Program-made: the position numbers and the translations under genes
Shown here: one piece after another, positions 1 through 64,000 of the stretch
Position numbering within the stretch: position 1 is the first letter of the stretch
Layout: each line of letters opens with the position of its first letter
The notes under the pieces: model-generated
Databases searched by the model: none
Told to the model about the DNA's origin: nothing
What the model saw: the letters and a program-made list of their open reading frames with translations, nothing else
From: Streptomyces sp. XD-27
GTDB lineage: Bacteria; Actinomycetota; Actinomycetes; Streptomycetales; Streptomycetaceae
Assembly: GCF_030553055.1 (NCBI RefSeq)
Contig: NZ_CP130713.1
Location: 1,922,001 to 1,986,000, forward strand
Reading direction: 5' to 3'
Length of the DNA stretch: 64,000 nucleotides

Positions 1-38
1 CGAAGCTGGCGCTGGAGCGGATGCTCATGCTGCCGTAG
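1..38 (+). CDS. 3' end of an unidentified gene
   Basis: Only the last eleven codons and the TAG stop lie in the window; the frame reads KLALERMLMLP. That is too little to assign a family. It is treated as a real gene end because a strong hairpin follows the stop within 20 bases and no other reading explains the stretch. Confidence 0.4.
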   Translation, partial: KLALERMLMLP

Positions 39-56
39 GCAGCGCTGTTCGAACGG

Positions 57-95
57 GGAGCCCGGGACCGCACCGCAAGGTACGGCCCGGGCTCC
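57..95 (+). terminator. Hairpin after the partial gene
   Basis: GGAGCCCGGG (57-66) pairs perfectly with CCCGGGCTCC (86-95) around a 19-base loop. It lies between the stop of the partial plus-strand gene and the end of the minus-strand response regulator, so it may serve both. There is no long T tract, as is usual in Streptomyces. Confidence 0.5.
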
Positions 96-223
96 GTCGC
101 GTCGTCCCCCGGGCCGGCGCGCGGCCGCGCGAGCGCGCGCAGCGTGCGGCCGGACCCCCCACGCGGGGCTCGGCCCCCGCCGGACGGCGCCGGTCGTCCC
201 GGAGAAGTCTGGCCGGAGCGGCG

Positions 224-901
224 TCAGGGGGTTCTCGGGTGGACCAGGCCCGTCTCGTACGAGATGACCACCAGCTGCGCCCGGTCGCGGGCGCCCAGTT
301 TGGCCATCGCGCGGTTCACGTGCGTCTTGACCGTGAGCGGGCTGACCGCCAGGCGTTCGGCGATCTCGTCGTTCGACAGGCCGCCTGCGACCTGGACCAG
401 CACCTCGCGCTCCCGTACCGTCAGGGCGTCCAGGCGGTCCGCGTCGTAGTCGCTGAGCCGTTCGCCGCCGCCCTGGGCCAGGAACCGGGCGATGAGCCCC
501 TTCGTCGCGGCCGGGGACAGCAGCGCCTCGCCGCCCGCCGCCACCCGGATCGCGGACAGCAGTTCCTGCGGTTCGGCGCCCTTGCCCAGGAAGCCGCTGG
601 CGCCCGCGCGCAGCGACTCCACCACGTACTCGTCGACCTCGAACGTCGTCAGCATCACCACCCGCACCCCGGCCATCTCCGGGTCCTCGCTGATCATGCG
701 GGTCGCGGTGAGCCCGTCCGTACCCGGCATGCGGATGTCCATCAGGACGACATCGGCGCCCTGCGCGCGGGCGAGCGCCACGGCCTCGGCGCCGTCGGAC
801 GCCTCCCCCACCACCTCCATGTCCGGCTCGGAGTCGACCAACACCCGGAACGCGCTGCGCAGCAGCGCCTGGTCGTCGGCGAGCAACACCTTGATCGTCA
901 T
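224..901 (-). CDS. NarL/LuxR-family response regulator
   Basis: A 225-residue DNA-binding response regulator. The N-terminal receiver has the acidic pair D9/D10, the phospho-acceptor D55 in VVLMDIRMPG, and a conserved LTTFE stretch. The C-terminal LuxR helix-turn-helix reads LTVREREVLVQVAGGLSNDEI then LAVSPLTVKTHV. The ATG at 901 overlaps the TGA of the upstream kinase gene (ATGA), so the pair is translationally coupled and should form one phosphorelay. A longer reading from 1015 would add a tail running through the kinase gene and is rejected. The genes it controls cannot be told from the sequence, although pspA lies just upstream on the same strand. Confidence 0.93.
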   Translation of the reverse strand: MTIKVLLADDQALLRSAFRVLVDSEPDMEVVGEASDGAEAVALARAQGADVVLMDIRMPGTDGLTATRMISEDPEMAGVRVVMLTTFEVDEYVVESLRAGASGFLGKGAEPQELLSAIRVAAGGEALLSPAATKGLIARFLAQGGGERLSDYDADRLDALTVREREVLVQVAGGLSNDEIAERLAVSPLTVKTHVNRAMAKLGARDRAQLVVISYETGLVHPRTP

Positions 902-2211
902 CTGTCGTCCCCTCCCGTGCGGACCTGCAACGGAAGTCTCGCCCGCACCCGGAAGCCGCCCTCCGGCCGGGGTCCCGCTTCGCAGTCGCCGCGCAGCGCG
1001 GCGATCCGCTCGCACATCCCGATCAGCCCGTGCCCGCCGCCACCGCCGACCGGGTCGCCGCAGCCCGCGCCGCAGTCCGCGCCGCGGACAGGGCCGCGGT
1101 CCGGAGCACCGTCCGGATCCCCGTCCGCGTCGGCGGTCGTCCCGGCGCCGTCGTCCACCACCGTGATCTCCAGCAACCCCGGCGCGCGGACGATCCGCAC
1201 CTCGGCCTTGGCCTGCGGCCCGGCGTGCTTGTGCACGTTGGTCAGGGCTTCCTGCACCACGCGGTACGCGGTGAGGTCCACCGTCGCCGCCAGCGGGCCC
1301 GGCCCGTCCGCCGGCTCCATGGCGACCTCGACCCGCAGCCCGGCCCGGACGAACCCGTCGACGAGCTGGTCGAGGACGCCGAGGCCGGGGGCGGGCTCGG
1401 TCGGGGCCGCGGGGTCCCCGTACTGCCGCAGCAGGCCGACCGTGGCGCGCAGTTCGTCCAGCGCCGACCGGCTCGCCTCCCGAACGTGCGCCAGCGCCTG
1501 CTTGGCCTGGTCCGGACGGCTGTCCATGACATGGGAGGCGACTCCGGCCTGCACGTTGACCAGCGCGATGTGGTGCGCGACCACGTCGTGCAGGTCGCGG
1601 GCGATCCGCAGCCGCTCCTCGGCCACCCGGCGGCGGGCCTCCTCCTCACGGCTCCGCTCCGCCCGCACCGCGCGCTCCTCGATCGCCGCGACGAAGGCGC
1701 GCCGGCTGCGCACGGCGTCGCCGACGGCCGCGGCCATGCCGGTCCAGGCGAACATGCCGAGGTTCTCCTGCGCGTACCAGGGGCCGACCCCGAAGACCAT
1801 GCCCGTGCCGGTGATCACCGCGACGGTGGCCGCACCGATCCGCCAGGTGGTGGGCCGGTCGGTGCGCGAGGCGACGGTGTACAGCGCGACGACGACGCTG
1901 AGCACGATGGCGCTGCGCGGCGAGTCACCCCGCCCGGTGGCCACGATCTCGGCGATCGTCACGGCGGAGGTGACGGCGAGCACGCCGCGCGGAAAGCGGG
2001 ACCGCAGCACCAGCGAGCCGGATGCCACCGAGCTCGCCACCAGGAAGGCGGGACCGATCGGAGGCACCTTGACGTACTGCGCGCTGCTGAGCGTCCCGAC
2101 CAGGATCATCGTGAAGACGCCCAGGGCCAGTGCGGAGTCGAATGCGCGGGGGTGGGCGCTCAGCCAGCGGTACGGGCGGGCCAGGCCCGGCCCTACGGCG
2201 AGAGGGGTCAC
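898..2211 (-). CDS. Two-component sensor histidine kinase (HisKA_3 type)
   Basis: A membrane sensor kinase of about 437 residues. The N-terminal half has several hydrophobic segments (ALALGVFTMILVGTL, AIVLSVVVALYTVA, GAATVAVITGTGMVFG). A HisKA_3 dimerisation domain with the phospho-histidine in RIARDLHDVVAHHIA follows, then a HATPase_c domain with the N box in ALTNVHKHA and G boxes VDDGAGT and GGGHGLIGM. Between the G boxes sits an unusual insertion of about 30 residues, rich in Gly, Asp and Cys. GTG at 2211 is preferred; TTG at 2220 in the same frame is possible, and neither has a strong ribosome binding site. It is coupled to the regulator downstream. Confidence 0.9.
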   Translation of the reverse strand: MTPLAVGPGLARPYRWLSAHPRAFDSALALGVFTMILVGTLSSAQYVKVPPIGPAFLVASSVASGSLVLRSRFPRGVLAVTSAVTIAEIVATGRGDSPRSAIVLSVVVALYTVASRTDRPTTWRIGAATVAVITGTGMVFGVGPWYAQENLGMFAWTGMAAAVGDAVRSRRAFVAAIEERAVRAERSREEEARRRVAEERLRIARDLHDVVAHHIALVNVQAGVASHVMDSRPDQAKQALAHVREASRSALDELRATVGLLRQYGDPAAPTEPAPGLGVLDQLVDGFVRAGLRVEVAMEPADGPGPLAATVDLTAYRVVQEALTNVHKHAGPQAKAEVRIVRAPGLLEITVVDDGAGTTADADGDPDGAPDRGPVRGADCGAGCGDPVGGGGGHGLIGMCERIAALRGDCEAGPRPEGGFRVRARLPLQVRTGGDDR

Positions 2212-2272
2212 GGCACCCAACCGTAAGCGCTTGAGGGGGCCCCTCCTACCGCGCCGGGCGCCGTGCGGACGG

Positions 2273-2551
2273 TCAGCCAGGGATGAGTCCGTCGTCGCTG
2301 AGCATTTCCTTCACCTCTTCGAGGGTCGCGTCGGGCGCGGGCAGGATCAGCTCCGAGGGCTCCAGGGAGTCGTCGGGGATGCGCTCGCCCAGGCTGCGTA
2401 CGGCGTCGAGGAGTGCCGCGAGCGTGCGCCGGAAGCCGCTCTCGTCACCGCTTTGGACCTCGGTGAGCAGTTCCTCGTCCAGCTTGTTCAGCCCGGACAT
2501 GTGGCTGTCCGCCAGCCGCAGCTGCCCCTCCCCCATGATCCGTACGATCAC
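2273..2551 (-). CDS. pspAA: PspA-associated protein PspAA
   Basis: A 92-residue acidic protein beginning MIVRIMGEGQLRLAD with a Leu/Glu-rich helical middle. This is the small partner encoded next to PspA in actinobacteria. It follows pspA after 38 bases on the same strand and is probably co-transcribed. Its exact biochemical role is not well defined. Family assignment rests on the characteristic N-terminus and the context. Confidence 0.85.
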   Translation of the reverse strand: MIVRIMGEGQLRLADSHMSGLNKLDEELLTEVQSGDESGFRRTLAALLDAVRSLGERIPDDSLEPSELILPAPDATLEEVKEMLSDDGLIPG

Positions 2552-2589
2552 GACTCCTCCTCGGGGATCTCGCTTCGCGAGGGACCGGG

Positions 2590-3378
2590 CTACTGCTTGT
2601 CGAGCTTGTGCTGCCCCTGCGGCTGCTCGGTACGGTCCGACCGCCCGCCCTCAATAGCCTGCTGGGTGCCGCTGCCACCCGCCAGTTCTGCCTTCATCCG
2701 CTGGAGCTCCAGCTCCACGTCGGCGCCGCCGGAGATGCGCTCCAGCTCGGCGGTGATGTCGTCCTTGGCCGCGCCGCTCTGGTCGTCGAGCGCGCCGGAG
2801 GCCAGCAGCTCGTCGATCGCGCCCGCCCGCGCCTGCATCTGCGCGGTCTTGTCCTCGGCGCGCTGGATCGCCATGCCGACGTCGCCCATCTCCTCCGAGA
2901 TACCGGAGAACGCCTCGCCGATACGGGTCTGCGCCTGGGCGGCGGTGTAGGTGGCCTTGAGAGTCTCCTTGCGCGTGCGGAAGGCGTCGACCTTGGCCTG
3001 GAGCCGCTGCGCCGCCAGCGTCAGCTTCTCCTCCTCGCCCTGGAGCGTCTGGTGCTGCACCTCCAGGTCACCGGCCTGCTGCTGGAGCGAGGCACGGCGC
3101 GACAGCGCCTCGCGCGCCAGGTCCTCCCGGCCCAGCGCGAGCGCCTTGCGGCCCTGGTCCTCCAGCTTGGCGGACTGGCTCGACAACTGGTTGAGCTGGA
3201 GCTCCAGACGCTTGCGGGAGGTCGCCACGTCCGCGACACCGCGGCGCACCTTCTGCAGCAGTTCCAGCTGCTTCTGGTACGAGTAGTCAAGGGTCTCGCG
3301 CGGATCCTCGGCCCGGTCCAGGGCCTTGTTGGCCTTCGCGCGGAAGATCATCCCCATACGCTTCATGACACCGCTCAT
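2590..3378 (-). CDS. pspA: PspA/IM30 family envelope-stress protein
   Basis: A 262-residue, almost wholly helical protein of the PspA/IM30 (ESCRT-III-like) family, which binds the inner face of the membrane and protects it under stress. The amphipathic N-terminus (MKRMGMIFRAKANKAL) and the conserved EDPRETLDYSYQKQ stretch are visible, followed by a long coiled coil rich in Gln, Arg and Glu. ATG at 3378 reads MSGVMKRMG; the internal ATG four codons later is a possible alternative. It heads an operon with pspAA. Confidence 0.95.
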   Translation of the reverse strand: MSGVMKRMGMIFRAKANKALDRAEDPRETLDYSYQKQLELLQKVRRGVADVATSRKRLELQLNQLSSQSAKLEDQGRKALALGREDLAREALSRRASLQQQAGDLEVQHQTLQGEEEKLTLAAQRLQAKVDAFRTRKETLKATYTAAQAQTRIGEAFSGISEEMGDVGMAIQRAEDKTAQMQARAGAIDELLASGALDDQSGAAKDDITAELERISGGADVELELQRMKAELAGGSGTQQAIEGGRSDRTEQPQGQHKLDKQ

Positions 3379-3641
3379 GGGCTTCGCGCGCCCCCTTCTG
3401 ACGGACGAGAGACTCCGACACTCCTGCTACAGACCCCAGCGTACGGGCCCTGGTTCCATTACCGCACTGTTCGCTGTCCCCCGCGCTCCTCCTGCAGAAC
3501 GATCGATCCCGCGGCCCCTCCCGCGCAGGGATGACACGGCCTCCGGGCGGAACCGGGCCCCGCGCGGGGCGCGCTGCCGTTGCCGGATCGTTCCCCCTGG
3601 GACTGGGGTCCACACCCCAGCACCCCGTACCCTTGGGTTTC

Positions 3642-4238
3642 GTGTTCCGAAGCCGTTCCAAGGATGAGCAGGCCGCGCCCACCAAGGTGACCGCGGACCA
3701 GCCGCAGCAGACCCGTGACCCGCAGGCGCCCAAGGGCCGCCCGACGCCCAAGCGCAGCGAGGCCCAGTCGCTGCGCCGCAGCCTGGCCCAGACGCCGACC
3801 AACCGCAAGGAGGCCGCCAAGCGCCAGCGGGAGGCCCGGCGCGCCGATCTCGCCCGTCAGCGCGAGGCGCTGGCCGGCGGCGACGAGCGGTACCTGCCCG
3901 TGCGGGACAGGGGACCGATCCGCCGCTTCGCGCGGGACTTCGTGGACTCGCGGTTCGTGGTCGCGGAGTTCTTCCTGCCGCTCGCGGTGGTCATCCTGGT
4001 CCTGAGCATGGTCCAGGCGGGCGCCATGCAGAGCTACGTGCTGCTGCTGTGGATGCTCGTGATCCTCCTGATCGTGATCAACTCCTTCGTCCTCGCCTTC
4101 CAGCTCAAGCGGGCCCTGCGCAAGCGCTTCCCCGACGAGAACCTGCGCGGCGCCGTGCCGTACGCCCTGATGCGTACGCTCCAGATGCGCCGACTGCGGC
4201 TGCCCAAGCCCCAGGTCAAGCGCGGAGAGCGGCCCTGA
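3642..4238 (+). CDS. DUF3043 family membrane protein
   Basis: A 198-residue protein with a basic cytoplasmic N-terminal half (RSLAQTPTNRKEAAKRQREA), the conserved DERYLPVRDRGPIRRFARDF motif and two transmembrane helices (FFLPLAVVILVLSMV and LLLWMLVILLIVINSF), typical of actinobacterial DUF3043. Function is unknown. The GTG at 3642 (VFRSRSK) is chosen because upstream sequence in this frame lacks coding character. Its TGA overlaps the CTG proposed as start of the next gene. It is divergent from pspA. Confidence 0.9.
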   Translation: MFRSRSKDEQAAPTKVTADQPQQTRDPQAPKGRPTPKRSEAQSLRRSLAQTPTNRKEAAKRQREARRADLARQREALAGGDERYLPVRDRGPIRRFARDFVDSRFVVAEFFLPLAVVILVLSMVQAGAMQSYVLLLWMLVILLIVINSFVLAFQLKRALRKRFPDENLRGAVPYALMRTLQMRRLRLPKPQVKRGERP

Positions 4239-5035
4239 GCGCACAGCCGTCGGGGTTCCTCGGCGGCGCGAGCGGCTGGCTGAAGGGCCTCGGGGGCCTG
4301 CGGAACACCGTCCGGCAGGAGCTGGTGGCGCGCCAGCTCGACGAGCGGATCGCCGCCCGCTTCCCGGTGGGCCGGCGACTGCGGGTGTTGGACGTCGGCC
4401 TCGGCCAGGGCACCCAGGCGCTGCGGCTGGCCCGCGCCGGTCACGAGGTGACCGGCCTGGAGTCGGATCCGGCGATGCTGGCGTCGGTGCGCGAGACCCT
4501 GACGGCCGAGCCGGAGGGCATCCGCGAGCGGGTGCGGCTGATCGAGGGCGACGGCCGGGACACCGGCGCGCACTTCGCGCCCGGCGCCTTCGATGTCGTG
4601 CTCTGCCACGGCGTGCTGATGTACGTGCCCGAGCCGGACCCGATGCTGGCCGGGATGGCGCGGGTGCTGGCCCCCGGCGGGCTGCTGTCCCTGCTGGTGC
4701 GGAACGCCGACGCGCTCGCGATGCGGCCGGGCCTGGCCGGCGACTGGGAGACGGCGCTGGCCGCCTTCGACTCCCCCTCGTACACCAACCGCATCGGCCT
4801 GCGGGTACGGGCGGACCGGCTGGCGGACCTGACCGCGACCCTGACCGGCGTCGGGGCACCGCTGGACACCTGGTACGGCGTGCGGGTCTTCACCGACCAG
4901 GCGCCCGACGACGCGGTGCCGCCGGAGCCGGAGGAACTGGCGCGGCTGCTGGCGGCGGAGGAACGGGCCGCGCGCACGGATCCGTACCGCGCGGTGGCGG
5001 CGCTGCTGCATCTGTGCGGCGTACGGGGCGGCTGA
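4235..5035 (+). CDS. SAM-dependent methyltransferase, probable CTG start
   Basis: A class I methyltransferase of about 266 residues. Motif I is VLDVGLGQGTQALRLARAG, followed by the acidic end of strand 2 (GLESDP), EGDGRD, and LCHGVLMYVPEPDPML in the post-motif region. The substrate is unknown. Family members start close to the GFLGGASGWLKGLG stretch, but no ATG, GTG or TTG lies in frame between the preceding stop and that motif. CTG at 4235 overlaps the previous stop as CTGA and has GGAGAG a few bases upstream. The longer reading from 4049 runs through DUF3043 and is rejected. Confidence 0.85.
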   Translation: MSAQPSGFLGGASGWLKGLGGLRNTVRQELVARQLDERIAARFPVGRRLRVLDVGLGQGTQALRLARAGHEVTGLESDPAMLASVRETLTAEPEGIRERVRLIEGDGRDTGAHFAPGAFDVVLCHGVLMYVPEPDPMLAGMARVLAPGGLLSLLVRNADALAMRPGLAGDWETALAAFDSPSYTNRIGLRVRADRLADLTATLTGVGAPLDTWYGVRVFTDQAPDDAVPPEPEELARLLAAEERAARTDPYRAVAALLHLCGVRGG

Positions 5036-5189
5036 CCGCCCACGGCGCGCTCGCGGTGCGCTTTCCCCACCCCGCCCCTTCCCTCGGTCAGGGGCTCCGC
5101 CCCTGACCCGGCGTGTGACCCCGCGCGGCAAAGGACCCGTACGGCCGACAGCCATGGCCGTCTTCCCGCGGCGCGGGGACACTGCGCTC

Positions 5190-6296
5190 ATGGACGGATC
5201 TCGCGTTCGGGGACTCCCACCGCGCGCCACCGCCGTGCTGGGCGCCGCGGTGCTGCTCGCCGGATGCGGCTGGGGAGGAGGCCACGGCGGGACCGGCCGG
5301 GCGGACGCGGACACCGCCGGGCGGCAGTCGGCGTCGGTGCCCGCCCACTCTCGCGCCGTCCCCGGGGACGGCGGAGAGCGACCGGAGGGGTACGGGAAGA
5401 CCGTGGTGGCCGTCCTGCCGTCGGTCGTGCAGATCACCACCGGGGACACCCTCGGTTCCGGCGTGGTCTACGACCACCGCGGCCACATAGTCACCAACGC
5501 CCACGTCGTGGGCGACGCCGACACGTTCGAGGTCACCCTCGCCACCGGCCGGGGCAGCCACCCGGCGAAGCTGGTCGCCAGCTACCCCGCCCAGGACCTG
5601 GCCGTCATCAGACTCGACAGCGTGCCACGCGGGTTGAAGCCCGCCGCCTTCGCGGACTCCTCGAAGGTCGAGGTCGGGCAGATCGTGCTCGCCATGGGCA
5701 GCCCTCTCGGCCTGTCGAGCAGCGTCACGCAGGGCATCGTCTCGGCGGTGGGGCGCACCGTCGACGCGGGGAGCGCGGAGGACGGCACCGGGACCGGATC
5801 CCCGATGAGCGATCTGGTGCAGACCTCCGCGCCGATCAACCCGGGCAACAGCGGCGGCGCGCTGGTCAACCTGGACGACCAGGTCATCGGGGTGCCGACG
5901 CTGGCCGCGCGCGACCCGGAACTGGGGGACGCGGCGGCCGGGATCGGGTTCGCGATCCCGTCGTCGACGGTCACCCACATCGCGGACCAGATCATCAAGA
6001 ACGGCGAGGTCACCTCGTCCGGGAAGGCCGCGCTCGGCATCACCGCGCGGACCGTGCTGGGCGACGACTACGAACCCTCGGGGGTCGCGGTGGTCTCGGT
6101 CTCCGACGACGGACCCGCGGCCGACGCGGGCATCGCGACGGGCGACATCATCACCGCCGTGGACGGCACCCCGATCGTCTCGATGACGTCCCTGTCCAGG
6201 GCGCTGGCGGACCATCAGCCGGGGGACAGCGCCACGGTGACGTACGAACGGCACGGCCGGAGCCGGACGGCGCGCGTCACCCTGGGCGAACTGTGA
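5190..6296 (+). CDS. HtrA/DegP-like serine protease lipoprotein with PDZ domain
   Basis: A 368-residue exported protease. The signal peptide ends in the lipobox LLAGC, so it should be lipid-anchored outside the membrane. The trypsin-like domain shows the triad: His in VTNAHVVGD, Asp in QDLAVIRLD and Ser in NPGNSGGALVN. A C-terminal PDZ domain contains SDDGPAADAGIATGDIITAV. Such proteins degrade or sense misfolded envelope proteins. ATG at 5190 is chosen because it puts the signal peptide at the N-terminus; an upstream in-frame ATG at 5115 would add an Arg-rich tail. Confidence 0.93.
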   Translation: MDGSRVRGLPPRATAVLGAAVLLAGCGWGGGHGGTGRADADTAGRQSASVPAHSRAVPGDGGERPEGYGKTVVAVLPSVVQITTGDTLGSGVVYDHRGHIVTNAHVVGDADTFEVTLATGRGSHPAKLVASYPAQDLAVIRLDSVPRGLKPAAFADSSKVEVGQIVLAMGSPLGLSSSVTQGIVSAVGRTVDAGSAEDGTGTGSPMSDLVQTSAPINPGNSGGALVNLDDQVIGVPTLAARDPELGDAAAGIGFAIPSSTVTHIADQIIKNGEVTSSGKAALGITARTVLGDDYEPSGVAVVSVSDDGPAADAGIATGDIITAVDGTPIVSMTSLSRALADHQPGDSATVTYERHGRSRTARVTLGEL

Positions 6297-6342
6297 CCGC
6301 AGGCTCTGCCCCGTCCGGCGTCCGTGCGTCCGTGCGTCCGGC

Positions 6343-6543
6343 CTACGCGTTCAGGCTCATCGGCCCGTAGACCTCCTTGCCGTCCTCGAAGAGCCGCACC
6401 TGGTCCGTGCCGCCGTCGAGCAGTTCCTTCCAGACCTGCCCGATCCAGGACTCGGCGTCCCCCTGGGTGGAGAACTCCTCCGGCTGCACCGCGGGCTCCG
6501 TCTCCGTCCCGTCCGACGTCTCGAACCGCCACGTCCATGCCAT
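6343..6543 (-). CDS. Small conserved acidic protein
   Basis: A 66-residue protein starting MAWTWRFETSDGTETEP and ending VYGPMSLNA, with a GAGGAG ribosome binding site seven bases before the ATG. Two Trp-rich segments and net negative charge suggest a small folded cytosolic protein. Function is unknown. It lies between convergent htrA and divergent cobU-like genes. The strong ribosome binding site and clean coding pattern support it. Confidence 0.8.
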   Translation of the reverse strand: MAWTWRFETSDGTETEPAVQPEEFSTQGDAESWIGQVWKELLDGGTDQVRLFEDGKEVYGPMSLNA

Positions 6544-6726
6544 GTCCGCCTCCTCGTTCGCGCCGGTCACCTTGATGTCTGCCCGCAGCCTAAGGGACTG
6601 ATCTCTCCGAACGGGATGGCCTTCACCACTCCCGGCAGGGCCGGGCTCAGGACCGGGCTCAGGGCCCGACTCCATACGGCGGTGGCCCCGCGCGCCCGCT
6701 CCGCGCCGACGCGAGACGATCGGGGC

Positions 6727-7923
6727 GTGGAACTGACTCTCCTCGGCACCGGGGCCCCGGACGGGCTGCCGCGCCACGGCTGCCCCTGCGCGGCCTGTGC
6801 CACCGCCGTCGGCGACGAGGCGCGGGCGTCGACCGCCGTGCTCGTCGACAGCGCGCTGCTGCTCGATCTCACCCCGGGCCCGGCGTTCGCCGCCGCGCGC
6901 GCCGGGCACTCGCTGATCGGCGTACGGCAGGTGCTGCTGTCGCACCCGCACGACGGCCCGCCGGTCGAGTACCCGGCGGGGCTGCCCGCACCGGGGCGGG
7001 TGCCCGACGGCCGCGAGCTGTCGCTGATCAGCGGGCACCGGGTGCGGGCGGTGGCCCTGGACGCGCCGGGCACCGGGTACGAGGTCACCGGCACGGACGG
7101 CGACCGGCTGCTGTATCTGCCGCCGAACGCGGCGCCCGCGGGGCTGGCGGATCAGGAGCAGCCCTTCGACATGGTGCTGCTGGATGTCATCGGCCGCCCC
7201 GACGCGCTGGCCCGGCTGCGGGCGGCGGGTGCGGTCGCGGCCACGACCGACGTGCTCGCGGTGCACCTCGACCACACCGTGCCGCCCGGCCCCGAGCTGC
7301 ACCGCAGGCTGGCCGCGGTGGGCGCTCGGGCGGTCCCCGACGGGACGACGCTCGCCGTCGGCGAGTACCACGACGTACCGGACCTGCCGCGCCGCACGCT
7401 GGTCCTGGGCGGCGCGCGGTCCGGCAAGTCGGTGGAGGCGGAGCGGCGGCTGGAGTCCTTCCCCGAGGTGCTGTACGTGGCCACCGGCGGCACCCGCGAC
7501 GGGGACCGGGAGTGGGCCGAGCGCGTGGCCCTGCACCGTGAGCGCCGCCCGGGGAGCTGGCGTACGACCGAGACCTGCGACCTGGCGCCGCTGCTCGCGG
7601 AGGAGGGGCCGCCGCTGCTGATCGACTGCCTGGCGCTGTGGCTGACGGACGCGATGGACTCGGCCGGGGCGTGGGACGACGCGACGTGGGCGGCGACCGG
7701 GGAGCAGGCGCTGCGGGAGCGGGTGGCCGAGCTGGTGGCGGCGGTGCGGGCCACCGGGCGGACGGTGGTGGCGGTGAGCAACGAGGTGGGGTCCGGAGTG
7801 GTCCCGGCGACCGCCGCGGGCCGCCGGTTCCGGGACGAGCTGGGCCGCCTGAACGCGGCGTTCGCCGAGGAGTGCGAGCACGTGCTGCTCGTCGTGGCGG
7901 GCCAGGCGCTGCGGCTGCGGTGA
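6727..7923 (+). CDS. cobU: CobU-type adenosylcobinamide kinase/GTP guanylyltransferase with N-terminal MBL-like domain
   Basis: A 398-residue fusion. Residues 1 to about 215 resemble a metallo-beta-lactamase fold (LTLLGTGAPDGLPRHGCPCA, LLSHPHDGPP), with the canonical HxHxDH site degenerate. From about residue 225 comes a CobU domain: P-loop LVLGGARSGKSVEAE, YVATGGTRDGD, LLIDCLALWLTD and AVSNEVGSGVVP. CobU phosphorylates adenosylcobinamide and adds GMP to give adenosylcobinamide-GDP, the substrate of CobS. GTG at 6727 is the start. cobT follows 194 bases later and cobS at 12805. Confidence 0.92.
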   Translation: MELTLLGTGAPDGLPRHGCPCAACATAVGDEARASTAVLVDSALLLDLTPGPAFAAARAGHSLIGVRQVLLSHPHDGPPVEYPAGLPAPGRVPDGRELSLISGHRVRAVALDAPGTGYEVTGTDGDRLLYLPPNAAPAGLADQEQPFDMVLLDVIGRPDALARLRAAGAVAATTDVLAVHLDHTVPPGPELHRRLAAVGARAVPDGTTLAVGEYHDVPDLPRRTLVLGGARSGKSVEAERRLESFPEVLYVATGGTRDGDREWAERVALHRERRPGSWRTTETCDLAPLLAEEGPPLLIDCLALWLTDAMDSAGAWDDATWAATGEQALRERVAELVAAVRATGRTVVAVSNEVGSGVVPATAAGRRFRDELGRLNAAFAEECEHVLLVVAGQALRLR

Positions 7924-8117
7924 CCCGGGCGCCTTCGCGGGGTGGGTGGCCGGGGCCGGGGTCTCCGGGGCAGGGTCCGGGACCGTATGCGGTACGCAGC
8001 CGACGGACCCCGCTCGCAGGCGACCCGAAGGGCGCCTCACAGCCCCGCCGGAGGCGCCCCCCGAAGCCCCGGTACGCGCTCCACGGCCCCTCGCCGGGAG
8101 GCGATAGGGTTCCGGGC

Positions 8118-9164
8118 GTGAGCGGTCTGAATCTCGATGACTTCGTCGACCTGATCGAGCGCCCCGACGGTACGGTCCGGCGCGACGCCGAGGAGCGGCG
8201 GGAGCGGCTCGTGGCGCCGGTCGGCGCGCTCGGGCGGCTGGACGAGCTGGGCGAGTGGCTGAGTGCCGCCCAGGGCCAGGTGCCGGTCCGGCCGGTCGAG
8301 CGGCCCCGCGTCGTGCTGTTCGCCGGTGATCACGGGGTGGCGGAGCTGGGCGTGTCGGGGCGGCCCGCCGGGTCCGCGACCGCGCTGGTGCGCTCCGTGC
8401 TGGACGGGGAGAGCCCCGTGGCCATCCTGGCCCGCCGCTTCGGCGTACCGCTGCGGGTGGTCGACATGGCGCTGGACTGCGACCCGGCCGAGCTGCCCGA
8501 GGAGGTGACGCGGTACCGCGTGCGCCGCGGCTCGGGGCGGCTGGATGTGGCGGACACGCTCACTCCCGAGGAGGCCGAGCAGGCGTTCCGGGCGGGGATG
8601 GCGGTGGCCGACGAGGAGGCCGACGCGGGCACCGATCTGCTGGTGCTGGGCGATCTCAGCGTGGGCGGCACCACGGCCGCCGGGACGCTGATCGCCGCGC
8701 TGTGCGGCACCGACGCCTCGGTGGTCACCGGGCGCGGCGGGGCGGGGATCGACGATCTGGCCTGGATGCGCAAGTGCGCCGCGATCCGGGACGGGCTGCG
8801 CCGGGCGCGGCCGGTCCTCGGCGACCAGCTCGAGCTGCTGGCGGCGGTCGGCGGGGCGGACCTGACCGCGATCACCGGGTTCCTGCTGCAGAGCGCCGTG
8901 CGCCGGACGCCGGTGATCCTGGACGGGGTGGTCTCGGCGGCGTGCGCGCTGGTGGCGCAGCGGGTGGCGTTCCGGGCTCCGGACTGGTGGCTGGCCGGGC
9001 AGGCGAGCGGCGAGCCGGCGCAGGCGAAGGCCCTGGACCGGATAGCACTCAACCCTCTGCTCGACCACGGCGTCTGTCTGGGTGAGGGAACGGGAGCGCT
9101 GCTGGCCCTGCCGCTGGTGCAGGCCGCCGCCGCGCTCTCGGCGGAGCTGCCCGAGCGCGACTGA
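8118..9164 (+). CDS. cobT: Nicotinate-nucleotide-dimethylbenzimidazole phosphoribosyltransferase
   Basis: A 348-residue CobT, which makes alpha-ribazole phosphate for the lower ligand of cobalamin. Visible family motifs are APVGALGRLDELGEWL, VLFAGDHGVAELGVS, LGDLSVGGTTAAGTLIAAL, TGRGGAGIDD, AAVGGADLTAITGFLL and the catalytic Glu region LLDHGVCLGEGTGA. Start is GTG at 8118, with only a weak upstream purine stretch. It supplies the product that CobS (12805) condenses with the CobU product. Confidence 0.96.
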   Translation: MSGLNLDDFVDLIERPDGTVRRDAEERRERLVAPVGALGRLDELGEWLSAAQGQVPVRPVERPRVVLFAGDHGVAELGVSGRPAGSATALVRSVLDGESPVAILARRFGVPLRVVDMALDCDPAELPEEVTRYRVRRGSGRLDVADTLTPEEAEQAFRAGMAVADEEADAGTDLLVLGDLSVGGTTAAGTLIAALCGTDASVVTGRGGAGIDDLAWMRKCAAIRDGLRRARPVLGDQLELLAAVGGADLTAITGFLLQSAVRRTPVILDGVVSAACALVAQRVAFRAPDWWLAGQASGEPAQAKALDRIALNPLLDHGVCLGEGTGALLALPLVQAAAALSAELPERD

Positions 9165-9265
9165 TCGCCGGGCCGCCGACCGCCGGACCACCGGTCACCG
9201 ACGACCACGCGTAGCGATTCGTCCGATTTACACCGGAACGTTCTCCCCTCATAAGATCGATTTTC

Positions 9266-11032
9266 ATGGGAGATGTCCGGATGAATCCGCGCGAGGGAAC
9301 CCTTCGGCATGCCTGGGCACGGCGCGGGGCGACGTTCACCGTCTGGTATCTGCGCGTCATCGCGTTCGTCAACCTGCTCGGCGCCGTGTGGGTGTCCTTC
9401 GGCAACGACATCAAGCGGCACAACGCGGACGAGTACTTCACCCCGTATCTGCTGACCGCGGGCTTCTTCTCCAGTGCCCTGTCGGTGTTCCTCGCCATCA
9501 CCATGCGCCGCCGCAAGCGCGCCGCGTGGATCCTGAACATGGTGCTCGCCACACTGCTGCTGGTGCTCTTCTCGTTCGCCATGAGCTGGCCGGATCTGCG
9601 CGAACACACGCAGAACTGGATCTCCCTGATCCTCACGCTGGCCTTCGTCGCCGCGCTGCTCGCCGGGCGGCGCGAGTTCTACGCCAAGGGCGACCGCTCG
9701 AACCCCAAGCTGGCGGCCGTCGTCGGCGTCCTCGGGCTGCTCGTCGGCTCCCTGCTCGCCGCCGCGCTGGTCACCGTCACCAACGACGCCCCGCACGAGG
9801 AGCGCGCCTCCTTCCTCGACCGCTGGCACTACGGCGTCCTGCGGCTGGTCTCACTCGCCGCCGACGACTCCTCGTTCGCGCACATCGAGACACCCGCATG
9901 GGTCAACGTCACCATCAACATCATGAGCACGCTGCTGCTGCTCCTCGTGCTGTACGCGGCGTTCCGCGCCCGCCGCGCGGTGGACCCGATCTCCGAGGAC
10001 GACGAGACCCGGCTGCGCGCGCTCCTGGACCGGCACGGCGACCGCGACTCGCTGGGCTACTTCGCCCTCCGCCACGACAAGAGCGCCATCTGGTCGCCGT
10101 CGGGCAAGTCGGCGGTGACCTACCGGGTGGTGGGCGGGGTCTCCCTGGCCTCCGGCGACCCGATCGGCGACCCGGAGGCCTGGCCGCAGGCGATCGACCG
10201 CTGGCTGGCGGAGGCCCGCGAGCACGGCTGGATCCCCGCGGTGATCGGCGCGAGCGAGGAGGGCGGCACCATCTACGCCCGGCACGGCCTGGACGCGCTC
10301 GAACTCGGCGACGAGGCGATCGTGGACACCGGCGAGTTCACGCTGGAGGGCCGCGCCATGCGCACCGTCCGCCAGGCGTACAACCGGGTCAAGCGGGCCG
10401 GGTACACCGTCGACATCCGCCGCCACGAGGACGTACCGCCCCAGGAGATGGCCGAGCTGGTGCGGCTGGCCGACGACTGGCGGGACGGCGAGACCGAGCG
10501 CGGGTTCTCCATGGCGCTGGGACGGCTCGGCGACCCGCGCGACGGGCGCTGCGTGATCCTGGTCTGCTCGGACGCCGAGGGGACGCCGCGGGCGCTGCTC
10601 AGCTTCGCGCCCTGGGGCGCCCGCGGGCTGTCCCTGGACCTGATGCGGCGTGACCGCGACTCCGACAACGGCCTGATGGAGTTCATGGTGCTGGAGCTGA
10701 TCCAGCGCGCCAAGGAGGTCGACGTCACCCAGGTGTCGTTGAACTTCGCGATGTTCCGCTCGGTCTTCGAACGCGGGGCCAGGCTGGGCGCGGGCCCGGT
10801 GCTGCGGCTGTGGCGCTCGCTGCTGAGCTTCTTCTCCCGCTGGTGGCAGATCGAGTCGCTGTACCGGGCCAACGCGAAGTACCGCCCGGTCTGGGAGCCC
10901 CGTTATCTGCTCTTCGAGAAGAGCACGGACCTGCCCCGCATCGGGCTCGCGAGCGCCCGCGCCGAGGGCTTCCTCGAAGCGCCGGGCCTGCCGAAGTGGC
11001 TCAACCGGTCCCACCTGGAGACGGCGCCGTGA
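9266..11032 (+). CDS. Membrane protein with DUF2156 (lysyltransferase-like) domain
   Basis: A 588-residue protein with about six N-terminal transmembrane helices (roughly residues 20-230) and a C-terminal DUF2156 domain of the phosphatidylglycerol lysyltransferase type (YFALRHDKSAIWSPSGKSAV, GGVSLASGDPIGD, VRQAYNRVKRAGY, LSFAPWGARGLSLDLMRRD, DVTQVSLNFAMFRSVFERG). By homology to MprF/LysX it could transfer an aminoacyl group to a lipid; the acceptor is unknown. ATG at 9266, with a second ATG five codons later. Its stop overlaps the GTG of the next gene, so the two are coupled. Confidence 0.88.
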   Translation: MGDVRMNPREGTLRHAWARRGATFTVWYLRVIAFVNLLGAVWVSFGNDIKRHNADEYFTPYLLTAGFFSSALSVFLAITMRRRKRAAWILNMVLATLLLVLFSFAMSWPDLREHTQNWISLILTLAFVAALLAGRREFYAKGDRSNPKLAAVVGVLGLLVGSLLAAALVTVTNDAPHEERASFLDRWHYGVLRLVSLAADDSSFAHIETPAWVNVTINIMSTLLLLLVLYAAFRARRAVDPISEDDETRLRALLDRHGDRDSLGYFALRHDKSAIWSPSGKSAVTYRVVGGVSLASGDPIGDPEAWPQAIDRWLAEAREHGWIPAVIGASEEGGTIYARHGLDALELGDEAIVDTGEFTLEGRAMRTVRQAYNRVKRAGYTVDIRRHEDVPPQEMAELVRLADDWRDGETERGFSMALGRLGDPRDGRCVILVCSDAEGTPRALLSFAPWGARGLSLDLMRRDRDSDNGLMEFMVLELIQRAKEVDVTQVSLNFAMFRSVFERGARLGAGPVLRLWRSLLSFFSRWWQIESLYRANAKYRPVWEPRYLLFEKSTDLPRIGLASARAEGFLEAPGLPKWLNRSHLETAP

Positions 11033-12099
11033 CCCGCGCTGTGACCCGCGCCGCGGCCGGCGCGGCGGCCGGCACCGCGCTGGGGCGCGCCGCACGGGCC
11101 GAATGGGGCCCGCTGCTGCGCGCCCTGCGGGACGGGCTGCGCAGCCGCAGGGCCGCCGCCGTCGCCCTCACGCTGACCGCCGTCTGCCTGACCGGGCTGT
11201 TCCAGTACGTGCAGAACCAGCCCTGGGGGTTCGGACCGGTCCGGCACCTGGGCGCCGTCCAGGCGGACCAGCCGTGGTGGTCGGCGCTGCTGCGCACCCC
11301 GCTGTCGCTGTACGTCCCGGCGCTCGACCTTCCGGTGTGGGGCGCGCTCGCCCAACTCCTGCTGGTCTTCGGTATCGCGGAGGTCTGCGTCGGGCCGCTG
11401 CGCACCCTGCTCGTCGCGTACGCGGCCACGCTCGCCGGAACGATGTACGCGCGGCTGGGGATCGCGGTGGGCCCCGGCGGCCTGCTCGGGCTGCCCGGCC
11501 ACGAGGCGCACACCACCGACACCGGCCCGTCCGCCGCCGTGGTGGGGCTGGCGGTGTACGTGTGCTGGCGCTACCGGGCGTGGTTCACCTGCGCGGTCGT
11601 GGTCGCCGCGATGGTGGTCGAGGCGTTCGTCAAGCCCAATCTGGCGGGCAAGGAGCACGTGGCGGCGGTCGTGGCGGTGCTGGCGCTGTGCGTCGCGGAC
11701 GAGGTACGGCAGCGGACGCGCCGTCAGGGGCCGGGCGGGCCCGACGGCTCGGGCGGATCCGACCTGCCCGGCCGGTCCGGCCGGTCCACCGTGCCGGGGC
11801 CGGAGTCCGCGTCGGAGCCGGAGTCCGGCCCTGAGCGGGGGTCCCGGCCGGTTCCGGGATCCGGTCCGAAGCCTGAGTCCCGGCCAGTTCCGGAGTCCGA
11901 TCCAGTCCCGGGATCCGGGCCGAAGCGGGGCTCCCGGCCGGTCCCGGAGCCCGAGCCAGGGCCGGAGTCCGGCCCGGTCCGCGGGTCCGGCCCGGTCCCC
12001 GAGTCCGGGCCGGTCCCCGAGTCCGGACCGGCGGATTCCGAGAATCCGCCGAGCCAGTCCTGGAGTCGGCGGCGCCACGCGTTCCAGCGCCTGTCGTGA
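11029..12099 (+). CDS. Rhomboid-like integral membrane protein with repeat-rich tail
   Basis: A 356-residue membrane protein coupled to the preceding DUF2156 gene (GTGA overlap). Residues 40-235 hold about six hydrophobic helices in a rhomboid-like arrangement, but I see no clear GxSx/His dyad, so activity is doubtful. After the last helix comes a hydrophilic tail of roughly 120 residues built of short Pro/Glu/Ser/Gly repeats such as RPVPESDPVPGSGP and GPVPESGPVPESGP. The tail overlaps, on the opposite strand, the tail of the gene at 11724-12770. The membrane part is secure; the true C-terminus is not. Confidence 0.75.
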   Translation: MTRAVTRAAAGAAAGTALGRAARAEWGPLLRALRDGLRSRRAAAVALTLTAVCLTGLFQYVQNQPWGFGPVRHLGAVQADQPWWSALLRTPLSLYVPALDLPVWGALAQLLLVFGIAEVCVGPLRTLLVAYAATLAGTMYARLGIAVGPGGLLGLPGHEAHTTDTGPSAAVVGLAVYVCWRYRAWFTCAVVVAAMVVEAFVKPNLAGKEHVAAVVAVLALCVADEVRQRTRRQGPGGPDGSGGSDLPGRSGRSTVPGPESASEPESGPERGSRPVPGSGPKPESRPVPESDPVPGSGPKRGSRPVPEPEPGPESGPVRGSGPVPESGPVPESGPADSENPPSQSWSRRRHAFQRLS

Positions 12100-12770
12100 C
12101 GGGTGGCCCGTACGCGCGCGCGGTCGCGCGTACGGGGCCTGGCGCGGTAGAGGTGCCGCGCCCAGGGCGAGTCCGGCCGCGCGAGCCGTACGGCACCCAC
12201 GACCGCCACCGGCGGCACCAGCACGCCGACCACCGCGATCCGCGGCTTGCCCTTGACCAGGGCGAGCAGCGCGATCAGGAAGTTGCCGCACACGGTCGCC
12301 ATCACGGTCGCCCGGTCGCCCTGCTCCTCGGCCGACAGGTCGTTGACCCCGAACGGCACGAATCCGCTGAGCAGCAGCCCGACCAGGGCGGCGGTGACCA
12401 CCACCACCTCGACGCTCTGCCGGCCCTGCTCGCTCCAGTACACGTCGTGCAGATGGAGGATCAGCGCGAACTCGTCCAGCACCAGGCCCGCGCCGGTCCC
12501 GAACAGCACCGCCGACGCCAGCGCCCCGAATCCGTGCGTGCTGCTGCCGACCGCGCCGAAGCCGCCGACGACGCACAGCACGACCCCGGGCACCACGTGG
12601 TGGATGTGCAGCCCGCCCTCCGACGTCACGTTGCGGAACGGCCCCTTCCCCGCCTTGATCATCCGCGTGATGGTCCGCGTGACCAGGAACGACAGGATGA
12701 ACGACAGCAAGGCGAGGAACAGCGGCAGCTTGCCGGGCTCCACGATGTTCCGCTCCCACCAGTGCCCCAT
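11724..12770 (-). CDS. Integral membrane protein, tail antisense to the upstream gene
   Basis: A 348-residue protein beginning MGHWWERNIVEPGK, with a GGAGG site just before the ATG. It has about six transmembrane helices (LFLALLSFILSFLVT, VVPGVVLCVVGGFGAVG, VVVTAALVGLLLSGFVPFG, FLIALLALV, VVGVLVPPVAVVGAV) and conserved polar motifs LHIHHVVPG and LDEFALILHLHDVYW. A basic segment (RHDRRWNAWRRRLQDWL) would normally end such a protein. Here the frame continues about 115 residues through GPDSGTGPDPRTG-type repeats overlapping the convergent gene by 376 bases. Function is unknown. The basic segment at 12060-12110 is a likely ancestral C-terminus. Confidence 0.78.
   Translation of the reverse strand: MGHWWERNIVEPGKLPLFLALLSFILSFLVTRTITRMIKAGKGPFRNVTSEGGLHIHHVVPGVVLCVVGGFGAVGSSTHGFGALASAVLFGTGAGLVLDEFALILHLHDVYWSEQGRQSVEVVVVTAALVGLLLSGFVPFGVNDLSAEEQGDRATVMATVCGNFLIALLALVKGKPRIAVVGVLVPPVAVVGAVRLARPDSPWARHLYRARPRTRDRARVRATRHDRRWNAWRRRLQDWLGGFSESAGPDSGTGPDSGTGPDPRTGPDSGPGSGSGTGREPRFGPDPGTGSDSGTGRDSGFGPDPGTGRDPRSGPDSGSDADSGPGTVDRPDRPGRSDPPEPSGPPGP
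11740..12060. repeat. Degenerate Pro/Ser/Gly-coding repeat shared by two convergent genes
   Basis: Imperfect short repeats built on GGTCCGGGCCGGTCCCC/GAGTCCGGCC-like words run through this segment. They are open on both strands: on plus they read as PVPESGP-like units, on minus as PDSGTGPDPGTG-like units. Unit length varies and no single consensus fits all copies. Confidence 0.6.
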
Positions 12771-12804
12771 GGCCCTCCAGCGAAGCGCGATAGCCTGCGG
12801 CGCG

Positions 12805-13629
12805 ATGGACACCACGCCGCCACGGTCCCCCGCACGCCCGCCCCGCCCCCCGTACGCGCCGCTCGGCGACGGCCTCCGCTTCGCCTTCGGCACGCTCACC
12901 GCGCTGCCGGTGCGGGTGACGCGCTGGGACCGGCCCGCCGCGCGCACCGGCATGCTGTGCGCGCCGGTGGCCGGTGTCGTGGTCGGTCTGTGCGCGGCCG
13001 CGCTCGGCGGGCTCCTGCTGCTGCTCGGCGCGGGGCCGCTGCTCGCGGCGGTCGCCACGGTCGCCGTACCGGCGGCGCTGACCCGCGGTCTGCACCTCGA
13101 CGGGCTCGCCGACACCGCCGACGGGCTGGGCAGCGGCAAGCCCGCGGACGACGCGCTGCGCATCATGAAGCGGTCGGACATCGGGCCCTTCGGGGTCGTC
13201 ACCCTGCTGTTCGTGCTGCTCGCCCAGGTCGCGGCGGTGGCCGAGCTGTACGGGGACCACTGGGCGCGCGGCGCGGTCGCGGCGGCCGTCGCGGGCGGCA
13301 CGGCCCGGTGCGCCCTCACCCTCGCCGCCCGCTCGGGGGTGCCCGCGGCCCGGCCCGAGGGCCTGGGCGCGGCGGTCGCGGGCGCCGTTCCCGCGCTGCC
13401 CGCGACGGTGGCGGCGGCGCTGGTGGCCGCCGGGTGCGCGGCGGCGGGCGCGACCTGGGGTCCGCAGGCCGCCGTCGGGCACGCGCTCGCCGCCGTGGCC
13501 GCGCTCGGCGCCGCCGAACTGCTGCTGCGGCACTGCCGCCGCCGCTTCGGCGGGGTCACCGGCGACGTGTTCGGCGCGCTCGCCGAGACCGCCGCCACGA
13601 CGGCGCTGATCGCCCTGGCGCTGGGCTGA
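12805..13629 (+). CDS. cobS: Adenosylcobinamide-GDP ribazoletransferase
   Basis: A 274-residue CobS membrane enzyme that joins adenosylcobinamide-GDP and alpha-ribazole to complete cobalamin. Family motifs: LRFAFGTLTALPVR near the N-terminus, GLHLDGLADTADGLG, and RIMKRSDIGPFG. Several hydrophobic Ala/Val/Leu-rich helices follow, with a C-terminal RRRFGGVTGDVFGALAE motif. ATG at 12805 (MDTTPPR). It sits 34 bases from the divergent membrane-protein gene. Confidence 0.96.
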   Translation: MDTTPPRSPARPPRPPYAPLGDGLRFAFGTLTALPVRVTRWDRPAARTGMLCAPVAGVVVGLCAAALGGLLLLLGAGPLLAAVATVAVPAALTRGLHLDGLADTADGLGSGKPADDALRIMKRSDIGPFGVVTLLFVLLAQVAAVAELYGDHWARGAVAAAVAGGTARCALTLAARSGVPAARPEGLGAAVAGAVPALPATVAAALVAAGCAAAGATWGPQAAVGHALAAVAALGAAELLLRHCRRRFGGVTGDVFGALAETAATTALIALALG

Positions 13630-13655
13630 CCCGCGACTCGCCTGCCCACCCCCGG

Positions 13656-13782
13656 CATGGCGGACGAACCCCACCCGGCATCGCCGACGAACCCCACCCG
13701 GCATCACGGACACATCCCGCCCGGCATCACGGACACATCCCGCCCGGCATCACGGACACATCCCGCCCGGCATTGCGGACAA
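13656..13782. repeat. Tandem array of 23-bp units before pepA
   Basis: Five head-to-tail 23-bp units start at 13656, 13679, 13702, 13725 and 13748, and a degenerate sixth follows at 13771. Units 3-5 are identical and begin CATCACGGACACATCCCG; units 1-2 share the frame but read ...GACGAACCCCACCCGG. The 326-base gap between cobS and pepA holds this array and the pepA leader; I see no gene in it. Confidence 0.9.
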
Positions 13783-13955
13783 ACGCAGAAGGCACGAGGC
13801 AGAGTTAGGCTCGCGATGGCCCAACCAAGCCCGCTCCACGGCATCCACGTAGGCCCGCGCCGCAACCGCCCCGCGACCGGCGCATACGATGCCCCCGGGC
13901 GCGGCTGACCCACCCATCGGCCGAGCAACCAACCGGAAGTAGGGACCCCAACACC

Positions 13956-15488
13956 GTGACTGCACTGACTCTCAGCACCTCTTCCGCGGCGACGCTGCGC
14001 GCGGACGCCGTCGTCGTCGGTGTGGCGAAGGGGCCGAAGGGCCCCGTCGTCGCACCCGGCGCCGAGACCGTGGACGCCGCGTACGACGGGAAGCTCGCGA
14101 GCATCGTCGAGACGCTCGGGGCGAGCGGCGCCGAGGGCGAGGTGACCAAGCTCCCGGCCCCGGCCGGGTTCAAGGCGCCGGTCGTGCTGGCGGTCGGTCT
14201 CGGCGAGGCCCCCGTCAAGGACGGGGACGGCCGGTTCGACGCCGAGGCACTCCGCCGCGCGGCGGGAGCCGCCGCCCGCGCGCTGTCCGGTGCCAAGAAG
14301 GGCGCGTTCGCGCTGCCCGTCCAGGACGCCGAGGACGCGGCCGCGATCGCCGAGGGCGCGCTGCTCGGCGCGTACACCTTCACCGCGCACCGCAGCGAGA
14401 ACGGCACCAAGAAGGGCAACGGCAACGGCGCCCCGCTGGCCGAGGTCGCCGTCCTGGGCGCCAAGCCGCGGGACAAGGCGTTCAAGGCCGCGGCCGAGCG
14501 CGCCGCCACGCTGGCCTCCGAGGTCAACCGGGCCCGCGACCTGATCAACACCGCGCCCAACGTGCTGGACCCGAAGGCGTTCGCCGCTGCCGTCCAGGAC
14601 GCGGGCAAGGAGCACGGCCTCAAGGTCGAGGTGCTGGACGAGAAGGCCCTGAAGAAGGGCGGCTTCGGCGGCATCCTCGGCGTCGGCCAGGGCTCGGACG
14701 CCCCGCCGCGCCTGGTGAAGGTCGCCTACACGCACCCCAAGGCGGACGCGACCCTGGCCCTGGTCGGCAAGGGCATCACGTACGACTCGGGCGGCATCTC
14801 CCTGAAGCCGGCCGGGCACAACGAGACGATGAAGTGCGACATGAGCGGTGCCGCCGCCGTGTTCGCCGCCGTCGTCGCCGCCGCCAGGCTGGGCCTGAAG
14901 GTCAACGTGACCGGCTGGCTGGCGCTCGCCGAGAACATGCCGTCCGGCTCCGCCACCCGTCCGGGCGACGTCCTGACGATGTACAGCGGCAAGACGGTCG
15001 AGGTGCTGAACACCGACGCCGAGGGCCGGCTGGTGCTCGCCGACGCGCTGACCCGCGCCTCTCAGGAGAAGCCGGACGCCATCGTCGACGTGGCCACCCT
15101 GACCGGTGCGATGGTCGCGGCGCTGGGCAACCGCACCTTCGGGATCATGGCCAACGACGACGCGTACCGCACCGCGATCCACGAGATCGCGGAGGAGGCA
15201 GGCGAGCCGTCCTGGCCGATGCCGCTCCCGACGCACCTGCGCAAGAGCATGGACTCCCCGGTCGCCGACCTCGCCAACATCGGTGAGCGGATGGGCGGCG
15301 GCCTGGTCGCCGGCCTGTTCCTGAAGGAGTTCGTCGGGGAGGGCATCACCTGGGCCCACCTGGACATCGCGGGCCCGGCCTTCAACGAGTCCGGCCCGTT
15401 CGGCTACACGCCCAAGGGCGGCACCGGCTCCGCCGTCCGCACGCTGGTCCGGCTCGCCGAGCGCACAGCCGCCGGCGACCTGGGCTGA
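13956..15488 (+). CDS. pepA: Leucyl aminopeptidase (M17)
   Basis: A 510-residue cytosolic M17 aminopeptidase that removes N-terminal residues using two metal ions. The C-terminal catalytic domain shows ALVGKGITYDSGGISLKP, MKCDMSGAAAV, the signature NTDAEGRLVLADAL, and IVDVATLTGAMVAALGN. The N-terminal third is the non-catalytic domain with Ala/Lys-rich segments. GTG at 13956 follows a short leader. A strong terminator follows. Confidence 0.97.
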   Translation: MTALTLSTSSAATLRADAVVVGVAKGPKGPVVAPGAETVDAAYDGKLASIVETLGASGAEGEVTKLPAPAGFKAPVVLAVGLGEAPVKDGDGRFDAEALRRAAGAAARALSGAKKGAFALPVQDAEDAAAIAEGALLGAYTFTAHRSENGTKKGNGNGAPLAEVAVLGAKPRDKAFKAAAERAATLASEVNRARDLINTAPNVLDPKAFAAAVQDAGKEHGLKVEVLDEKALKKGGFGGILGVGQGSDAPPRLVKVAYTHPKADATLALVGKGITYDSGGISLKPAGHNETMKCDMSGAAAVFAAVVAAARLGLKVNVTGWLALAENMPSGSATRPGDVLTMYSGKTVEVLNTDAEGRLVLADALTRASQEKPDAIVDVATLTGAMVAALGNRTFGIMANDDAYRTAIHEIAEEAGEPSWPMPLPTHLRKSMDSPVADLANIGERMGGGLVAGLFLKEFVGEGITWAHLDIAGPAFNESGPFGYTPKGGTGSAVRTLVRLAERTAAGDLG

Positions 15489-15503
15489 CGTACCTGCGAC
15501 GCA

Positions 15504-15536
15504 GGACGGTCCCGGGCGTTTTGTCCGGGACCGTCC
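15504..15536 (+). terminator. Terminator of pepA
   Basis: GGACGGTCCCGG (15504-15515) pairs with CCGGGACCGTCC (15525-15536) across a 9-base loop containing TTTT, 16 bases after the pepA stop. It separates pepA from lpd. Confidence 0.8.
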
Positions 15537-15781
15537 GGCCCGTACGACTGATTCCGCCCTCAACGAAATCCGTACGGCCTTACGCGTGAGTAACCCCTGG
15601 ACAGAGCTCGACGGGTGTCTCACACACCGGCCCCGCGTCCCGCCGTCCGCCAACAAGTGCGAAGATGTTGTCCCGGCAGGACAGGGCCCCCATCAGAGGG
15701 CCGAAGCAATAGCGGCCGAACAACAGCCGCCGCCCGGTCACCGACGACCGGCCCCGGCGCACCATGCATGGAGGACGTGAC

Positions 15782-17170
15782 GTGGCGAACGACGCCAGCA
15801 CCGTTTTCGACCTAGTGATCCTCGGAGGCGGAAGCGGTGGTTACGCCGCTGCCCTGCGAGGTGCTCAGCTGGGCCTGGACGTCGCACTGATCGAGAAGGA
15901 CAAGCTGGGCGGCACCTGCCTGCACCGCGGCTGCATCCCCACCAAGGCCCTGCTGCACGCCGGCGAGATCGCCGACCAGGCTCGCGAGGGCGCCGAGTTC
16001 GGTGTCAAGACCTCCTTCGAGGGCATCGACATCGCGGGTGTGCACAAGTACAAGGACGACGTGGTCGCCGGGCTCTACAAGGGTCTGCAGGGCTTGGTCG
16101 CCTCCCGCAAGGTCACCTACGTGACCGGCGAGGGCCGGCTGTCCTCCCCGACCTCCGTCGACGTGAACGGCCAGCGCTACACCGGCCGCCACGTCCTGCT
16201 GGCGACCGGCTCCGTGCCGAAGTCGCTCCCGGGCCTGGAGATCGACGGCAACCGCATCATCTCCTCGGACCACGCGCTGGTCCTGGACCGCGTCCCGAAG
16301 TCCGCGATCGTGCTGGGCGGCGGCGTCATCGGCGTCGAGTTCGCCTCCGCGTGGAAGTCCTTCGGCGTGGACGTGACCGTCATCGAGGGCATGAAGCACC
16401 TCGTCCCGGTCGAGGACGAGAACAGCTCCAAGCTGCTGGAGCGCGCCTTCCGCAAGCGCGGCATCAAGTTCAACCTCGGCACCTTCTTCGAGAAGGCCGA
16501 GTACACGGCCGACGGCGTCAAGGTCACCCTCGCCGACGGCAAGACGTTCGAGGCCGAGCTGCTGCTCGTCGCCGTCGGGCGCGGCCCGGTCTCCCAGGGC
16601 CTGGGCTACGAGGAGGCCGGGGTCGCCATGGACCGCGGTTACGTCCTCGTGGACGAGTACATGCGGACCAACGTGCCGACGATCTCGGCGGTCGGCGACC
16701 TGGTCCCGACCCTCCAGCTCGCGCACGTCGGCTTCGCGGAGGGCATCCTGGTGGCGGAGCGGCTGGCCGGTCTCAAGACCGTGCCGATCGACTACGACGG
16801 CGTGCCGCGCGTGACGTACTGCCACCCGGAGGTCGCCTCCGTCGGCATCACCGAGGCGAAGGCCAAGGAGCTGTACGGCGCCGACAAGGTCGTCGCCCTG
16901 AAGTACAACCTGGCGGGCAACGGCAAGAGCAAGATCCTCAAGACCGCGGGCGAGATCAAGCTCGTCCAGGTCCGCGACGGTGCCGTGGTCGGCGTCCACA
17001 TGGTCGGTGACCGTATGGGCGAGCAGGTCGGTGAGGCCCAGCTGATCTACAACTGGGAGGCGCTGCCGGCGGAGGTCGCCCAGCTCGTCCACGCGCACCC
17101 GACGCAGAACGAGGCTCTCGGCGAGGCGCACCTGGCGCTGGCCGGCAAGCCGCTGCACTCCCACGACTAA
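15782..17170 (+). CDS. lpdA: Dihydrolipoyl dehydrogenase (E3)
   Basis: A 462-residue FAD disulfide oxidoreductase that reoxidises the dihydrolipoyl groups of 2-oxoacid dehydrogenase complexes. It has an N-terminal FAD-binding VILGGGSGGYAAALRG and the redox disulfide GGTCLHRGCIPTKALLHAGE. The NAD-binding AIVLGGGVIGVEFASAW, FAD motif TISAVGDL and C-terminal catalytic His region HAHPTQNEALGEAHLAL are also clear. Start is GTG at 15782 (VANDAST) with GGAGGA upstream. The E2 gene follows 48 bases later, so the two are probably co-transcribed. Confidence 0.97.
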   Translation: MANDASTVFDLVILGGGSGGYAAALRGAQLGLDVALIEKDKLGGTCLHRGCIPTKALLHAGEIADQAREGAEFGVKTSFEGIDIAGVHKYKDDVVAGLYKGLQGLVASRKVTYVTGEGRLSSPTSVDVNGQRYTGRHVLLATGSVPKSLPGLEIDGNRIISSDHALVLDRVPKSAIVLGGGVIGVEFASAWKSFGVDVTVIEGMKHLVPVEDENSSKLLERAFRKRGIKFNLGTFFEKAEYTADGVKVTLADGKTFEAELLLVAVGRGPVSQGLGYEEAGVAMDRGYVLVDEYMRTNVPTISAVGDLVPTLQLAHVGFAEGILVAERLAGLKTVPIDYDGVPRVTYCHPEVASVGITEAKAKELYGADKVVALKYNLAGNGKSKILKTAGEIKLVQVRDGAVVGVHMVGDRMGEQVGEAQLIYNWEALPAEVAQLVHAHPTQNEALGEAHLALAGKPLHSHD

Positions 17171-17218
17171 TCCCCGAGCGCGACCCATCAGCACAGATCG
17201 TTAGGAGCAACCGAAACC

Positions 17219-19009
17219 ATGGCGGTTTCCGTAACCCTGCCGGCGCTCGGCGAGAGCGTGACCGAGGGCACCGTCACCCGCTGGCTCAAGGCCGAGGGTG
17301 AGCGCGTCGAGGCCGACGAGCCGCTGCTCGAGGTCTCGACCGACAAGGTCGACACCGAGATCCCGGCCCCCGCGTCCGGCATCCTCTCCTCCATCAAGGT
17401 GGCCGAGGACGAGACGGTCGAGGTCGGCGCCGAGCTCGCCGTCATCGACGACGGCACCGGCGCCCCGGCCGAGGCCCCCGCCCCGGCTGCCGCGGAGGCA
17501 GTCGTCGAGGCCCCGGCCCCGGCGGCGCAGCCCGAGCCCACCCCCGCCCCCGCCCCGGCGCCCGTCGCCGAGGCCCCCGCCGCCCCGGCCGGTGCGGCCG
17601 AGGGCACCGACGTCGTCCTGCCCGCGCTGGGCGAGTCGGTCACCGAGGGCACCGTCACCCGCTGGCTGAAGGCGGTCGGCGACTCGGTCGAGGCCGACGA
17701 GCCGCTGCTCGAGGTCTCCACCGACAAGGTCGACACCGAGATCCCGGCCCCGGTCTCCGGCACCCTGCTGGAGATCCTGGTCGAGGAGGACGGCACCGCC
17801 GAGGTCGGCGCCAAGCTCGCCGTGATCGGCGCCGCCGGTGCGGCTCCTGCTGCCCCGGCCGCTCCGGCCGCCCCGGCCCCGGCGCCCGCCGCCGAGGCCC
17901 CGGCTCCGGCGCCCGCTCCGGCCGCCCCGGCGCCCGCTCCGGCCCCGGCCGCAGCTCCGGCTCCGGCTCCTGTCGCCCCTGCCGCCCCGGCCCCGGCGCC
18001 CGCGCCCGCCCCGGTGGCTCCGGCCGCTCCGGCTCCGGCTGCCCCGGCCGCCCCCGCTCCGGCCGCCGCCGGTGGCGAGGGCGCGTACGTCACCCCGCTG
18101 GTGCGCAAGCTCGCCGCCGAGTCCGGCGTCGACCTGGCCGCCGTCCAGGGCACCGGCGTCGGCGGCCGTATCCGCAAGCAGGACGTCATCGCCGCCGCCG
18201 AGGCCGCCAAGGCCGCCGCCGCTGCGCCGGCTCCGGCCGCCGCCGCTCCGGCAGCCGCCAAGAAGGCCCCAGCCCTCGAGGTGTCCCCGCTGCGCGGCCA
18301 GACGGTCAAGATGACCCGCATGCGCAAGGTCATCGGCGACAACATGATGAAGGCGCTGCACAGCCAGGCGCAGCTGTCCTCGGTCGTCGAGGTCGACATC
18401 ACCAAGCTGATGAAGCTGCGCGCCCAGGCGAAGGACTCCTTCGCCGCCCGCGAGGGCGTCAAGCTCTCCCCGATGCCGTTCTTCGTGAAGGCGGCGGCCC
18501 AGGCGCTGAAGGCCTACCCGGTCATCAACGCCCGGATCAACGAGGACGAGGGCACGATCACCTACTTCGACACCGAGAACATCGGTATCGCGGTGGACTC
18601 CGAGAAGGGTCTGATGACCCCGGTCATCAAGGGTGCGGGCGACCTGAACATCGCCGGCATCGCCAAGAAGACCGCGGAGCTGGCGGGCAAGGTCCGCGGC
18701 AGCAAGATCACCCCGGACGAGCTGGCCGGTGCGACCTTCACCATCAGCAACACCGGCTCGCGCGGTGCGCTGTTCGACACGATCATCGTGCCGCCGAACC
18801 AGGTCGCGATCCTGGGCATCGGCGCCACGGTCAAGCGTCCGGCCGTCATCGAGACCGCCGAGGGCACCGTCATCGGCGTCCGCGACATGACGTACCTGAC
18901 GCTCTCCTACGACCACCGTCTGGTGGACGGCGCCGACGCCGCCCGCTACCTGACGGCCGTCAAGGCGATCCTGGAGGCCGGCGAGTTCGAGGTCGAGCTC
19001 GGGCTCTGA
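17219..19009 (+). CDS. sucB: 2-oxoacid dehydrogenase E2 (dihydrolipoamide acyltransferase), two lipoyl domains
   Basis: A 596-residue E2 core. Two lipoyl domains each carry [10 protein letters not shown], with the lipoyl lysines at about 43 and 170. An extremely long Ala/Pro linker (about residues 205-285) leads to a peripheral-subunit-binding domain ([20 protein letters not shown]) and the catalytic domain ending in [17 protein letters not shown], active-site His about 566. In Streptomyces such E2 is annotated SucB, though the neighbouring aceE and lipoate genes fit pyruvate dehydrogenase; the acyl specificity cannot be read. An in-frame duplicate of the last codons follows the stop (19010-19075). 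Confidence 0.93.
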
Positions 19010-19016
19010 CCATGGC

Positions 19017-19042
19017 GGTGGCCGGACCACGGTCCGGCCACC
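19017..19042 (+). terminator. Hairpin just after the E2 stop
   Basis: GGTGGCCGGAC (19017-19027) pairs perfectly with GTCCGGCCACC (19032-19042) around a 4-base loop, seven bases after the TGA. It lies between the E2 C-terminus and an in-frame copy of its last codons. Confidence 0.55.
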
Positions 19043-19110
19043 GAGGATCTCAACGAGGTCGAGCTCGGTCTGTAAGGCCCCTGGCCTTACGTGTTACCAG
19101 CCTCACCAGC

Positions 19111-19148
19111 GGCGCCCCCGCCCGGAACCCCTTCCGGGCGGGGGCGCC
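19111..19148 (+). terminator. Strong terminator of the lpd-E2 operon
   Basis: GGCGCCCCCGCCCGG (19111-19125) pairs perfectly with CCGGGCGGGGGCGCC (19134-19148) across 8 bases. The 15-bp GC stem lies before the regulator gene. Confidence 0.75.
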
Positions 19149-19194
19149 GCCGTATTGTCTACGCATCGCCCCGCCGCCCGCCGAGGAGCCCTTC

Positions 19195-19821
19195 ATGACC
19201 AGCCCGCCCGTCGTCCACTCGCTGCGCGAACAGATCCGCGAGCACATCGTGGAGGGGATCGTCAGCGGGCGCTGGAAGCCGGGCGAGCGGATCGTGGAGC
19301 GGCGGATCGCGGTGGAGCTCCAGGTCAGCCAGACGCCGGTGCGGGAGGCGCTGCGCGAGCTGGAGGCGCTGCGGCTGATCGAGTCCGCGCCCAACAAGGG
19401 CGTCCGGGTACGGAACCTGACCGCCGCCGACCTGGAGGAGATCTATCCGGTGCGCGCGGGCCTGGAGCAGATCGCGGCGGAGCTGGCCGCGGAGCGGCTG
19501 GCCGCGGACGTCTCCGCGCTGGAGCCGGAGGTCGCGGCGCTGTACGAGGCGGACCGGGCGGGCGACGGGGAGGCGCAGGTGCGCCATACGGTGGCCTTCC
19601 ACCGGGAGCTGGTGCGGGCCGCCGGGAACAGCGTGCTGCTGCACACCTGGGAGGGCCTGGGCATCGAGGTGTTCACGGCGCTGTCCATCCGCTGGCTGGG
19701 GACCCGCCAGCAGTCGTACGCCGAGGAGCACGAGGCGCTCGTCGAGGCGTTCCGGCGCCGCGACCCGCGGATCGGCGAGCTGGTCAAGGCGCACGTGCTG
19801 GGCTGCGCGCCGCGCGCCTGA
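19195..19821 (+). CDS. GntR-family regulator, FadR/FCD type
   Basis: A 208-residue regulator. The winged helix-turn-helix reads [21 protein letters not shown] and [20 protein letters not shown], then a helical FCD ligand domain with R ([15 protein letters not shown]), H ([11 protein letters not shown]) and a C-terminal H in [13 protein letters not shown] proteins often bind small acids through a metal held by such histidines. It lies between E2 and aceE and reads towards aceE, whose leader contains a perfect 17-bp palindrome; by analogy with PdhR it may sense pyruvate or a related acid. GAGGAG precedes the ATG at 19195. Confidence 0.9.
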
Positions 19822-19868
19822 CGCCGACGCCCCCACGGCACCCGCACCCGACTCGCCCCTTTTATCCC

Positions 19869-19903
19869 GGCACTCCGTGCCTTATTTCGCGGCACGGAAT
19901 GCC
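19869..19903. promoter_or_regulatory. Near-perfect inverted repeat in the aceE leader
   Basis: GGCACTCCGTGCC (19869-19881) and GGCACGGAATGCC (19891-19903) are inverted repeats with one mismatch and a 9-base AT-rich loop. It could end the gntR transcript or act in the aceE leader. The stretch is unusually AT-rich for this genome. Confidence 0.45.
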
Positions 19904-19941
19904 AATTTCGCCCAATGGAGAAGTTTTTCGCTCCAATACTT

Positions 19942-19958
19942 TGATCGATCATCGATCA
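19942..19958. promoter_or_regulatory. 17-bp palindrome upstream of aceE, candidate GntR operator
   Basis: TGATCGATCATCGATCA is a perfect palindrome around a central C, 100 bases before the aceE start and inside an AT-rich promoter-like region. Size and odd-length symmetry fit FCD/FadR-type GntR operators, and a regulator of that class is encoded immediately upstream. Binding is inferred. Confidence 0.6.
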
Positions 19959-20057
19959 GCGACTTACAGTCGACGGCGGGCCACCGCCCACCGCCCTGTC
20001 CTGCCAACTTCAGGGCTTTCTGCCACCACCCCCTTCGAGTCCGGAAGGCGGCGCTTC

Positions 20058-22727
20058 ATGACCGACCTCGTACCCCCTCAGCCGAGCGAGCTCGACCAGC
20101 TCCCGGACCGGGACCCCGAGGAGACCGCCGAGTGGGCGGCCTCCCTGGACGCCGTCGCCAAGGCCGCGGGCCCGCACCGGGCCGCGTACCTGATGCGCCG
20201 CACGCTGGAGCACGGCCGGAGCGCGGGTCTGGCCCTGCCGGGGCTGGTGGAGACCGACTACGTCAACACCATCCCGACCGCCGCCGAGCCCGCGTTCGCC
20301 GGCGACGAGGACATGGAACGGCGGATCACCGCCTGGAACCGCTGGAACGCCGCCGCGATGGTCACCCGCGGCTCCCGCTTCGGCGTCGGCGGCCACATCG
20401 CCACCTTCGCCTCCGCCGCCTGGCTGTACGAGACGGGCTTCAACCACTTCTTCCGCGGCAAGGAGGCCGACGGGTCCGGCGACCAGCTCTACATCCAGGG
20501 CCACGCCTCCCCCGGCATCTACGCCCGCGCGTTCCTCGACGGGCGGCTGACCGAGGAACACCTGGACAACTTCCGCCAGGAGGCGGGCGGAGCGGGCCTG
20601 CCGTCCTACCCGCACCCGCGCCGGCTGCCGTGGCTGTGGGAGTTCCCGACGGTCTCCATGGGACTCGGCCCGCTCTCCGCCATCTACCAGGCGCGCTTCA
20701 ACCGCTATCTGACCAACCGCGGCATCAAGGACACCTCGGCCTCCCACGTCTGGGCGTTCCTGGGCGACGGCGAGATGGACGAGCCGGAGTCGACCGCCGC
20801 CCTCGCCCTCGCGGCGCGGGAGCGGCTCGACAACCTCACCTTCGTCATCAACTGCAACCTCCAGCGCCTGGACGGCCCGGTCCGCGCCAACTTCAAGATC
20901 GTGCAGGAGCTGGAGGCCCAGTTCCGCGGCGCCGGCTGGAACGTGGTCAAGTCGCTGTGGGGCTCCGCCTGGGACGAGCTGTTCCGGCTGGACACCACCG
21001 GCGCGCTGGTCCGCCGCCTCCGCGAGGTGCCGGACGCCCAGTTCCAGACGTACGCCACCCGCGACGTCGCGTACATCCGCGAGCACTTCTTCGGCGCGAA
21101 CCCGGCGCTGGTCCAGCTCGCCGGGGTGCTGTCGGACGCCAAGATCGCCGAGTGCTTCCACACCTCGCGCGGCGGCCACGAGGCCCGCAAGGTCTACGCG
21201 GCGTACAAGGCGGCTGTGGAGTTCAAGGGCGCGCCGACCGTGATCCTGGCGCAGACGGTGAAGGGCTACACGCTCGGCCCCGGCTTCGAGTCCAAGAACG
21301 CCAACCACCAGATGAAGAAGCTGTCGGGCAAGGAGTTCCGCGCCATGCGCGACCTGCTCGACCTGCCGATCCCGGACGCCAGGCTCGACGAGGACCTGGT
21401 GCCCTACGGCCACCCCGGCCCCGACTCCCCCGAGGTCCGCTACCTCCAGGAGCGCCGCGCTGCCCTCGGCGGCCCCGCGCCCGCCCGCCGGGTGCACCCC
21501 GTCGCGCCGCTGCCGCAGCCCGAGGACCGCGCCTTCGCGCCGCTGCTCAAGGGCTCCGGCAAGCAGGAGATGGCCACCACGATGGCCTTCGTCCGCCTCG
21601 TCAAGGACCTGATGCGGGACAAGCAGTCGGGCAGGCGCTGGGTGCCGATCGTCCCGGACGAGGCCCGTACGTTCGGCATGGAGTCGCTCTTCCCGTCCGC
21701 CGGCATCTACTCGCCGCTCGGCCAGACGTACGAGCCGGTCGACCGCGACCAGCTGATGTACTACAAGGAGGCCGCGGACGGCCAGATCCTCAACGAGGGG
21801 ATCACCGAGGCCGGCGCCATGGCCGACTTCATCGCCGCCGCCACGTCGTACGCGACGCACGGCGAGACGATGATCCCCTTCTACATCTTCTACTCGATGT
21901 TCGGCTGGCAGCGCACCGGCGACCAGATGTGGCAGCTCGCCGACCAGCTCGGCAAGGGCTTCATCGTCGGCGCCACGGCGGGCCGCACCACCCTGACCGG
22001 CGAGGGCCTCCAGCACGCCGACGGCCACTCGCACCTCATCGCGTCGACGAACCCGGCGTCGCTGAACTACGACCCGGCCTTCGCCTACGAGATCGCGGTG
22101 ATCGTCAAGGACGGCCTGCGCCGCATGTACGGCGAGACCGCGCCCGGCGAGGACTCGGACGTCTTCTACTACCTGACGGTCTACAACGAGCCCAAGCACC
22201 AGCCCGCGATGCCCGAGGGCGTCGAGGAGGGCATCGTGCGCGGCCTGTACCGGTTCACCGCGACCGACGACTCCCAGCTCCAGATCCTGGCCAGCGGCAC
22301 GGCGATCCACTGGGCGCTGGACGCCCGGCGCCTGCTTGCCGAGGACTGGGGCGTGACGGCCGACATCTGGTCGGCCACCTCCTGGAGCGAGCTCCGCCGC
22401 GACGCCCTGACCTGTGACGCGGCGCGGCTCCAGGGCGAGGACCGGATCCCGTACGTCACCCGAGCCCTGGCAGGCGCACCGGGCCCGGTCCTCGCCGTCA
22501 GCGACTGGATGCGGGCGGTCCCCGACCAGATCGCGCCGTGGGTGGAGCAGGACTGGACCTCGCTGGGCACGGACGGGTTCGGGCTCTCCGACACCCGGGA
22601 CGCCGCGCGCCGCCACTTCGGGGTGGACGCGGAGTCGATCACGGTCGCCGCGCTGGCGGCGCTGGCCAAGCGGGGCGAGGTCGAGCCCGCCATGGTGGCG
22701 AAGGCCCGGGAGCGCTACGGCCTCTGA
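20058..22727 (+). CDS. aceE: Pyruvate dehydrogenase E1, homodimeric type
   Basis: An 889-residue AceE, which decarboxylates pyruvate with thiamine diphosphate and acetylates the E2 lipoyl groups. The thiamine diphosphate motif runs from [10 protein letters not shown] to FVINCN. Other conserved runs are [79 protein letters not shown] and [18 protein letters not shown] at 20058, in a 236-base leader with a palindrome (19942) and an inverted repeat (19869). Its E2 and E3 partners lie just upstream, and lipA/lipB are in the same region. Confidence 0.97.
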
Positions 22728-22796
22728 GTCGACCGCGGGGGTCTCGCCGCGGGGCCCCCGCCCCGTGATGTCAGTGGCAGCGTGCACGATGACGTC

Positions 22797-23828
22797 ATGC
22801 GCGCTGCCCGGCTGATCAGATTGGTGCTCCTCCTCCAGAACCGGCCGTCGATGACGGCTGCCGAGCTGGCGCGGGAGCTGGAGGTCTCCGAGCGCACGGT
22901 CGCGCGGGACGTCCTCGCGCTGTCCGAGGCGGGGGTCCCGGTGTACGCGGACCGCGGCCGGGCCGGGGGGTACCGCCTGATCGGCGGCTACCGCACCCGG
23001 CTGACCGGCCTTGGGCGTACGGAGGCCGAGGCGCTGTTCCTGTCCGGGGTGCCGTCGGCGCTGCGGGAGATGGGATTGGCGGACGCGGCCTCGGCGGCGC
23101 GGCTGAAGGTCTCGGCGGCACTGCTGCCGGAGCTGCGCGACGCGGCGGACGGCGCGGCGCAGCGCTTCCACCTCGACGCGCCGGGCTGGTACCAGGAACC
23201 TCAGACGCCCGAGCTGCTGCCCGTCGTCGCCGAGGCGGTCTGGGACGACCGCCTGATCCGCGCCCGCTATCTCCGCAAGGACGCCCGGTTCCGTTCGCCG
23301 GACGACGAGGTGGCGCGGGAGCTGGCGCCGTACGGGCTCGTGCTCAAGGCGGGCGTGTGGTACCTGGCGGCTCGGGTGGGCGGCCCCACCGAGCCGGGTG
23401 ACCTGCGGGTCTACCGGGTGGACCGCTTCGCGGCCGTCTCCGTGCTGGAGGAGCGGTTCATACGGGACCCCGCGTTCGCGCTGCCGGAGTTCTGGGAGGA
23501 GCGGGCGGCGGCGTTCGCCCGCTCGCTGCTGCGCACCGAGGTGGTGCTGCGGCTGACCCCCGAGGGAGCGCGCCGCCTGCCGTACACGACGGACCGGACG
23601 GCCGGTCAGGACGCGCTGGCGGCGGCCGGGGACCCCGACGAGCAGGGGCGGGTGACCGTCACCCTGCCCGTCGAGACGCTGGAGGTCGCCTACGCGCAAC
23701 TGCTGGCGCTCGGCCCGGAGGCGGAGGTCCTGGCCCCGCCGGAGCTGCGCGAGCGCTTCGCACGGGCCGCGGCGAGAAGCGCGGCGCTGTACGGCCGGCG
23801 CGCACCGGTGTCGCCCGGCTACCGGTAG
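22797..23828 (+). CDS. WYL-domain transcriptional regulator (YafY-like)
   Basis: A 343-residue regulator. The N-terminal HTH_11 domain reads LIRLVLLLQNRPSMTAAELARELEVSERTVARDVLALS and YADRGRAGGYRLI. The middle WYL domain contains RARYLRKDARFRSP, APYGLVLKAGVWYLAARV and LRVYRVDRF, followed by a WCX-like C-terminal part. WYL domains bind nucleic acid or nucleotide ligands. ATG at 22797 is chosen; GTG at 22782 is possible. It converges with the SDR gene, the two 3' ends overlapping by 10 bases. Confidence 0.92.
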   Translation: MRAARLIRLVLLLQNRPSMTAAELARELEVSERTVARDVLALSEAGVPVYADRGRAGGYRLIGGYRTRLTGLGRTEAEALFLSGVPSALREMGLADAASAARLKVSAALLPELRDAADGAAQRFHLDAPGWYQEPQTPELLPVVAEAVWDDRLIRARYLRKDARFRSPDDEVARELAPYGLVLKAGVWYLAARVGGPTEPGDLRVYRVDRFAAVSVLEERFIRDPAFALPEFWEERAAAFARSLLRTEVVLRLTPEGARRLPYTTDRTAGQDALAAAGDPDEQGRVTVTLPVETLEVAYAQLLALGPEAEVLAPPELRERFARAAARSAALYGRRAPVSPGYR

Positions 23829-24754
23829 TCCGCCTCCTTCGGCTCCTTCCCCGCCTCCTCGGCCATGATGTAGCCCCACGCGTCAGGCCGGGTCCCGTCC
23901 ACGTCCGTGAAGCCGTAGACCCGGGCCAGCTGCCCGCTGGACAGCGACTGCCCGTTCCAGCGCGCCACGTCCGGGTCGGCGGCCAGGGCCGCCACGGCCC
24001 GGCCGACGTACACGGGCGACTCGGAGATGCAGAAGTGCGGGTCCTGCTCGACCGCATCGCGCCAGTTCTCCTCCGTCACCTTCATGTGCGTGTCGAGCAT
24101 CGCCTCCGACCGCAGGTACCCCGGCGTGATGCAGACCGCCGTGCAGCCCAGTTCCCTGAGCTCCTCTCCGAGGTCGAAGGCCATCCGGATCGGCGCGTAC
24201 TTGGCCAGGTCGAAGTGGAACTGCCCGCGGTACTTCGCGTTGTACTCGGCCGTGCCGTCGGTGACCTCCACCACCAGCCCGCCCGGCCGCCGGGTCAGCA
24301 GCGGCAGCGCGTGGTGGCTGGTGATGATGTGGCTCTCGACACCCAGCCGCAGCATCCGCAGCCCCGCGTCCAGGTCGATCTCCCACATCTTCTTCGTGTG
24401 GAAGCCGCCGGCTTCGATCCACAGATAGTCGCCGCCCCACATCCCGTTGACCAGCACGTCCAGCCGGCCCTGCTCGCGGTCGATGCGCTCGACCAGCGCC
24501 CGGACCTGCTCGCGCTCCAGGTGGTCGGTGGGCACGGCGATCCCCGCGCCGCCCGCCGCGGTCACCAGTTCCGCCGTCTCCTCGATGGTCTCGGTCGGCC
24601 GTCCGACCTCGCTGACCCGGTCGCGGGTGGTGCGCCCGGTGACGTAGACGGTGGCGCCCTCGGCTCCGAGGGCCACGGCCATCGCCCGGCTCGCGCCCCG
24701 CGTCGCCCCCGCGACCAGCGCGATCTTGTCCGCCAGTACGCCCTGTGTGCTCAT
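23819..24754 (-). CDS. Short-chain dehydrogenase/reductase
   Basis: A 311-residue SDR enzyme with a Rossmann start ALVAGATRGASRAMAVAL in place of the usual TGxxxGIG, NVNG-like VLVNGMWGG and a catalytic Tyr/Lys pair probably in FDLAKYAPIRM, where the usual YxxxK spacing is hard to place. The C-terminal extension contains DVARWNGQSLSSGQLARVYGF. The substrate is unknown. ATG at 24754 (MSTQGVL). The WYL regulator converges on it and could control it, though nothing in the sequence proves that. Confidence 0.85.
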   Translation of the reverse strand: MSTQGVLADKIALVAGATRGASRAMAVALGAEGATVYVTGRTTRDRVSEVGRPTETIEETAELVTAAGGAGIAVPTDHLEREQVRALVERIDREQGRLDVLVNGMWGGDYLWIEAGGFHTKKMWEIDLDAGLRMLRLGVESHIITSHHALPLLTRRPGGLVVEVTDGTAEYNAKYRGQFHFDLAKYAPIRMAFDLGEELRELGCTAVCITPGYLRSEAMLDTHMKVTEENWRDAVEQDPHFCISESPVYVGRAVAALAADPDVARWNGQSLSSGQLARVYGFTDVDGTRPDAWGYIMAEEAGKEPKEADYR

Positions 24755-24912
24755 CGCCCGCTCTTCCCTTCGGTCCGCCGTGCGGTTGACGTCATCGACG
24801 CTCCCAGTGAAAGCAGACACCTCCTGTCCGCTTTTCGCAGCGACAGCGAAACCGCCGCATCCGGCCCGCTCCGCGTGCGGGGGCGGTGCGCAGGCCCGAT
24901 CCTGGTCCCGTG

Positions 24913-25431
24913 ATGGACGAAACGGAGTTCTGGGAGCTGGTGGACAGCACCCGCGAGGCCGCCGCGGGAGACCCCGAGGACCAGTCCGACCTGCTGGTCG
25001 AGCGACTGGTGCGGATGGACCCGGACGCCGTGCTGGACTTCGCCCGGCACTTCGAGGCGCGGTTCAACCGCGCCTACCGCTGGGATCTGTGGGGCGCCGC
25101 CTCGGTGCTGCTGTACGGGGCGAGCGACGACGCGTTCGACAACTTCCGGTACTGGCTGATCGGACAGGGGCGGGAGGTCTTCGAGGGCGCCCTGCACGAG
25201 CCGGACGACCTGGCGGATCTGCTGGAGGACTTCGACGAGGAGCGCGACGGGGACTGCGAGGACCTCGGCTTCGCGGCCGACGAGGCGTACGAGCGGCTGA
25301 CCGGCCTCCCGCTGCCCGACCTGGGGCTGCCGCCCCGAGCGGACGAGCCGGCGGGCACGCCGCTGGACTTCGAGAACGAGGACGTCCTGGCGGACCGCTT
25401 CCCCAGGCTCTGGGAGCAGTTCAGGTCGTGA
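24913..25431 (+). CDS. DUF4240 domain protein
   Basis: A 172-residue acidic cytosolic protein beginning MDETEFWELVDSTREAA, the DUF4240 hallmark, with WGAASVLLYGASDDAFDNFRYWLIGQG and a CEDLGFAADEAYERLTG segment. Function is unknown; such proteins occur singly in many Streptomyces. ATG at 24913 directly follows an in-frame GTG, which is an alternative start. Its 3' end overlaps the convergent acetyltransferase gene by 11 bases. Confidence 0.88.
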   Translation: MDETEFWELVDSTREAAAGDPEDQSDLLVERLVRMDPDAVLDFARHFEARFNRAYRWDLWGAASVLLYGASDDAFDNFRYWLIGQGREVFEGALHEPDDLADLLEDFDEERDGDCEDLGFAADEAYERLTGLPLPDLGLPPRADEPAGTPLDFENEDVLADRFPRLWEQFRS

Positions 25432-25915
25432 GCGGGCGCGCCATGCACACGTCGTCCACGTACGCGCCGTCGAGCAGGAACTCGCCGCGCAGCACGCCCT
25501 CCACCACGAACCCCTCCGACTCGTAGAGCCGCCGGGCCGGGCCGTTGTGCCCCAGGACCCGCAGTGTCATGCGGACCGCGCCCTCGCTCCGCGCCGCCTC
25601 GTACGCCGCGGACAGCAGCGCCCGCGCCACTCCCTTGCCGCGCGCCCACGCCTCCACCGCCAGCCCCTGGATCTGGCGGACGTGGGCGTTGCAGGCCAGC
25701 GGCGTCGGCGGCACCAGGCGCAGGAACCCGGCCGGCGCCCCGTCGACCTCGGCGACGAGTATGTGCTCGGGCCGGTTGCGCTCGGTGAAGAACCCGCCGT
25801 ACGGGGGCTCGGGGCGCGGCTGTACGGCGTGCAGCGTCGACCAGGTCCTCGCGTCCACCGCGGCGAGCGCCGCGTCGTCGTCGAGCGTGGCGGTACGGAT
25901 CAGCAGCTGGGACAT
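25421..25915 (-). CDS. GNAT-family N-acetyltransferase
   Basis: A 164-residue acetyl-CoA-dependent acyltransferase. It has the GNAT pattern IRTATLDDDAALAAVDART at the N-terminus, HILVAEVDGAPAGFLRL (beta-4), the acetyl-CoA loop VEAWARGKGVARALLSAA and VLGHNGPARRLYESEGF in motif B. The acceptor is unknown. ATG at 25915 reads MSQLLIRTA; a longer reading crosses sequence with no coding character. Confidence 0.92.
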   Translation of the reverse strand: MSQLLIRTATLDDDAALAAVDARTWSTLHAVQPRPEPPYGGFFTERNRPEHILVAEVDGAPAGFLRLVPPTPLACNAHVRQIQGLAVEAWARGKGVARALLSAAYEAARSEGAVRMTLRVLGHNGPARRLYESEGFVVEGVLRGEFLLDGAYVDDVCMARPLTT

Positions 25916-26194
25916 GCCTGACACTGTGCCAGGCGGACCCGGGAGTCCGACATTCCGGAGGGCGGCCGTCCCCAAGGCCGAGGGGCGCGCGGGGTGCTCG
26001 CGCGCCCCCCACCCCGCCCCGCTGGGCGACTCCGGCCACACCGGTGCGGATTGTGCGACCGGCGTGCGCCTGTGCCCGGTCGGTGCGCGACTGTCGGCAA
26101 GCGTTTTCCCTCCTACCGTCGTCGTCAGACGTATCCCGGCCGCCCGCCCGGGGCATGAGGCTCCCGAGCGACGCACCGACCTCGGGGAGGGCAC

Positions 26195-27508
26195 GTGCTC
26201 CAGCGCGCGGAACGCACAGACGTCGTGATCGTGGGGGCGGGGCCGGCCGGCCTGTCCGCCGCTCACCAGCTGATATCCGCGGGGGTGTCGGTCACGGTCC
26301 TGGAGGCCGCGCCACGGGTGGGCGGCCGGATGGCCACCGACAGCGTGGACGGCTTCCGGTTGGACCGCACCGGGCGGCTGCTCATCACCTCCTTCCCCGA
26401 ACTGCGACGCCTGCCCGGGCTGAACGGGCTCACGCTGCGGCCGTTCTCGCCCGGCGTGCTGGTGCACGGCGACGGCCGTACGCAGCGCGTCGCCCCGCCC
26501 CGGAGCGGAAGGGGCGCGTTCACCACGGCGCGCGCCCTGGCGACCGCCGCCCGGGCCCCGCTCGGCGGCGCGCTCGACCAGGCGCGGCTCAGCACGGCGC
26601 TCGGCAGGCTCGCCGCGCTGCCGCCGGCCCGGCTGCTCGCCCGCCCCGACCGCCCCGTCGGCGAGACCCTCACCGGGCGCGGTCTGCCCACCCGTACTGC
26701 CGAAACCTTTCTGCGCCCGTTGCTGGTCTCGCTCCTGGGCGATCCGGACCTGACCACCTCCAGCCGCTGCGCCGATCTCGTCCTGCGCGGCTACGCCCGC
26801 GGCCGCCTCTGCCTCCCGGCCGGCGGTACGGCGGCCTTACCGGAGCTCCTGGCGGCCGCGCTGCCCCCGGGGACCGTCCGTACCGGAGTGCGCGTCACCT
26901 CGGCGTCCACCACCGCGGTGACCACTGCCGAGCACGGGGACTTCGGCTGCCGCTCCGTCATCGTGGCCACCGGCGCCCACGCCGCGGCCGAACTCCTTCC
27001 GGGTCTGCGGCTGCCCGGCTTCCACCCGGTCACCGTGCTGCACCACACGGCCCCGCACTCCCCGCTGCACGAACCCTCGCTGATCCTCACCGCCGACCGC
27101 CGCGGCCCGCTGGCGCACACCGCCGTGGTCAGCGAGGTCGACCCGTCCCGCACCCCGCCGGGGCGCCCCCTGATCACCTCCACGGTGCTCGGCACCGCCG
27201 CCGGACTCCCCCTGACGGACCTCGACCGCGCGGCCCGCCGCCAGCTCTCCGCCGTCTACGGCACGCCCACCACCGACTGGGAACTGCTCGGCGCCCACCA
27301 CGACCCGTACGCGATCCCCGCCATGCCCGCCCCGCACGACCTGAGCCGCCCGGTACGGCTGCTGTGCGGGCTGTACGTGTGCGGCGACCACCGGGACACC
27401 AGCTCGGTGCAGGGCGCCCTCTTCTCGGGCCGCCGCGCGGCCCGCGCGGTCCTCCACGACTTCGGCCTCACCCCGGCAACGGACACGCCGCTGCCGTCGG
27501 CAGCGTAA
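26195..27508 (+). CDS. NAD(P)/FAD-dependent oxidoreductase, amine oxidase/desaturase type
   Basis: A 437-residue flavoprotein with an N-terminal dinucleotide-binding motif VVIVGAGPAGLSAAHQLISAG, then VTVLEAAPRVGGRMATD typical of flavin amine oxidases and phytoene-desaturase-like enzymes. The C-terminal FAD motif is CGLYVCGDHRDTSSVQGALFSGRRAA. The substrate is unknown. GTG at 26195 has GGGGAGGG upstream. The 279 bases before it hold no gene. Confidence 0.9.
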   Translation: MLQRAERTDVVIVGAGPAGLSAAHQLISAGVSVTVLEAAPRVGGRMATDSVDGFRLDRTGRLLITSFPELRRLPGLNGLTLRPFSPGVLVHGDGRTQRVAPPRSGRGAFTTARALATAARAPLGGALDQARLSTALGRLAALPPARLLARPDRPVGETLTGRGLPTRTAETFLRPLLVSLLGDPDLTTSSRCADLVLRGYARGRLCLPAGGTAALPELLAAALPPGTVRTGVRVTSASTTAVTTAEHGDFGCRSVIVATGAHAAAELLPGLRLPGFHPVTVLHHTAPHSPLHEPSLILTADRRGPLAHTAVVSEVDPSRTPPGRPLITSTVLGTAAGLPLTDLDRAARRQLSAVYGTPTTDWELLGAHHDPYAIPAMPAPHDLSRPVRLLCGLYVCGDHRDTSSVQGALFSGRRAARAVLHDFGLTPATDTPLPSAA

Positions 27509-27577
27509 CCACGCACGGCGAGACAGCCGACGACGGCGGCCCCGGCCCACCCACGCACCCGGCACCCAGCCGACGAC

Positions 27578-29047
27578 TCACCCCAGCGCCGCCACCCGCT
27601 CCCGATACCCCCGCACCGGCGCCGCGTCCCGATACGGCTCCAGCCGCCGCTCGAAGTCGCGCACGTACTCCACCGCCCGCGCCGACCGCATCTCCGACGC
27701 CTGCTGCGCCGCCTCCGCCCCCAGCGCGCACGCCTGCTCCAGCTCACCGAGCCCCAGCCGCGCCGTGGCCAGCACCACCCGGCAGAACAGCCGACTGCGC
27801 GCGTACCCCGCGCCCCGCAGCTGGAGCGACCGCTCCGCGTGCTGCGCCGCGCTCCGGTACTGCTGGAGGTCCCGGTAGCTGTGCCCGAACTCGTCCGCCA
27901 GCTGCGCCTCGTCGAAGAACCGCGCCCAGTGCGGCACCTCGTCCCCCGGCCGCGCCGTCTCCAGCGCCCGCTCCGCCCGCGCCAGCGACGCCGAGCAGGC
28001 CCGCACATCCCCCAGGACCGCGTGCCCGCGCGCCTCGACCGCGTGCAGCAGCGACTGCACCACCGGGGGCGCCCCGCTGCCCACGCCCTGCTGGGCGACC
28101 CGGGCGAGCTGCACGGCTTCGCGCCCGTGCCCCAGATAGACCGCCTGCCGGCTCATCGTCACCAGCACATAGCTCCCGTACGCCCGGTCCCCCGCCGCCT
28201 GCGCCAGCCGCAGTGCCTGGACGAAGTACCGCTGGGCCAGTCCGTGCGCCGCGATGTCGTACGACGTCCAGCCGGCCAGCCGGGTCAGGTCGGCGACGGC
28301 CGCGAACAGCCGCCGCCCGGTCGCCTCCCCGTACGTGCCGCGCAGCATGGGCTCGCCCTCGTGCTCCAGGTAGCGCACCAGGGCTTGGCGGGCGTGCCCG
28401 CCGCCGTACGCGTGGTCCAGGGTCCGGAACAGTTCGCCCACCGACCGCAGGGCCGCGATGTCGCCCATCGACACCTTGTGGCCGGGACCGCGGTCGGCGG
28501 TGATCTGGCGCTGCCGCGGCACGCCCGGCCGTCCCTGCGCGGGCACCCGACCCTGCGCGGGGACCCGGCCCGGCGCGGGCGGCGCCGGCTCGCCGCGGGC
28601 CACCCGGTCGTCGGGGCGCCCGATCAGCCAGTCGCGGCTGGGCACCACCAGGCCCGCCGGGGTGAAGGCGATCTTGCGCAGTTCGACGTGGTTGCCGGAG
28701 TCCTTCCGCCACAGGCCGCTGACGATGTCCACCGCCTCCTCGGGCGTCGCGGCGAACTCCAGCCCGGCGTACACCGGGGCGCACGCGTCCAGCCCGAGGT
28801 CCTGCGCGGACAGCCGCCGGCCCAGTCTGCGGGTGAAGACCTCGGCGATGAGGGCCGGGGTCGTCCCCCGCGGCTGCTGCCCGCGCAGCCACCGGGTCAC
28901 GGACGTCTTGTCGTAACGCAGATCGAGGCCGTGCTCAAGGCCGAGCTGGTCGACCCGCCGGGCGAGCCCGGCATTGGAGAAACCTGCCTCGGCGATGAGC
29001 GCCGCGAGCTGACGGTTGGGGTTGCGCTGCGGGGATCGTTCCGTCAT
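27578..29047 (-). CDS. NsdA-like regulatory protein with helical repeats
   Basis: A 489-residue protein. The N-terminal domain (NRQLAALIAEAGFSNAGLARRVDQLG then DLRYDKTSVTRWLRGQQPRG) resembles a helix-turn-helix in which an RG loop follows the recognition helix. A Pro/Gly linker with APGRVPAQGRVPAQGRP repeats leads to about 300 residues of TPR-like helices (ALRLAQAAGDRAYGSYVLV, HAERSLQLRGAGYARSRLF). The architecture matches the Streptomyces NsdA/BldD-associated group of negative regulators of development or antibiotic production; the specific target is unknown. ATG at 29047. It is divergent from lipB. Confidence 0.82.
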   Translation of the reverse strand: MTERSPQRNPNRQLAALIAEAGFSNAGLARRVDQLGLEHGLDLRYDKTSVTRWLRGQQPRGTTPALIAEVFTRRLGRRLSAQDLGLDACAPVYAGLEFAATPEEAVDIVSGLWRKDSGNHVELRKIAFTPAGLVVPSRDWLIGRPDDRVARGEPAPPAPGRVPAQGRVPAQGRPGVPRQRQITADRGPGHKVSMGDIAALRSVGELFRTLDHAYGGGHARQALVRYLEHEGEPMLRGTYGEATGRRLFAAVADLTRLAGWTSYDIAAHGLAQRYFVQALRLAQAAGDRAYGSYVLVTMSRQAVYLGHGREAVQLARVAQQGVGSGAPPVVQSLLHAVEARGHAVLGDVRACSASLARAERALETARPGDEVPHWARFFDEAQLADEFGHSYRDLQQYRSAAQHAERSLQLRGAGYARSRLFCRVVLATARLGLGELEQACALGAEAAQQASEMRSARAVEYVRDFERRLEPYRDAAPVRGYRERVAALG

Positions 29048-29346
29048 CAGCCTGCCGGTCTCCCTGATCGCTCTGTGGAACGGCGCGAATTTAGCGGTCC
29101 CGGCGCGCCTCCTGGCCTCCTCTGACCCGCATTCATCCGATCGTGTGAGCACAGGCCAAGGGCGGCGGACGGGCCGCCGGGGCCCCGCCCCGACCTCGTG
29201 GTTCCCGGTGCCGGGGCCCCGCCGCACCGCCCCGGCCCTCCGGCCGCCCGCGGCGGTGTCGTACGGCGGTCGTACAGTGGCTGGTGGCGCGAAAGGTCGC
29301 CATGGCCGCCGCCATGGCGGCGAACGAGGTTCGAAGAGGAGCTGCC

Positions 29347-30129
29347 GTGAGTGAGCTGCGCTTTGTCCACCTGGGTTTCGGGGCGGACGCCGTCGACTAC
29401 CAGGAGGCGTGGCAGGAGCAGCGCCGGGTGCACGCGGCCCGCTTCGCGGACGAGGTCCCGGACACGTGCCTGCTGCTGGAGCACACCCCGGTGTATACGG
29501 CCGGACGGCGCACGGAGGACAGCGAGCGCCCCCTTGACGGCACCCCGGTGGTGGACGTGGACCGCGGCGGGAAGATCACCTGGCACGGCCCGGGCCAGCT
29601 CGTCGGCTATCCGATCCTCAAGCTGCCGCGCCCGGTGGACGTCATCGCGCACGTACGCCGCCTCGAAGAGGCCATGATCCGCACCTTCGCGGAGTTCGGC
29701 CTGGAGACCACCCGGGTGGAGGGCCGCAGCGGGGTGTGGGTGCTCGGCGATCCGGTCGAGCAGCGTCCGGCGCTCGGGGGCCTGAACCTGGACTTCGACC
29801 CCCGGCTGACGGACGAGGAGTTCGACGCGCGGCTGCACGGCCCGGAGTACGCCCCGTCCAACGCCGGGCAGCGCCGCGAGGACCGCAAGCTGGCGGCGAT
29901 CGGGGTGCGGATCGCCAAGGGCGTGTCCATGCACGGCTTCTCGATCAACTGCGAGCCGGACAACACCGTGTTCGACAAGATCGTGCCGTGCGGGATCCGC
30001 GACGCGGGCGTGACGTCGCTCTCCAACGAGCTGGGCCGCCGGATCCCGGTGGCCGAGGTCCTCCCGGTGATCGAGAAGCATCTGCGGGAGGTCCTGGAGT
30101 CGGCGGTCCCGCTGCCGCGGGCGGTGTGA
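29347..30129 (+). CDS. lipB: Octanoyltransferase (lipoate biosynthesis)
   Basis: A 260-residue LipB that moves octanoate from acyl carrier protein to lipoyl domains. Motifs: [35 protein letters not shown], the catalytic lysine in [19 protein letters not shown], and the catalytic cysteine in [17 protein letters not shown] at 29347 with AGGAG upstream. lipA follows 150 bases later; together they lipoylate the E2 encoded at 17219. Confidence 0.96.
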
Positions 30130-30279
30130 GGTGCGCTCCCGACCGGCGCGCTGCGGCGGGCCGTACCGGGGCGGCGGGAATGCGCCCGCGTAGGCACCGG
30201 TTGCCCTGGGCGTAAAAGCGTATGAATCACGGGCGTACCCTGGTGTGCGCCGAGGAATCGAAGTCATAGGGAGCCGGAC

Positions 30280-31257
30280 GTGGCCGCTGTCGCACCCGAC
30301 GGACGCAAGATGCTGCGCCTGGAGGTCCGGAACAGCCAGACCCCCATCGAGCGCAAGCCCGAGTGGATCAAGACCCGGGCGAAGATGGGCCCCGAGTACA
30401 CCGAGCTGCACGGCCTGGTGAAGCGCGAGGGCCTGCACACGGTGTGCCAGGAGGCGGGCTGTCCGAACATCTACGAGTGCTGGGAGGACCGCGAGGCGAC
30501 GTTCCTCATCGGCGGCGACCAGTGCACCCGGCGCTGCGACTTCTGCCAGATCGACACCGGCAAGCCGCAGGCGCTGGACCGCGACGAGCCGCGCCGGGTG
30601 GCCGAGTCCGTGCAGCAGATGGAGCTGAAGTACGCCACGATCACCGGTGTCGCCCGTGACGACCTGGAGGACGGCGGCGCCTGGCTGTACGCGGAGACGG
30701 TCCGGCAGATCCACGCGGCGATGCCGGACACCGGCGTCGAGCTGCTGATCCCCGACTTCAACGCGGTGCCCGAGCAGCTCGCCGAGGTCTTCTCCTCCCG
30801 CCCCGAGGTGCTCGCGCACAACGTCGAGACGGTGCCGCGGATCTTCAAGCGCATCCGCCCCGGCTTCCGCTACGAGCGCTCGCTGGAGGTCATCACGCGG
30901 GCCCGCGAGGCGGGGCTGGTCACCAAGTCCAACCTGATCCTCGGCATGGGCGAGGAGCGCGAGGAGATCAGCCAGGCGCTCCAGGACCTGTACGACGCGG
31001 GCTGCGAGCTCATCACGATCACGCAGTACCTGCGCCCGTCCGTCCGCCACCACCCCATCGAGCGCTGGGTCAAGCCCCAGGAGTTCGTGGAGCTGAAGGA
31101 GGAGGCCGAGGAAATCGGGTACGCGGGCGTCATGTCGGGCCCGCTGGTCCGCTCCTCGTACCGCGCCGGTCGCCTGTACCAGCAGGCGATCGAGCAGCGC
31201 CGGGCCGACGGCTCCGCGGGGCCGGACGAGACGGAGATCACCCGTCAGGCGGTGTGA
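30280..31257 (+). CDS. lipA: Lipoyl synthase (radical SAM)
   Basis: A 325-residue LipA that inserts two sulfurs into the octanoyl group. It has both cluster motifs: the auxiliary cluster Cys residues in [20 protein letters not shown] and the radical-[12 protein letters not shown], with IGGDQ just before. Conserved runs include [28 protein letters not shown] and [21 protein letters not shown] at 30280 begins [13 protein letters not shown] strong hairpin follows. Confidence 0.98.
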
Positions 31258-31276
31258 ACACCCGCACAGGCAGGCC

Positions 31277-31324
31277 GCGCGGCCCGTACGGCTCCCCAGG
31301 TGGGGGCGGGCGTACGGGCCGCGC
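31277..31324 (+). terminator. Terminator of lipA
   Basis: GCGCGGCCCGTACG (31277-31290) pairs perfectly with CGTACGGGCCGCGC (31311-31324) around a 20-base loop, 20 bases after the lipA stop. Confidence 0.7.
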
Positions 31325-31448
31325 CGGCGTTTCATCGGCGTTTGACCAGCCGGTCACGCACTGGTAACACCTTTGGGTAACGATTGAGGCACGCCCTGAG
31401 CACGCGCCGAGCGTGCTCCCGCCAGCCGCTCCCGAGGGGGATACCGCC

Positions 31449-31649
31449 ATGCAGGCCGCGCCTGTACGCCCGCCGTCCGTCACCGAAGCGCTGCTGATGA
31501 TCGAGGGCCTGCTGTTCGGCCGCGGGCAGCGCACCGCCCGCCGGAACGCGTGGACCGCGGTGCTGGAGGACCGGCGCCGCGCGAAGGACCGCCGCGAGGC
31601 GCAGTACGTCCTGGAGACCGCGTCCGACAGGACTCCGCAGGCCACGTAA
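31449..31649 (+). CDS. Small conserved basic protein
   Basis: A 66-residue protein MQAAPVRPPSVTEALLMIEG followed by the basic helix GRGQRTARRNAWTAVLEDRRRAKDRREA. GAGGGGG lies before the ATG. It has no recognised domain. Its position between lipA and the DUF4191 gene is conserved, from memory, in Streptomyces, which supports it as real. Function is unknown; the basic helix could contact nucleic acid or membrane. Confidence 0.75.
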   Translation: MQAAPVRPPSVTEALLMIEGLLFGRGQRTARRNAWTAVLEDRRRAKDRREAQYVLETASDRTPQAT

Positions 31650-31659
31650 ACTTCGCTAC

Positions 31660-32349
31660 ATGGCGAGGCAGGAATCTTCCGAGAACCCGGGGCGACTGAA
31701 GCAGATCGCCCTGACCTACAAGATGACCAAGAAGGTCGACAAGAAGGTCGGCCTGGTGGTCGCGGCCGTCGGCATCGTCGTCTTCGGCGCCTTCCTCGCG
31801 TTCGGCCTGTGGATCGATCACCCGATCTACCTGGGCATTCTCGGCTTCGTCCTGGCCTTCCTGGCGATGGCGATCGTCTTTGGACGACGGGCTGAGCGGG
31901 CGGCCTTCGGACAGCTGGAGGGCCAGCCCGGCGCCGCTGCGGCGGTGCTGGAGAACGTGGGCCGCGGCTGGTCGGTCTCCCCGGCCGTCGCGATGAACCG
32001 CAACCAGGACGTGGTGCACCGGGCCGTGGGCAAGGCGGGCATCGTGCTGGTCGCCGAGGGCAACCCGAACCGCTGCAAGGGGCTGCTGGCCGCCGAGAAG
32101 AAGCGGATGGCGCGCATCGTCACCGACGTCCCGGTGCACGACATCATCGTCGGCACCGACGAGGGCCAAGTCCCGATCAAGAAGCTGCGCACCACGCTGC
32201 TGAAGCTGCCGCGGGTGCTCCCGGGCGCGCAGGTGACGGTCGTCAACGACCGGCTGCGGGCGCTGGGCGACCTGATGAAGAACATGCCGATTCCGAAGGG
32301 CCCGCTGCCGAAGGGCGCACGGATCCCGAAGGGCATGCGGGGCCGCTGA
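31660..32349 (+). CDS. DUF4191 family membrane protein
   Basis: A 229-residue protein with a basic N-terminus (RLKQIALTYKMTKKVDKKV), two adjacent transmembrane helices (VGLVVAAVGIVVFGAFLAFGL, LGILGFVLAFLAMAIVF) and a cytoplasmic domain with ENVGRGWSVSPAVAMNRNQDV. It ends in PKGPLPKGARIPKGMRGR. This is the actinobacterial DUF4191 family, of unknown function. It starts ten bases after the preceding small gene and a strong terminator follows. Confidence 0.9.
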   Translation: MARQESSENPGRLKQIALTYKMTKKVDKKVGLVVAAVGIVVFGAFLAFGLWIDHPIYLGILGFVLAFLAMAIVFGRRAERAAFGQLEGQPGAAAAVLENVGRGWSVSPAVAMNRNQDVVHRAVGKAGIVLVAEGNPNRCKGLLAAEKKRMARIVTDVPVHDIIVGTDEGQVPIKKLRTTLLKLPRVLPGAQVTVVNDRLRALGDLMKNMPIPKGPLPKGARIPKGMRGR

Positions 32350-32374
32350 GGCTCACCGACACAGACAGAACAGA

Positions 32375-32414
32375 CAGAAGCGGCCCGGAACCAGCAGGTT
32401 CCGGGCCGCTTCTG
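32375..32414. terminator. Bidirectional terminator between DUF4191 and RDD genes
   Basis: An 18-bp perfect stem, 32375-32392 against 32397-32414 (CAGAAGCGGCCCGGAACC and its complement), has a 4-base AGCA loop. It lies between convergent genes, so it can end both. Confidence 0.85.
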
Positions 32415-32475
32415 TCATGTCTGTCGTCATGCCTGTCGTGCGCCTGCGGTTGTCATGGCCCTCATGTGGATGCGG

Positions 32476-32946
32476 TCAGATCCGCACCTGAATGGCCCCG
32501 GAGAGCCGGTCGTGCAGACCGCGGGTGTCGCGGTCCCAGACGACCGCGGGGACGACCAGCAGGAGGAGCACGCCTCGGAGCAGCACGCGGGGCAGCGACA
32601 GCCGGTCCCCCCGGTCGCCGATGACGCGCAGCCGCAGCAGCAGCTTGCCGGGCGTCGAGCCGACCGTACCGACGGTCAGGACGCTGAGCACGAAGAAGAC
32701 GCCGACGGCCCAGTTGCCGACGGACTGCGCGTCGCCGCCGCGGGCGACGAGCCCGTACGAGACGAGCATGCACAGCCCCCAGTCGACGAGGATGGCCGCG
32801 ATGCGCCGCCCGGGCGGGGCCATCGAGCCCGGCCCGTCCTGGGGCAGCCCGAGCCGCTCACCCCGGTAACCGAAGTCGACGCCCATCTCCTCGGCGGCCG
32901 CGCGCGGCCCGGAGAGCCACGATCCGATTGCTTGCCTCTTGTCCAC
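32476..32946 (-). CDS. RDD family membrane protein
   Basis: A 156-residue membrane protein with an RDD domain. The conserved start of the domain is [21 protein letters not shown], then helix [18 protein letters not shown], the motif [16 protein letters not shown] and [22 protein letters not shown] near the end. The exact function is unknown; some RDD proteins are sodium/proton antiporters. GTG at 32946 (VDKRQAI) is preferred over longer readings through the glnA promoter. It is divergent from glnA. Confidence 0.88.
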
Positions 32947-33179
32947 CAGACCACGGTATGCGACCGCATACGTTCCCTGCCGGGCGGGGCGCCGGAACCG
33001 CCCGGCGCCCCGGCCCGAGAGGGCCCGACGGTGGCGCGCCAGGACGACCGGGACGGTGCGACACTGGGAGGAGATACCGCCCGCACCCTGCCCGACCAGC
33101 GAGGACGGTCCCTCGGGCGCGAGCGCGGCACGCGACCCCGAAAGGCTCACACAAAGCCGTCCCCACCCCCGCACTCCGG

Positions 33180-33217
33180 TTAACCTCGGCGAAACAAACG
33201 GGTCATGCTCGGGAAAT
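33180..33217 (+). promoter_or_regulatory. GlnR operator of glnA
   Basis: Four boxes lie at exactly 11-base periodicity: TTAAC (33180-33184), GAAAC (33191-33195), GTCAT (33202-33206), GAAAT (33213-33217), each separated by six bases. This matches the actinomycete GlnR consensus gTnAc-n6-GaAAc repeated twice, known upstream of glnA. A TAATGT -10-like hexamer follows about 10 bases later. GlnR should therefore activate glnA under nitrogen limitation. Confidence 0.87.
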
Positions 33218-33313
33218 CCCGGCTCCCTAATGTCGGCCCCAGCGCGCCACCGCACATGGACTGCGCCATCGAAGCAACCCCGACCCCCCGCGGCCGGGCC
33301 TAGGAGGAGTTGG

Positions 33314-34723
33314 ATGTTCCAGAACGCCGACGACGCTCGGAAGTTCATCAAGGACAACGACGTCAAGTTCATCGACGTCCGGTTCTGCGACCTTCCCGGT
33401 GTCATGCAGCACTTCACAGTCCCGGTGGAGTCGTTCGACCCGGACGAGGAGCTGGCGTTCGACGGCTCGTCCATCCGCGGCTTCCAGGCGATCCACGAGT
33501 CCGACATGGCGCTCCGCGCGGACCTGTCGACGGCCCGTCTGGACCCGTTCCGCCAGGAGAAGCACCTCAACATCAACTTCTTCATCCACGACCCGATCAC
33601 GGGCGAGCAGTACAGCCGTGACCCGCGGAACATCGCGAAGAAGGCCGAGGCGTACCTCGCGTCCACCGGCATCGCGGACACCGCGTACTTCGGTCCGGAG
33701 GCGGAGTTCTACGTCTTCGACAGCGTGCGCTTCCAGACCAGCGCGAACGAGGGCTTCTACCACATCGACTCCGAGGCCGGCGCCTGGAACACCGGCGCGC
33801 GGGAGGACAACCGCGGCTACAAGGTCCGCTACAAGGGCGGTTACTTCCCGGCCCCGCCGGTCGACCACTTCGCCGACCTGCGCGCCGAGATCTCCCTGGA
33901 GCTGAACAAGGCCGGCCTGCAGGTCGAGCGCCAGCACCACGAGGTGGGCACGGCGGGCCAGGCGGAGATCAACTACAAGTTCAACACCCTGCTGGCCGCC
34001 GCCGACGACCTGATGCTCTTCAAGTACATCGTGAAGAACGTCGCCTGGCGCAACGGCAAGACCGCGACCTTCATGCCGAAGCCGATCTTCGGTGACAACG
34101 GCTCGGGCATGCACGTCCACCAGTCCCTCTGGTCGAACGGCGACCCGCTGTTCTACGACGAGCAGGGCTACGCGGGCCTGTCGGACACCGCCCGCTACTA
34201 CATCGGCGGCATCCTCAAGCACGCCCCCTCGCTCCTGGCCTTCACCAACCCGACGGTGAACTCCTACCACCGCCTGGTCCCCGGCTTCGAGGCCCCGGTC
34301 AACCTGGTGTACTCGCAGCGCAACCGCTCGGCCGCGATGCGTATCCCGATCACCGGCTCCAACCCGAAGGCCAAGCGCGTCGAGTTCCGCGCCCCGGACC
34401 CGTCCTCCAACCCGTACCTGGCCTTCTCGGCCCTCCTCCTCGCGGGCCTGGACGGCATCAAGAACAAGATCGAGCCGGCCGAGCCGATCGACAAGGACCT
34501 CTACGAGCTCGCCCCCGAAGAGCACGCCGGCGTCCCCCAGGTCCCGACCTCCCTCCCGGCCGTCCTGGACGCCCTGGAGGAGGACAACGAGTACCTGCAG
34601 GCGGGCGGCGTCTTCACCACGGACCTGATCGAGACCTGGATCGACTACAAGCGCTCGAACGAGATCGCCCCGATCCAGCTCCGCCCGCACCCGCACGAGT
34701 TCGAGCTGTACTTCGACATCTAA
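33314..34723 (+). CDS. glnA: Glutamine synthetase type I
   Basis: A 469-residue GSI-beta enzyme making glutamine from glutamate, ammonia and ATP. Motifs: [47 protein letters not shown], the ATP-binding [28 protein letters not shown], and the adenylylation site Tyr in [18 protein letters not shown] precedes the ATG at 33314. The final 20 bases (ELYFDI-stop) are the left attachment repeat of the integrated element. The gene is intact, but its native terminator now lies at 53865. Confidence 0.98.
34704..34723 (+). repeat. attL: 20-bp core repeat inside glnA
   Basis: AGCTGTACTTCGACATCTAA forms the last codons and stop of glnA and is repeated exactly at 53831-53850. Integration at a 3' end that restores the gene is typical of tyrosine-recombinase elements. 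Confidence 0.92.
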
Positions 34724-34763
34724 AGAGCGCGGTCGGGTGACCTGGGCGGAAGCCCTGGAAACA

Positions 34764-34776
34764 GGCTGTGACCTGC
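34764..34776 (+). repeat. Left terminal inverted 13-mer
   Basis: GGCTGTGACCTGC here has an exact reverse complement at 53811-53823, next to attR. Probably a recombinase or excisionase binding site. Confidence 0.6.
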
Positions 34777-34826
34777 GAAAACTCTTCTCAGCAGTTCTCG
34801 CTGATCGCCCTTGCTTTCCACCCCCT

Positions 34827-34846
34827 TGTGCACCCCGTGTGCACCG
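34827..34846 (+). repeat. Left paired TGTGCACC site
   Basis: Two TGTGCACC words spaced 11 bases apart (TGTGCACCNNNTGTGCACCG). The same arrangement occurs at the right end (53766-53785) in the same orientation. A candidate arm-type binding site. Confidence 0.65.
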
Positions 34847-34881
34847 CCCGGCCAATTCTCTGACTTGATGTCAGGAATGAC

Positions 34882-34923
34882 AGCGAAGGCCACTACCCGG
34901 CATCCGGGGTAGTGGCCTTCGCT
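34882..34923 (+). terminator. Element-borne terminator downstream of glnA
   Basis: AGCGAAGGCCACTACCC (34882-34898) pairs perfectly with 34907-34923 across 8 bases. It resembles the displaced native glnA terminator at 53865 (shared GCGAAGGCC...AC arm), so the element may provide a replacement. It lies in a 463-base stretch after glnA (34724-35186) that has no gene but holds the element's end sites. A 25-base imperfect direct repeat (GCAGTTCTCGCTG core at 34791 and 35051) is also there. Confidence 0.8.
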
Positions 34924-35186
34924 GCTAGATCCACTCCGAGACGAGTACCTTGCTCATCGACCACCGCAAGAGGATCAAATGACGCGAGGTGGGGTCTGAG
35001 CTGCGGCTTTGCCGCGAAGCCCCTGCGGGCGAGGGCAAACTATGCTCGGCAGTTCTCGCTGGTCCGCAGTGTTTTTCGGTGCGTTGCGTTGTACCTGAAT
35101 GTGCCCGCTGGGGGCGTCCAGGGCGGATGGCCGCCCGACCCCTGGCCACGACCGGCTATAGCTTCGGGCGCATAGCCCACCGGGCA

Positions 35187-35807
35187 CTACGGGCAGGATT
35201 CCTCGAACTTCACGGCCGTCAGAGTGACAGGCTGGCCTGTCAGGTTCGCCCCCGCTTGCGGCTCCTGGCCACAGACCTTCCAGTTCGACTCGACCAAGAT
35301 GTTCCGGTCTTGACCGGAGGCGTCTTTAACCGTGAGGCTCGTCGAGGGATCCAGCGCTTCGCGTGCGACCGTCACCGACTTCCCTTGGAAGTCCGGCATC
35401 TTCGCGCCAGCCTTCCGCTGCTCAGTGCTGTCCGTGGCCGGGCAGTTCTCCTCAAGCTTCACAGCGCCGAGGTCGATTTGCACATCTGTCGGCTGCTGCC
35501 CGAGCTTAGGCTTCTGGAAACAGACCTTCCAGTTGCGATCGAGGATCTGGTTCCGCCCCCGGCCGAGCGAGTCGTGCGACGTAAGCACTGAGAAGCCAGC
35601 AGCCTGGGCGGCGTCCTGAGCACTCTGCAACCCTTTGCCCACTAGATTGGGCAGCTCAGCCGTCCTCGCCTTTTCAGTGGGGCTGGGCGCACCGGGGCTC
35701 TTGGTCTCGGTCTTCTCTGGGGTGCCATTGGAGTCGTCACCTCCGCATGCGGTGAGCGAGAGAAGCACAACGACACTGATGACGGCGGTGGCGGCGCGGC
35801 TTCGCAT
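35187..35807 (-). CDS. Lipoprotein with two PASTA domains
   Basis: A 206-residue exported protein. The N-terminal signal peptide ends with lipobox LTAC (MRSRAATAVISVVVLLSLTAC), so it is anchored to the outer face of the membrane. After a charged linker two PASTA-like modules follow: LPNLVGKGLQSAQDAAQAAG and MPDFQGKSVTVAREAL, each ending in a NWKVC...ENCP/EESCP pattern with two cysteines. PASTA modules normally belong to the outside part of kinases and bind peptidoglycan or beta-lactams. Here they are detached and near a kinase gene (37342) in the same element. Confidence 0.87.
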   Translation of the reverse strand: MRSRAATAVISVVVLLSLTACGGDDSNGTPEKTETKSPGAPSPTEKARTAELPNLVGKGLQSAQDAAQAAGFSVLTSHDSLGRGRNQILDRNWKVCFQKPKLGQQPTDVQIDLGAVKLEENCPATDSTEQRKAGAKMPDFQGKSVTVAREALDPSTSLTVKDASGQDRNILVESNWKVCGQEPQAGANLTGQPVTLTAVKFEESCP

Positions 35808-35952
35808 GGAGTGATAGTTGCAATGCCGACGTGCGCCCTGGATACATACACAGCCGTACGTGTCTGATTCGTTACATAGCGTTCGCTACCCAGGGGGAGT
35901 CCAGCCTGAACGCCCTGGCTGGCCCGTCGTGGATGCCCATACGGTGACGCCC

Positions 35953-36382
35953 ATGACTGGTCTTCCCGTTCCCGCTCCCCAGGCGTGCGTCCGCGTGAAG
36001 ATGAACATCGGCGCCTGCGGGCTGTACGCGCATATCGTCGCGGACTTCGAACCGCCGGCCTGGACGGCAGGCTGGAATTGCTCAATGCCGTACCGGAGGC
36101 GCGGCTGCCCACGGAGTACCTTCCGGCCTTGCGCGCGGCCTGCTGAAGGGGCTCGACTGGGTGGCGGCCGCCGTACTGCTCACAGACGGCAGCTACCACG
36201 AGGTGGACTCCTCCGAGTTCGGGTACAAGATCGCTGGACAGCAGGCGGCCCGGGCTGCGCTCATTGGCGCTGGGCTGCTGCAGTCGGAGGAGGCAGACAC
36301 GCTGCGCTGGGCGACTTGGCCAGGTCGGCGCCGGCCGTGGCCTGGCCGCCGTCCGTCCGGCTGCTCACGTCCATCTAGGTAG
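35953..36382 (+). pseudogene. Frameshifted EF-G domain-IV-like protein
   Basis: Three successive frames rebuild one protein. The first is VRVKMNIGACGLYAHIVADF. From 36072 a second frame reads LELLNAVPEARLPTEYLPAL, and from 36137 a third reads GLLKGLDWVAAAVLLTDG then SYHEVDSSEFGYKIAGQQAA. This follows domain IV of elongation factor G (the GVIPGEYIPAVDKG and GSYHDVDSSELAFKLA motifs). At least two single-base frame changes are needed, so it is decayed. There is no GTPase domain. It may come from a stand-alone EF-G-like gene or a ribosomal-protection-type protein. Confidence 0.75.
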
Positions 36383-36492
36383 CCGCACCCAAGCGGAGCA
36401 CTCCGCCCTCCGCCTGACTCCAGCTTGGAGAGGTCACAGTCGGTACGGTGCCCACCATGGCTCCGCTGCTACGGTGAACGCCCCCCTGGCGA

Positions 36493-37143
36493 TCAGTTCA
36501 CAGCGGCACTCTCCAGCACCAGATCAACCACCGGCGGTTCGCCCCGTTCCGCGGACTCGGCGATGCCGACGAGGAAAGCCGAACGACTACGGTCCACCGC
36601 GATGAGAGTCAGGCGAAGGTGGCCTGTGGCCTCCTCACAGCCAGGCTTCACTGCCACCGTGTGCGCCGACCGACCACTCACCTTCGTCGCCCGGGACTCC
36701 ACGATCGTCGAGCTTCCGTCGTGGCAGAAGATCTCCGCGTTCGTCCGGGCCTTCTGCTCCGCCTCCCGCTTGAGGGCGTGCTCCGGTACGGCCCCGTACC
36801 GCCCAGCGAGAACCATTCCGCCTCCCTCACCGCCCAGATGCTTCCCGGCAAGCGAGGAGGTGTAGTGGTCGCTCGGTTCGCCCTTGCGGTGCCTCCAGCC
36901 CTCAGGTATCGCGTACGAGACTCCGGCAGCCTCGTCCGTCACCCGCGGCCGCCCTGCCAACGGCGCGCTGTCCTCGTCACGCATCAGCAACCACCCGCCG
37001 ACGAGCACGAGCGCCAACACCGCCACCACACCAGCCACCGCCCCACGCCGCCGCGGCCGCCCGGGTGCAACCGGCGACGGAGGCGGATCCCCAACTGCGC
37101 TGGGCGAATGCGGCGGCGGGCCAGCAGGAGATGGCATCGTCAT
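36493..37143 (-). CDS. Membrane-anchored protein with extracytoplasmic domain
   Basis: A protein of about 216 residues with a Pro-rich cytoplasmic N-terminus (MTMPSPAGPPPHSPSA), a basic stop-transfer RPRRRG, one transmembrane helix (AVAGVVAVLALVLVGGWLLM) and an outside domain starting VTDEAAGVSYAIPEGWRH. Two cysteines (EIFCHDG, KPGCEEA) may pair. Such one-helix proteins often accompany Ser/Thr kinase genes in Streptomyces. It lies about 200 bases downstream of the kinase on the same strand. ATG at 37143 is preferred over an upstream start at 37227. Function is unknown. Confidence 0.75.
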   Translation of the reverse strand: MTMPSPAGPPPHSPSAVGDPPPSPVAPGRPRRRGAVAGVVAVLALVLVGGWLLMRDEDSAPLAGRPRVTDEAAGVSYAIPEGWRHRKGEPSDHYTSSLAGKHLGGEGGGMVLAGRYGAVPEHALKREAEQKARTNAEIFCHDGSSTIVESRATKVSGRSAHTVAVKPGCEEATGHLRLTLIAVDRSRSAFLVGIAESAERGEPPVVDLVLESAAVN

Positions 37144-37341
37144 GCCCCTAGCATCCTGACCTCGTCCGCCCCGGTCCTGAGCACTCCTACTCAGACCGCT
37201 ACTTAGCTTCACCCATCGGTGGAGCATCTGAATGTTCCGAGTTTTGCGCGCTCCTCACCCCGGACAGGAGCCACGGTGACGGTCCAGGCTGAACGTGGCC
37301 GACTGGTGGCCGCCCGCGTGTGGCATGCCTGCGTTTACCAG

Positions 37342-39081
37342 TTACTTCCAAGTGAAACCATCGCACGCAATGCTTACGTAGTCGCGGGGGCTCTTCACGT
37401 GCATGAACTGCACCGTCCAGTCGCCCGGGTCGTTGCTCAGGGGAATGCCTTCGTCCGCGACCTTCTTCCCCTTGAACCAGTCGGTGAAGTCGTCCGGGTA
37501 GGTCAGCTGCGCCTCGCCGGGTGAACCGGGAAGGTCATATAGATTGATGGGTTTGCTGGTGTAGCCCACATTTAGACTCTGCTGAGCGGCTCCGCCACCG
37601 AAGTCAAAGGGCTTCCCGGTATCCGCGTCGATCTCGTGCGGGGGTTTGACAGCGACGGACACGTAGTACGTCCTGGCTGTCTCCACAGGCGGGTACTTAT
37701 CCCGGAAGGTGATGTACACCCTGCGGGAATTCGGGTCCGGCTCGACAGAGGTAAGCAGATCGCCTCCGTCAAACCGCTCCTCAGGCGGCAGGTTGCATTT
37801 CCCTCCCGTCGCCTCGGCTGGGTCAGCGGTCCAGTAATCGCGCGAGATCTTCACGTCGCCGTCGATATGAGCTGGTGGGCTCTTCTTCTTCGGCGTGTTG
37901 GTGGACTCGCCCGTCGGGCTCGTCGCAGTCGGCGGCTTCCTGTCGTCGCCTTTCCTTGCTGCGCCTTGCCCGCCACGATCGTCATCGGCCAGCCCCTGGA
38001 CGAGGAGCACCGCGACCACACCTAGCGCGGCAGCACCGAGCCCAGCCGATGTACCCCACAGCCATATGCGCCGCTTCGGGGCCCCTGGTGCGGACACCTG
38101 CGTCGGGGTGTAGGGGTACAGCGGGGGCGCCGACGACAGACCGGTCTGGGTGACGGCATCAGCCGACCCGAAGCCGGGAGCCGTCGGTGGTCTGCCTTCG
38201 GATTGCGATGCTGACGGAATCTGGGGTATTGGTTCGGCAAGTGCAACGAGGGCGGCGTAGGTAACGTCCTCTGCCAAGGCTGACCGCACAGAGCAGCGTG
38301 CAACGACGTCTTGCAGCCCTGGCCGCGCAGTCGGGTCTTTAGCCACACACGCCTGGATCAGCTCCGCAAGCGGCGCCTCCAGACCGGCCACGTCAATGTC
38401 CTCGTGAACCGCGCGGTAGCTGACGCCAGCTGCCTCGCCGCTGCCGAACGGAGGCCGCCCAGTAGCGGCGTATGCCATGGTGGCGCCGAGTGCGAAGACG
38501 TCCGCCGCCGGCCCTACCTCGTTACGCAGCAGCACTTCAGGGGCAGTGAAACCAGGCGTTCCCGGCGCATATCCCGTCTCGGTAAGGGCGGCCTGCCCGA
38601 TACCGCGCGCGATACCGAAGTCGATGAGCTGAGGGCCCTGGGCCGAGAGGATCACGTTCTGCGGCTTGAGGTCCCGATGAGTAACGCCATACGCGTGAAC
38701 CGCCGCGAGCCCCTCCGCCAAAGCGGCGAACACACTGCGACAGGCTTCCACCGGCAACGGGCCCCGCATGCCGACCGCCTTGCTCAGGGTCGGGCCCGAC
38801 ACATACTCGGTTGCCAGCCAGTAAGGGGCCACATCCAGGGATGCGTCGATCAGGCTTGCGGTGTAGGCACTGCGCACCGCCCGCACCGTCTCAACCTCAC
38901 GCCGGAACCGGGCGAGCGCGCCGGGGTGGTCGATGATCTCGTCCCGGATCACCTTGATCGCCACCAGGCGACCACCCGGGGAACGGCCGAGATACACCTG
39001 CCCCATGCCGCCCGCTCCCAGGCGCCCCATCAGGACGTAATTTCCTATGCGTTCAGGATCATGAGGTCGGAGAGCGTCCAT
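37342..39081 (-). CDS. Ser/Thr protein kinase with extracytoplasmic domain
   Basis: A 579-residue Hanks-type kinase. P-loop LGAGGMGQVYLGRSPGG, catalytic lysine in VAIKVI, HRDLKPQN, DFG in LIDFGIARG and APEVLL are all intact (roughly residues 10-270). One transmembrane helix (IWLWGTSAGLGAAALGVVAVLL) near residue 345 leads to an outside domain of about 210 residues without PASTA repeats (ISRDYWTADPAEATGGKCNL, DDFTDWFKGKKV). ATG at 39081 has AGGA eight bases upstream. The separate PASTA lipoprotein at 35187 could act as its sensor partner (inference). Confidence 0.93.
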   Translation of the reverse strand: MDALRPHDPERIGNYVLMGRLGAGGMGQVYLGRSPGGRLVAIKVIRDEIIDHPGALARFRREVETVRAVRSAYTASLIDASLDVAPYWLATEYVSGPTLSKAVGMRGPLPVEACRSVFAALAEGLAAVHAYGVTHRDLKPQNVILSAQGPQLIDFGIARGIGQAALTETGYAPGTPGFTAPEVLLRNEVGPAADVFALGATMAYAATGRPPFGSGEAAGVSYRAVHEDIDVAGLEAPLAELIQACVAKDPTARPGLQDVVARCSVRSALAEDVTYAALVALAEPIPQIPSASQSEGRPPTAPGFGSADAVTQTGLSSAPPLYPYTPTQVSAPGAPKRRIWLWGTSAGLGAAALGVVAVLLVQGLADDDRGGQGAARKGDDRKPPTATSPTGESTNTPKKKSPPAHIDGDVKISRDYWTADPAEATGGKCNLPPEERFDGGDLLTSVEPDPNSRRVYITFRDKYPPVETARTYYVSVAVKPPHEIDADTGKPFDFGGGAAQQSLNVGYTSKPINLYDLPGSPGEAQLTYPDDFTDWFKGKKVADEGIPLSNDPGDWTVQFMHVKSPRDYVSIACDGFTWK

Positions 39082-39254
39082 GCGACCGATCCTAAGCGGT
39101 CGTTTCTGACGGCTGACCATGCTCTTCAACAGGTCGTGGCGGCGCCTTGCCGAGCGCCTGTTGCCGGATGGCTGAGGGTCCTGTTTCGGCGGGTGGTGTC
39201 GCCGACAGAGGACATTGGTAACGCGAACGACGCCTCCACGCAGCGGAGCCGCAG

Positions 39255-39821
39255 TCACGCCCCGTCATACACCCAATCCCGGCCGGACTGCCGGTACTCC
39301 TCCACGGGGATCGGGGCGACCCCGGTTCGCATGCGGGCGGTGTACAGCAGCCCGTCGAGGTGGTCGATCTCGTGGTGGACGAGGCGGGCGAGGCCGCGTT
39401 CGTACGCGGTGGTCACGGTGTCGCCGGTCAGGGCCGTGGTCTCCACCGTGATCTTCAGGGGGCGGGGTACGAGGCCGCGGACGTCGAAGAAGCTGAGGCA
39501 ACCCTCGTACTGCTCGTCCGTCTCGTCGGAGCGTGCGGTGATCCGCGGGTTGAGCAGGATGATGGCGGGGGCGTCGCCGGGTGGCTGGACGACGGCGGCG
39601 GCGCGTCCGATGCCGGTCTGGGGGGCCGCGATGCCCATGCCCTTGGCGAAGGGGTGGACCTGGCCGATCCGCTCCATGGCGGCGAACAGCTCGTCCGTGA
39701 TGCGCTCGGCCTGGTCGCGCTCGGCGGGCAGGTCGAAGGCGCGGGCCGGTTCGGCGAGGATGCCGGCGCCGTGCTGGACGACGCCGAGGTCTCGCATCTG
39801 CTGGCTGGGCCGCACGTCCAT
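39255..39821 (-). CDS. def: Peptide deformylase (accessory copy)
   Basis: A 188-residue metallo-deformylase that removes formyl from N-terminal methionine. All three motifs are present: GMGIAAPQTG, YEGCLSFFDVRG and LVHHEIDHLDG (HExxH-type metal site), so it should be active. Its ATG at 39821 overlaps the TGA of the regulator gene upstream, so both proteins are made together. A cell normally has a chromosomal def, so this is an extra copy carried as cargo. It may confer resistance to deformylase inhibitors or act on a special substrate; the sequence does not decide. Confidence 0.93.
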   Translation of the reverse strand: MDVRPSQQMRDLGVVQHGAGILAEPARAFDLPAERDQAERITDELFAAMERIGQVHPFAKGMGIAAPQTGIGRAAAVVQPPGDAPAIILLNPRITARSDETDEQYEGCLSFFDVRGLVPRPLKITVETTALTGDTVTTAYERGLARLVHHEIDHLDGLLYTARMRTGVAPIPVEEYRQSGRDWVYDGA

Positions 39822-40804
39822 CACATGAACTCCCCTTGATCCGTGTTGCGTTCGGGCCGTGCCCGGAACCGCCACTCCAGACGGTACCGAGCGTGTAGGG
39901 CGGGCGTGGTCGTGATCCACGTGAATTGCCGGAGCTCACCGTCGTCACTGCGTACGGGCGGGGTCCGCAGCGGGGAGGCTTCGGCGGTCATGGAAGTCTC
40001 GGTGCCCCACACGACCGGGTCGAGGGCTGCGGGGAAGGCGAGCTGGACTTCGAGTTGCTCGGTGGGCAGGCGTACCGCCCGCTGGAACCAATGGCCCCAC
40101 TTGTCGTCGCCGACGGTGTAGGCGTACTCGATCCACACGGACTCGCCTGGGTAGAGCGGGAAGCGGCCGTGTTCGTTGTCGAACAGCAGCCAGACTTCCT
40201 TGAAGGCGTCGCGGTCGTGCTTGGCCTGCCAGTGCATCGTCTCGCCCCGGCAGGTGGCGGTGAGGTCGAGTTCGCCCCAGGTCAGCGGGTGGGCGCGGTA
40301 GTGGGCGTTGGACCGCTCGGGGTCGCCTGGGTAGCGGTCGACGGAGATGCGGATCAGGTAGCGGGTCACCGGCTCGGTACCGGTGTTCCGCAGCAGCCGC
40401 CGCATGGTGAGCCGGTAGGAACGGCCGTCGTACTGGAGGCGGGCAGCATCGTGTTCGACCACGAGGGCGGAGCCGGTCGCGTACGGCTGCTCGGGCCTGC
40501 GCGGGGTCGGCGGGGCTACGGGAGGACGCCGGACCCGCGCCTCCCTGGCCTTGGCTTGCTCGTAGTCGCACCAGCGTCTCCAGATCGCCTTCCCGGCGTT
40601 CAGGGCATCGTCGGCGAGCCGTGCGAACTCCTCGCTGGGCTTGTGGCGGCCGGACTCCATGTGGCTGACGTACGACGGGTCGAAGCCCATGGCCCGCGCC
40701 AACGCGCGCTTGGACATGCCGCGCACTTCCCGCCACCGCGCCACCTCGGCGGCGAAGTGCTCGGCCGCCTGCTCGACGGTGATCTCCTCGTCCTGCGTGC
40801 CCAT
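39821..40804 (-). CDS. XRE-type helix-turn-helix protein with beta-rich C-terminal domain
   Basis: A 327-residue protein. A Cro/CI-type HTH occupies residues 10-75 (VARWREVRGMSKRALARAMG, FDPSYVSHMESGRHKPS). A C-terminal domain of about 220 residues is rich in aromatics and beta strands (DGRSYRLTMRRLLRNTG, YPGESVWIEYAYTVGDDKW, GHWFQRAVRLPTEQLEVQL) and is not a familiar DUF5753 domain. It is translationally coupled to the deformylase and divergent from the glycosyltransferase operon, which it may control. ATG at 40804 is chosen; 40825 is an alternative. Confidence 0.85.
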   Translation of the reverse strand: MGTQDEEITVEQAAEHFAAEVARWREVRGMSKRALARAMGFDPSYVSHMESGRHKPSEEFARLADDALNAGKAIWRRWCDYEQAKAREARVRRPPVAPPTPRRPEQPYATGSALVVEHDAARLQYDGRSYRLTMRRLLRNTGTEPVTRYLIRISVDRYPGDPERSNAHYRAHPLTWGELDLTATCRGETMHWQAKHDRDAFKEVWLLFDNEHGRFPLYPGESVWIEYAYTVGDDKWGHWFQRAVRLPTEQLEVQLAFPAALDPVVWGTETSMTAEASPLRTPPVRSDDGELRQFTWITTTPALHARYRLEWRFRARPERNTDQGEFM

Positions 40805-40951
40805 CGAAGCCCCGCCCCGCGTCATCGTTGGTGAGCATGAATGAACCGTGAGTGATCCCAGTTCATCATCCCGTCACGGCCAGCGTCGCCGTTTTCCTTC
40901 CCTCACCGACCCGGATCGACCCGTCCGGGCAGATGAGGGAGGCGACGCGCC

Positions 40952-42109
40952 ATGCGGGTGCTGTACCTGCTGAACATCTCCAACCCCGATCGGCTGTCTG
41001 CGGACTCCGGGTGGATCTTCGCGGACTTGCTCGCGCCGGCCTTGGCAGACGCCGGGGCGGAAGTGACCGTCGCGGCTCCGGCTCCGGCTGGGGACGCCCG
41101 CTGTGGCTTCCACCGGACGAAGGTGCCGGGGACGAAGTACCGGGCCCGGTTCTCGACGGACATTGACGAGCTGGTGGCGCTCATTCAGGCCGAGCAGCCG
41201 GACGCGGTTGTGGCCAATCAGATCGAGCAGGCCCCGGCTGTCCGCACCGCCTTGCTGGAGGCCGGATCGAACGCGCTGCTGGCCGGGTTCTGCCACTACC
41301 TGCCGTTCTCGTTCGCTGACGGCGGTCAGCTCCTGCTCGACCCGTCCCTTGACGACGCAGGGCTGGGGCGGCCGGTGCTGCTGGCGTTCGCTGCCGGGCT
41401 GGCCGCGTGCGACCGGGTGATGGTCCACTCCTCCACGGCCGCGTCCTGGACCTCGGCCGCCGCCGCCCGCATGGCCGTGGAGCTCGGCGACCGTCTGCGC
41501 GTGGTGCCAGCCCCACGGGACGAGCGCCTAGTGCGCGCCCCCGCCACCGTTCGCAGCGGACCCGAGACTGGGGCGATCGGGGTCTATAACCACCGGCTGT
41601 ACGCGCACTACGGCACCGAGCAGTTCGTGGATCTCGCCCGGGAGCTGGTGGCCTCCGGCACCATCCGGCTGCGGGTCATGGACCTGTTCGGCACACGCCG
41701 GGCCGAGCGCACGGGCCTGGACGACAGCCCCGAGAAGATGCGCGACCAGCTCGCCGCCCTACCGCACGTCCAGGTTGTCTCCGACCGAGGCGACCGCGTC
41801 CGCTACAAGAGCCTGGTGGCCGGCGCCCGCTTCGGCATCGCCCCGTTCAGGCCCGGCTGCCCCTGGTCCATGAGCGTGATCGACTGCCAGGGCATGGGCC
41901 TACCGGTCATCTCCCCGCGCCTGGGCTGGCTCGCCGAGCACATCGATCCCGAGCTGTGCTTCACCACCTCGGCCGAGGCCGTGGCCTTGGCCGAGCGGCT
42001 GGCCACGGACGACGAGTTCCACGCCGTGCACGCCAAGCGCGCCCACGCCTCCACCGCCGACTTCGCCCCCGCCGTGGTCGCCGCCCGCTACCTGGAGGCC
42101 ATCTCGTGA
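40952..42109 (+). CDS. GT-B glycosyltransferase
   Basis: A 385-residue glycosyltransferase of the GT4-like fold: N-terminal MRVLYLLNISNPDRLSADSG, a Rossmann-type middle, and a C-terminal donor-binding region AGARFGIAPFRPGCPWSMSVID followed by GMGLPVISPRLGWLAEHI. The donor sugar and acceptor are unknown. First gene of a tightly packed operon; its TGA overlaps the GTG of the next gene. GGGAGG lies before the ATG. Confidence 0.83.
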   Translation: MRVLYLLNISNPDRLSADSGWIFADLLAPALADAGAEVTVAAPAPAGDARCGFHRTKVPGTKYRARFSTDIDELVALIQAEQPDAVVANQIEQAPAVRTALLEAGSNALLAGFCHYLPFSFADGGQLLLDPSLDDAGLGRPVLLAFAAGLAACDRVMVHSSTAASWTSAAAARMAVELGDRLRVVPAPRDERLVRAPATVRSGPETGAIGVYNHRLYAHYGTEQFVDLARELVASGTIRLRVMDLFGTRRAERTGLDDSPEKMRDQLAALPHVQVVSDRGDRVRYKSLVAGARFGIAPFRPGCPWSMSVIDCQGMGLPVISPRLGWLAEHIDPELCFTTSAEAVALAERLATDDEFHAVHAKRAHASTADFAPAVVAARYLEAIS

Positions 42110-42810
42110 CCGAGTACGACGCGGTCTTCCTCTCCTACGACGAGCCGATGGCCAACTCCCTCCACGCCCGCACGCAGCGAACGCTCGGCGGCTCGGTCAA
42201 GCGCCTGCACGGCGTGCACGGGATGCGCCGGGCCTTCCGGCTGTGCGCCGAGGTCGTCGACCGCGAGCAGTTCTTCCTCGCCGATGGCGACTTCGCCATC
42301 GACACCGGCTTCGACCCGGCCGCCGTCGAACCGCTGGACGAGGGCGTGTCCATGCGGGTGTGGCGAGCGGTCAATCCGGTCAACGGCCTGTCCTATGGCT
42401 ACGGCGGGCTGAAGCTGATCCGCCGCAGTGCTCTGCGCGAGATGGGCGATGCCGTGGACGTGCTCGCGGCCCTGCCCGGCCGCATCGAGTTCGCTCAGGC
42501 GACCGCCGGGATCACGCGGTTCAACCAAAGTCCCTTCCATGCCTGGAAGGCAGGTTTCCGCGAGTGCGCGATGCTCGCCCGCGGCAGCGAGTACGGGATG
42601 GCCGACGACGACGCCCGCCAGCGGGTGGAGGCATGGACGTCCAGCAGGGACGGGGAGTTCGCCACCTACGCCGCCGCCGGAGCCCGCGAAGGCATCGCCT
42701 TCACCCGCGAAGCAGCACGCGATGCGAAGCAGTTCGACCACCTCAACGACCCAACGTGGCTGTGTGCCCGGTTCACCACCGCCCACGGTGACCAGGCGGT
42801 GTCCGGATGA
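42106..42810 (+). CDS. TET-associated-type (TAGT-like) glycosyltransferase
   Basis: A 234-residue GT-A protein resembling the phage TET-associated glycosyltransferases: AVFLSYDEPMANS near the N-terminus, KRLHGVHGMRRAF, the metal-binding FFLADGDFAIDTGFD, then VWRAVNPVNGLSYGYGGLKL and a C-terminal AWKAGFRECAML. In phages this family decorates modified bases in DNA. Here there is no TET/JBP oxygenase beside it, so the acceptor may differ. GTG at 42106 is coupled to the preceding stop and its own stop overlaps the next ATG. Family recognition is from memory of the motif order, not a search. Confidence 0.75.
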   Translation: MTEYDAVFLSYDEPMANSLHARTQRTLGGSVKRLHGVHGMRRAFRLCAEVVDREQFFLADGDFAIDTGFDPAAVEPLDEGVSMRVWRAVNPVNGLSYGYGGLKLIRRSALREMGDAVDVLAALPGRIEFAQATAGITRFNQSPFHAWKAGFRECAMLARGSEYGMADDDARQRVEAWTSSRDGEFATYAAAGAREGIAFTREAARDAKQFDHLNDPTWLCARFTTAHGDQAVSG

Positions 42811-44042
42811 CCGGCCGGCTCGTGCTCATCGAGCCGTACGCCGACCGCTTGGGCGGGCATCACCAGCGCACGCTGGTGGCGCTCGCCCGGTCCCGGCCCG
42901 GCAGTCTGGTCATCACCCCGCATGGGGTCGCCCGCGACACGGTTACGGCACTGCGCAAGGCTGGCGCCCGGCTGGTGACCGCACCGTCTGGGTTGCCGGG
43001 GGCCGTGCTGCTGGCCGCCTCCTGCCTCGCGGCTGGAATCTCCACGGCCGAGCAGCGGGTGTTCCGCTCACGCCGCTGGCCCCGCGTCCTGCGGCGGCTG
43101 CCGCACCAGGTCACCCTGGTCGCCCGGTGCCTTGCGGAGGCGTCCGCGCTGCGGACCGCCCGCCGTCTGGAGCCCGGAGCCGAGGCAGTGGTGATCCTGA
43201 CCGCGAGCGAGGCCCTGCACGGGGCCGCCGCCCTCCTTGGTGGCCAGCCGCACCTACGGTTCATCCACGAACAGGTCACCACCGAGGACGCCGTGGTGCG
43301 GCTACTCGGCCGACTGGCCCGCCGGGGCGAGCGCCGCGTCCTCGCGGTCTACCCGACACCGGCTGTCGCCGATGAGTTTGCCGCGGCCTTCCCTCACCTG
43401 CCTGCGGTGGTACGTGCCTTCGCGGTCGACGACGGCCACCGTCTCACCGACGCCGAACGCGAAGGCGGCCGGGCGGCCTTCGGCATCCCCGCAGTCGAAG
43501 CCGTGGTGTGCCTGGTGGGCGGCTGGTGGCCGTACAAGGACATCGCCACCGTCGACGCCGCGCTGGCCCGCTTGAAGGAGCCGCTGCACCTCATAGTCGT
43601 AGGCGCCCCGCTCGACGAGGCCGTGCTGGACCGGTGGCGAGCACTGCCAGCTCTCCGCCTGCATACCGTGCCCGGTCCCGTCGCCGAATCGGTGCTGCGC
43701 CTGGTGTACGCCGCCGCCGACGCTGCCCTGGTTGCCCGGCAGCCCGCTGTCGGCAAGGAATCCGGGCTCGTGATGGACGCCGTCCGCCTCAGCGTCCCCC
43801 TGATCGTCTCCGGCCACGACCCCGCCCTCACCGCCCGCCTTCGCGGCCAGCCCTGGGCCCTGACCTTCCCCGCCGGTGACCCCGACGGCCTCGCCGACGC
43901 CCTGCACGCCGTCGTCCGTCAGCCGCTCCCACGGCCCGGTCCCGAGGCGCCCCACCTGCTGGGTATGTGGACCGCCGCCGAGCAAGCCGACTTCCTCACC
44001 CACACCTTCGCCCCACTGCGTACGAAGGAGTCCCCATGCTGA
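42807..44042 (+). CDS. GT-B glycosyltransferase (GT4-like)
   Basis: A 411-residue glycosyltransferase. N-terminal acceptor domain LVLIEPYADRLGGHHQRTLV. The C-terminal donor domain has VVCLVGGWWPYKDIATVDAAL, LHLIVVGAP and the conserved acidic end ARQPAVGKESGLVMDAVRLS (EX7E-like region). The ATG overlaps the preceding stop (ATGA) and the 3' end overlaps the next gene by seven bases, so the operon is continuous. Substrates are unknown. Confidence 0.82.
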   Translation: MTGRLVLIEPYADRLGGHHQRTLVALARSRPGSLVITPHGVARDTVTALRKAGARLVTAPSGLPGAVLLAASCLAAGISTAEQRVFRSRRWPRVLRRLPHQVTLVARCLAEASALRTARRLEPGAEAVVILTASEALHGAAALLGGQPHLRFIHEQVTTEDAVVRLLGRLARRGERRVLAVYPTPAVADEFAAAFPHLPAVVRAFAVDDGHRLTDAEREGGRAAFGIPAVEAVVCLVGGWWPYKDIATVDAALARLKEPLHLIVVGAPLDEAVLDRWRALPALRLHTVPGPVAESVLRLVYAAADAALVARQPAVGKESGLVMDAVRLSVPLIVSGHDPALTARLRGQPWALTFPAGDPDGLADALHAVVRQPLPRPGPEAPHLLGMWTAAEQADFLTHTFAPLRTKESPC

Positions 44043-44899
44043 GTACGTCCCCTGCCCTGATCGCCGTCATCGGCCCCGTAGAACCGGCCCTGCTGACTGC
44101 CTGGACCGCCCACTACCGTGCACTGGGCATCGAGGACTTCCACCTCGCCTTCCACTTCCCCGACCACGTCCCCCACGCGTGGCAGCACCAGCTCCTTGCC
44201 ACCAGCCGCGACCTCGGCATCGTCCCCACGAAGATCAGCACCGGACCGTGGCACGAGCACACCAACACCGAGCTCCGCGATGCCCTGCGCGAGCAGGCAG
44301 GGCCCGGCTGGCACCTTCTCGCCGACTCCGACGAGTTCCACACCTACCCCGCCCCGTTCGCCGAGGTGACCGCCGCCGCCGGAAAGGCCGGTCGGCAGGT
44401 GGTGGGCGGTTTGATGCTCGACCGCGTCGCCGCGGACGGCCGCCTGGCCCACTGGCGGCCCGAGACCGGCCTGGACCGCGCCTTCCCGCTCGGCGGCCAC
44501 CTCACCCACCGCCTCCTGCACGGCGACCCGCGCAAGATCGTCCTCGCCCGATCCGGGGTGCCGGTGGCCTCCGGCAACCACCGGGCCCTGGGCCACAAGC
44601 CGGATCCGGACATGCTGGCCTGCGTCCACCACTTCAAGTGGCGCATGGGCGTCCTGGACGACCTCCAGCGGCGAGTCGACAGGTTCACCGCCGGCGACTG
44701 GGCCGAGCACACCCCGGCTGTGCGGGAGGAGGCCGGCCGCCTGCTTGATCACATCGACCGCCACCACGGCCGCATCGACGTGGCCGATCCCCGTCTGGCC
44801 TTCCGCCGTGCCACCCTCGACCGGATGCCGACCGGCTGGACGGCCGAAGCCCGCACCATCACCGCTCGCTGGCACCCCCATGGCGCAACCAGCCGGTAG
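44036..44899 (+). CDS. GT2/GT92-like glycosyltransferase
   Basis: A 287-residue protein with a GT-A start (SPALIAVIGPVEPALLTAWTA), LGIEDFHLAFHFPDH, and the DxD-like metal motif WHLLADSDEFHTYP. The middle GGLMLDRVAADGRLAHW and HHFKWRMGVLDDLQRRVDRF segments recall glycosyltransferases of the family-2/GT92 group that include a catalytic second half. Fourth glycosyltransferase of the operon. ATG at 44036 inside the previous coding end, with AAGGAG upstream. Confidence 0.8.
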   Translation: MLSTSPALIAVIGPVEPALLTAWTAHYRALGIEDFHLAFHFPDHVPHAWQHQLLATSRDLGIVPTKISTGPWHEHTNTELRDALREQAGPGWHLLADSDEFHTYPAPFAEVTAAAGKAGRQVVGGLMLDRVAADGRLAHWRPETGLDRAFPLGGHLTHRLLHGDPRKIVLARSGVPVASGNHRALGHKPDPDMLACVHHFKWRMGVLDDLQRRVDRFTAGDWAEHTPAVREEAGRLLDHIDRHHGRIDVADPRLAFRRATLDRMPTGWTAEARTITARWHPHGATSR

Positions 44900-44971
44900 C
44901 CCATCCAGATCGGCCAGATCGGCCAGAATGGGCACCTGGGCACCTGTGCACCGGCAGGAAGGGAACCGAAC

Positions 44972-45507
44972 GTGAACACCGCCGCACCGCTGGCCGTGCT
45001 GCTGGTCGGCATCACCGGCTCCGGCAAGACGACCGTCGCCCAGGCCCTGGCCGAGCGCAGCATGATCCGCCTCTCCGTGGACGAGGAGGTCCACCGCCTC
45101 CACGGCCGCTACGGCATCGACTACCCCGAGCACACCTACTTCGAGCGCGAACGTCCCGTGGTCGAGGCGATCCGGGAACGGTTCGTCAAGGAGCTGGAAG
45201 CCGGACACGACGTCGTTCTGGATCACGGGCTGTGGCGCCGTAACGAGCGTGACGCCTGGAGGCGGGCCGCCCGCGAAGCGGGCGGCCACCCCTCGTGATC
45301 TACCTACCGGTCGACCGGGAGGAACTGTTGCGGCGCCTCGCCGAACGCAACCAGCGCGAGCACGCCAACGCCCTCACTGTCACGCCGGAAGCCCTCGACG
45401 ACTTCTTCGCCCGCTTCGACCCTCCGGAAGACGACGAAGAAGTGATCGTCTACACCGGAGATCTGGGAAGGCTCGTGACGGCTCTGTCCGCGACCAGGCA
45501 GCGCTGA
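44972..45507 (+). pseudogene. P-loop kinase (AAA_33/zeta-like), frameshifted
   Basis: Two reading frames rebuild one P-loop kinase of about 175 residues. Frame one (44972-45298) has LLVGITGSGKTTVAQALAE, RLSVDEEV, YFERERPVVEAI and DVVLDHGLWRRNERDAWR. It stops at GHPS; the next frame (GTG at 45295) continues IYLPVDREELLRRLAERNQ and DDFFARFDPPED. Adding one C to the C run at 45289-45292 would give an unbroken HPLVIYLPV. The stop and GTG overlap (GTGA), so two coupled chains are conceivable. GGAAGGGA precedes the GTG. It ends the glycosyltransferase operon. Confidence 0.78.
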
Positions 45508-45522
45508 GCAGACCCGTGATCG

Positions 45523-47199
45523 CTATCGGCGTCGGCCGCGTTCCGCAGACCGTTCGCCCACCGTCGTAGGCGCAGGCTGCGGTGCCTGCGCGATGGGCCG
45601 GGTGCTGCGGACGCTTTGCCTGCGTGCTGCCTGTGCGCGCCTGTTCGGCTGGGCGGTGATGCGCCAGTTGAGGACTTCGGCGGGGCGCTCGGCTGTGTCG
45701 AGTTCTCGTCGGGCGGCTACTTCGGCCAGGAGGTGGCGGGGGTTGCGGCCGGCGGTTTCGGCGCGGGCGAGGGTGGTGGTCAAGGCGGGCCAGGCCGGGT
45801 CGGCGAGGATGCGGTCCGCCTGGTCGGGGATGGTGGCGCGGAGATCCTGCTCGAAGCGGTGGGCAGTTGTGGCGCGCGGGGCGCGGCGGGCGAGGTCCGC
45901 CAAGACCGGCTCGGCGGCCTGGCGGTAGTTGGCTTGGAGGTGGCGGACGGCCTGTTCGGCTGCGGCTGCCTGCTGTTCGTGGCCGTGCTGTGCGTGCCAG
46001 TGGGCGGCGGCGCGGGCCAGGTGGAGGGCGGCGAAGACCAGGGCGATGGCGAGTCCGCCCGGAAGGTTGGGGGCGTAGGTGAGTTCCTTGGCGGCTTGGC
46101 ACAGCTCGGTGGCGGCTTGGTGGTCGGCCCGGATCGCTGAGCGGCGTGCCCGGTTGAACGCCTGGGCCGCTGCTTGCAGCTCGGCCTGGTGCGGGCTGTG
46201 TGTGGCGCGGGCCAGGTTGTGCAGGGTGTCGCCGAAGGCTTCCAGGTGGCCCTGGGCCACGGCGTCGTCGCCCGCATCGAGAACGGTGCGGGCCGTGTGC
46301 ACGGCGGATTCGGTTCGGCGCCACGAGTCGGCCGGGTCCGCCACCGGTTGCGGACGGTCGGCCACCTCCTGGGTGGGGAGGCGTTCGCGTAGGCGGATGT
46401 AGGACAGGTCGGGGGCCAGGCTGGATCCGCCATACCAGATGGTGTCGCCGGGTGCGGCCAGGCTGTAGCCCGTCACCTCACCGCTCTCGGGACCGATGCG
46501 AGGCTTGACCTGGATACCGAGCGAGCCCAGGACGGTGAAGTAGTCGTCCATACTCCGCACAGCGGCGGCGACCGCGTACGCCTGCTCGCGCAGCCACTCC
46601 CGCGTGGCCTTCTCCTGACCCTGACGTTCGACCTTGGCGCGTTCGGCGCCGGTGGGCGTCTTGGGCTCGGTGAGGTCACCTGACTTGAGGCGGCGCAGCC
46701 CGAACTCGGCCTCGATCTTGCGGCACTCGGCCTGGGCGCGCTGCCCGTCGCGGTTCGTGCGCGGACGGCGGCCGTCGGCACGGACGGTGGTGGCCATGAT
46801 GTGGATGTGGTCGTCCGCGTGGCGTACCGCGATCCACCGGCACGCCTTCTCGTCGCCCTCGGGCGCGATGCCGGTGGCCGCCACGACGCGGCGGGCGACC
46901 TCGGCCCACTCGGCATCGGTCAGGTAGCGGTCACCAGGAGCGGTGCGCACCGGACAGTGCCACACGTGCTGGGGCGGCTTCTTGCCGCCCAGCTCGCGGG
47001 TGCGCAGGTCGACGTGGTGGTCCAGGCGCTTGGCGAGCTGGGTGTACGTGGCGTTAGCGTCGCGGCCGGGGTCGGGGGCGCCGGTCATGTCCCAGGCGGC
47101 GACGATGTGTGGGTCGGTGTGCTCGTCCCGACGGCCAGGACCGAAGAGGTAGGCGACCAGCCCGCGGGTGTCGGAGCCGGTGGAGACATCAGGCACCAT
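45523..47199 (-). CDS. Relaxase (MobA/VirD2-like)
   Basis: A 558-residue relaxase that should nick at oriT and lead the strand in transfer. The N-terminal domain contains GLVAYLFGPGRRDEHTDPH, HHVDLRTRELG, HVWHCPVRTAPGDRYLTD and the HUH-type metal motif AVRHADDHIHIMATTVRADG. The catalytic Tyr is probably in NATYTQLAKR or ATGYSLA-type runs but is uncertain. The C-terminal half is helical and Ala/Gln/Arg-rich. It overlaps mobC by 11 bases. Relaxase-based transfer is uncommon in Streptomyces, where double-stranded TraB transfer dominates. Confidence 0.88.
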   Translation of the reverse strand: MVPDVSTGSDTRGLVAYLFGPGRRDEHTDPHIVAAWDMTGAPDPGRDANATYTQLAKRLDHHVDLRTRELGGKKPPQHVWHCPVRTAPGDRYLTDAEWAEVARRVVAATGIAPEGDEKACRWIAVRHADDHIHIMATTVRADGRRPRTNRDGQRAQAECRKIEAEFGLRRLKSGDLTEPKTPTGAERAKVERQGQEKATREWLREQAYAVAAAVRSMDDYFTVLGSLGIQVKPRIGPESGEVTGYSLAAPGDTIWYGGSSLAPDLSYIRLRERLPTQEVADRPQPVADPADSWRRTESAVHTARTVLDAGDDAVAQGHLEAFGDTLHNLARATHSPHQAELQAAAQAFNRARRSAIRADHQAATELCQAAKELTYAPNLPGGLAIALVFAALHLARAAAHWHAQHGHEQQAAAAEQAVRHLQANYRQAAEPVLADLARRAPRATTAHRFEQDLRATIPDQADRILADPAWPALTTTLARAETAGRNPRHLLAEVAARRELDTAERPAEVLNWRITAQPNRRAQAARRQSVRSTRPIAQAPQPAPTTVGERSAERGRRR

Positions 47200-47746
47200 G
47201 GCTGGCCCCTTCCGCCAGGAGCTGGTCGATCAGCCCGTAACTGGCCTCGGCGGCCTGCTCGATGCGGTCAAGGAGAACCTCGGCTCGCTCGGGTATCGCG
47301 CCGGAGTGGATGGCGCTCATGATCTGGTTGAGGTTGGTGCCGATCCGGTTCAGCGCCTTGGTGTGTGCCTCGATGGCCTCCACCAGCGGGCGGATCGGGT
47401 CGTCCTCTGGGCTGCCGACCATGCCCGCCTTGCCGAGCGCGACCGCGAGGGCGGCGTCGCCGACGAACCCGGCGAACTTCTGACCGCGCTGCTTGGCTGC
47501 GGCGGTGACGATACGGACGGCGGTCGGGGTGAAGCGGATGGTCTTGTCCTGGTCGCGCTTCTCGCTGGTGCGCTTGCGGTTCATCAGCGCGGGCAGCACC
47601 GGGGCGTCGGGCTCACGCCACGAGGGCTGCTCGACGGGCGGCGCGCTGTCTGCGCTGTCGGTGGACGGCTCATCGTGCGCGGCGACGGAGTCGGCGACGG
47701 GCTGCTCGGCACTGTCGGCGTAGGGCGCGGTGGCGGGCTCGCCCAC
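47189..47746 (-). CDS. mobC: MobC-like mobilization accessory protein
   Basis: A 185-residue protein. An acidic low-complexity N-terminus precedes a basic stretch KRTSEKRDQDKTIRFTPTAV with ribbon-helix-helix character, then the MobC signature AHTKALNRIGTNLNQIMSAI. MobC proteins melt DNA at oriT and help the relaxase. GTG at 47746. The relaxase gene follows with overlap; the 372-base space upstream is the likely oriT. Confidence 0.87.
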   Translation of the reverse strand: MGEPATAPYADSAEQPVADSVAAHDEPSTDSADSAPPVEQPSWREPDAPVLPALMNRKRTSEKRDQDKTIRFTPTAVRIVTAAAKQRGQKFAGFVGDAALAVALGKAGMVGSPEDDPIRPLVEAIEAHTKALNRIGTNLNQIMSAIHSGAIPERAEVLLDRIEQAAEASYGLIDQLLAEGASHGA

Positions 47747-48118
47747 CTCCTCCTCCGGCTCGGGTGCCCGCTGGCGCCCGGCCCCCTCCTCGCCACCCCA
47801 GGGGCGGGGGCAAGCGCGGACGAAGCCTCGTTAGAGGCTCGTTCGCTCCAGCTTGCTGCTGTTCGTCGGCCCGGGCCGAACCATCCCCTGCGGCGGGAGA
47901 AGGCGGAGTTGGTGTCGTTCTCAGTGTGCATGGTGTGTCCGGTGGTGAGGGGGGTGGGGCTGTGTCACGTCCGTCGCATGCGTCGCATGCCTGGTCAGCG
48001 CAGGTACGGACACGAGCCCAGGTACGGAGAAGTGCGTCCCGGCGAGAAAGTCCGTCCCCGCGCTGACCTGCGCGGGGACGGTTGCGACGCAGTAATACGG
48101 ACTACGCCCCTGGTGGGA
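47747..48118. other. Intergenic region upstream of mobC, candidate oriT
   Basis: No gene is seen in these 372 bases. They hold two tandem CGTCGCATG words (47972-47989), two CAGGTACGGA words 18 bases apart (48001 and 48019), and a strong hairpin at 48052-48081. Position just upstream of mobC-relaxase and the repeat structure fit an origin of transfer. The nic site cannot be placed by eye. Confidence 0.5.
48052..48081. terminator. Hairpin: terminator of the DUF3631 gene or part of oriT
   Basis: CCGTCCCCGCG (48052-48062) pairs perfectly with CGCGGGGACGG (48071-48081) around CTGACCTG. It lies 38 bases past the DUF3631 stop on its strand. No T tract follows. Confidence 0.55.
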
Positions 48119-49792
48119 TCAGAGAGTTCGCTGCGGCCCGGTGGGGCCACCGGGCGGACCGATGGGCAGCGAACCCGCCGGGGCGGCGGGCGGCTTGCCC
48201 TGGGCCGGGCGGGCAGGCGCGACGCCGTGTGCGGGCTCGGGTGCCGCCTCGACGAGGTCGGGGCAGTTACGGGCCCAGGCATCGAGGAACCGGTTGCGCA
48301 TGTACGCCTTGGCCTGCCTGCCCTTGTCGAACCGATAGTTGGCCGAGCCGATGTTGAAGTCCCGCAGCAGGTTGCCCAGGTGGTAGGCGTTCAGCCCCTT
48401 GGTGCCGTACTCCGCCCACGGGGCGTCGGCGTCCTGGATCAGGGCGGCGACCAGGTCCTGGGTGGCCAGGGCCTCGGGATTGTCCGCCTGCCCGAAGATC
48501 CGGTGGATGTCGCGCAGCAGCCGCGTCTTCAGGCTGCTCTGCTCGTCCTGGACCGCCTCGTGCCGGGTCATCGCCACGCACGCGGCGCGAGCGCGTGCGG
48601 GCCAGTGACCGCCAGCCAGGTCAGCAATGATGACCAGCGGCTCCCAGGTGTCCGCCGCCCGGTCCTCCACCGGCATCTGCGGCACCATGCGAGCAGCCTG
48701 ACCGCCCAGCGGAGTCAGCCAGGCGGCCAGCCGGTCGCACAGCGCGTGGAGTTCGGGCACGGAGTACCGCGACCGGAAGGGGGTGGCCTTCTCGCCCATC
48801 TTGCGCTTCTGCATCCGCAGCACGACCGCCCGATCCATGATCGTGTCCGGCAGGTCGCCGATCCCCGCGATCGCGGCCATGGCGAAAGTCGGGTACGGGG
48901 TCGGCTTGTGTTCCGGCCCGGAGATGCACCAGGCGGGCCGGTTGCGCTGGTGGTCCGCATTGAGCAGGCCGCGCAGGTCCTCCTTGTCGCCCGCCTTGGG
49001 GCCGAAGATGGTGTCGGCCTCGTCCACCAGCAGAGTGGGCGGGTTCTTGCCGATGACGCGGAAGATGACCGCCGGTGAGGTGTTCACCGTCATCATCGGC
49101 TGATGCACGGTCTCGTGCAGCACGTCCAGGACGCGGGACTTGCCGCAGCCCTTCGTCGGCCTCACCACCGCCAGGCGCGGCGCGTGCTGCAGAGCGGTCT
49201 GGATGTGGGGCACCGCCGCCCACAAGGTGAGCGCGGTCAGCGCCTCCTCGCTCGGCAGCACCACATACTTGCCGATCACCGCCCGGAACTCATCCAGCAG
49301 GACGGCTCCCTCACCGGAAGTCTGCTCTGCGTGGTCCGCCGGTCCGGACGGCTCTCCCGGACCGGTCCGCGGGCCTTGGTCCGGTCCGTCAACCTGCTCC
49401 GGTGGCTGGAGGCTGGTCCGCTCACCGGCAGGGATGCCAGTCTGATCCCGGTCGTGCGGACCGGGATCCGCCGGCTGGTCCGTGCCCCTGCGCACCAGCG
49501 GACCAGCGGGAGCGGACCGCTTCACCTCATGCGGACCATCCTGGTCCGCAGCATGTGATCCGATCCGTACGCCGCCGACCTGTGCTTCCTCCACAAGTGT
49601 GGGTATCCGGTCAGGCGCCGGGATTCCGGTCAGTGCGCCTTGGGCCGACCGGTCCGCGACTGCCGCACGCTGCGGACCAGCCTGCGGACCAGAGCTGTCC
49701 GGCGCGTGCGGTCCGGCGGACCGGTCGTCGTCGTGGTCCGCATCGCGCGGACCAAACCCTTGGCCGGGCACCGCCACCGGCGGCCAGACCAC
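48119..49792 (-). CDS. DUF3631 ATPase, candidate replication protein
   Basis: A 557-residue protein. Residues 1-165 are low-complexity (Gly/Pro/Asp/Arg) and coincide with a DNA repeat array. The rest is a DUF3631 P-loop ATPase: LAVVRPTKGCGKSRVLDVLH (Walker A), LLVDEADTIFG (Walker B), DTIMDRAVVLRMQKRK, and a C-terminal winged-helix-like AYHLGNLLRDFNIGSANYRF. These proteins sit beside excisionase and integrase in actinomycete elements, suggesting a replication or helicase role. The start is uncertain: GTG at 49792 is used, but the frame stays open upstream (from about 49905) reading VYGGHYVLAYFECIPRLRRL without an ATG, and an ATG with a good binding site at 49863 is one frame off. Confidence 0.83.
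   Translation of the reverse strand: MVWPPVAVPGQGFGPRDADHDDDRSAGPHAPDSSGPQAGPQRAAVADRSAQGALTGIPAPDRIPTLVEEAQVGGVRIGSHAADQDGPHEVKRSAPAGPLVRRGTDQPADPGPHDRDQTGIPAGERTSLQPPEQVDGPDQGPRTGPGEPSGPADHAEQTSGEGAVLLDEFRAVIGKYVVLPSEEALTALTLWAAVPHIQTALQHAPRLAVVRPTKGCGKSRVLDVLHETVHQPMMTVNTSPAVIFRVIGKNPPTLLVDEADTIFGPKAGDKEDLRGLLNADHQRNRPAWCISGPEHKPTPYPTFAMAAIAGIGDLPDTIMDRAVVLRMQKRKMGEKATPFRSRYSVPELHALCDRLAAWLTPLGGQAARMVPQMPVEDRAADTWEPLVIIADLAGGHWPARARAACVAMTRHEAVQDEQSSLKTRLLRDIHRIFGQADNPEALATQDLVAALIQDADAPWAEYGTKGLNAYHLGNLLRDFNIGSANYRFDKGRQAKAYMRNRFLDAWARNCPDLVEAAPEPAHGVAPARPAQGKPPAAPAGSLPIGPPGGPTGPQRTL
49333..49753. repeat. Array of 14 GCGGACC/GGTCCGC heptamers inside the DUF3631 gene
   Basis: Exact heptamers start at 49333, 49364, 49415, 49456, 49498, 49512, 49531, 49543, 49651, 49672, 49684, 49716, 49735 and 49747, in both orientations. 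Several form inverted pairs, such as TGCGGACCA/TGGTCCGCA at 49530-49550. They are read in different codon phases (Ala-Asp, Gly-Pro, Arg-Ser-Ala), so the constraint is on DNA and not on protein. Confidence 0.85.
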
Positions 49793-49972
49793 CTTGGCTT
49801 GGCCTCCGAGTCGGCGGAGGCGAGGGATGCACTCGAAGTACGCGAGGACGTAGTGTCCTCCATAGACGTTCCTCTCTGGTGAGGGACCAGGCGGGCAAGG
49901 CCCGGCCCCTCACCGGCTCGTTCGTTCAGGGATGGGCGATCAGTTGGGGAATCTCCGGCCCTTGGCGGTGGC

Positions 49973-50242
49973 TCACCGAGGGCCGCTTCGCTGCCCGCGC
50001 CAGGTGCGGGGACAGGCCGTGAGGCCGTACGACGTCTGGGCGTCCAGCCATGCGTCGACCTCCTGCCAGCGGTAGCGCAGGTGGCGGCCGACCTTGTGGA
50101 CCTGGGGGCCGGTACGGCGGTGCCGCCACTGGTAGAGGGTCTTCACCGGCACACCGAGGTAGGCGGCAACCTCCTCCGGCGTGGCGAGCGGATCGCGGCC
50201 AGCGCGATCGGACGCGGTGGCACTGCGGAGGGTTCGGGGCAT
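49973..50242 (-). CDS. Excisionase-like helix-turn-helix protein
   Basis: An 89-residue MerR/AlpA-type DNA-binding protein: LATPEEVAAYLGVPVKTLYQ, WRHRRTGPQVHKVGRHLRYR, then EVDAWL. Such proteins act as recombination directionality factors in actinomycete integrative elements. AAGGAG lies before the ATG at 50242. It lies upstream of the DUF3631 gene on the same strand. Confidence 0.9.
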   Translation of the reverse strand: MPRTLRSATASDRAGRDPLATPEEVAAYLGVPVKTLYQWRHRRTGPQVHKVGRHLRYRWQEVDAWLDAQTSYGLTACPRTWRGQRSGPR

Positions 50243-50648
50243 GGGACTCCTTCACGGGGCATGGGTCGGGGACATGATGGCCACAGGTTTCGCGACGCAT
50301 CCAGCGGCATTTTGCGAGAAATACACGCCCACCAAACGGCGCCTCGCCGATTGGACCCATACCGTAAAAGGCGATCCCCGGTTGCCGAAGTCGCGCCGGA
50401 ATTCGAGGGGAATCTGCCAGCTTTCCACCAGACCATCTCGACCACGTGCGGCACACCCGCCGAGGCCAAAGTACGAGGCCAGCACCCGTAGGGGCGCGTG
50501 CGTCGGGAGCCCCGGGACGCAGCGGCGTGGCACCGCACCACGGAAATTCGACTTCGCCGAACCGCCCACGCGAGCCCCTCAAATAGCCAGCGTCAGCAAG
50601 TTTTCTAGACCTCTTGAGTAAACCCTTGCCGCGGCCGCCAATTTCGAG

Positions 50649-50664
50649 TGACAGCTATCTGTCA
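50649..50664. promoter_or_regulatory. Inverted repeat over the start of the XRE gene
   Basis: TGACAG-CTAT-CTGTCA is a perfect inverted repeat whose last base is the A of the ATG at 50664. Phage-type repressors often bind such sites to control themselves. It ends the 421-base gap (50243-50663) between divergent xis-like and XRE genes, which otherwise holds only an AT-rich promoter-like stretch near 50580-50650. Confidence 0.55.
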
Positions 50665-50980
50665 TGGCAACCCGACCCGTAAAAATAGGCCCCGCCGGAA
50701 TCCACACCGCGCGCAACATCGAGCGCCTGCGACTGCTGCGCGGAATCTCCCAGCTCAGCCTCGCCGAACGCTGCACCGCCCTCGGCCGCCCCTGTCCAAC
50801 ACCGCCCTCAGCCGCACCGAACGCGCCCGCCACCACTGCGACGTCGACGACCTCGTCGCCATCGCCGCCGCCCTCGGCGTACCTCCGACTGCCCTACTGC
50901 CCCAGTGGACGGCTCACAGCGTCACCTCCCACTCCGCGGCCCAGACCCTCAACCCCACCCAGGGGGCCCTTCTTGGCTGA
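50664..50980 (+). pseudogene. XRE-family regulator, frameshifted
   Basis: The first frame gives RNIERLRLLRGISQLSLAER and then loses homology. The second frame continues LSNTALSRTERARHHCDVDD and LVAIAAALGVPPTALL, the second half of a Cro/CI-type HTH protein. One extra C in the CCCC run near 50793-50796 would restore a protein of about 105 residues. Its stop overlaps the TTG start of the integrase gene. It is the usual small regulator before the integrase in these elements. Confidence 0.75.
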
Positions 50981-52024
50981 GCCGTATGACCGCTGGCACA
51001 AGAAGCGGCCTCAGCCCGGCGAGGAGGTATGCAAGGCCCACGGCAAGGTGCCGTCCCGTGAACGGACGTACCACCAGTACGAATCCCGCGTCCGCAACCA
51101 CATCGTCGGGCCGCTGGGGGATCTCAAGCTGCGGCAGGTCAAGCCTTCCACGGTCCAGACCTGGATCAAGCGCCGGCTACAGGTGCTCGACGACACGACC
51201 GTCGGCCTGATCTTCACCCACCTGTCGTCGATCCTCGCCATGGCGGTGGACGACGACCTGATCCCGAAGAACCCGTGCGAGACCGGGTCGGTCAAGCGCG
51301 TGAAGCCCAGGCGGTCAAGAAGCCGGCCAAGGACGTGCCGCTCTCCTGAGAGCAGACGGACGACCTGCGCAAGCACCTGGACGACCGGTACCAGGCCACG
51401 GTCGACTGCGGCCGTGGGCTCGGGGTGCGGCAGGGCGAGATATTCGGCTTCAGCCCGGATGACATGGACTGGTCGGATGACGACAAGACCGTCCACATCT
51501 GCCGCCAGATCACGCATCACCGAGGCACGCTCGTCTTCGCGCCGCCCAAGGGCGGCACCAAGGACGATCCGAAGGACCGCTACGTCCCTCTCGACGAGGA
51601 CTTGGCGAGGCTGCTGCGCGAGCACATGCGGGAGTTCCCTCCGGTTGAGGTCACGCTGCCGTGGCTGGAGAAGGACGGCGAGCTGGTCACCGTGCGCCTC
51701 ATGTTCACCACACGCGAGCGCAAGGCGCTCAACAAGAACTACTTCAACTCCCTCTGGAAGGCGGCCCTTGAGGCGATCGGCGCCATCGAGGCGATGAACG
51801 ACAAGCCGACCGGCAAGGGCCGCAGGTGGGAGCCCTGCCGGGACAAGATGATGCACGCCCTTCGGCACCTCTTCGCCTCGGAGGCGATCAACGAGGGTGT
51901 AGACGTCTACACGCTCGCCGACCTGCTCGGTCACGAGGATCCAGCGTTCACGCTGCGCCGGTACGTGCATCGCGTCAAGGGCGCGGTGGAGAAGGCTCGA
52001 AAGGCGATCGGCAAGCGCTACTAG
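50973..52024 (+). pseudogene. int: Tyrosine integrase, disrupted
   Basis: A TTG at 50973 with AGGGGG upstream starts LAEPYDRWHKKRPQPGEEVC. This joins directly to RERTYHQYESRVRNHIVGPL, so the usual 70 or so residues of the arm-binding part seem deleted. The core-binding region (KPSTVQTWIKRRLQVLDDTT, FTHLSSILAMAVDDDLIPKN) is present. Near 51308 one base is missing (VKP then EAVKKPAKDVPLS in the next frame), and that frame has a TGA at 51347. The catalytic half is intact: first Arg in GLGVRQGEIFGF, MHALRHLFASEA (HxLR), LLGHEDPAFTLRRYVH (His and Tyr). The gene should be inactive. Confidence 0.85.
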
Positions 52025-52095
52025 CGATCTGTTGGAGGTAGGCAGGTCGCCGCTGCCGGGGCGACGACATACCTACGGTAAGTTGCAGCCCTACA

Positions 52096-53622
52096 CTACG
52101 CACCGGAAGAGTCTTCATCATCGGGCGGGACGTCACCGGGGATGCTGACGCCCTCGGCACTTCCCTGTACCAGGTCCAGGGCTGGCCGGTAGAGAAAAGG
52201 TACCCAGAACTGCATCTGCGCACGTTTCTCGAAGAACCCGATGTCGACCAGCCGGAGCGCTGCTGCCTTCGCCTCGTCCTGTGGGCACTCCCAGATCGCA
52301 GCGAGGCTTTGTACGCTGTGATTGGTCTTGTGGCCCTCCAGCGCCGACATGAACCGCTTGAGATCCGGGTGCTCAGCATAGAGCGTCTTGGTCAGCCGGG
52401 TCTCGGAGACCGCGGGCAGTGCGCCTTTGAGAGAGCTACCGTCAAACAGGACATCGCCAACCGGCTCGTCTTCGCCAACCTCCTGACGTCGCAGCTGGAC
52501 GCCACGAGCCTCGGTGAGCAGGTGGATGAGCTCGCGCGGCGCAGTGCGCTTGGTGCCGTCACTAGTCCGGGACAGGCACCAGTCGAATGTCTTTGGTTTG
52601 TTCGGGCCGTTCTCGACCTGCTCGGGATACACCCTTTGGAAGAGGTCCTCCTGCCCGGCAACCGAAGCGACCCCGTCCTGCGTCGCGCCGTAGAAGTCAC
52701 GCAGCGTCTTGTTGCGGACCAAGCGCTGTGTGACCAGTTGTAGAAGGGCCGCCCTATCCCAACGCAGCGTCAGCTCCCGCGTGATGTGGCTGGCCTCACG
52801 GAATCCACTAGCGGTGATGGCCTTCCAGATGTCGCTGCGCAGGAAGATCTTCAGCCTGATCCGGTCGATGTTCCCAAGGTCCAGGTAGACCTTGAACAGC
52901 GCGCGCAGCGCCTGCTGCTCCAGGTGCGGCTTGCCGGCGAATGCCACATCCAGCCGGTCCAGCAGTAGCCACAACTGCAGCCCCTCGTCTTCTAGGGCCT
53001 GTCCCGCCGTGGCCAGTAGCTCGTCGACGTGCATCGCCCCCTTGGAGCGCTGCACGTCGTCCGGCTCGGTGAACCGGATGCGGGTGCCGAGGTCTACGAC
53101 CCCGGCTACCGAGACGCTTGGCTCAATCTCGCTGAACATCCTGCGCACGTAGGCCGCAGCATTAGCTAGCTTCTGCCGGAGCGACACATTGCGTCCCGGA
53201 ACCATCCCGGCGTCTGTTAGCGTCCGGACTACCAACTTGGCCGCAGGGCCCCGCAGGTCGTAATCTGCGAAGGTGTCGGCGATCACCGCCAAGAAGTAAA
53301 CCTTCCACAGCCCGACGAACTGATCCTCATCGATGACGGCATTGGCCTCAAGTGTGGCGAACGCAGGCGAGCCCTGGGGTGATTCCGCCGGGCTGATCAG
53401 GATGTTGCGATCGAACAGCTGCGACTCGCGGGCTGCGAGGGTGGCGTAGATCGCACTCTTACCTGAGCCCTTGGGTCCGTAGACAATGTCAACCTTGTCC
53501 TGCCAGACCTGCTTCCACTGCTCGGTCTCCACGAAATACGAGGCCAGCTCGCCAGCCTCCTCCTCCGCGACCCGGGCACCGAAGGTCAGCTCCTTGAGTA
53601 CCGTCTCCTTGATGGCGATCAC
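52096..53622 (-). CDS. P-loop ATPase, Sll1717-like
   Basis: A 508-residue single-gene ATPase. Walker A is DIVYGPKGSGKSAIYATLAA near residue 48; LQLWLLLDRLDVAF is a Walker-B/sensor-like strand and KIFLRSDIWKA follows as in STAND-type ATPases. The C-terminal part (TAPRELIHLLTEARGVQLRR, LAAIWECPQDEAKAAALRLV) looks winged-helix-like. It resembles the ATPases annotated as Sll1717 family, of unknown function and sometimes suspected in phage defence. It sits between the integrase and attR, reads inward, and has lower GC and more AT-ending codons than its neighbours, suggesting recent acquisition. Confidence 0.8.
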   Translation of the reverse strand: MIAIKETVLKELTFGARVAEEEAGELASYFVETEQWKQVWQDKVDIVYGPKGSGKSAIYATLAARESQLFDRNILISPAESPQGSPAFATLEANAVIDEDQFVGLWKVYFLAVIADTFADYDLRGPAAKLVVRTLTDAGMVPGRNVSLRQKLANAAAYVRRMFSEIEPSVSVAGVVDLGTRIRFTEPDDVQRSKGAMHVDELLATAGQALEDEGLQLWLLLDRLDVAFAGKPHLEQQALRALFKVYLDLGNIDRIRLKIFLRSDIWKAITASGFREASHITRELTLRWDRAALLQLVTQRLVRNKTLRDFYGATQDGVASVAGQEDLFQRVYPEQVENGPNKPKTFDWCLSRTSDGTKRTAPRELIHLLTEARGVQLRRQEVGEDEPVGDVLFDGSSLKGALPAVSETRLTKTLYAEHPDLKRFMSALEGHKTNHSVQSLAAIWECPQDEAKAAALRLVDIGFFEKRAQMQFWVPFLYRPALDLVQGSAEGVSIPGDVPPDDEDSSGA

Positions 53623-53765
53623 CCCTCAGCGGCGGCTGTTGCTCCTGGAATGCTACCGGCCGGGCTCAACGCAACACCGTTAGTTGCTAAGACGTCGTCC
53701 CCCTTGGGCGTGGCGGCCAGCACCGCGCCCGAATGGGGTGCACCAGCAAGTCCCTCCCGGCGCGA

Positions 53766-53785
53766 TGTGCACCGACTGTGCACCG
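53766..53785 (+). repeat. Right paired TGTGCACC site
   Basis: TGTGCACCGACTGTGCACCG has the same 11-base spacing as the left-end site at 34827, in the same orientation. Confidence 0.65.
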
Positions 53786-53810
53786 GGCCACCCGTCAGCG
53801 ACACGTCCAT

Positions 53811-53823
53811 GCAGGTCACAGCC
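53811..53823 (-). repeat. Right terminal inverted 13-mer
   Basis: GCAGGTCACAGCC is the exact reverse complement of the left copy at 34764-34776; it lies seven bases before attR. Confidence 0.6.
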
Positions 53824-53830
53824 TTCCCCT

Positions 53831-53850
53831 AGCTGTACTTCGACATCTAA
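53831..53850 (+). repeat. attR: second copy of the glnA 3' end
   Basis: Exact 20-mer copy of the last glnA bases including TAA, followed by the displaced glnA terminator. No coding frame of glnA precedes it. Confidence 0.92.
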
Positions 53851-53864
53851 GCCGCGGATTCTGT

Positions 53865-53903
53865 GCGAAGGCCGCCACTCTGCTCCGGGGTGGCGGCCTT
53901 CGC
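53865..53903 (+). terminator. Original glnA terminator, displaced by the element
   Basis: GCGAAGGCCGCCAC (53865-53878) pairs perfectly with GTGGCGGCCTTCGC (53890-53903). Without the element it would lie 14 bases past the glnA stop. Confidence 0.85.
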
Positions 53904-53935
53904 CGTGAGGACTCCGTTACGGGAAGCAAGCGAAG

Positions 53936-54898
53936 CTACGCCGCGGGCGGCTCGGAGATGCGCCAGGTGATGCGGAACCGCTGGTCCGGCGGAAGCCCGA
54001 ATCTGCCCACCGGGCCAATCTCCTTGATGAGATAGCCGAAGATCTGGTGGTGGGCTTCCTCGGAGAGTTCGTGCCAGGTCTCCGGGGTCGCGGTCATGAT
54101 CTCCCGCATCAACGACGCGTCCGATTCGGCGCGCAGCATCTCGATGCGGTCCTCACGGTCCATGGTCTCGTCGGCGTGCATGGCGCTGATCGACCGCTGG
54201 AGGAGGTTCGGCTCGACCGCCAGGCGCCGGAGGATCCGGTCGCAGCCGTAACGGAAGGCCGTATGCGCATCGACCGCCGCCTGGTCCGGGTAGTGATAGC
54301 CGTAGGGGCTGCCTTGCTCGGCACCGAGGTAGTCGCCCTTCAAGGTCCGCAGGAGGGCGCGCAGAGCGAGCTCGGCACCGTGCTCCTCGATGAGGCGGAC
54401 ACCGACCTGTACCCATTCGTCCTCCGAGACCACCGGCTCGTGCGGCACCGCGAGCGAGGGATCGATCTCGATGGCGTTGAACGGGTTGATCATCATGCCG
54501 AGGACCGCCTCGGCGGACCACTGCCCGTCGTCCGGGCCCCAGCCCTGCGACAGGGCCAGTTCCCGGGCCGACTTCATGCCGCCCGGTTCTCCCTCCCCCA
54601 CCGCACGCCACAGGGGCAGGAACCGCGCCACCTCGGCCGTCGGGTCCCGGGGCGGATCGACGCAGGCGGCGGCGAGTACCGCCACGATCGACTGCACGGT
54701 CGGCCAGCGCGGGACGACCAGGCCCTTGAGGGTCGTACGGACTCCCTCGTGGCTGACGGCTGCCGGGTGGTCGCCCTCGGCGATCAGAGCGCTCACCTTC
54801 CGCATGCCGGGGCGGCCGGCTGCCCGGTGGAGCTCTTCCAGGGCGCGTACCAGTTCCTGGTGGGCTTCGTTCGGAGGAGGGGCGGTGTCGGTGGTCAC
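53936..54898 (-). CDS. Uncharacterised helical regulator-like protein
   Basis: A 320-residue soluble protein. The first 100 residues (LVRALEELHRAAGRPGMRKV, SHEGVRTTLKGLVVPRWPTV, TAEVARFLPLWRAV) match the HTH-like module at the N-terminus of many Streptomyces regulators. The rest is acidic and helical (MMINPFNAIEIDPSLAVP, YHYPDQAAVDAHTAFRYGCD) with no recognised domain. GTG at 54898 is chosen; ATG at 54988 would overlap the divergent gene. It is convergent with glnA beyond the terminator, so it belongs to the flanking chromosome. Confidence 0.75.
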   Translation of the reverse strand: MTTDTAPPPNEAHQELVRALEELHRAAGRPGMRKVSALIAEGDHPAAVSHEGVRTTLKGLVVPRWPTVQSIVAVLAAACVDPPRDPTAEVARFLPLWRAVGEGEPGGMKSARELALSQGWGPDDGQWSAEAVLGMMINPFNAIEIDPSLAVPHEPVVSEDEWVQVGVRLIEEHGAELALRALLRTLKGDYLGAEQGSPYGYHYPDQAAVDAHTAFRYGCDRILRRLAVEPNLLQRSISAMHADETMDREDRIEMLRAESDASLMREIMTATPETWHELSEEAHHQIFGYLIKEIGPVGRFGLPPDQRFRITWRISEPPAA

Positions 54899-55112
54899 GG
54901 AACGGCGGATCCCTTCGGCCTTCGTGCGGCGGTCCGGATGACCGTCAGATAGCGCCAAGAGCGTAGAGCTTGCAGGCCAGGTGGCCACATGTCAGATTGC
55001 GCCAAGTTCTCTGTCCTGGGCGTCAAACGACGACAAGCAGTCGGAGACGGGCCGGAGCATGGAGTCAGCGCCGCGAGCGAACCGGCGCCGTCTTCCGAGG
55101 AGTTGCCCGCCC

Positions 55113-56525
55113 GTGCACATCCCTGACTATGCCCGTGCCATGATCCGGTCCGCGCTGCCGACCGTCCCCACCTCCCGGCAGGTGGGGGCGCTGGACTGCT
55201 GCCTCTGCGGCAAGCCTTTCGGGGATCGGCTGCCCGTACCACTCGGGCCGACACCGACGTCCGGGCTGTTCGGATGCCGCCCCTGTCTGACCCGGTTGGT
55301 CACCCGGGCGCGGCGGGCCCGCGACGCCGCTCTGGCCCAGGACGCCGAACGGGCCCGAGCGGAGTCCGCGGCCTGGCTGCCGGTGCGTGAGCGGCATCTC
55401 GCCCGGCTCGAGAGCGTGCGGCAGGCCGCGGAGGCCGTGGCCGGGCTGGCACGGGACGGTGACAGCGAGGCACTACGGGTCGCCTGGCTACTGGTTTCAC
55501 TGGAATCGGCGTACACCTGGGTCCCGGACGCACCTGAGCCGCCTGCCTCTGTGGATCGCGAGGACTCGGAGCTGAGGGACGAGGCTTTCCGGCTCGACCT
55601 GGCCATGATTACGGCGCGCGAGGCGGTGGCAGAGCGGCTCGCCTACCACTTGATCAACGAGGTGCAGCCTGAAGAGCCGGAGATGTGCGAGGAGTTCGAG
55701 TGCCCGGAAGGCTGCTCGGGACGCCATGACTCCTCGCATATCGACTGCGGACCGGACGCCGTGTTCGACGATCTGGCGGAACACGGAATCACCGTGGAGA
55801 AGCCGCAGCCCGAATCCCTGTCACCTCGGTTCGCGTCTCTCCTGGGGAAGACCGAGGCCGAGGAGAAGCGCCCGCCGCTTGCGAACATTGAGGAGCAGGC
55901 CACCGCTGTCCTGGCGCACTACGGCATCGACACAGACGACACCGACGTCCTGGTGAGCGCGGCGGCGGTCGGTCTGGTCGCCGACGCCTGGCGCGAGGGG
56001 CCGCTGGACGTGATCCACGCGGCCGACGACGGGCCGAGCCAGGGGGAGATCTTCGCGCAGAGCGTCGATCTGTACCGCAGGGCCCGGGCAGCACTGGTGG
56101 CGGCGCGGGACGACGGGCCCGAGGTGCTGCTTGCGTTCGTGGCTGTCGCCTCGGACGTGGACCTTCCATGGGCCGGCGGCTCACGCTTCGCGCTGCGGAA
56201 GGTGTCCGAATCGGTGGCCGAGTTCGTCCAGCACGTCGATGACCGGGTCTGGTTCACCGCAGAGGTGATGCGTGAACAGGGCTGGCGCTCGGGGCTGCTG
56301 CACAGAGCCGCTTCGGCCGCGTTCAAGGCTCCCACCCACTTCGGCATGCCAGGCTGGCCCGGCGCGGTCGCCTCGGCAATGGAGCGTCTCGCCACGCTGG
56401 ACCGGTCAGGCGCACCCGAGGCGCTGACCGACCTCGCGGCGGTGGAGGCCGCGTTGCTCGAAGCACCCGACCAACTGGGGGCGGATGCCCTCGACTGGAT
56501 TTCCCGCCAGGCACTATTCGGCTAG
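55113..56525 (+). CDS. Uncharacterised protein with zinc-ribbon-like N-terminus
   Basis: About 470 residues. Four cysteines in two pairs (LDCCLCGKPFGD and FGCRPCLTRL) form a probable zinc ribbon near residues 25-60, followed by a coiled coil (RARRARDAALAQDAERARAE). A second Cys cluster (MCEEFECPEGCSGRH) lies near residue 195. The C-terminal half is helical (VDLYRRARAALVAARDDGPE). No known family is recognised. GTG at 55113 has GAGGAG upstream; ATG at 55059 or 54981 would lengthen it. It is divergent from the regulator-like gene and may be paired with it. Confidence 0.75.
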   Translation: MHIPDYARAMIRSALPTVPTSRQVGALDCCLCGKPFGDRLPVPLGPTPTSGLFGCRPCLTRLVTRARRARDAALAQDAERARAESAAWLPVRERHLARLESVRQAAEAVAGLARDGDSEALRVAWLLVSLESAYTWVPDAPEPPASVDREDSELRDEAFRLDLAMITAREAVAERLAYHLINEVQPEEPEMCEEFECPEGCSGRHDSSHIDCGPDAVFDDLAEHGITVEKPQPESLSPRFASLLGKTEAEEKRPPLANIEEQATAVLAHYGIDTDDTDVLVSAAAVGLVADAWREGPLDVIHAADDGPSQGEIFAQSVDLYRRARAALVAARDDGPEVLLAFVAVASDVDLPWAGGSRFALRKVSESVAEFVQHVDDRVWFTAEVMREQGWRSGLLHRAASAAFKAPTHFGMPGWPGAVASAMERLATLDRSGAPEALTDLAAVEAALLEAPDQLGADALDWISRQALFG

Positions 56526-56759
56526 CGCGCCACCCGGCCCGCCTGTCCGCTGACAGGCCTGAGTCGGGGAAACCCTCGCACCGGGGAATGCCCTCGATGC
56601 ATCCGGCTCGCGGAGAGTCGGCGGGCGGCATTTTCCTACGGGCCCCGGCACCCGAGGACGCCGCACATGGGCGTGGTTCGCCCAACTCCGCACACTGGCA
56701 TCAGTGGTTCACCAGGTATATGACCTGAAGTGCCAGCCGGGGTGGCGCGAGGTGTCGAC

Positions 56760-56921
56760 ATGCCCACAAGTAATGACCAAGCCCTGGCCCACGCCCGTAT
56801 GCAGTTCTTGAGCGACCACAGGCAAGCCGCTTTCGGCGCCGTTTCACGTGACGGCACGCTCGGACTGGACATCTCCGCGCGGCGCGCCCCGGCCCGGCAG
56901 AAGGCGGAGGCCACGCGATGA
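56760..56921 (+). CDS. Small protein, coupled to the next gene
   Basis: A 53-residue protein, MPTSNDQALAHARMQFLSDH and GLDISARRAPARQKAEATR, with GAGGTG before the ATG. Its TGA overlaps the ATG of the next gene. No domain is recognised. The paired arrangement and good binding site support it; composition alone does not. Confidence 0.6.
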   Translation: MPTSNDQALAHARMQFLSDHRQAAFGAVSRDGTLGLDISARRAPARQKAEATR

Positions 56922-57184
56922 AGTGGGACGATGTAACCCTGATCATCCTCGCCGCGTTCGGCTGCGTCACGCTACTGCTGACGCAGATCAGCGAGGTGCT
57001 GTCGAGGCTGCCACAGATCATCCGCGCGTGGCGGCAGGTACGGCAGGAACTGAGCGGTGGTACCGGCTCTGGCTCTCCGGACCACTCGGCGGGCACCACC
57101 AGCCCGGGCACACCCGCGGTCAACTCCAGCGATGCGGGAGGCCATACACCCGGAGAGCCCGAAGCAGGGCGAGGCGAGAGCTGA
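56918..57184 (+). CDS. Small single-pass membrane protein
   Basis: An 88-residue protein with one N-terminal transmembrane helix (DVTLIILAAFGCVTLLLTQI) and a basic amphipathic segment (LSRLPQIIRAWRQVRQEL), then a Gly/Ser/Pro/Thr-rich tail. It is coupled to the preceding small gene by ATGA. The size pattern resembles actinomycete small membrane proteins of unknown role; a toxin-like or scaffold role cannot be decided. A very strong terminator follows. Confidence 0.65.
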   Translation: MKWDDVTLIILAAFGCVTLLLTQISEVLSRLPQIIRAWRQVRQELSGGTGSGSPDHSAGTTSPGTPAVNSSDAGGHTPGEPEAGRGES

Positions 57185-57191
57185 TCCGGTG

Positions 57192-57243
57192 GGCCGTCGG
57201 CCGTGCCCTTCCCGCACTGGAAGGGCACGGCCGACGGCCGTTT
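57192..57243. terminator. Strong bidirectional terminator
   Basis: A perfect 21-bp stem (57192-57212 against 57219-57239) with a 6-base CGCACT loop is followed by GTTTTG. It lies between the convergent small membrane protein and permease genes. Confidence 0.9.
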
Positions 57244-57291
57244 TGTGGGTGCGGTCGCCATGCGGGACCGCCTGTGTTGAGCGCAGCGAGG

Positions 57292-58023
57292 TCACAGGCT
57301 CCACAGGCCCTTGGCCATCGTGGTGAGGCCGCCGGCCAGGGCGAGCGAGAGGAGGAGCAGTCGGGCCGTCTTCTCCGGGATGCGCTCCGCGAGTGCCTTC
57401 CCCATGGCGGCGCCCACCGCCATGCCGGCTACGGCCGGTGCCCAGACGGAGCCGCCGAGTCGGGGGACGCCGTGGGTGGCGACGGAGAACGCGTTGACCA
57501 TGACTCCGTAGAATTGGGCATTTGGTACGAATTCCCGCACCGTCCAACCCGCGTTCACCGCGTACAAGGAGACCGGCGGACCGCCCACCCCGGCCGATGA
57601 GTTCATGAAGCCGCCCACGGCCCCCGCGGTCAGGGCTCCTTTGGCGCCGCGCAGGGCGGGCACCTGGGCGCCGCGCATCACCAGCAGGACGGCCGCGGTC
57701 ACCAGGGCGCCCATCCCGGCCAGGAGTACGGGTTCCGGCAGTCGGGTGGCCACCCACGTGCCGGCGGGGACGGTGCACGCGGACGCGAGGACCAGTGGGA
57801 CCATCGCCCTGGGGCGGACCCGACGCCAGCCGCCCGCGAGCCCGACCACGCTGATGGCTCCGGCCCCGCAGTTGGCGAGCACCACGCCCTCGGTCGGGCC
57901 GAGCACGAGGACGAGGGCGGGTACCGCGATGAGCGCGAACCCCATCCCCGTCAGCCACTGCACCGACGCGCCCATCATGATGATGCCGCCCAGCAGCAGT
58001 TCGGCCGCCCAACCGCTCGCCAC
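57292..58023 (-). CDS. TauE/SafE (TSUP) family permease
   Basis: A 243-residue membrane protein with seven to eight helices and the duplicated TSUP half-motifs: LLLGGIIMMGASVQWLTGMGF and VLGPTEGVVLANCGAG in the first half, AGAVGGFMNSSAGVGGPPVS and PNAQFYGVMVNAFSV in the second. The family exports sulfite, sulfoacetate or similar anions; the substrate here is unknown. GTG at 58023 has AAGGAG six bases upstream, which decides the start against longer readings. Confidence 0.92.
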   Translation of the reverse strand: MASGWAAELLLGGIIMMGASVQWLTGMGFALIAVPALVLVLGPTEGVVLANCGAGAISVVGLAGGWRRVRPRAMVPLVLASACTVPAGTWVATRLPEPVLLAGMGALVTAAVLLVMRGAQVPALRGAKGALTAGAVGGFMNSSAGVGGPPVSLYAVNAGWTVREFVPNAQFYGVMVNAFSVATHGVPRLGGSVWAPAVAGMAVGAAMGKALAERIPEKTARLLLLSLALAGGLTTMAKGLWSL

Positions 58024-58104
58024 AGACAGCTCCTTGGGGGTTGTCCTCCTGAGTGATCTCGCACATCCTCCACACGGCGAGCGGGGTTCATCAATGATGG
58101 CGGT

Positions 58105-58665
58105 ATGACCAGACCACACGGACGAGCTGACGAGGCGGACCAGGCGGGCGTGCGGCGGTTGGTGCTGCTGCGGCACGCCAAGTCGGCGTGGCCCGACGGA
58201 GTGGCGGACCGGGACCGGCCACTGGCGCCGCGTGGTCGGCGGGACGCCCCGGCGGCCGGGCGGTGGCTGCGCGACGCCGGCCGCGTACCGGATCTCGCCA
58301 TCTGCTCCACGGCCCGCCGCGCCCGCGAGACCTGGGAGCTCGCCGCCGCCGCACTCAGCACCGCCGCCCCGCCGGTCAGCTATGAACCGCGGCTCTACGC
58401 GACTACCGCCCCGGCCCTGATCGACGTCGTACGCGAGACCCCGGCCGCCCTCGGGACGCTGCTGCTGATCGGCCACAACCCCGGCATGCAGGAACTGACG
58501 CTGCGGCTCGCCCGCGATGCGGTGGGTGACGCCCTGGAGCGGGCCGCGGCGAAGTTCCCCACGGCCGCCGTCGCGGTGCTGACGTGGCACGGAACGTGGT
58601 CGGAGCTCGCGCCGGGCGCCGCCCGGCTGGTGCGGTTCGCCGTACCGCGCGGCCCGAAGCCGTGA
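58105..58665 (+). CDS. SixA-like histidine phosphatase
   Basis: A 186-residue phosphatase of the histidine phosphatase superfamily. The catalytic LVLLRHAKSAWPDG, Arg in STARRARETWEL, and second His in LLIGHNPGMQELTLRLA are present. SixA-type enzymes remove phosphate from phosphohistidine in phosphorelay or PTS proteins; the partner is unknown. ATG at 58105. It is divergent from the permease, with an 81-base gap. Degenerate repeats of its own 3' end follow (58666-58760). Confidence 0.92.
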   Translation: MTRPHGRADEADQAGVRRLVLLRHAKSAWPDGVADRDRPLAPRGRRDAPAAGRWLRDAGRVPDLAICSTARRARETWELAAAALSTAAPPVSYEPRLYATTAPALIDVVRETPAALGTLLLIGHNPGMQELTLRLARDAVGDALERAAAKFPTAAVAVLTWHGTWSELAPGAARLVRFAVPRGPKP

Positions 58666-58802
58666 CCGCCGCCGCTTCCCGGGGGTCCGAAGCCCTGCCA
58701 GCCGCCGCTCTCTCTCCCCCCCGGGGCCGAAACCCAGGCGCACACGCCGCTTCCCCGGGACCGTAGGCGTGATCGCCGCCGGCTACGGCGCCGTCCCGTG
58801 GG

Positions 58803-59897
58803 TCACAGCCATCCGTTCCGTCGGAAGCAGCGGTGGAGGACGAGGCAGGCCAGCGCCGTGACGCCGAGGATGAGCGGATAGCCGTAGGTCCAGCGCAGCT
58901 CGGGCATGTGGTCGAAGTTCATGCCGTACACGCCGAAGACCATCGTGGGTACGGCCAGGATCGCCGCCCACGCCGTGATCTTGCGCATGTCCTCGTTCTG
59001 GGCGATGCTCACCTGCGCCAGCTGGGCCTGGAGTATCGAGTTCAGCAGCTCGTCGAAGGCGGCGATCTGCTCGGTGGCCTGGGTCAGGTGGTCGGCGACG
59101 TCCCGGAAGTACGTTCTGATCGCGGGCGCCACCGCCGGTATCGGCCGGGTGGCGAGCATCTGCAACGGCTGGTTCAGCGGGGCCACGGCCCGCTTCAGCT
59201 CCAGCAGTTCGCGCTTGAGCTGGTAGGTGCGGGCAGGGTCGGCGCCGCGCCGGCGGTCCGCCGCGAACACGTCCGCCTCGACCTGGTCGAGGTCGGACCG
59301 TACCGCGTCGGTGACTGTCAGATACCCGTCGACGACGTGGTCGGCGACCGCGTGCAGCACCGCGGACGGGCCCTTGGCCAGTTGTTCGGGTACGCCCTCC
59401 AGGTCCTCGCGCAGCGGTCCCAGGGAGCCGTGCCGACCGTGCCGTACGGTGATGACGAAGTCGCGGCCGGTGAAGACCATGATCTCGCCGGTGTCCACCA
59501 CCTCGCTGGTCGCGGTCAGCTCCTCGTGTTCGACGTAGCACACGGTCTTGAACACGGCGAACAGCGTGTCGCCGTACCGCTCCACCTTCGGCCGCTGGTG
59601 GGCGTGGACCGCCTCCTCGACGGCCAGCGGGTGCAGCCCGAAGAACTCGCTGATCCCCGCGAACTCCCGCTCGCTGGGCTCGTGCAGCCCCAGCCACACG
59701 AATCCGTCGCCGGTCTTCCGTACGTACTCGACCGCGTCCACCAGCGAGTCGCATCCGGCCTGTCGGACGCCGTCCCGGTACGTCACGCAGTTCACCACCG
59801 CGCTGCCCAGCGGGGACCGGGCGGGATGGCTCAGGTCCACGCGGCGGCGCGGAGCGGCCAGCCGCGCGACCTTCCGTAGGGTGCCGACCATCGACAT
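58803..59897 (-). CDS. corA: CorA family magnesium/cobalt channel
   Basis: A 364-residue CorA channel. A large acidic N-terminal cytoplasmic domain (FVWLGLHEPSEREFAGISEF, HPLAVEEAVHAHQRPKVERY) leads to the long stalk helix (RTYQLKRELLELKRAVAPLN). Two C-terminal transmembrane helices follow, with the selectivity motif VFGVYGMNFDHMPEL and a basic RRNGWL tail. AAGGAG is six bases before the ATG at 59897. A hairpin and tandem repeats lie just upstream. Confidence 0.95.
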   Translation of the reverse strand: MSMVGTLRKVARLAAPRRRVDLSHPARSPLGSAVVNCVTYRDGVRQAGCDSLVDAVEYVRKTGDGFVWLGLHEPSEREFAGISEFFGLHPLAVEEAVHAHQRPKVERYGDTLFAVFKTVCYVEHEELTATSEVVDTGEIMVFTGRDFVITVRHGRHGSLGPLREDLEGVPEQLAKGPSAVLHAVADHVVDGYLTVTDAVRSDLDQVEADVFAADRRRGADPARTYQLKRELLELKRAVAPLNQPLQMLATRPIPAVAPAIRTYFRDVADHLTQATEQIAAFDELLNSILQAQLAQVSIAQNEDMRKITAWAAILAVPTMVFGVYGMNFDHMPELRWTYGYPLILGVTALACLVLHRCFRRNGWL

Positions 59898-59936
59898 GCA
59901 GGGCTCCTTCGCAGGGGCCCGCCATTGTGCCAGGAC

Positions 59937-59973
59937 GGTGCGACACCGCGGCATGGCACCGCGGTGTCGCACC
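59937..59973. promoter_or_regulatory. Hairpin in the corA upstream region
   Basis: GGTGCGACACCGC (59937-59949) pairs perfectly with GCGGTGTCGCACC (59961-59973), 40 bases upstream of corA. It may end the upstream transcript or act in the corA leader. Confidence 0.5.
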
Positions 59974-59976
59974 GAA

Positions 59977-60064
59977 GGTGTGCCCGCTCGAGGCCGTACC
60001 CCCGGGGGTGTGCCCGCTCAAGACCGCACCCCCGGGGTGTGGCTGCTCGAGGCCGCACCCCGGG
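59977..60064. repeat. Three tandem units of about 30 bp between the dehydrogenase and corA
   Basis: Units at 59977-60006, 60007-60036 and 60037-60064 follow the pattern GGTGTGCCCGCTCGAGGCCG then a run of C and CCCGGG. The third is two bases shorter with several changes. Confidence 0.85.
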
Positions 60065-60083
60065 GTGTCGCTGCGCGGTGCGC

Positions 60084-60995
60084 TCAGCGCTTGTGCAGCA
60101 GCTCCACGACGCCCGCCATGTCCTCGTCGCCGTGGCCGTCGGCCACCCGCCGCTTCATCAGCGCGTACATCGGGGCGAACAGCTCGGCGCTGACGCCCTG
60201 GGCGCGGCTCACGTCGCCGATACTGTCGTTCGCGACCTGCATGGCAAGGTTGGAGCCGGTCGCGGAGTAGTCGCCGGAGTCGATCTGGGCGGCCATCTGC
60301 GGCAGCGACGCGCTCATGGCATGCAGCCACGGCACCAGCAGCGTCGTGGTGAACTCCTCGACGGGCCGGCCCGCCGAGCGCACCAGCGCCGCCGCGTGCA
60401 TGAAGCCGCCGAACATCCCGTACATCCCGGCCAGCAGCGAGAGGTCGTTCAGCGGCGCGAGACCCGCGTCCCCGCCGACGAAGACGCCGCGCCCGAAGGC
60501 GTCCAGCACCGGCTGGTGGGCCGTGAACGCCGCGCTGGAGCCGCTGTACAGCAGGACGGCCTCCGGCCCGCCGATCATGGCGGGAACAGCCATGATGCCG
60601 CCGTCGAGGTAGTCGGCGCCCAACGCCGCGACCCGCTCGGCCATGGCGCGGGCATCCTCGGGCGCCCCGTTGGTGAGATTGACGACGACGCGGCCCTTGA
60701 GCGCGTCACCGGCCTGCCGTTCCAGCAGGTCGGTGACCCCTGCGTAGTCGAGGACGCACACGATGACCAGGTCGGCGGCGGCCACCGCCGCGGCGACCGA
60801 CTCCGCCTGGCGTGCGCCGTGCTCCACCAGCCCGGCGGCCTTGGCGGGGGTGCGGTTCCAGACGGTCACCCGGTGGCCCCGCGCGAGCAGGGCGTCCGCC
60901 AGGGCCGTTCCCATGGCGCCCAGGCCGAGGACCGCTACGGACGCCACGACGCCGCCGGCGTCCGCATCCCGAGACGCCGCGGAGGTGGTGCTCAT
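60084..60995 (-). CDS. Imine-reductase-like NAD(P)-binding dehydrogenase
   Basis: A 303-residue enzyme of the beta-hydroxyacid dehydrogenase superfamily. Rossmann domain VAVLGLGAMGTALADALLAR and VTVWNRTPAKAAGLVEHGA, then YLDGGIMAVPAMIGGPEAVL, LYSGSSAAF, and the C-terminal MAAQIDSGDYSATGSNLAMQ. The last two motifs are typical of NADPH imine reductases of Streptomyces, with a catalytic Asp in IDSGDY. The natural substrate is unknown. ATG at 60995 with AGGGAG upstream. Confidence 0.88.
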   Translation of the reverse strand: MSTTSAASRDADAGGVVASVAVLGLGAMGTALADALLARGHRVTVWNRTPAKAAGLVEHGARQAESVAAAVAAADLVIVCVLDYAGVTDLLERQAGDALKGRVVVNLTNGAPEDARAMAERVAALGADYLDGGIMAVPAMIGGPEAVLLYSGSSAAFTAHQPVLDAFGRGVFVGGDAGLAPLNDLSLLAGMYGMFGGFMHAAALVRSAGRPVEEFTTTLLVPWLHAMSASLPQMAAQIDSGDYSATGSNLAMQVANDSIGDVSRAQGVSAELFAPMYALMKRRVADGHGDEDMAGVVELLHKR

Positions 60996-61196
60996 CTTCG
61001 ACTCCCTTGATCGACTGTTTCCTTGATCAGAGAGTCTTGGCGGGCGCGGGAGCGGCGACAAGTACGCACTTTTATGTGCGTAGGGCTATGTGCGCAGGGC
61101 TACGCGCGGGCTATGCGCGTAGGACGCCGACTCGTGTGCGTAGGCCGCCGTGCGCCTCCCCCGGCGGGGAGGCGCGGCCGGCGGCCTACTGAGGGT

Positions 61197-61676
61197 TCAG
61201 GTCGCGGTGGTGCGTGGTGTCTCCGTCCATGGCGCCGCGGCCCTGGTGCCGCGATTGCTCCTCAGCGCCAGGGTGGCCGCAGCCGCACCCAGCACGCACG
61301 TGACCGCGCCGGCGACGATGTTGCTCCAGATGACTCCGACGGTGGGGGATCCCAGGATGCCCCAGGGGGAGATGACCAGCCACAGGCCGATCGGGATCAG
61401 GGTCCAGCTCAGGCCGTACATGCGCTGCGGCGCCAGCGTCAGCCCCAGACCCAGCACGGCGACAGAGAGGCCGACGATCAGGTTGTGCCATCTCATGTCC
61501 GTGGTGCCCGCGAATCCCACCACATACGGGGAGGCCGCGAGATACACACCGGCGAGCAGCACCGGACCGTCCAGGAAGACGACATCCCTGCCACCGGTCA
61601 TCCGGGCGTACCGTTCCCGCATCTCGGAAACATCGGGATGGCCCGTAATATCACTGCGATGCGAGACGTCGGCCAT
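61197..61676 (-). CDS. SPW repeat membrane protein
   Basis: A 159-residue membrane protein with two SPW-type repeats, each a helix pair after an SP motif (LAASPYVVGFAG and LVISPWGILGSP). About four hydrophobic helices lie between residues 30 and 140 (LIVGLSVAVLGLGLTL, IVAGAVTCVLGAAAATLAL). Function is unknown. ATG at 61676 begins MADVSHRSDITGHPD. It is divergent from the LuxR gene. Confidence 0.9.
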   Translation of the reverse strand: MADVSHRSDITGHPDVSEMRERYARMTGGRDVVFLDGPVLLAGVYLAASPYVVGFAGTTDMRWHNLIVGLSVAVLGLGLTLAPQRMYGLSWTLIPIGLWLVISPWGILGSPTVGVIWSNIVAGAVTCVLGAAAATLALRSNRGTRAAAPWTETPRTTAT

Positions 61677-61835
61677 GCGACTCGCCTCCTTCGATCATGG
61701 AAGTCTGACCGTGCGATGCGATGAAGCACCGCCATGACCATTGTGCGCCTCGCCCGGGTTTATAGATAGATGTCCGATTGGATGGACTCCGTGCTGCGGG
61801 GAGGGCGCGCGTAAGGCACAGGGGGGCGATGACCT

Positions 61836-64000
61836 GTGGAGCGAGACCTACCCGACGGCGTGGTCGGCAGAGCCGGGCTGCTCGCGCGCGCCCGCGGTCT
61901 GCTGGCGCGCGGCGGCGGCCTGCTGCTGCCGGGGCCCGCCGGAATCGGCAAGTCCACCGTGTTGGCGTCCCTGGCCGCCGACTACGCGGCGCAGGGCCAT
62001 CTGCTGCTGCGCTGCTCCCCCACCGAGTCCGAGTCCCAACTGCCCTTCCTGGCCCTGATCGACGCGCTCGGCCCGGTCGTGGCCGAGGTCTCCGGCGACC
62101 TCCCCGCCGCCCAGCACGCCGTCCTGGACGCGGCGCTCACCGGCCGGGCGGGCGGGGTGGCGCAGCACGACGGGCTGGCGCTGCGGCTCGCGGTGCTCTC
62201 CGTGTTCCGGGCGTTGGCCGCCCGTACCCCCGTGGCTCTGGTCGCCGACGACCTGCAGTGGATGGACGAGCCGAGCGCGGAGCTGCTGGCCTTCGTCGCG
62301 CGGCGGGTCGGCGAGCTGCCCGTGCTCGTGATCGGTGCCGTACGGACCGCGACCGCCGGGGAGCCGTGGGGCCGGGACAGTGCGGCGCGGGACCGGGACG
62401 GGGAGGCAGGGGGCCACGACGGAACCGCATGGGCCCTCGGCGGTGGCGCAGGGCACCGGGACGGTGCGGCGTGGCATCGGGACAGTGCGGCGTTCCATCG
62501 GGACGGTGCAGACGGGCTCGGACGCGCCCTGCGGGTGCTGCCGCCACCCGCCCGCGTGCTGCCGGTCCCCCCGCTCAGCCCCGGCCAGGTGACGGAACTG
62601 CTGCGCCGCCGAAGACGCTCGGCCCTGCCCGGCGCCGTGCTGCGCGAGATCCACCGGGCCAGCGGCGGCAACCCGTTGTTCGCCCTGGAACTCGGGCGCG
62701 CGCTGGCCGAGCGCGACACCCCGCCGCGCCCCGGCGACCCGCTGCCCGTACCGACCAGCCTGCGCAGCCTCGTTCTGGACCGGCTCCGCGCGCTGCCGGC
62801 CGAGGCCCGCCGCACCCTGCTGATCGCCGCCGCGGGCGCCCGCCCCGGCCTCGCCCTGCTGCGCGCCGCGGGCCGCCCCGACGCCGAGGCGGAGCTCGCC
62901 GCGGCGTCCGCCCTGGGCATCGCCGGGACCGGCGACGACCTGACCGTACGGTTCGCGCATCCGCTCATCTCGGCCGCGCTCTACGCCGAGGCGGACCCGT
63001 ACGACCGGCGGGCCGCGCACACGGCGCTCGCCCGCGCCTCCACCGACCCCATCGAACGCGCCCGCCACCTGGCGCTGGCCACTCCCGGTCCCGACGAGCA
63101 GGTCGCGGCCACCCTGGCGCGGGCCGCCGCCGTCGCCCGCGAGCGCGGCGCGCCCGGCGCGGCCGCCCGGCTGGGCCTGTTCGCCGCCGAGCGCACCCCC
63201 GCGTACGACACGGCGGCGGCGACCGGCCGACGGCTGGACGCGGCCGAGGACGCGCTGGTAGCGGGCGAGCCGGAGCTGGCCCGGCAGACCGCGCAGGAGG
63301 TACTCGCCGAGGCCGCGCGCCCCGCCGACCGGGTACGGGCGTGGATCGCGGTGATCGACTCGGCGGGGCAGGCGATGGCGGACGTGGACGACGTCTTCCC
63401 GCAGGCGCTGGCGGACGCGGGCGACGACCCGCGGCTGCTGGCGCCGCTGCGCTACCAGTTGGCGTGGCACGCCCTGCTGGCCGGGGGTTCGCCGCCGCGG
63501 GCCCGTACCGAGGCCGCGCGGGCCGCCGCGCTCGCCGCCCAGGCCGCCGACCGGCGCACCGAACTCCTCGCCCTGTCCCTACAGGCGCTCACCGAGGCGG
63601 TGACGGGCCATGAGGACGCGGACCGCACACTGGCCGCGGCGCTGGCCGAGCCGCAGGACCCGCGGGTGGCCTGCGACCACAACGGGCCGGTCGCCGTCCG
63701 GTTCCGTCTGCTGCTGATGAGCGACCGGCTGGAGGAGGCGCGGGCGGCGATCGGCTCACTGGTGCGGCTGGCCGCCCGGCGCGGCGCCGTCGAGAGCCAG
63801 CTGCTGTTCCTGCGCGGGCTGGCGGAGACCGAACTGCGCGCCGGGCGCTGCGCGGTGGCGCTGGCGCACGCGCACGACAGCCTGCGGCTGGCCCGCGACG
63901 CCGGGGTCGGCGAGGGGCCGGTGCTGCACCTGGCCGCGCTCGCCGAGGCGGCGGGCGGCAGCGTGCCGCGCGCCCTGGCCCTGGCTCAGGAGGCGGTGCA
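61836..64000 (+). CDS. LAL-type LuxR regulator, 5' part
   Basis: At least 721 codons, continuing past the window. The N-terminal ATPase has Walker A in LLLPGPAGIGKSTVLASLAA and Walker B in PVALVADDLQWMDEPSAELL. This is the pattern of large ATP-binding LuxR (MalT-like) regulators, followed by helical TPR-like Ala/Arg-rich sequence. The C-terminal LuxR domain must lie beyond 64000. A repeat-rich insert (62345-62520; GRDSAARDRDGEAGGHDG-type) follows Walker B. GTG at 61836 with AGGGGGG upstream reads VERDLPDGVVGRAGLL. Such regulators often control secondary metabolism. Confidence 0.9.
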   Translation, partial: MERDLPDGVVGRAGLLARARGLLARGGGLLLPGPAGIGKSTVLASLAADYAAQGHLLLRCSPTESESQLPFLALIDALGPVVAEVSGDLPAAQHAVLDAALTGRAGGVAQHDGLALRLAVLSVFRALAARTPVALVADDLQWMDEPSAELLAFVARRVGELPVLVIGAVRTATAGEPWGRDSAARDRDGEAGGHDGTAWALGGGAGHRDGAAWHRDSAAFHRDGADGLGRALRVLPPPARVLPVPPLSPGQVTELLRRRRRSALPGAVLREIHRASGGNPLFALELGRALAERDTPPRPGDPLPVPTSLRSLVLDRLRALPAEARRTLLIAAAGARPGLALLRAAGRPDAEAELAAASALGIAGTGDDLTVRFAHPLISAALYAEADPYDRRAAHTALARASTDPIERARHLALATPGPDEQVAATLARAAAVARERGAPGAAARLGLFAAERTPAYDTAAATGRRLDAAEDALVAGEPELARQTAQEVLAEAARPADRVRAWIAVIDSAGQAMADVDDVFPQALADAGDDPRLLAPLRYQLAWHALLAGGSPPRARTEAARAAALAAQAADRRTELLALSLQALTEAVTGHEDADRTLAAALAEPQDPRVACDHNGPVAVRFRLLLMSDRLEEARAAIGSLVRLAARRGAVESQLLFLRGLAETELRAGRCAVALAHAHDSLRLARDAGVGEGPVLHLAALAEAAGGSVPRALALAQEAV

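Follow-up and report, generated by a model that had tools for sequence, protein, structure and literature searches.

The 3' end of glnA as an attachment site in Streptomyces sp. XD-27: a probable decayed integrative mobilizable element and its family

Introduction

In Streptomyces sp. XD-27, the final bases of the glutamine synthetase gene glnA, stop codon included, appear a second time some 19 kb downstream of the gene. What lies between the two copies, by what route did it enter, and what became of the 3' end of glnA? We analyzed these questions in a stretch of 64,000 nucleotides (contig NZ_CP130713.1, positions 1,922,001 to 1,986,000, here called the window) and in the equivalent loci of related genomes. 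Taken as a whole, the segment 34724-53850 very probably belongs, as a decayed copy, to a family of integrative mobilizable elements (IMEs) (Table 1).

Attachment site and empty sites

The exact recurrence of the last 20 bases of glnA, first noticed in the initial annotation, was confirmed by direct comparison. Positions 34704-34723 and 53831-53850 are identical, with 0 bases of extension on either side, and share the core AGCTGTACTTCGACATCTAA. A degenerate form of this 20-mer has exactly two matches in the 7,549,390-base genome, both of them the window's cores. The insert between glnA and the end of attR measures 19,127 bp. Since 20 bases alone are a short repeat, they might recur by chance beside a genomic island that entered otherwise. 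However, 20 was the longest exact match between the terminal 60 bp of glnA and the 29 kb downstream, and 30 first-order shuffles reached a maximum of 14. Besides, the same core block is duplicated around other inserts in other genomes and adjoins an integrase gene in other loci. These comparative sequence data contradict a chance repeat, to which we assign a negligible probability. A tRNA or tmRNA as the true integration site was rejected, as there is none in the 64-kb window, and no known RNA family reached the gathering threshold within 34500-54200. Linkage of every insertion here to a nitrogen gene simply follows from the location of the site.

The glnA 3' end is the attachment site of the insert. 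A DNA match to the 3' part of the gene was found in 60 of 61 genomes searched, and its final 424 bases have 94-96% DNA identity in the five nearest relatives. The stretch after attR is 79% identical over 56 bp to the sequence directly 3' of glnA in another genome (G035), where the gene is followed immediately by a hairpin similar to that after position 53850. The native terminator-like hairpin does, as had been proposed, come after the second core copy, and the insertion separates glnA from it. We compared 29 other glnA loci, reading ca. 1.5 kb after the gene in each (408 bases in G017). The left end of the insert was absent from 26 of these stretches, left-end-like sequence followed glnA in three (G034, G028, and G023), and the element's sequence beyond short matches was found in none. 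The same 19 kb after glnA in all relatives, the pattern named at the outset as contrary to an insertion, was therefore not seen in these 29 loci. Relatives with empty and with otherwise occupied sites support site-specific insertion with restoration of the last codons. The right-flank DNA was discarded as an anchor for a census; it is too poorly conserved, with matches in 20 of 61 genomes, its own included, and all but the window's own were short pieces.

Table 1. Features of the glnA locus and its insert (window coordinates)
Feature	Position	Strand	Basis
glnA, glutamine synthetase, 469 aa, intact	33314..34723	+	PF00120 E 8.6e-138, PF03951
attL core, final 20 bases of glnA incl. stop codon TAA	34704..34723	+	exact repeat
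Element left arm, conserved in family: GTGACCTGC motif, TGTGCACC repeats, hairpin	34724..34935	+	genome search, alignment
GGCTGTGACCTGC, possible integrase/excisionase arm site (putative role)	34764..34776	+	inverted match to 53811-53823
Terminator-like hairpin carried by element	34881..34924	+	+158..+201 after glnA stop; covariation; z -8.8
PASTA-domain protein, probably lipoprotein	35187..35807	-	PF03793 E 9.3e-10
Cargo protein without Pfam or NCBIfam match	36493..37227	-	profile searches
Ser/Thr protein kinase	37342..39258	-	PF00069 E 1.3e-40
Peptide deformylase homologue	39255..39920	-	PF01327 E 8.9e-31
XRE-type regulator, cargo	39821..40825	-	PF13560 E 1.2e-13
Glycosyltransferase cluster	40952..44899 (40952-42109, 42807-44042, 43967-44899)	+	PF13439, PF13692, PF13704
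ORF inside glycosyltransferase cluster	41956-42810	+	no profile match
Zeta-toxin/AAA_33-like kinase, two overlapping ORFs	44972..45507	+	PF13671 E 1.4e-18, first ORF
Relaxase, MobA/VirD2-like, 558 aa, open frame	45523..47199	-	PF03432 E 2.1e-9
Possible MobC/NikA-like relaxosome protein, weak	47189..47746	-	PF21983 E 1.3e-4, below its cut-off
DUF3631 protein	48119..49792	-	PF12307 E 6.7e-69
xis, excisionase-type HTH protein	49973..50242	-	TIGR01764 above cut-off; phrog_66
XRE-type regulator gene, frameshift near 50790	50634..50902	+	two frames vs one-frame homologue in G215
Tyrosine integrase pseudogene	50973..52024	+	comparison with G215 integrase
P-loop ATPase, Sll1717 family	52096..53622	-	NF047389 E 1.6e-52
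attR core	53831..53850	+	exact repeat of attL core
Native glnA terminator-like hairpin, strong, now 19 kb from glnA	53865..53903	+	homologous stretch in G035

Mobility genes and decay

Next to cargo of varied annotation, comprising the genes listed at 35187..45507 and the P-loop ATPase gene at 52096..53622, the insert carries a set of mobility genes, among them a relaxase with 86% and 84% identity to those of two other loci (L089 and L090, respectively). Its integrase gene is broken. Compared with the integrase of Streptomyces albospinus (G215), 71 residues are missing, there is a frameshift near 51310, and a stop codon lies at 51347-51349. The catalytic residue set of tyrosine recombinases is R, K, H, R, H, and Y. 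The S. albospinus integrase has the catalytic domain (PF00589, E 3.1e-14), the columns that match these residues are invariant in our alignment A1, and the window pseudogene, broken elsewhere, retains all of them. The frame is open in the family members G215 and G114. The element might still be active if the lesions were sequencing errors or if another cellular integrase acted on it, and the reading frames of xis and the relaxase are open. Nevertheless, a 71-residue gap is atypical of sequencing error and comes with the frameshift, the stop, and a further frameshift in the neighbouring gene; the sole other match at E<=1e-30 in the genome is 46% identical and lies ~156 kb away; and in the relative G082 this integrase gene lacks its 5' part. 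An active element is thus very unlikely, and with its integrase broken the window copy is probably immobile.

No VirD4-type coupling protein (PF02534) was detected in the whole genome, and none of the element ORFs scanned had a Pfam match to a coupling protein, VirB4, or FtsK. The name mobilizable element, given initially, fits the relaxase and the direct repeats but not the integrase pseudogene with its three lesions or a genome in which no PF02534 protein was detected, so that decayed mobilizable element is the better name.

A conserved left arm with a terminator-like hairpin

In S. albospinus, the same arms and core accompany the open integrase frame, with glnA on one side. Among 13 named loci with a window-type integrase, the core follows the integrase gene in 10 (nine of these with at most two mismatches and one with a 5-base gap), glnA itself adjoins the integrase in two, and one ends at a contig end. 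This integrase occurs in Streptomyces, Streptacidiphilus, and Catenulispora. One relative (G082) shares 10,453 aligned bases with the window element at 94%, also after glnA. Motifs similar to GGCTGTGACCTGC are found in both arms of relatives. The left arm was matched (E<1e-8) in 20 of 392 genomes of the genus, in all 20 directly after glnA.

This arm carries a hairpin, located at +147..+166 after the stop codon in 23 of 26 arms; in the other three, the best hairpin is not at the usual place. Pairing is retained in 351 of 365 ungapped cells, with 49 two-sided changes, compared with at most 322 paired cells and 24 two-sided changes in 500 shuffles. The window's hairpin lacks a T-run and was missing from the output of the terminator scan. 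The hairpin, whose covariation is strong, is probably a replacement terminator for glnA. The initial view of the terminator region stands in that the native one was displaced, but the insert also has a hairpin of its own, conserved in the family.

Arm and hairpin could instead be an old native Streptomyces glnA 3' region with its original terminator, the element beginning further in. In 12 of the 20 genomes, the arm follows glnA, but the sequence read beyond it (6.7 kb for G187, about 18 kb for the others) showed no window-type or type 1 integrase and no second core. Some of these arms could therefore be remnants of an old 3' region of glnA, and similar hairpins occur in the glnA 3' regions of other Streptomyces. 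However, G114 and G082 also have the arm after a later core that is not next to glnA, and a shortened arm is present in this position in G308 and after the attR of a type 1 element in G106. In both the window and S. albospinus, a sequence different from the arm follows attR, and in the window it matches that found after glnA in G035. Finally, both Catenulispora loci have a hairpin at +160, the same distance, with unrelated sequence. A native origin of the arm is therefore unlikely.

We favor an arm brought in by the element. The family's tyrosine integrase would recombine a short core that the element has in common with the terminal codons of glnA, with the circular element crossing over within this core. 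The last codons and stop of glnA would then come from the element, and the old gene end with its terminator would have moved 19 kb away. The first element gene faces glnA, and the left-arm hairpin would end glnA transcription before the element genes, in which case the target gene receives an entirely new 3' end from the element. The roles of the relaxase, the DUF3631 protein, and the excisionase would have been in excision, replication, and transfer by way of the machinery of a helper. The window copy would not excise unless an integrase acted in trans.

Other integrases at the same site

The glnA 3' end is not peculiar to the window element. The search for other elements at this site revealed three or more tyrosine integrase groups, namely the window type, an AICE-like type, and a third found in AICE-like and small capsid-gene elements. 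Elements bearing FtsK are present there in G020 and G224, while those of G248 and G106, of 9-10 kb, encode an integrase, an AAA_25 ATPase, and a phage major capsid protein. A strong hairpin was found in only four of eight left ends of integrase type 1. Cousin elements use a second glutamine-synthetase-like gene. It is likely that landing elements bring their own copy of the last letters of glnA and often also a likely replacement transcription stop. For two of the integrases, a search for closely related phage proteins gave only matches of <60% identity (25-31% for the 15 matches listed per integrase).

Integrase similarity was rejected as a predictor of the site: in a sister group (51-55% identity to the S. 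albospinus integrase), the core adjoins the gene in one of eight members checked (G175), and the other seven have no core beside it within the stretches fetched. A single origin of glnA targeting was also rejected, as the integrase tree needs at least five label changes, of which starred branches force four, with rows labelled "other" checked mostly in 1.5-kb flanks, so that some could be mislabelled. A common ancestor of types 2 and 3 is possible (86/70 support). Excluded from the tree were L094 (contig end), the too-short L101, L045, and L054, six rows from genomes that were represented already (L044, L055, L057, L058, L063, and L064), any identical rows, and the broken integrase of the window.

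Comparison with known systems

This kind of element is already known, as is accretion; our literature search found no report of glnA as integration site of such elements. Tn7 enters at glmS by transposition, not by tyrosine recombination at a shared core. The likeness lies in the insertion immediately 3' of a conserved housekeeping gene that is left unharmed (PMC4046053). IMEs at the 3' ends of protein genes are listed in Table 1 of PMC5704250 for guaA, rplL, rpmE, rpmG, rpsI, trmE, and yicC, with one from actinobacteria (ATE-1, at guaA); glnA is absent from that table. The window element shares with them a tyrosine integrase, direct repeats, a restored target end, and its own relaxase, with no conjugation apparatus found in the ORFs scanned; without a functional integrase of its own, this copy counts among them only in a decayed state. 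The passages of PMC5704250 consulted do not mention a terminator-like hairpin conserved in the left arm, and "terminator" occurs 0 times in that paper. With AICEs, the window element has in common a DUF3631 protein (the domain named RepAM, for replication, in PMC3218068), an excisionase, a tyrosine integrase (here broken), and the use of one site by several elements (PMC3218068, PMC9513070). Unlike them, it has a relaxase, and an FtsK/TraB-type translocase was not found among its ORFs scanned. AICE sites are mostly tRNA genes (PMC3218068, PMC9513070). The G248 and G106 elements, in contrast to the window element, resemble capsid-encoding phage satellites (PMC10690885) in their gene content.

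Implications

It is an evenly balanced question whether the ends of glutamine synthetase genes are shared actinobacterial docking ports, used at glnA by at least three integrase groups (IMEs, AICE-like, and capsid-gene satellite-like elements) and at a second such gene by their cousins, with elements evolved to replace the codons and terminator of their target, and left-over arms serving as the ordinary glnA terminator after element loss. Given the glnA 3' match in 60 of 61 genomes and the use of the site in another order (Catenulispora), these integrases might be of use as tools for integration in a broad range of hosts. From the conserved hairpin, a simple rule can be proposed for insertions at the ends of protein genes, in which a terminator is supplied along with the restored codons, and insertions of this type would be a route for the horizontal replacement of a core gene's terminator.

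Duplicated glnA end and occupancy of the site

The last 20 bases of glnA, stop codon included, recur exactly at the far end of the insertion (attL and attR cores in the table), with no mismatch and no extension, so the duplication reported in the initial annotation is real and was correctly placed. The genome, a single contig of 7,549,390 bases, has exactly two matches to a degenerate core motif. Exact matches of the final 60 bp of glnA to the 29 kb that follow reach 20 bases at most, against 14 or fewer in 30 shuffles. No tRNA genes were found in the window. The G+C content per kb between the cores is 0.63 to 0.74, in places below that of the surroundings.

Coordinates of the features discussed, in the window
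Feature	Position	Remark
attL core	34704-34723	end of glnA
Insertion	34724-53850	directly after glnA
Left arm	34724-34935
Left-arm hairpin	34881-34924	z -8.8
Cargo common to three genomes	39255-44042	peptide deformylase, XRE regulator, two glycosyltransferases
Zeta-toxin/AAA_33-like kinase	44972-45507	split over two overlapping ORFs
Sll1717-family P-loop ATPase	52096-53622	between integrase and attR
attR core	53831-53850	exact copy of the attL core

The 3' part of glnA had a DNA match in 60 of 61 genomes, its own included, and the best 30 loci were read for ca. 1.5 kb each downstream of the gene (408 bases in G017). Within that stretch, none of the 29 other loci carries element sequence beyond short matches, i.e., the same 19 kb is not found in all relatives; three of them (G034, G028 and G023) resemble the left end of the element. 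The native terminator had also been said to resume after attR, and indeed glnA is followed immediately by a hairpin region homologous to that past attR in G035, a relative with an empty site (79% over 56 bp). Of the 26 loci that lack the left end, 25 have their best hairpin (loop of up to 12) starting 7 to 53 bases past the stop codon, and in the remaining one, G017, none was found in the stretch after glnA. Four of the 26 (G006, G030, G013 and G002) have a CCGTCGGCCGTG hairpin, and their status as native is uncertain because it resembles the left-end hairpin of the type 3 elements (see below).

Structure of the element

The left arm contains a GTGACCTGC motif, of which an inverted counterpart lies close to attR, and TGTGCACC repeats that are found again in the right arm. 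Genes for mobility comprise a relaxase, a DUF3631 protein (called RepAM in PMC3218068) and an excisionase, plus a weak MobC/NikA-like match, and the whole-genome search revealed no PF02534 coupling protein. The cargo includes a PASTA protein, a Ser/Thr kinase, a peptide deformylase, an XRE regulator, a glycosyltransferase cluster and a zeta-like kinase. The XRE gene ahead of the integrase is frameshifted, and the integrase, compared with that of G215 (Streptomyces albospinus), lacks 71 residues, followed by a frameshift and then a stop; it is a single open frame in G215 and in a second relative, G114. The split zeta-like kinase is possibly another broken gene. The window element belongs to a known kind of mobile element and has decayed. 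The Sll1717-family ATPase has weak similarity to anti-phage protein models, and no match to it turned up among the related loci that were screened. The cargo set common to three genomes was found in the window, G082 (L076-L077) and G124 (L145), each time after glnA and a left arm.

Integrases at the glnA end

At least three integrase groups (types 1 to 3) were found at the 3' end of glnA, type 2 being the family of the window. Relatives of its C-terminal integrase piece were detected in 228 of 392 genomes at E ≤ 1e-30, and among the matches listed, values of at least 82% were reached, besides the window, only in G114, G215 and G082, all within elements starting immediately 3' of glnA. The two cores of G215 are 18.3 kb apart. 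G082, whose integrase has lost its 5' part, aligns with the window element over 10,453 bases at 94%; its second core is followed by another left arm, as is a further core in G114, and both arrangements are tandem arrays. Thirteen type 2 loci were examined in named genomes. Ten of them show the core beyond the integrase gene: nine have 0 to 2 mismatches (L089, L091, L092, L093, L095, L096, L098, L099 and L101, L096 and L101 being partial integrase matches only), and L090 has a 5-base gap. The integrase adjoins glnA itself in two of the 13 (L097 and L100, both Catenulispora), and in one (L094) the contig end was reached.

Two motif copies on one strand within 20 kb were present in 7 of 392 genomes (G000, G027, G106, G216, G224, G248 and G405; G339 and G402, with copies on different contigs or strands, were left uncounted). 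In six of the seven the integrase is of another group, type 1, and runs convergently to glnA. Searching for it at E ≤ 1e-90 recovered 7 of 392 genomes, these six and G270, and all seven integrases adjoin glnA and have a second core; the integrase copy of G027 has an in-frame stop. The elements of G248 (L031) and G106 (L032), with 9 to 10 kb between the cores, encode an integrase, an AAA_25 ATPase and a phage major capsid protein and, from their genes, resemble capsid-encoding phage satellites. That of G224 has FtsK and Prim-Pol domains. In G058, from another family, two copies of the end of glnA (38-base match) lie on either side of a 2.5-kb remnant (L039), which is similar to a type 1 integrase in the C-terminal part only.

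The type 3 integrase adjoins glnA or lies at most 1.6 kb away in eight genomes (G020, G267, G325, G376, G227, G354, G349 and G086). A second core (15-mer, one mismatch) appears 7.3 to 20.2 kb further on in G020, G325, G267 and G354, and was not found within 20 kb in G227; the contig of G376 ends after 4.7 kb, coverage of G349 extended over 3.7 kb, and G086 was covered at the integrase locus only. The G020 element looks like an actinomycete integrative and conjugative element, since it has an FtsK domain. In G093 (L164, L186-L187), a second glutamine-synthetase-like gene has a type-3-like integrase at its 3' end, where 65 of 66 compared bases are duplicated 13.4 kb downstream; in G381 (L199) such an integrase lies next to the same gene. 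From its C-terminus, we tentatively take this gene to be glnA2. Far from its main glnA, G010 carries the 3' part of the gene once more as an incomplete copy (L041, G010:C2:1303000-1308000; 335 bases, 89% identity) ending in CAA, not TAA.

In a tree of 67 integrases (corrected labels), glnA targeting requires at least five changes, four of them forced by starred branches. Three groups consist entirely of rows at glnA: a type 2 clade (12 rows), the type 1 clade (7 rows) and a type 3 core (7 rows). Type 1 lies well apart from the others, and a shared glnA-using ancestor is possible for types 2 and 3. Of eight members checked in the type 2 sister group, seven had a location other than glnA within the sequence covered, and so did two rows of the broader type 3 clade, G095 and G226, over a few kb. 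G090 (L190) has three related integrase genes within ca. 10 kb, two of which belong to that sister group and lie on the same strand.

A conserved hairpin in the left arm

Left-arm matches were detected in 45 of 392 genomes at E ≤ 0.01, including 20 at E < 1e-8, and in all 20 glnA is directly upstream; for an extra copy in G166, the 1.46 kb covered did not include glnA. We compared 26 arms: those of the 20 genomes, the second arms of G166, G082 and G114, and those of G034, G028 and (shortened) G106; a second arm in G308, also shortened, and the weak matches of G322 and G387 were excluded. In 23 of the 26, the start of the best hairpin falls at +147 to +166, the exceptions being G182 (+226), G106 (+75) and G327 (another stem). 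The best-stem score lies above the 95% level (33.5) for 300 randomly drawn 300-base windows in all but one of the 26 arms; the random maximum was 52. Across the 23 aligned arms, 351 of 365 ungapped cells are paired, with 49 two-sided changes, compared with at most 199 paired when the partner was slid; shuffling never gave more than 322 paired cells or 24 two-sided changes. Both Catenulispora loci have a hairpin of unrelated sequence at +160, and type 1 left ends have a strong one in four of eight cases, starting at +8 to +25.

Because the insertion shifts the native terminator by 19 kb and the element's first gene is oriented towards glnA, we read the left-arm hairpin as a putative replacement terminator. 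Twelve of the 20 left-arm genomes had neither a window-type or type 1 integrase nor a second core in the stretch read, although two, G124 and G327, retain other element genes. Arms outliving their elements would fit this pattern, as would longer or different elements.

Significance

We could not find a description of a glnA-end attachment site, within the scope of our literature searches. None was recognised in the portions retrieved of PMC10690885, PMC4046053 and PMC6722414, glnA is not among the 3'-end sites of Table 1 in PMC5704250, and it appears solely as a metabolic gene in the sections retrieved of PMC11755657. For Streptomyces elements, PMC9513070 gives 36 tRNA, 14 protein-gene and one intergenic site, and its supplementary table of gene names could contain glnA; accretion, and different integrases at one site, are reported there. 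The points of interest here are that several integrase groups share one gene end and that the hairpin of the arm is conserved.
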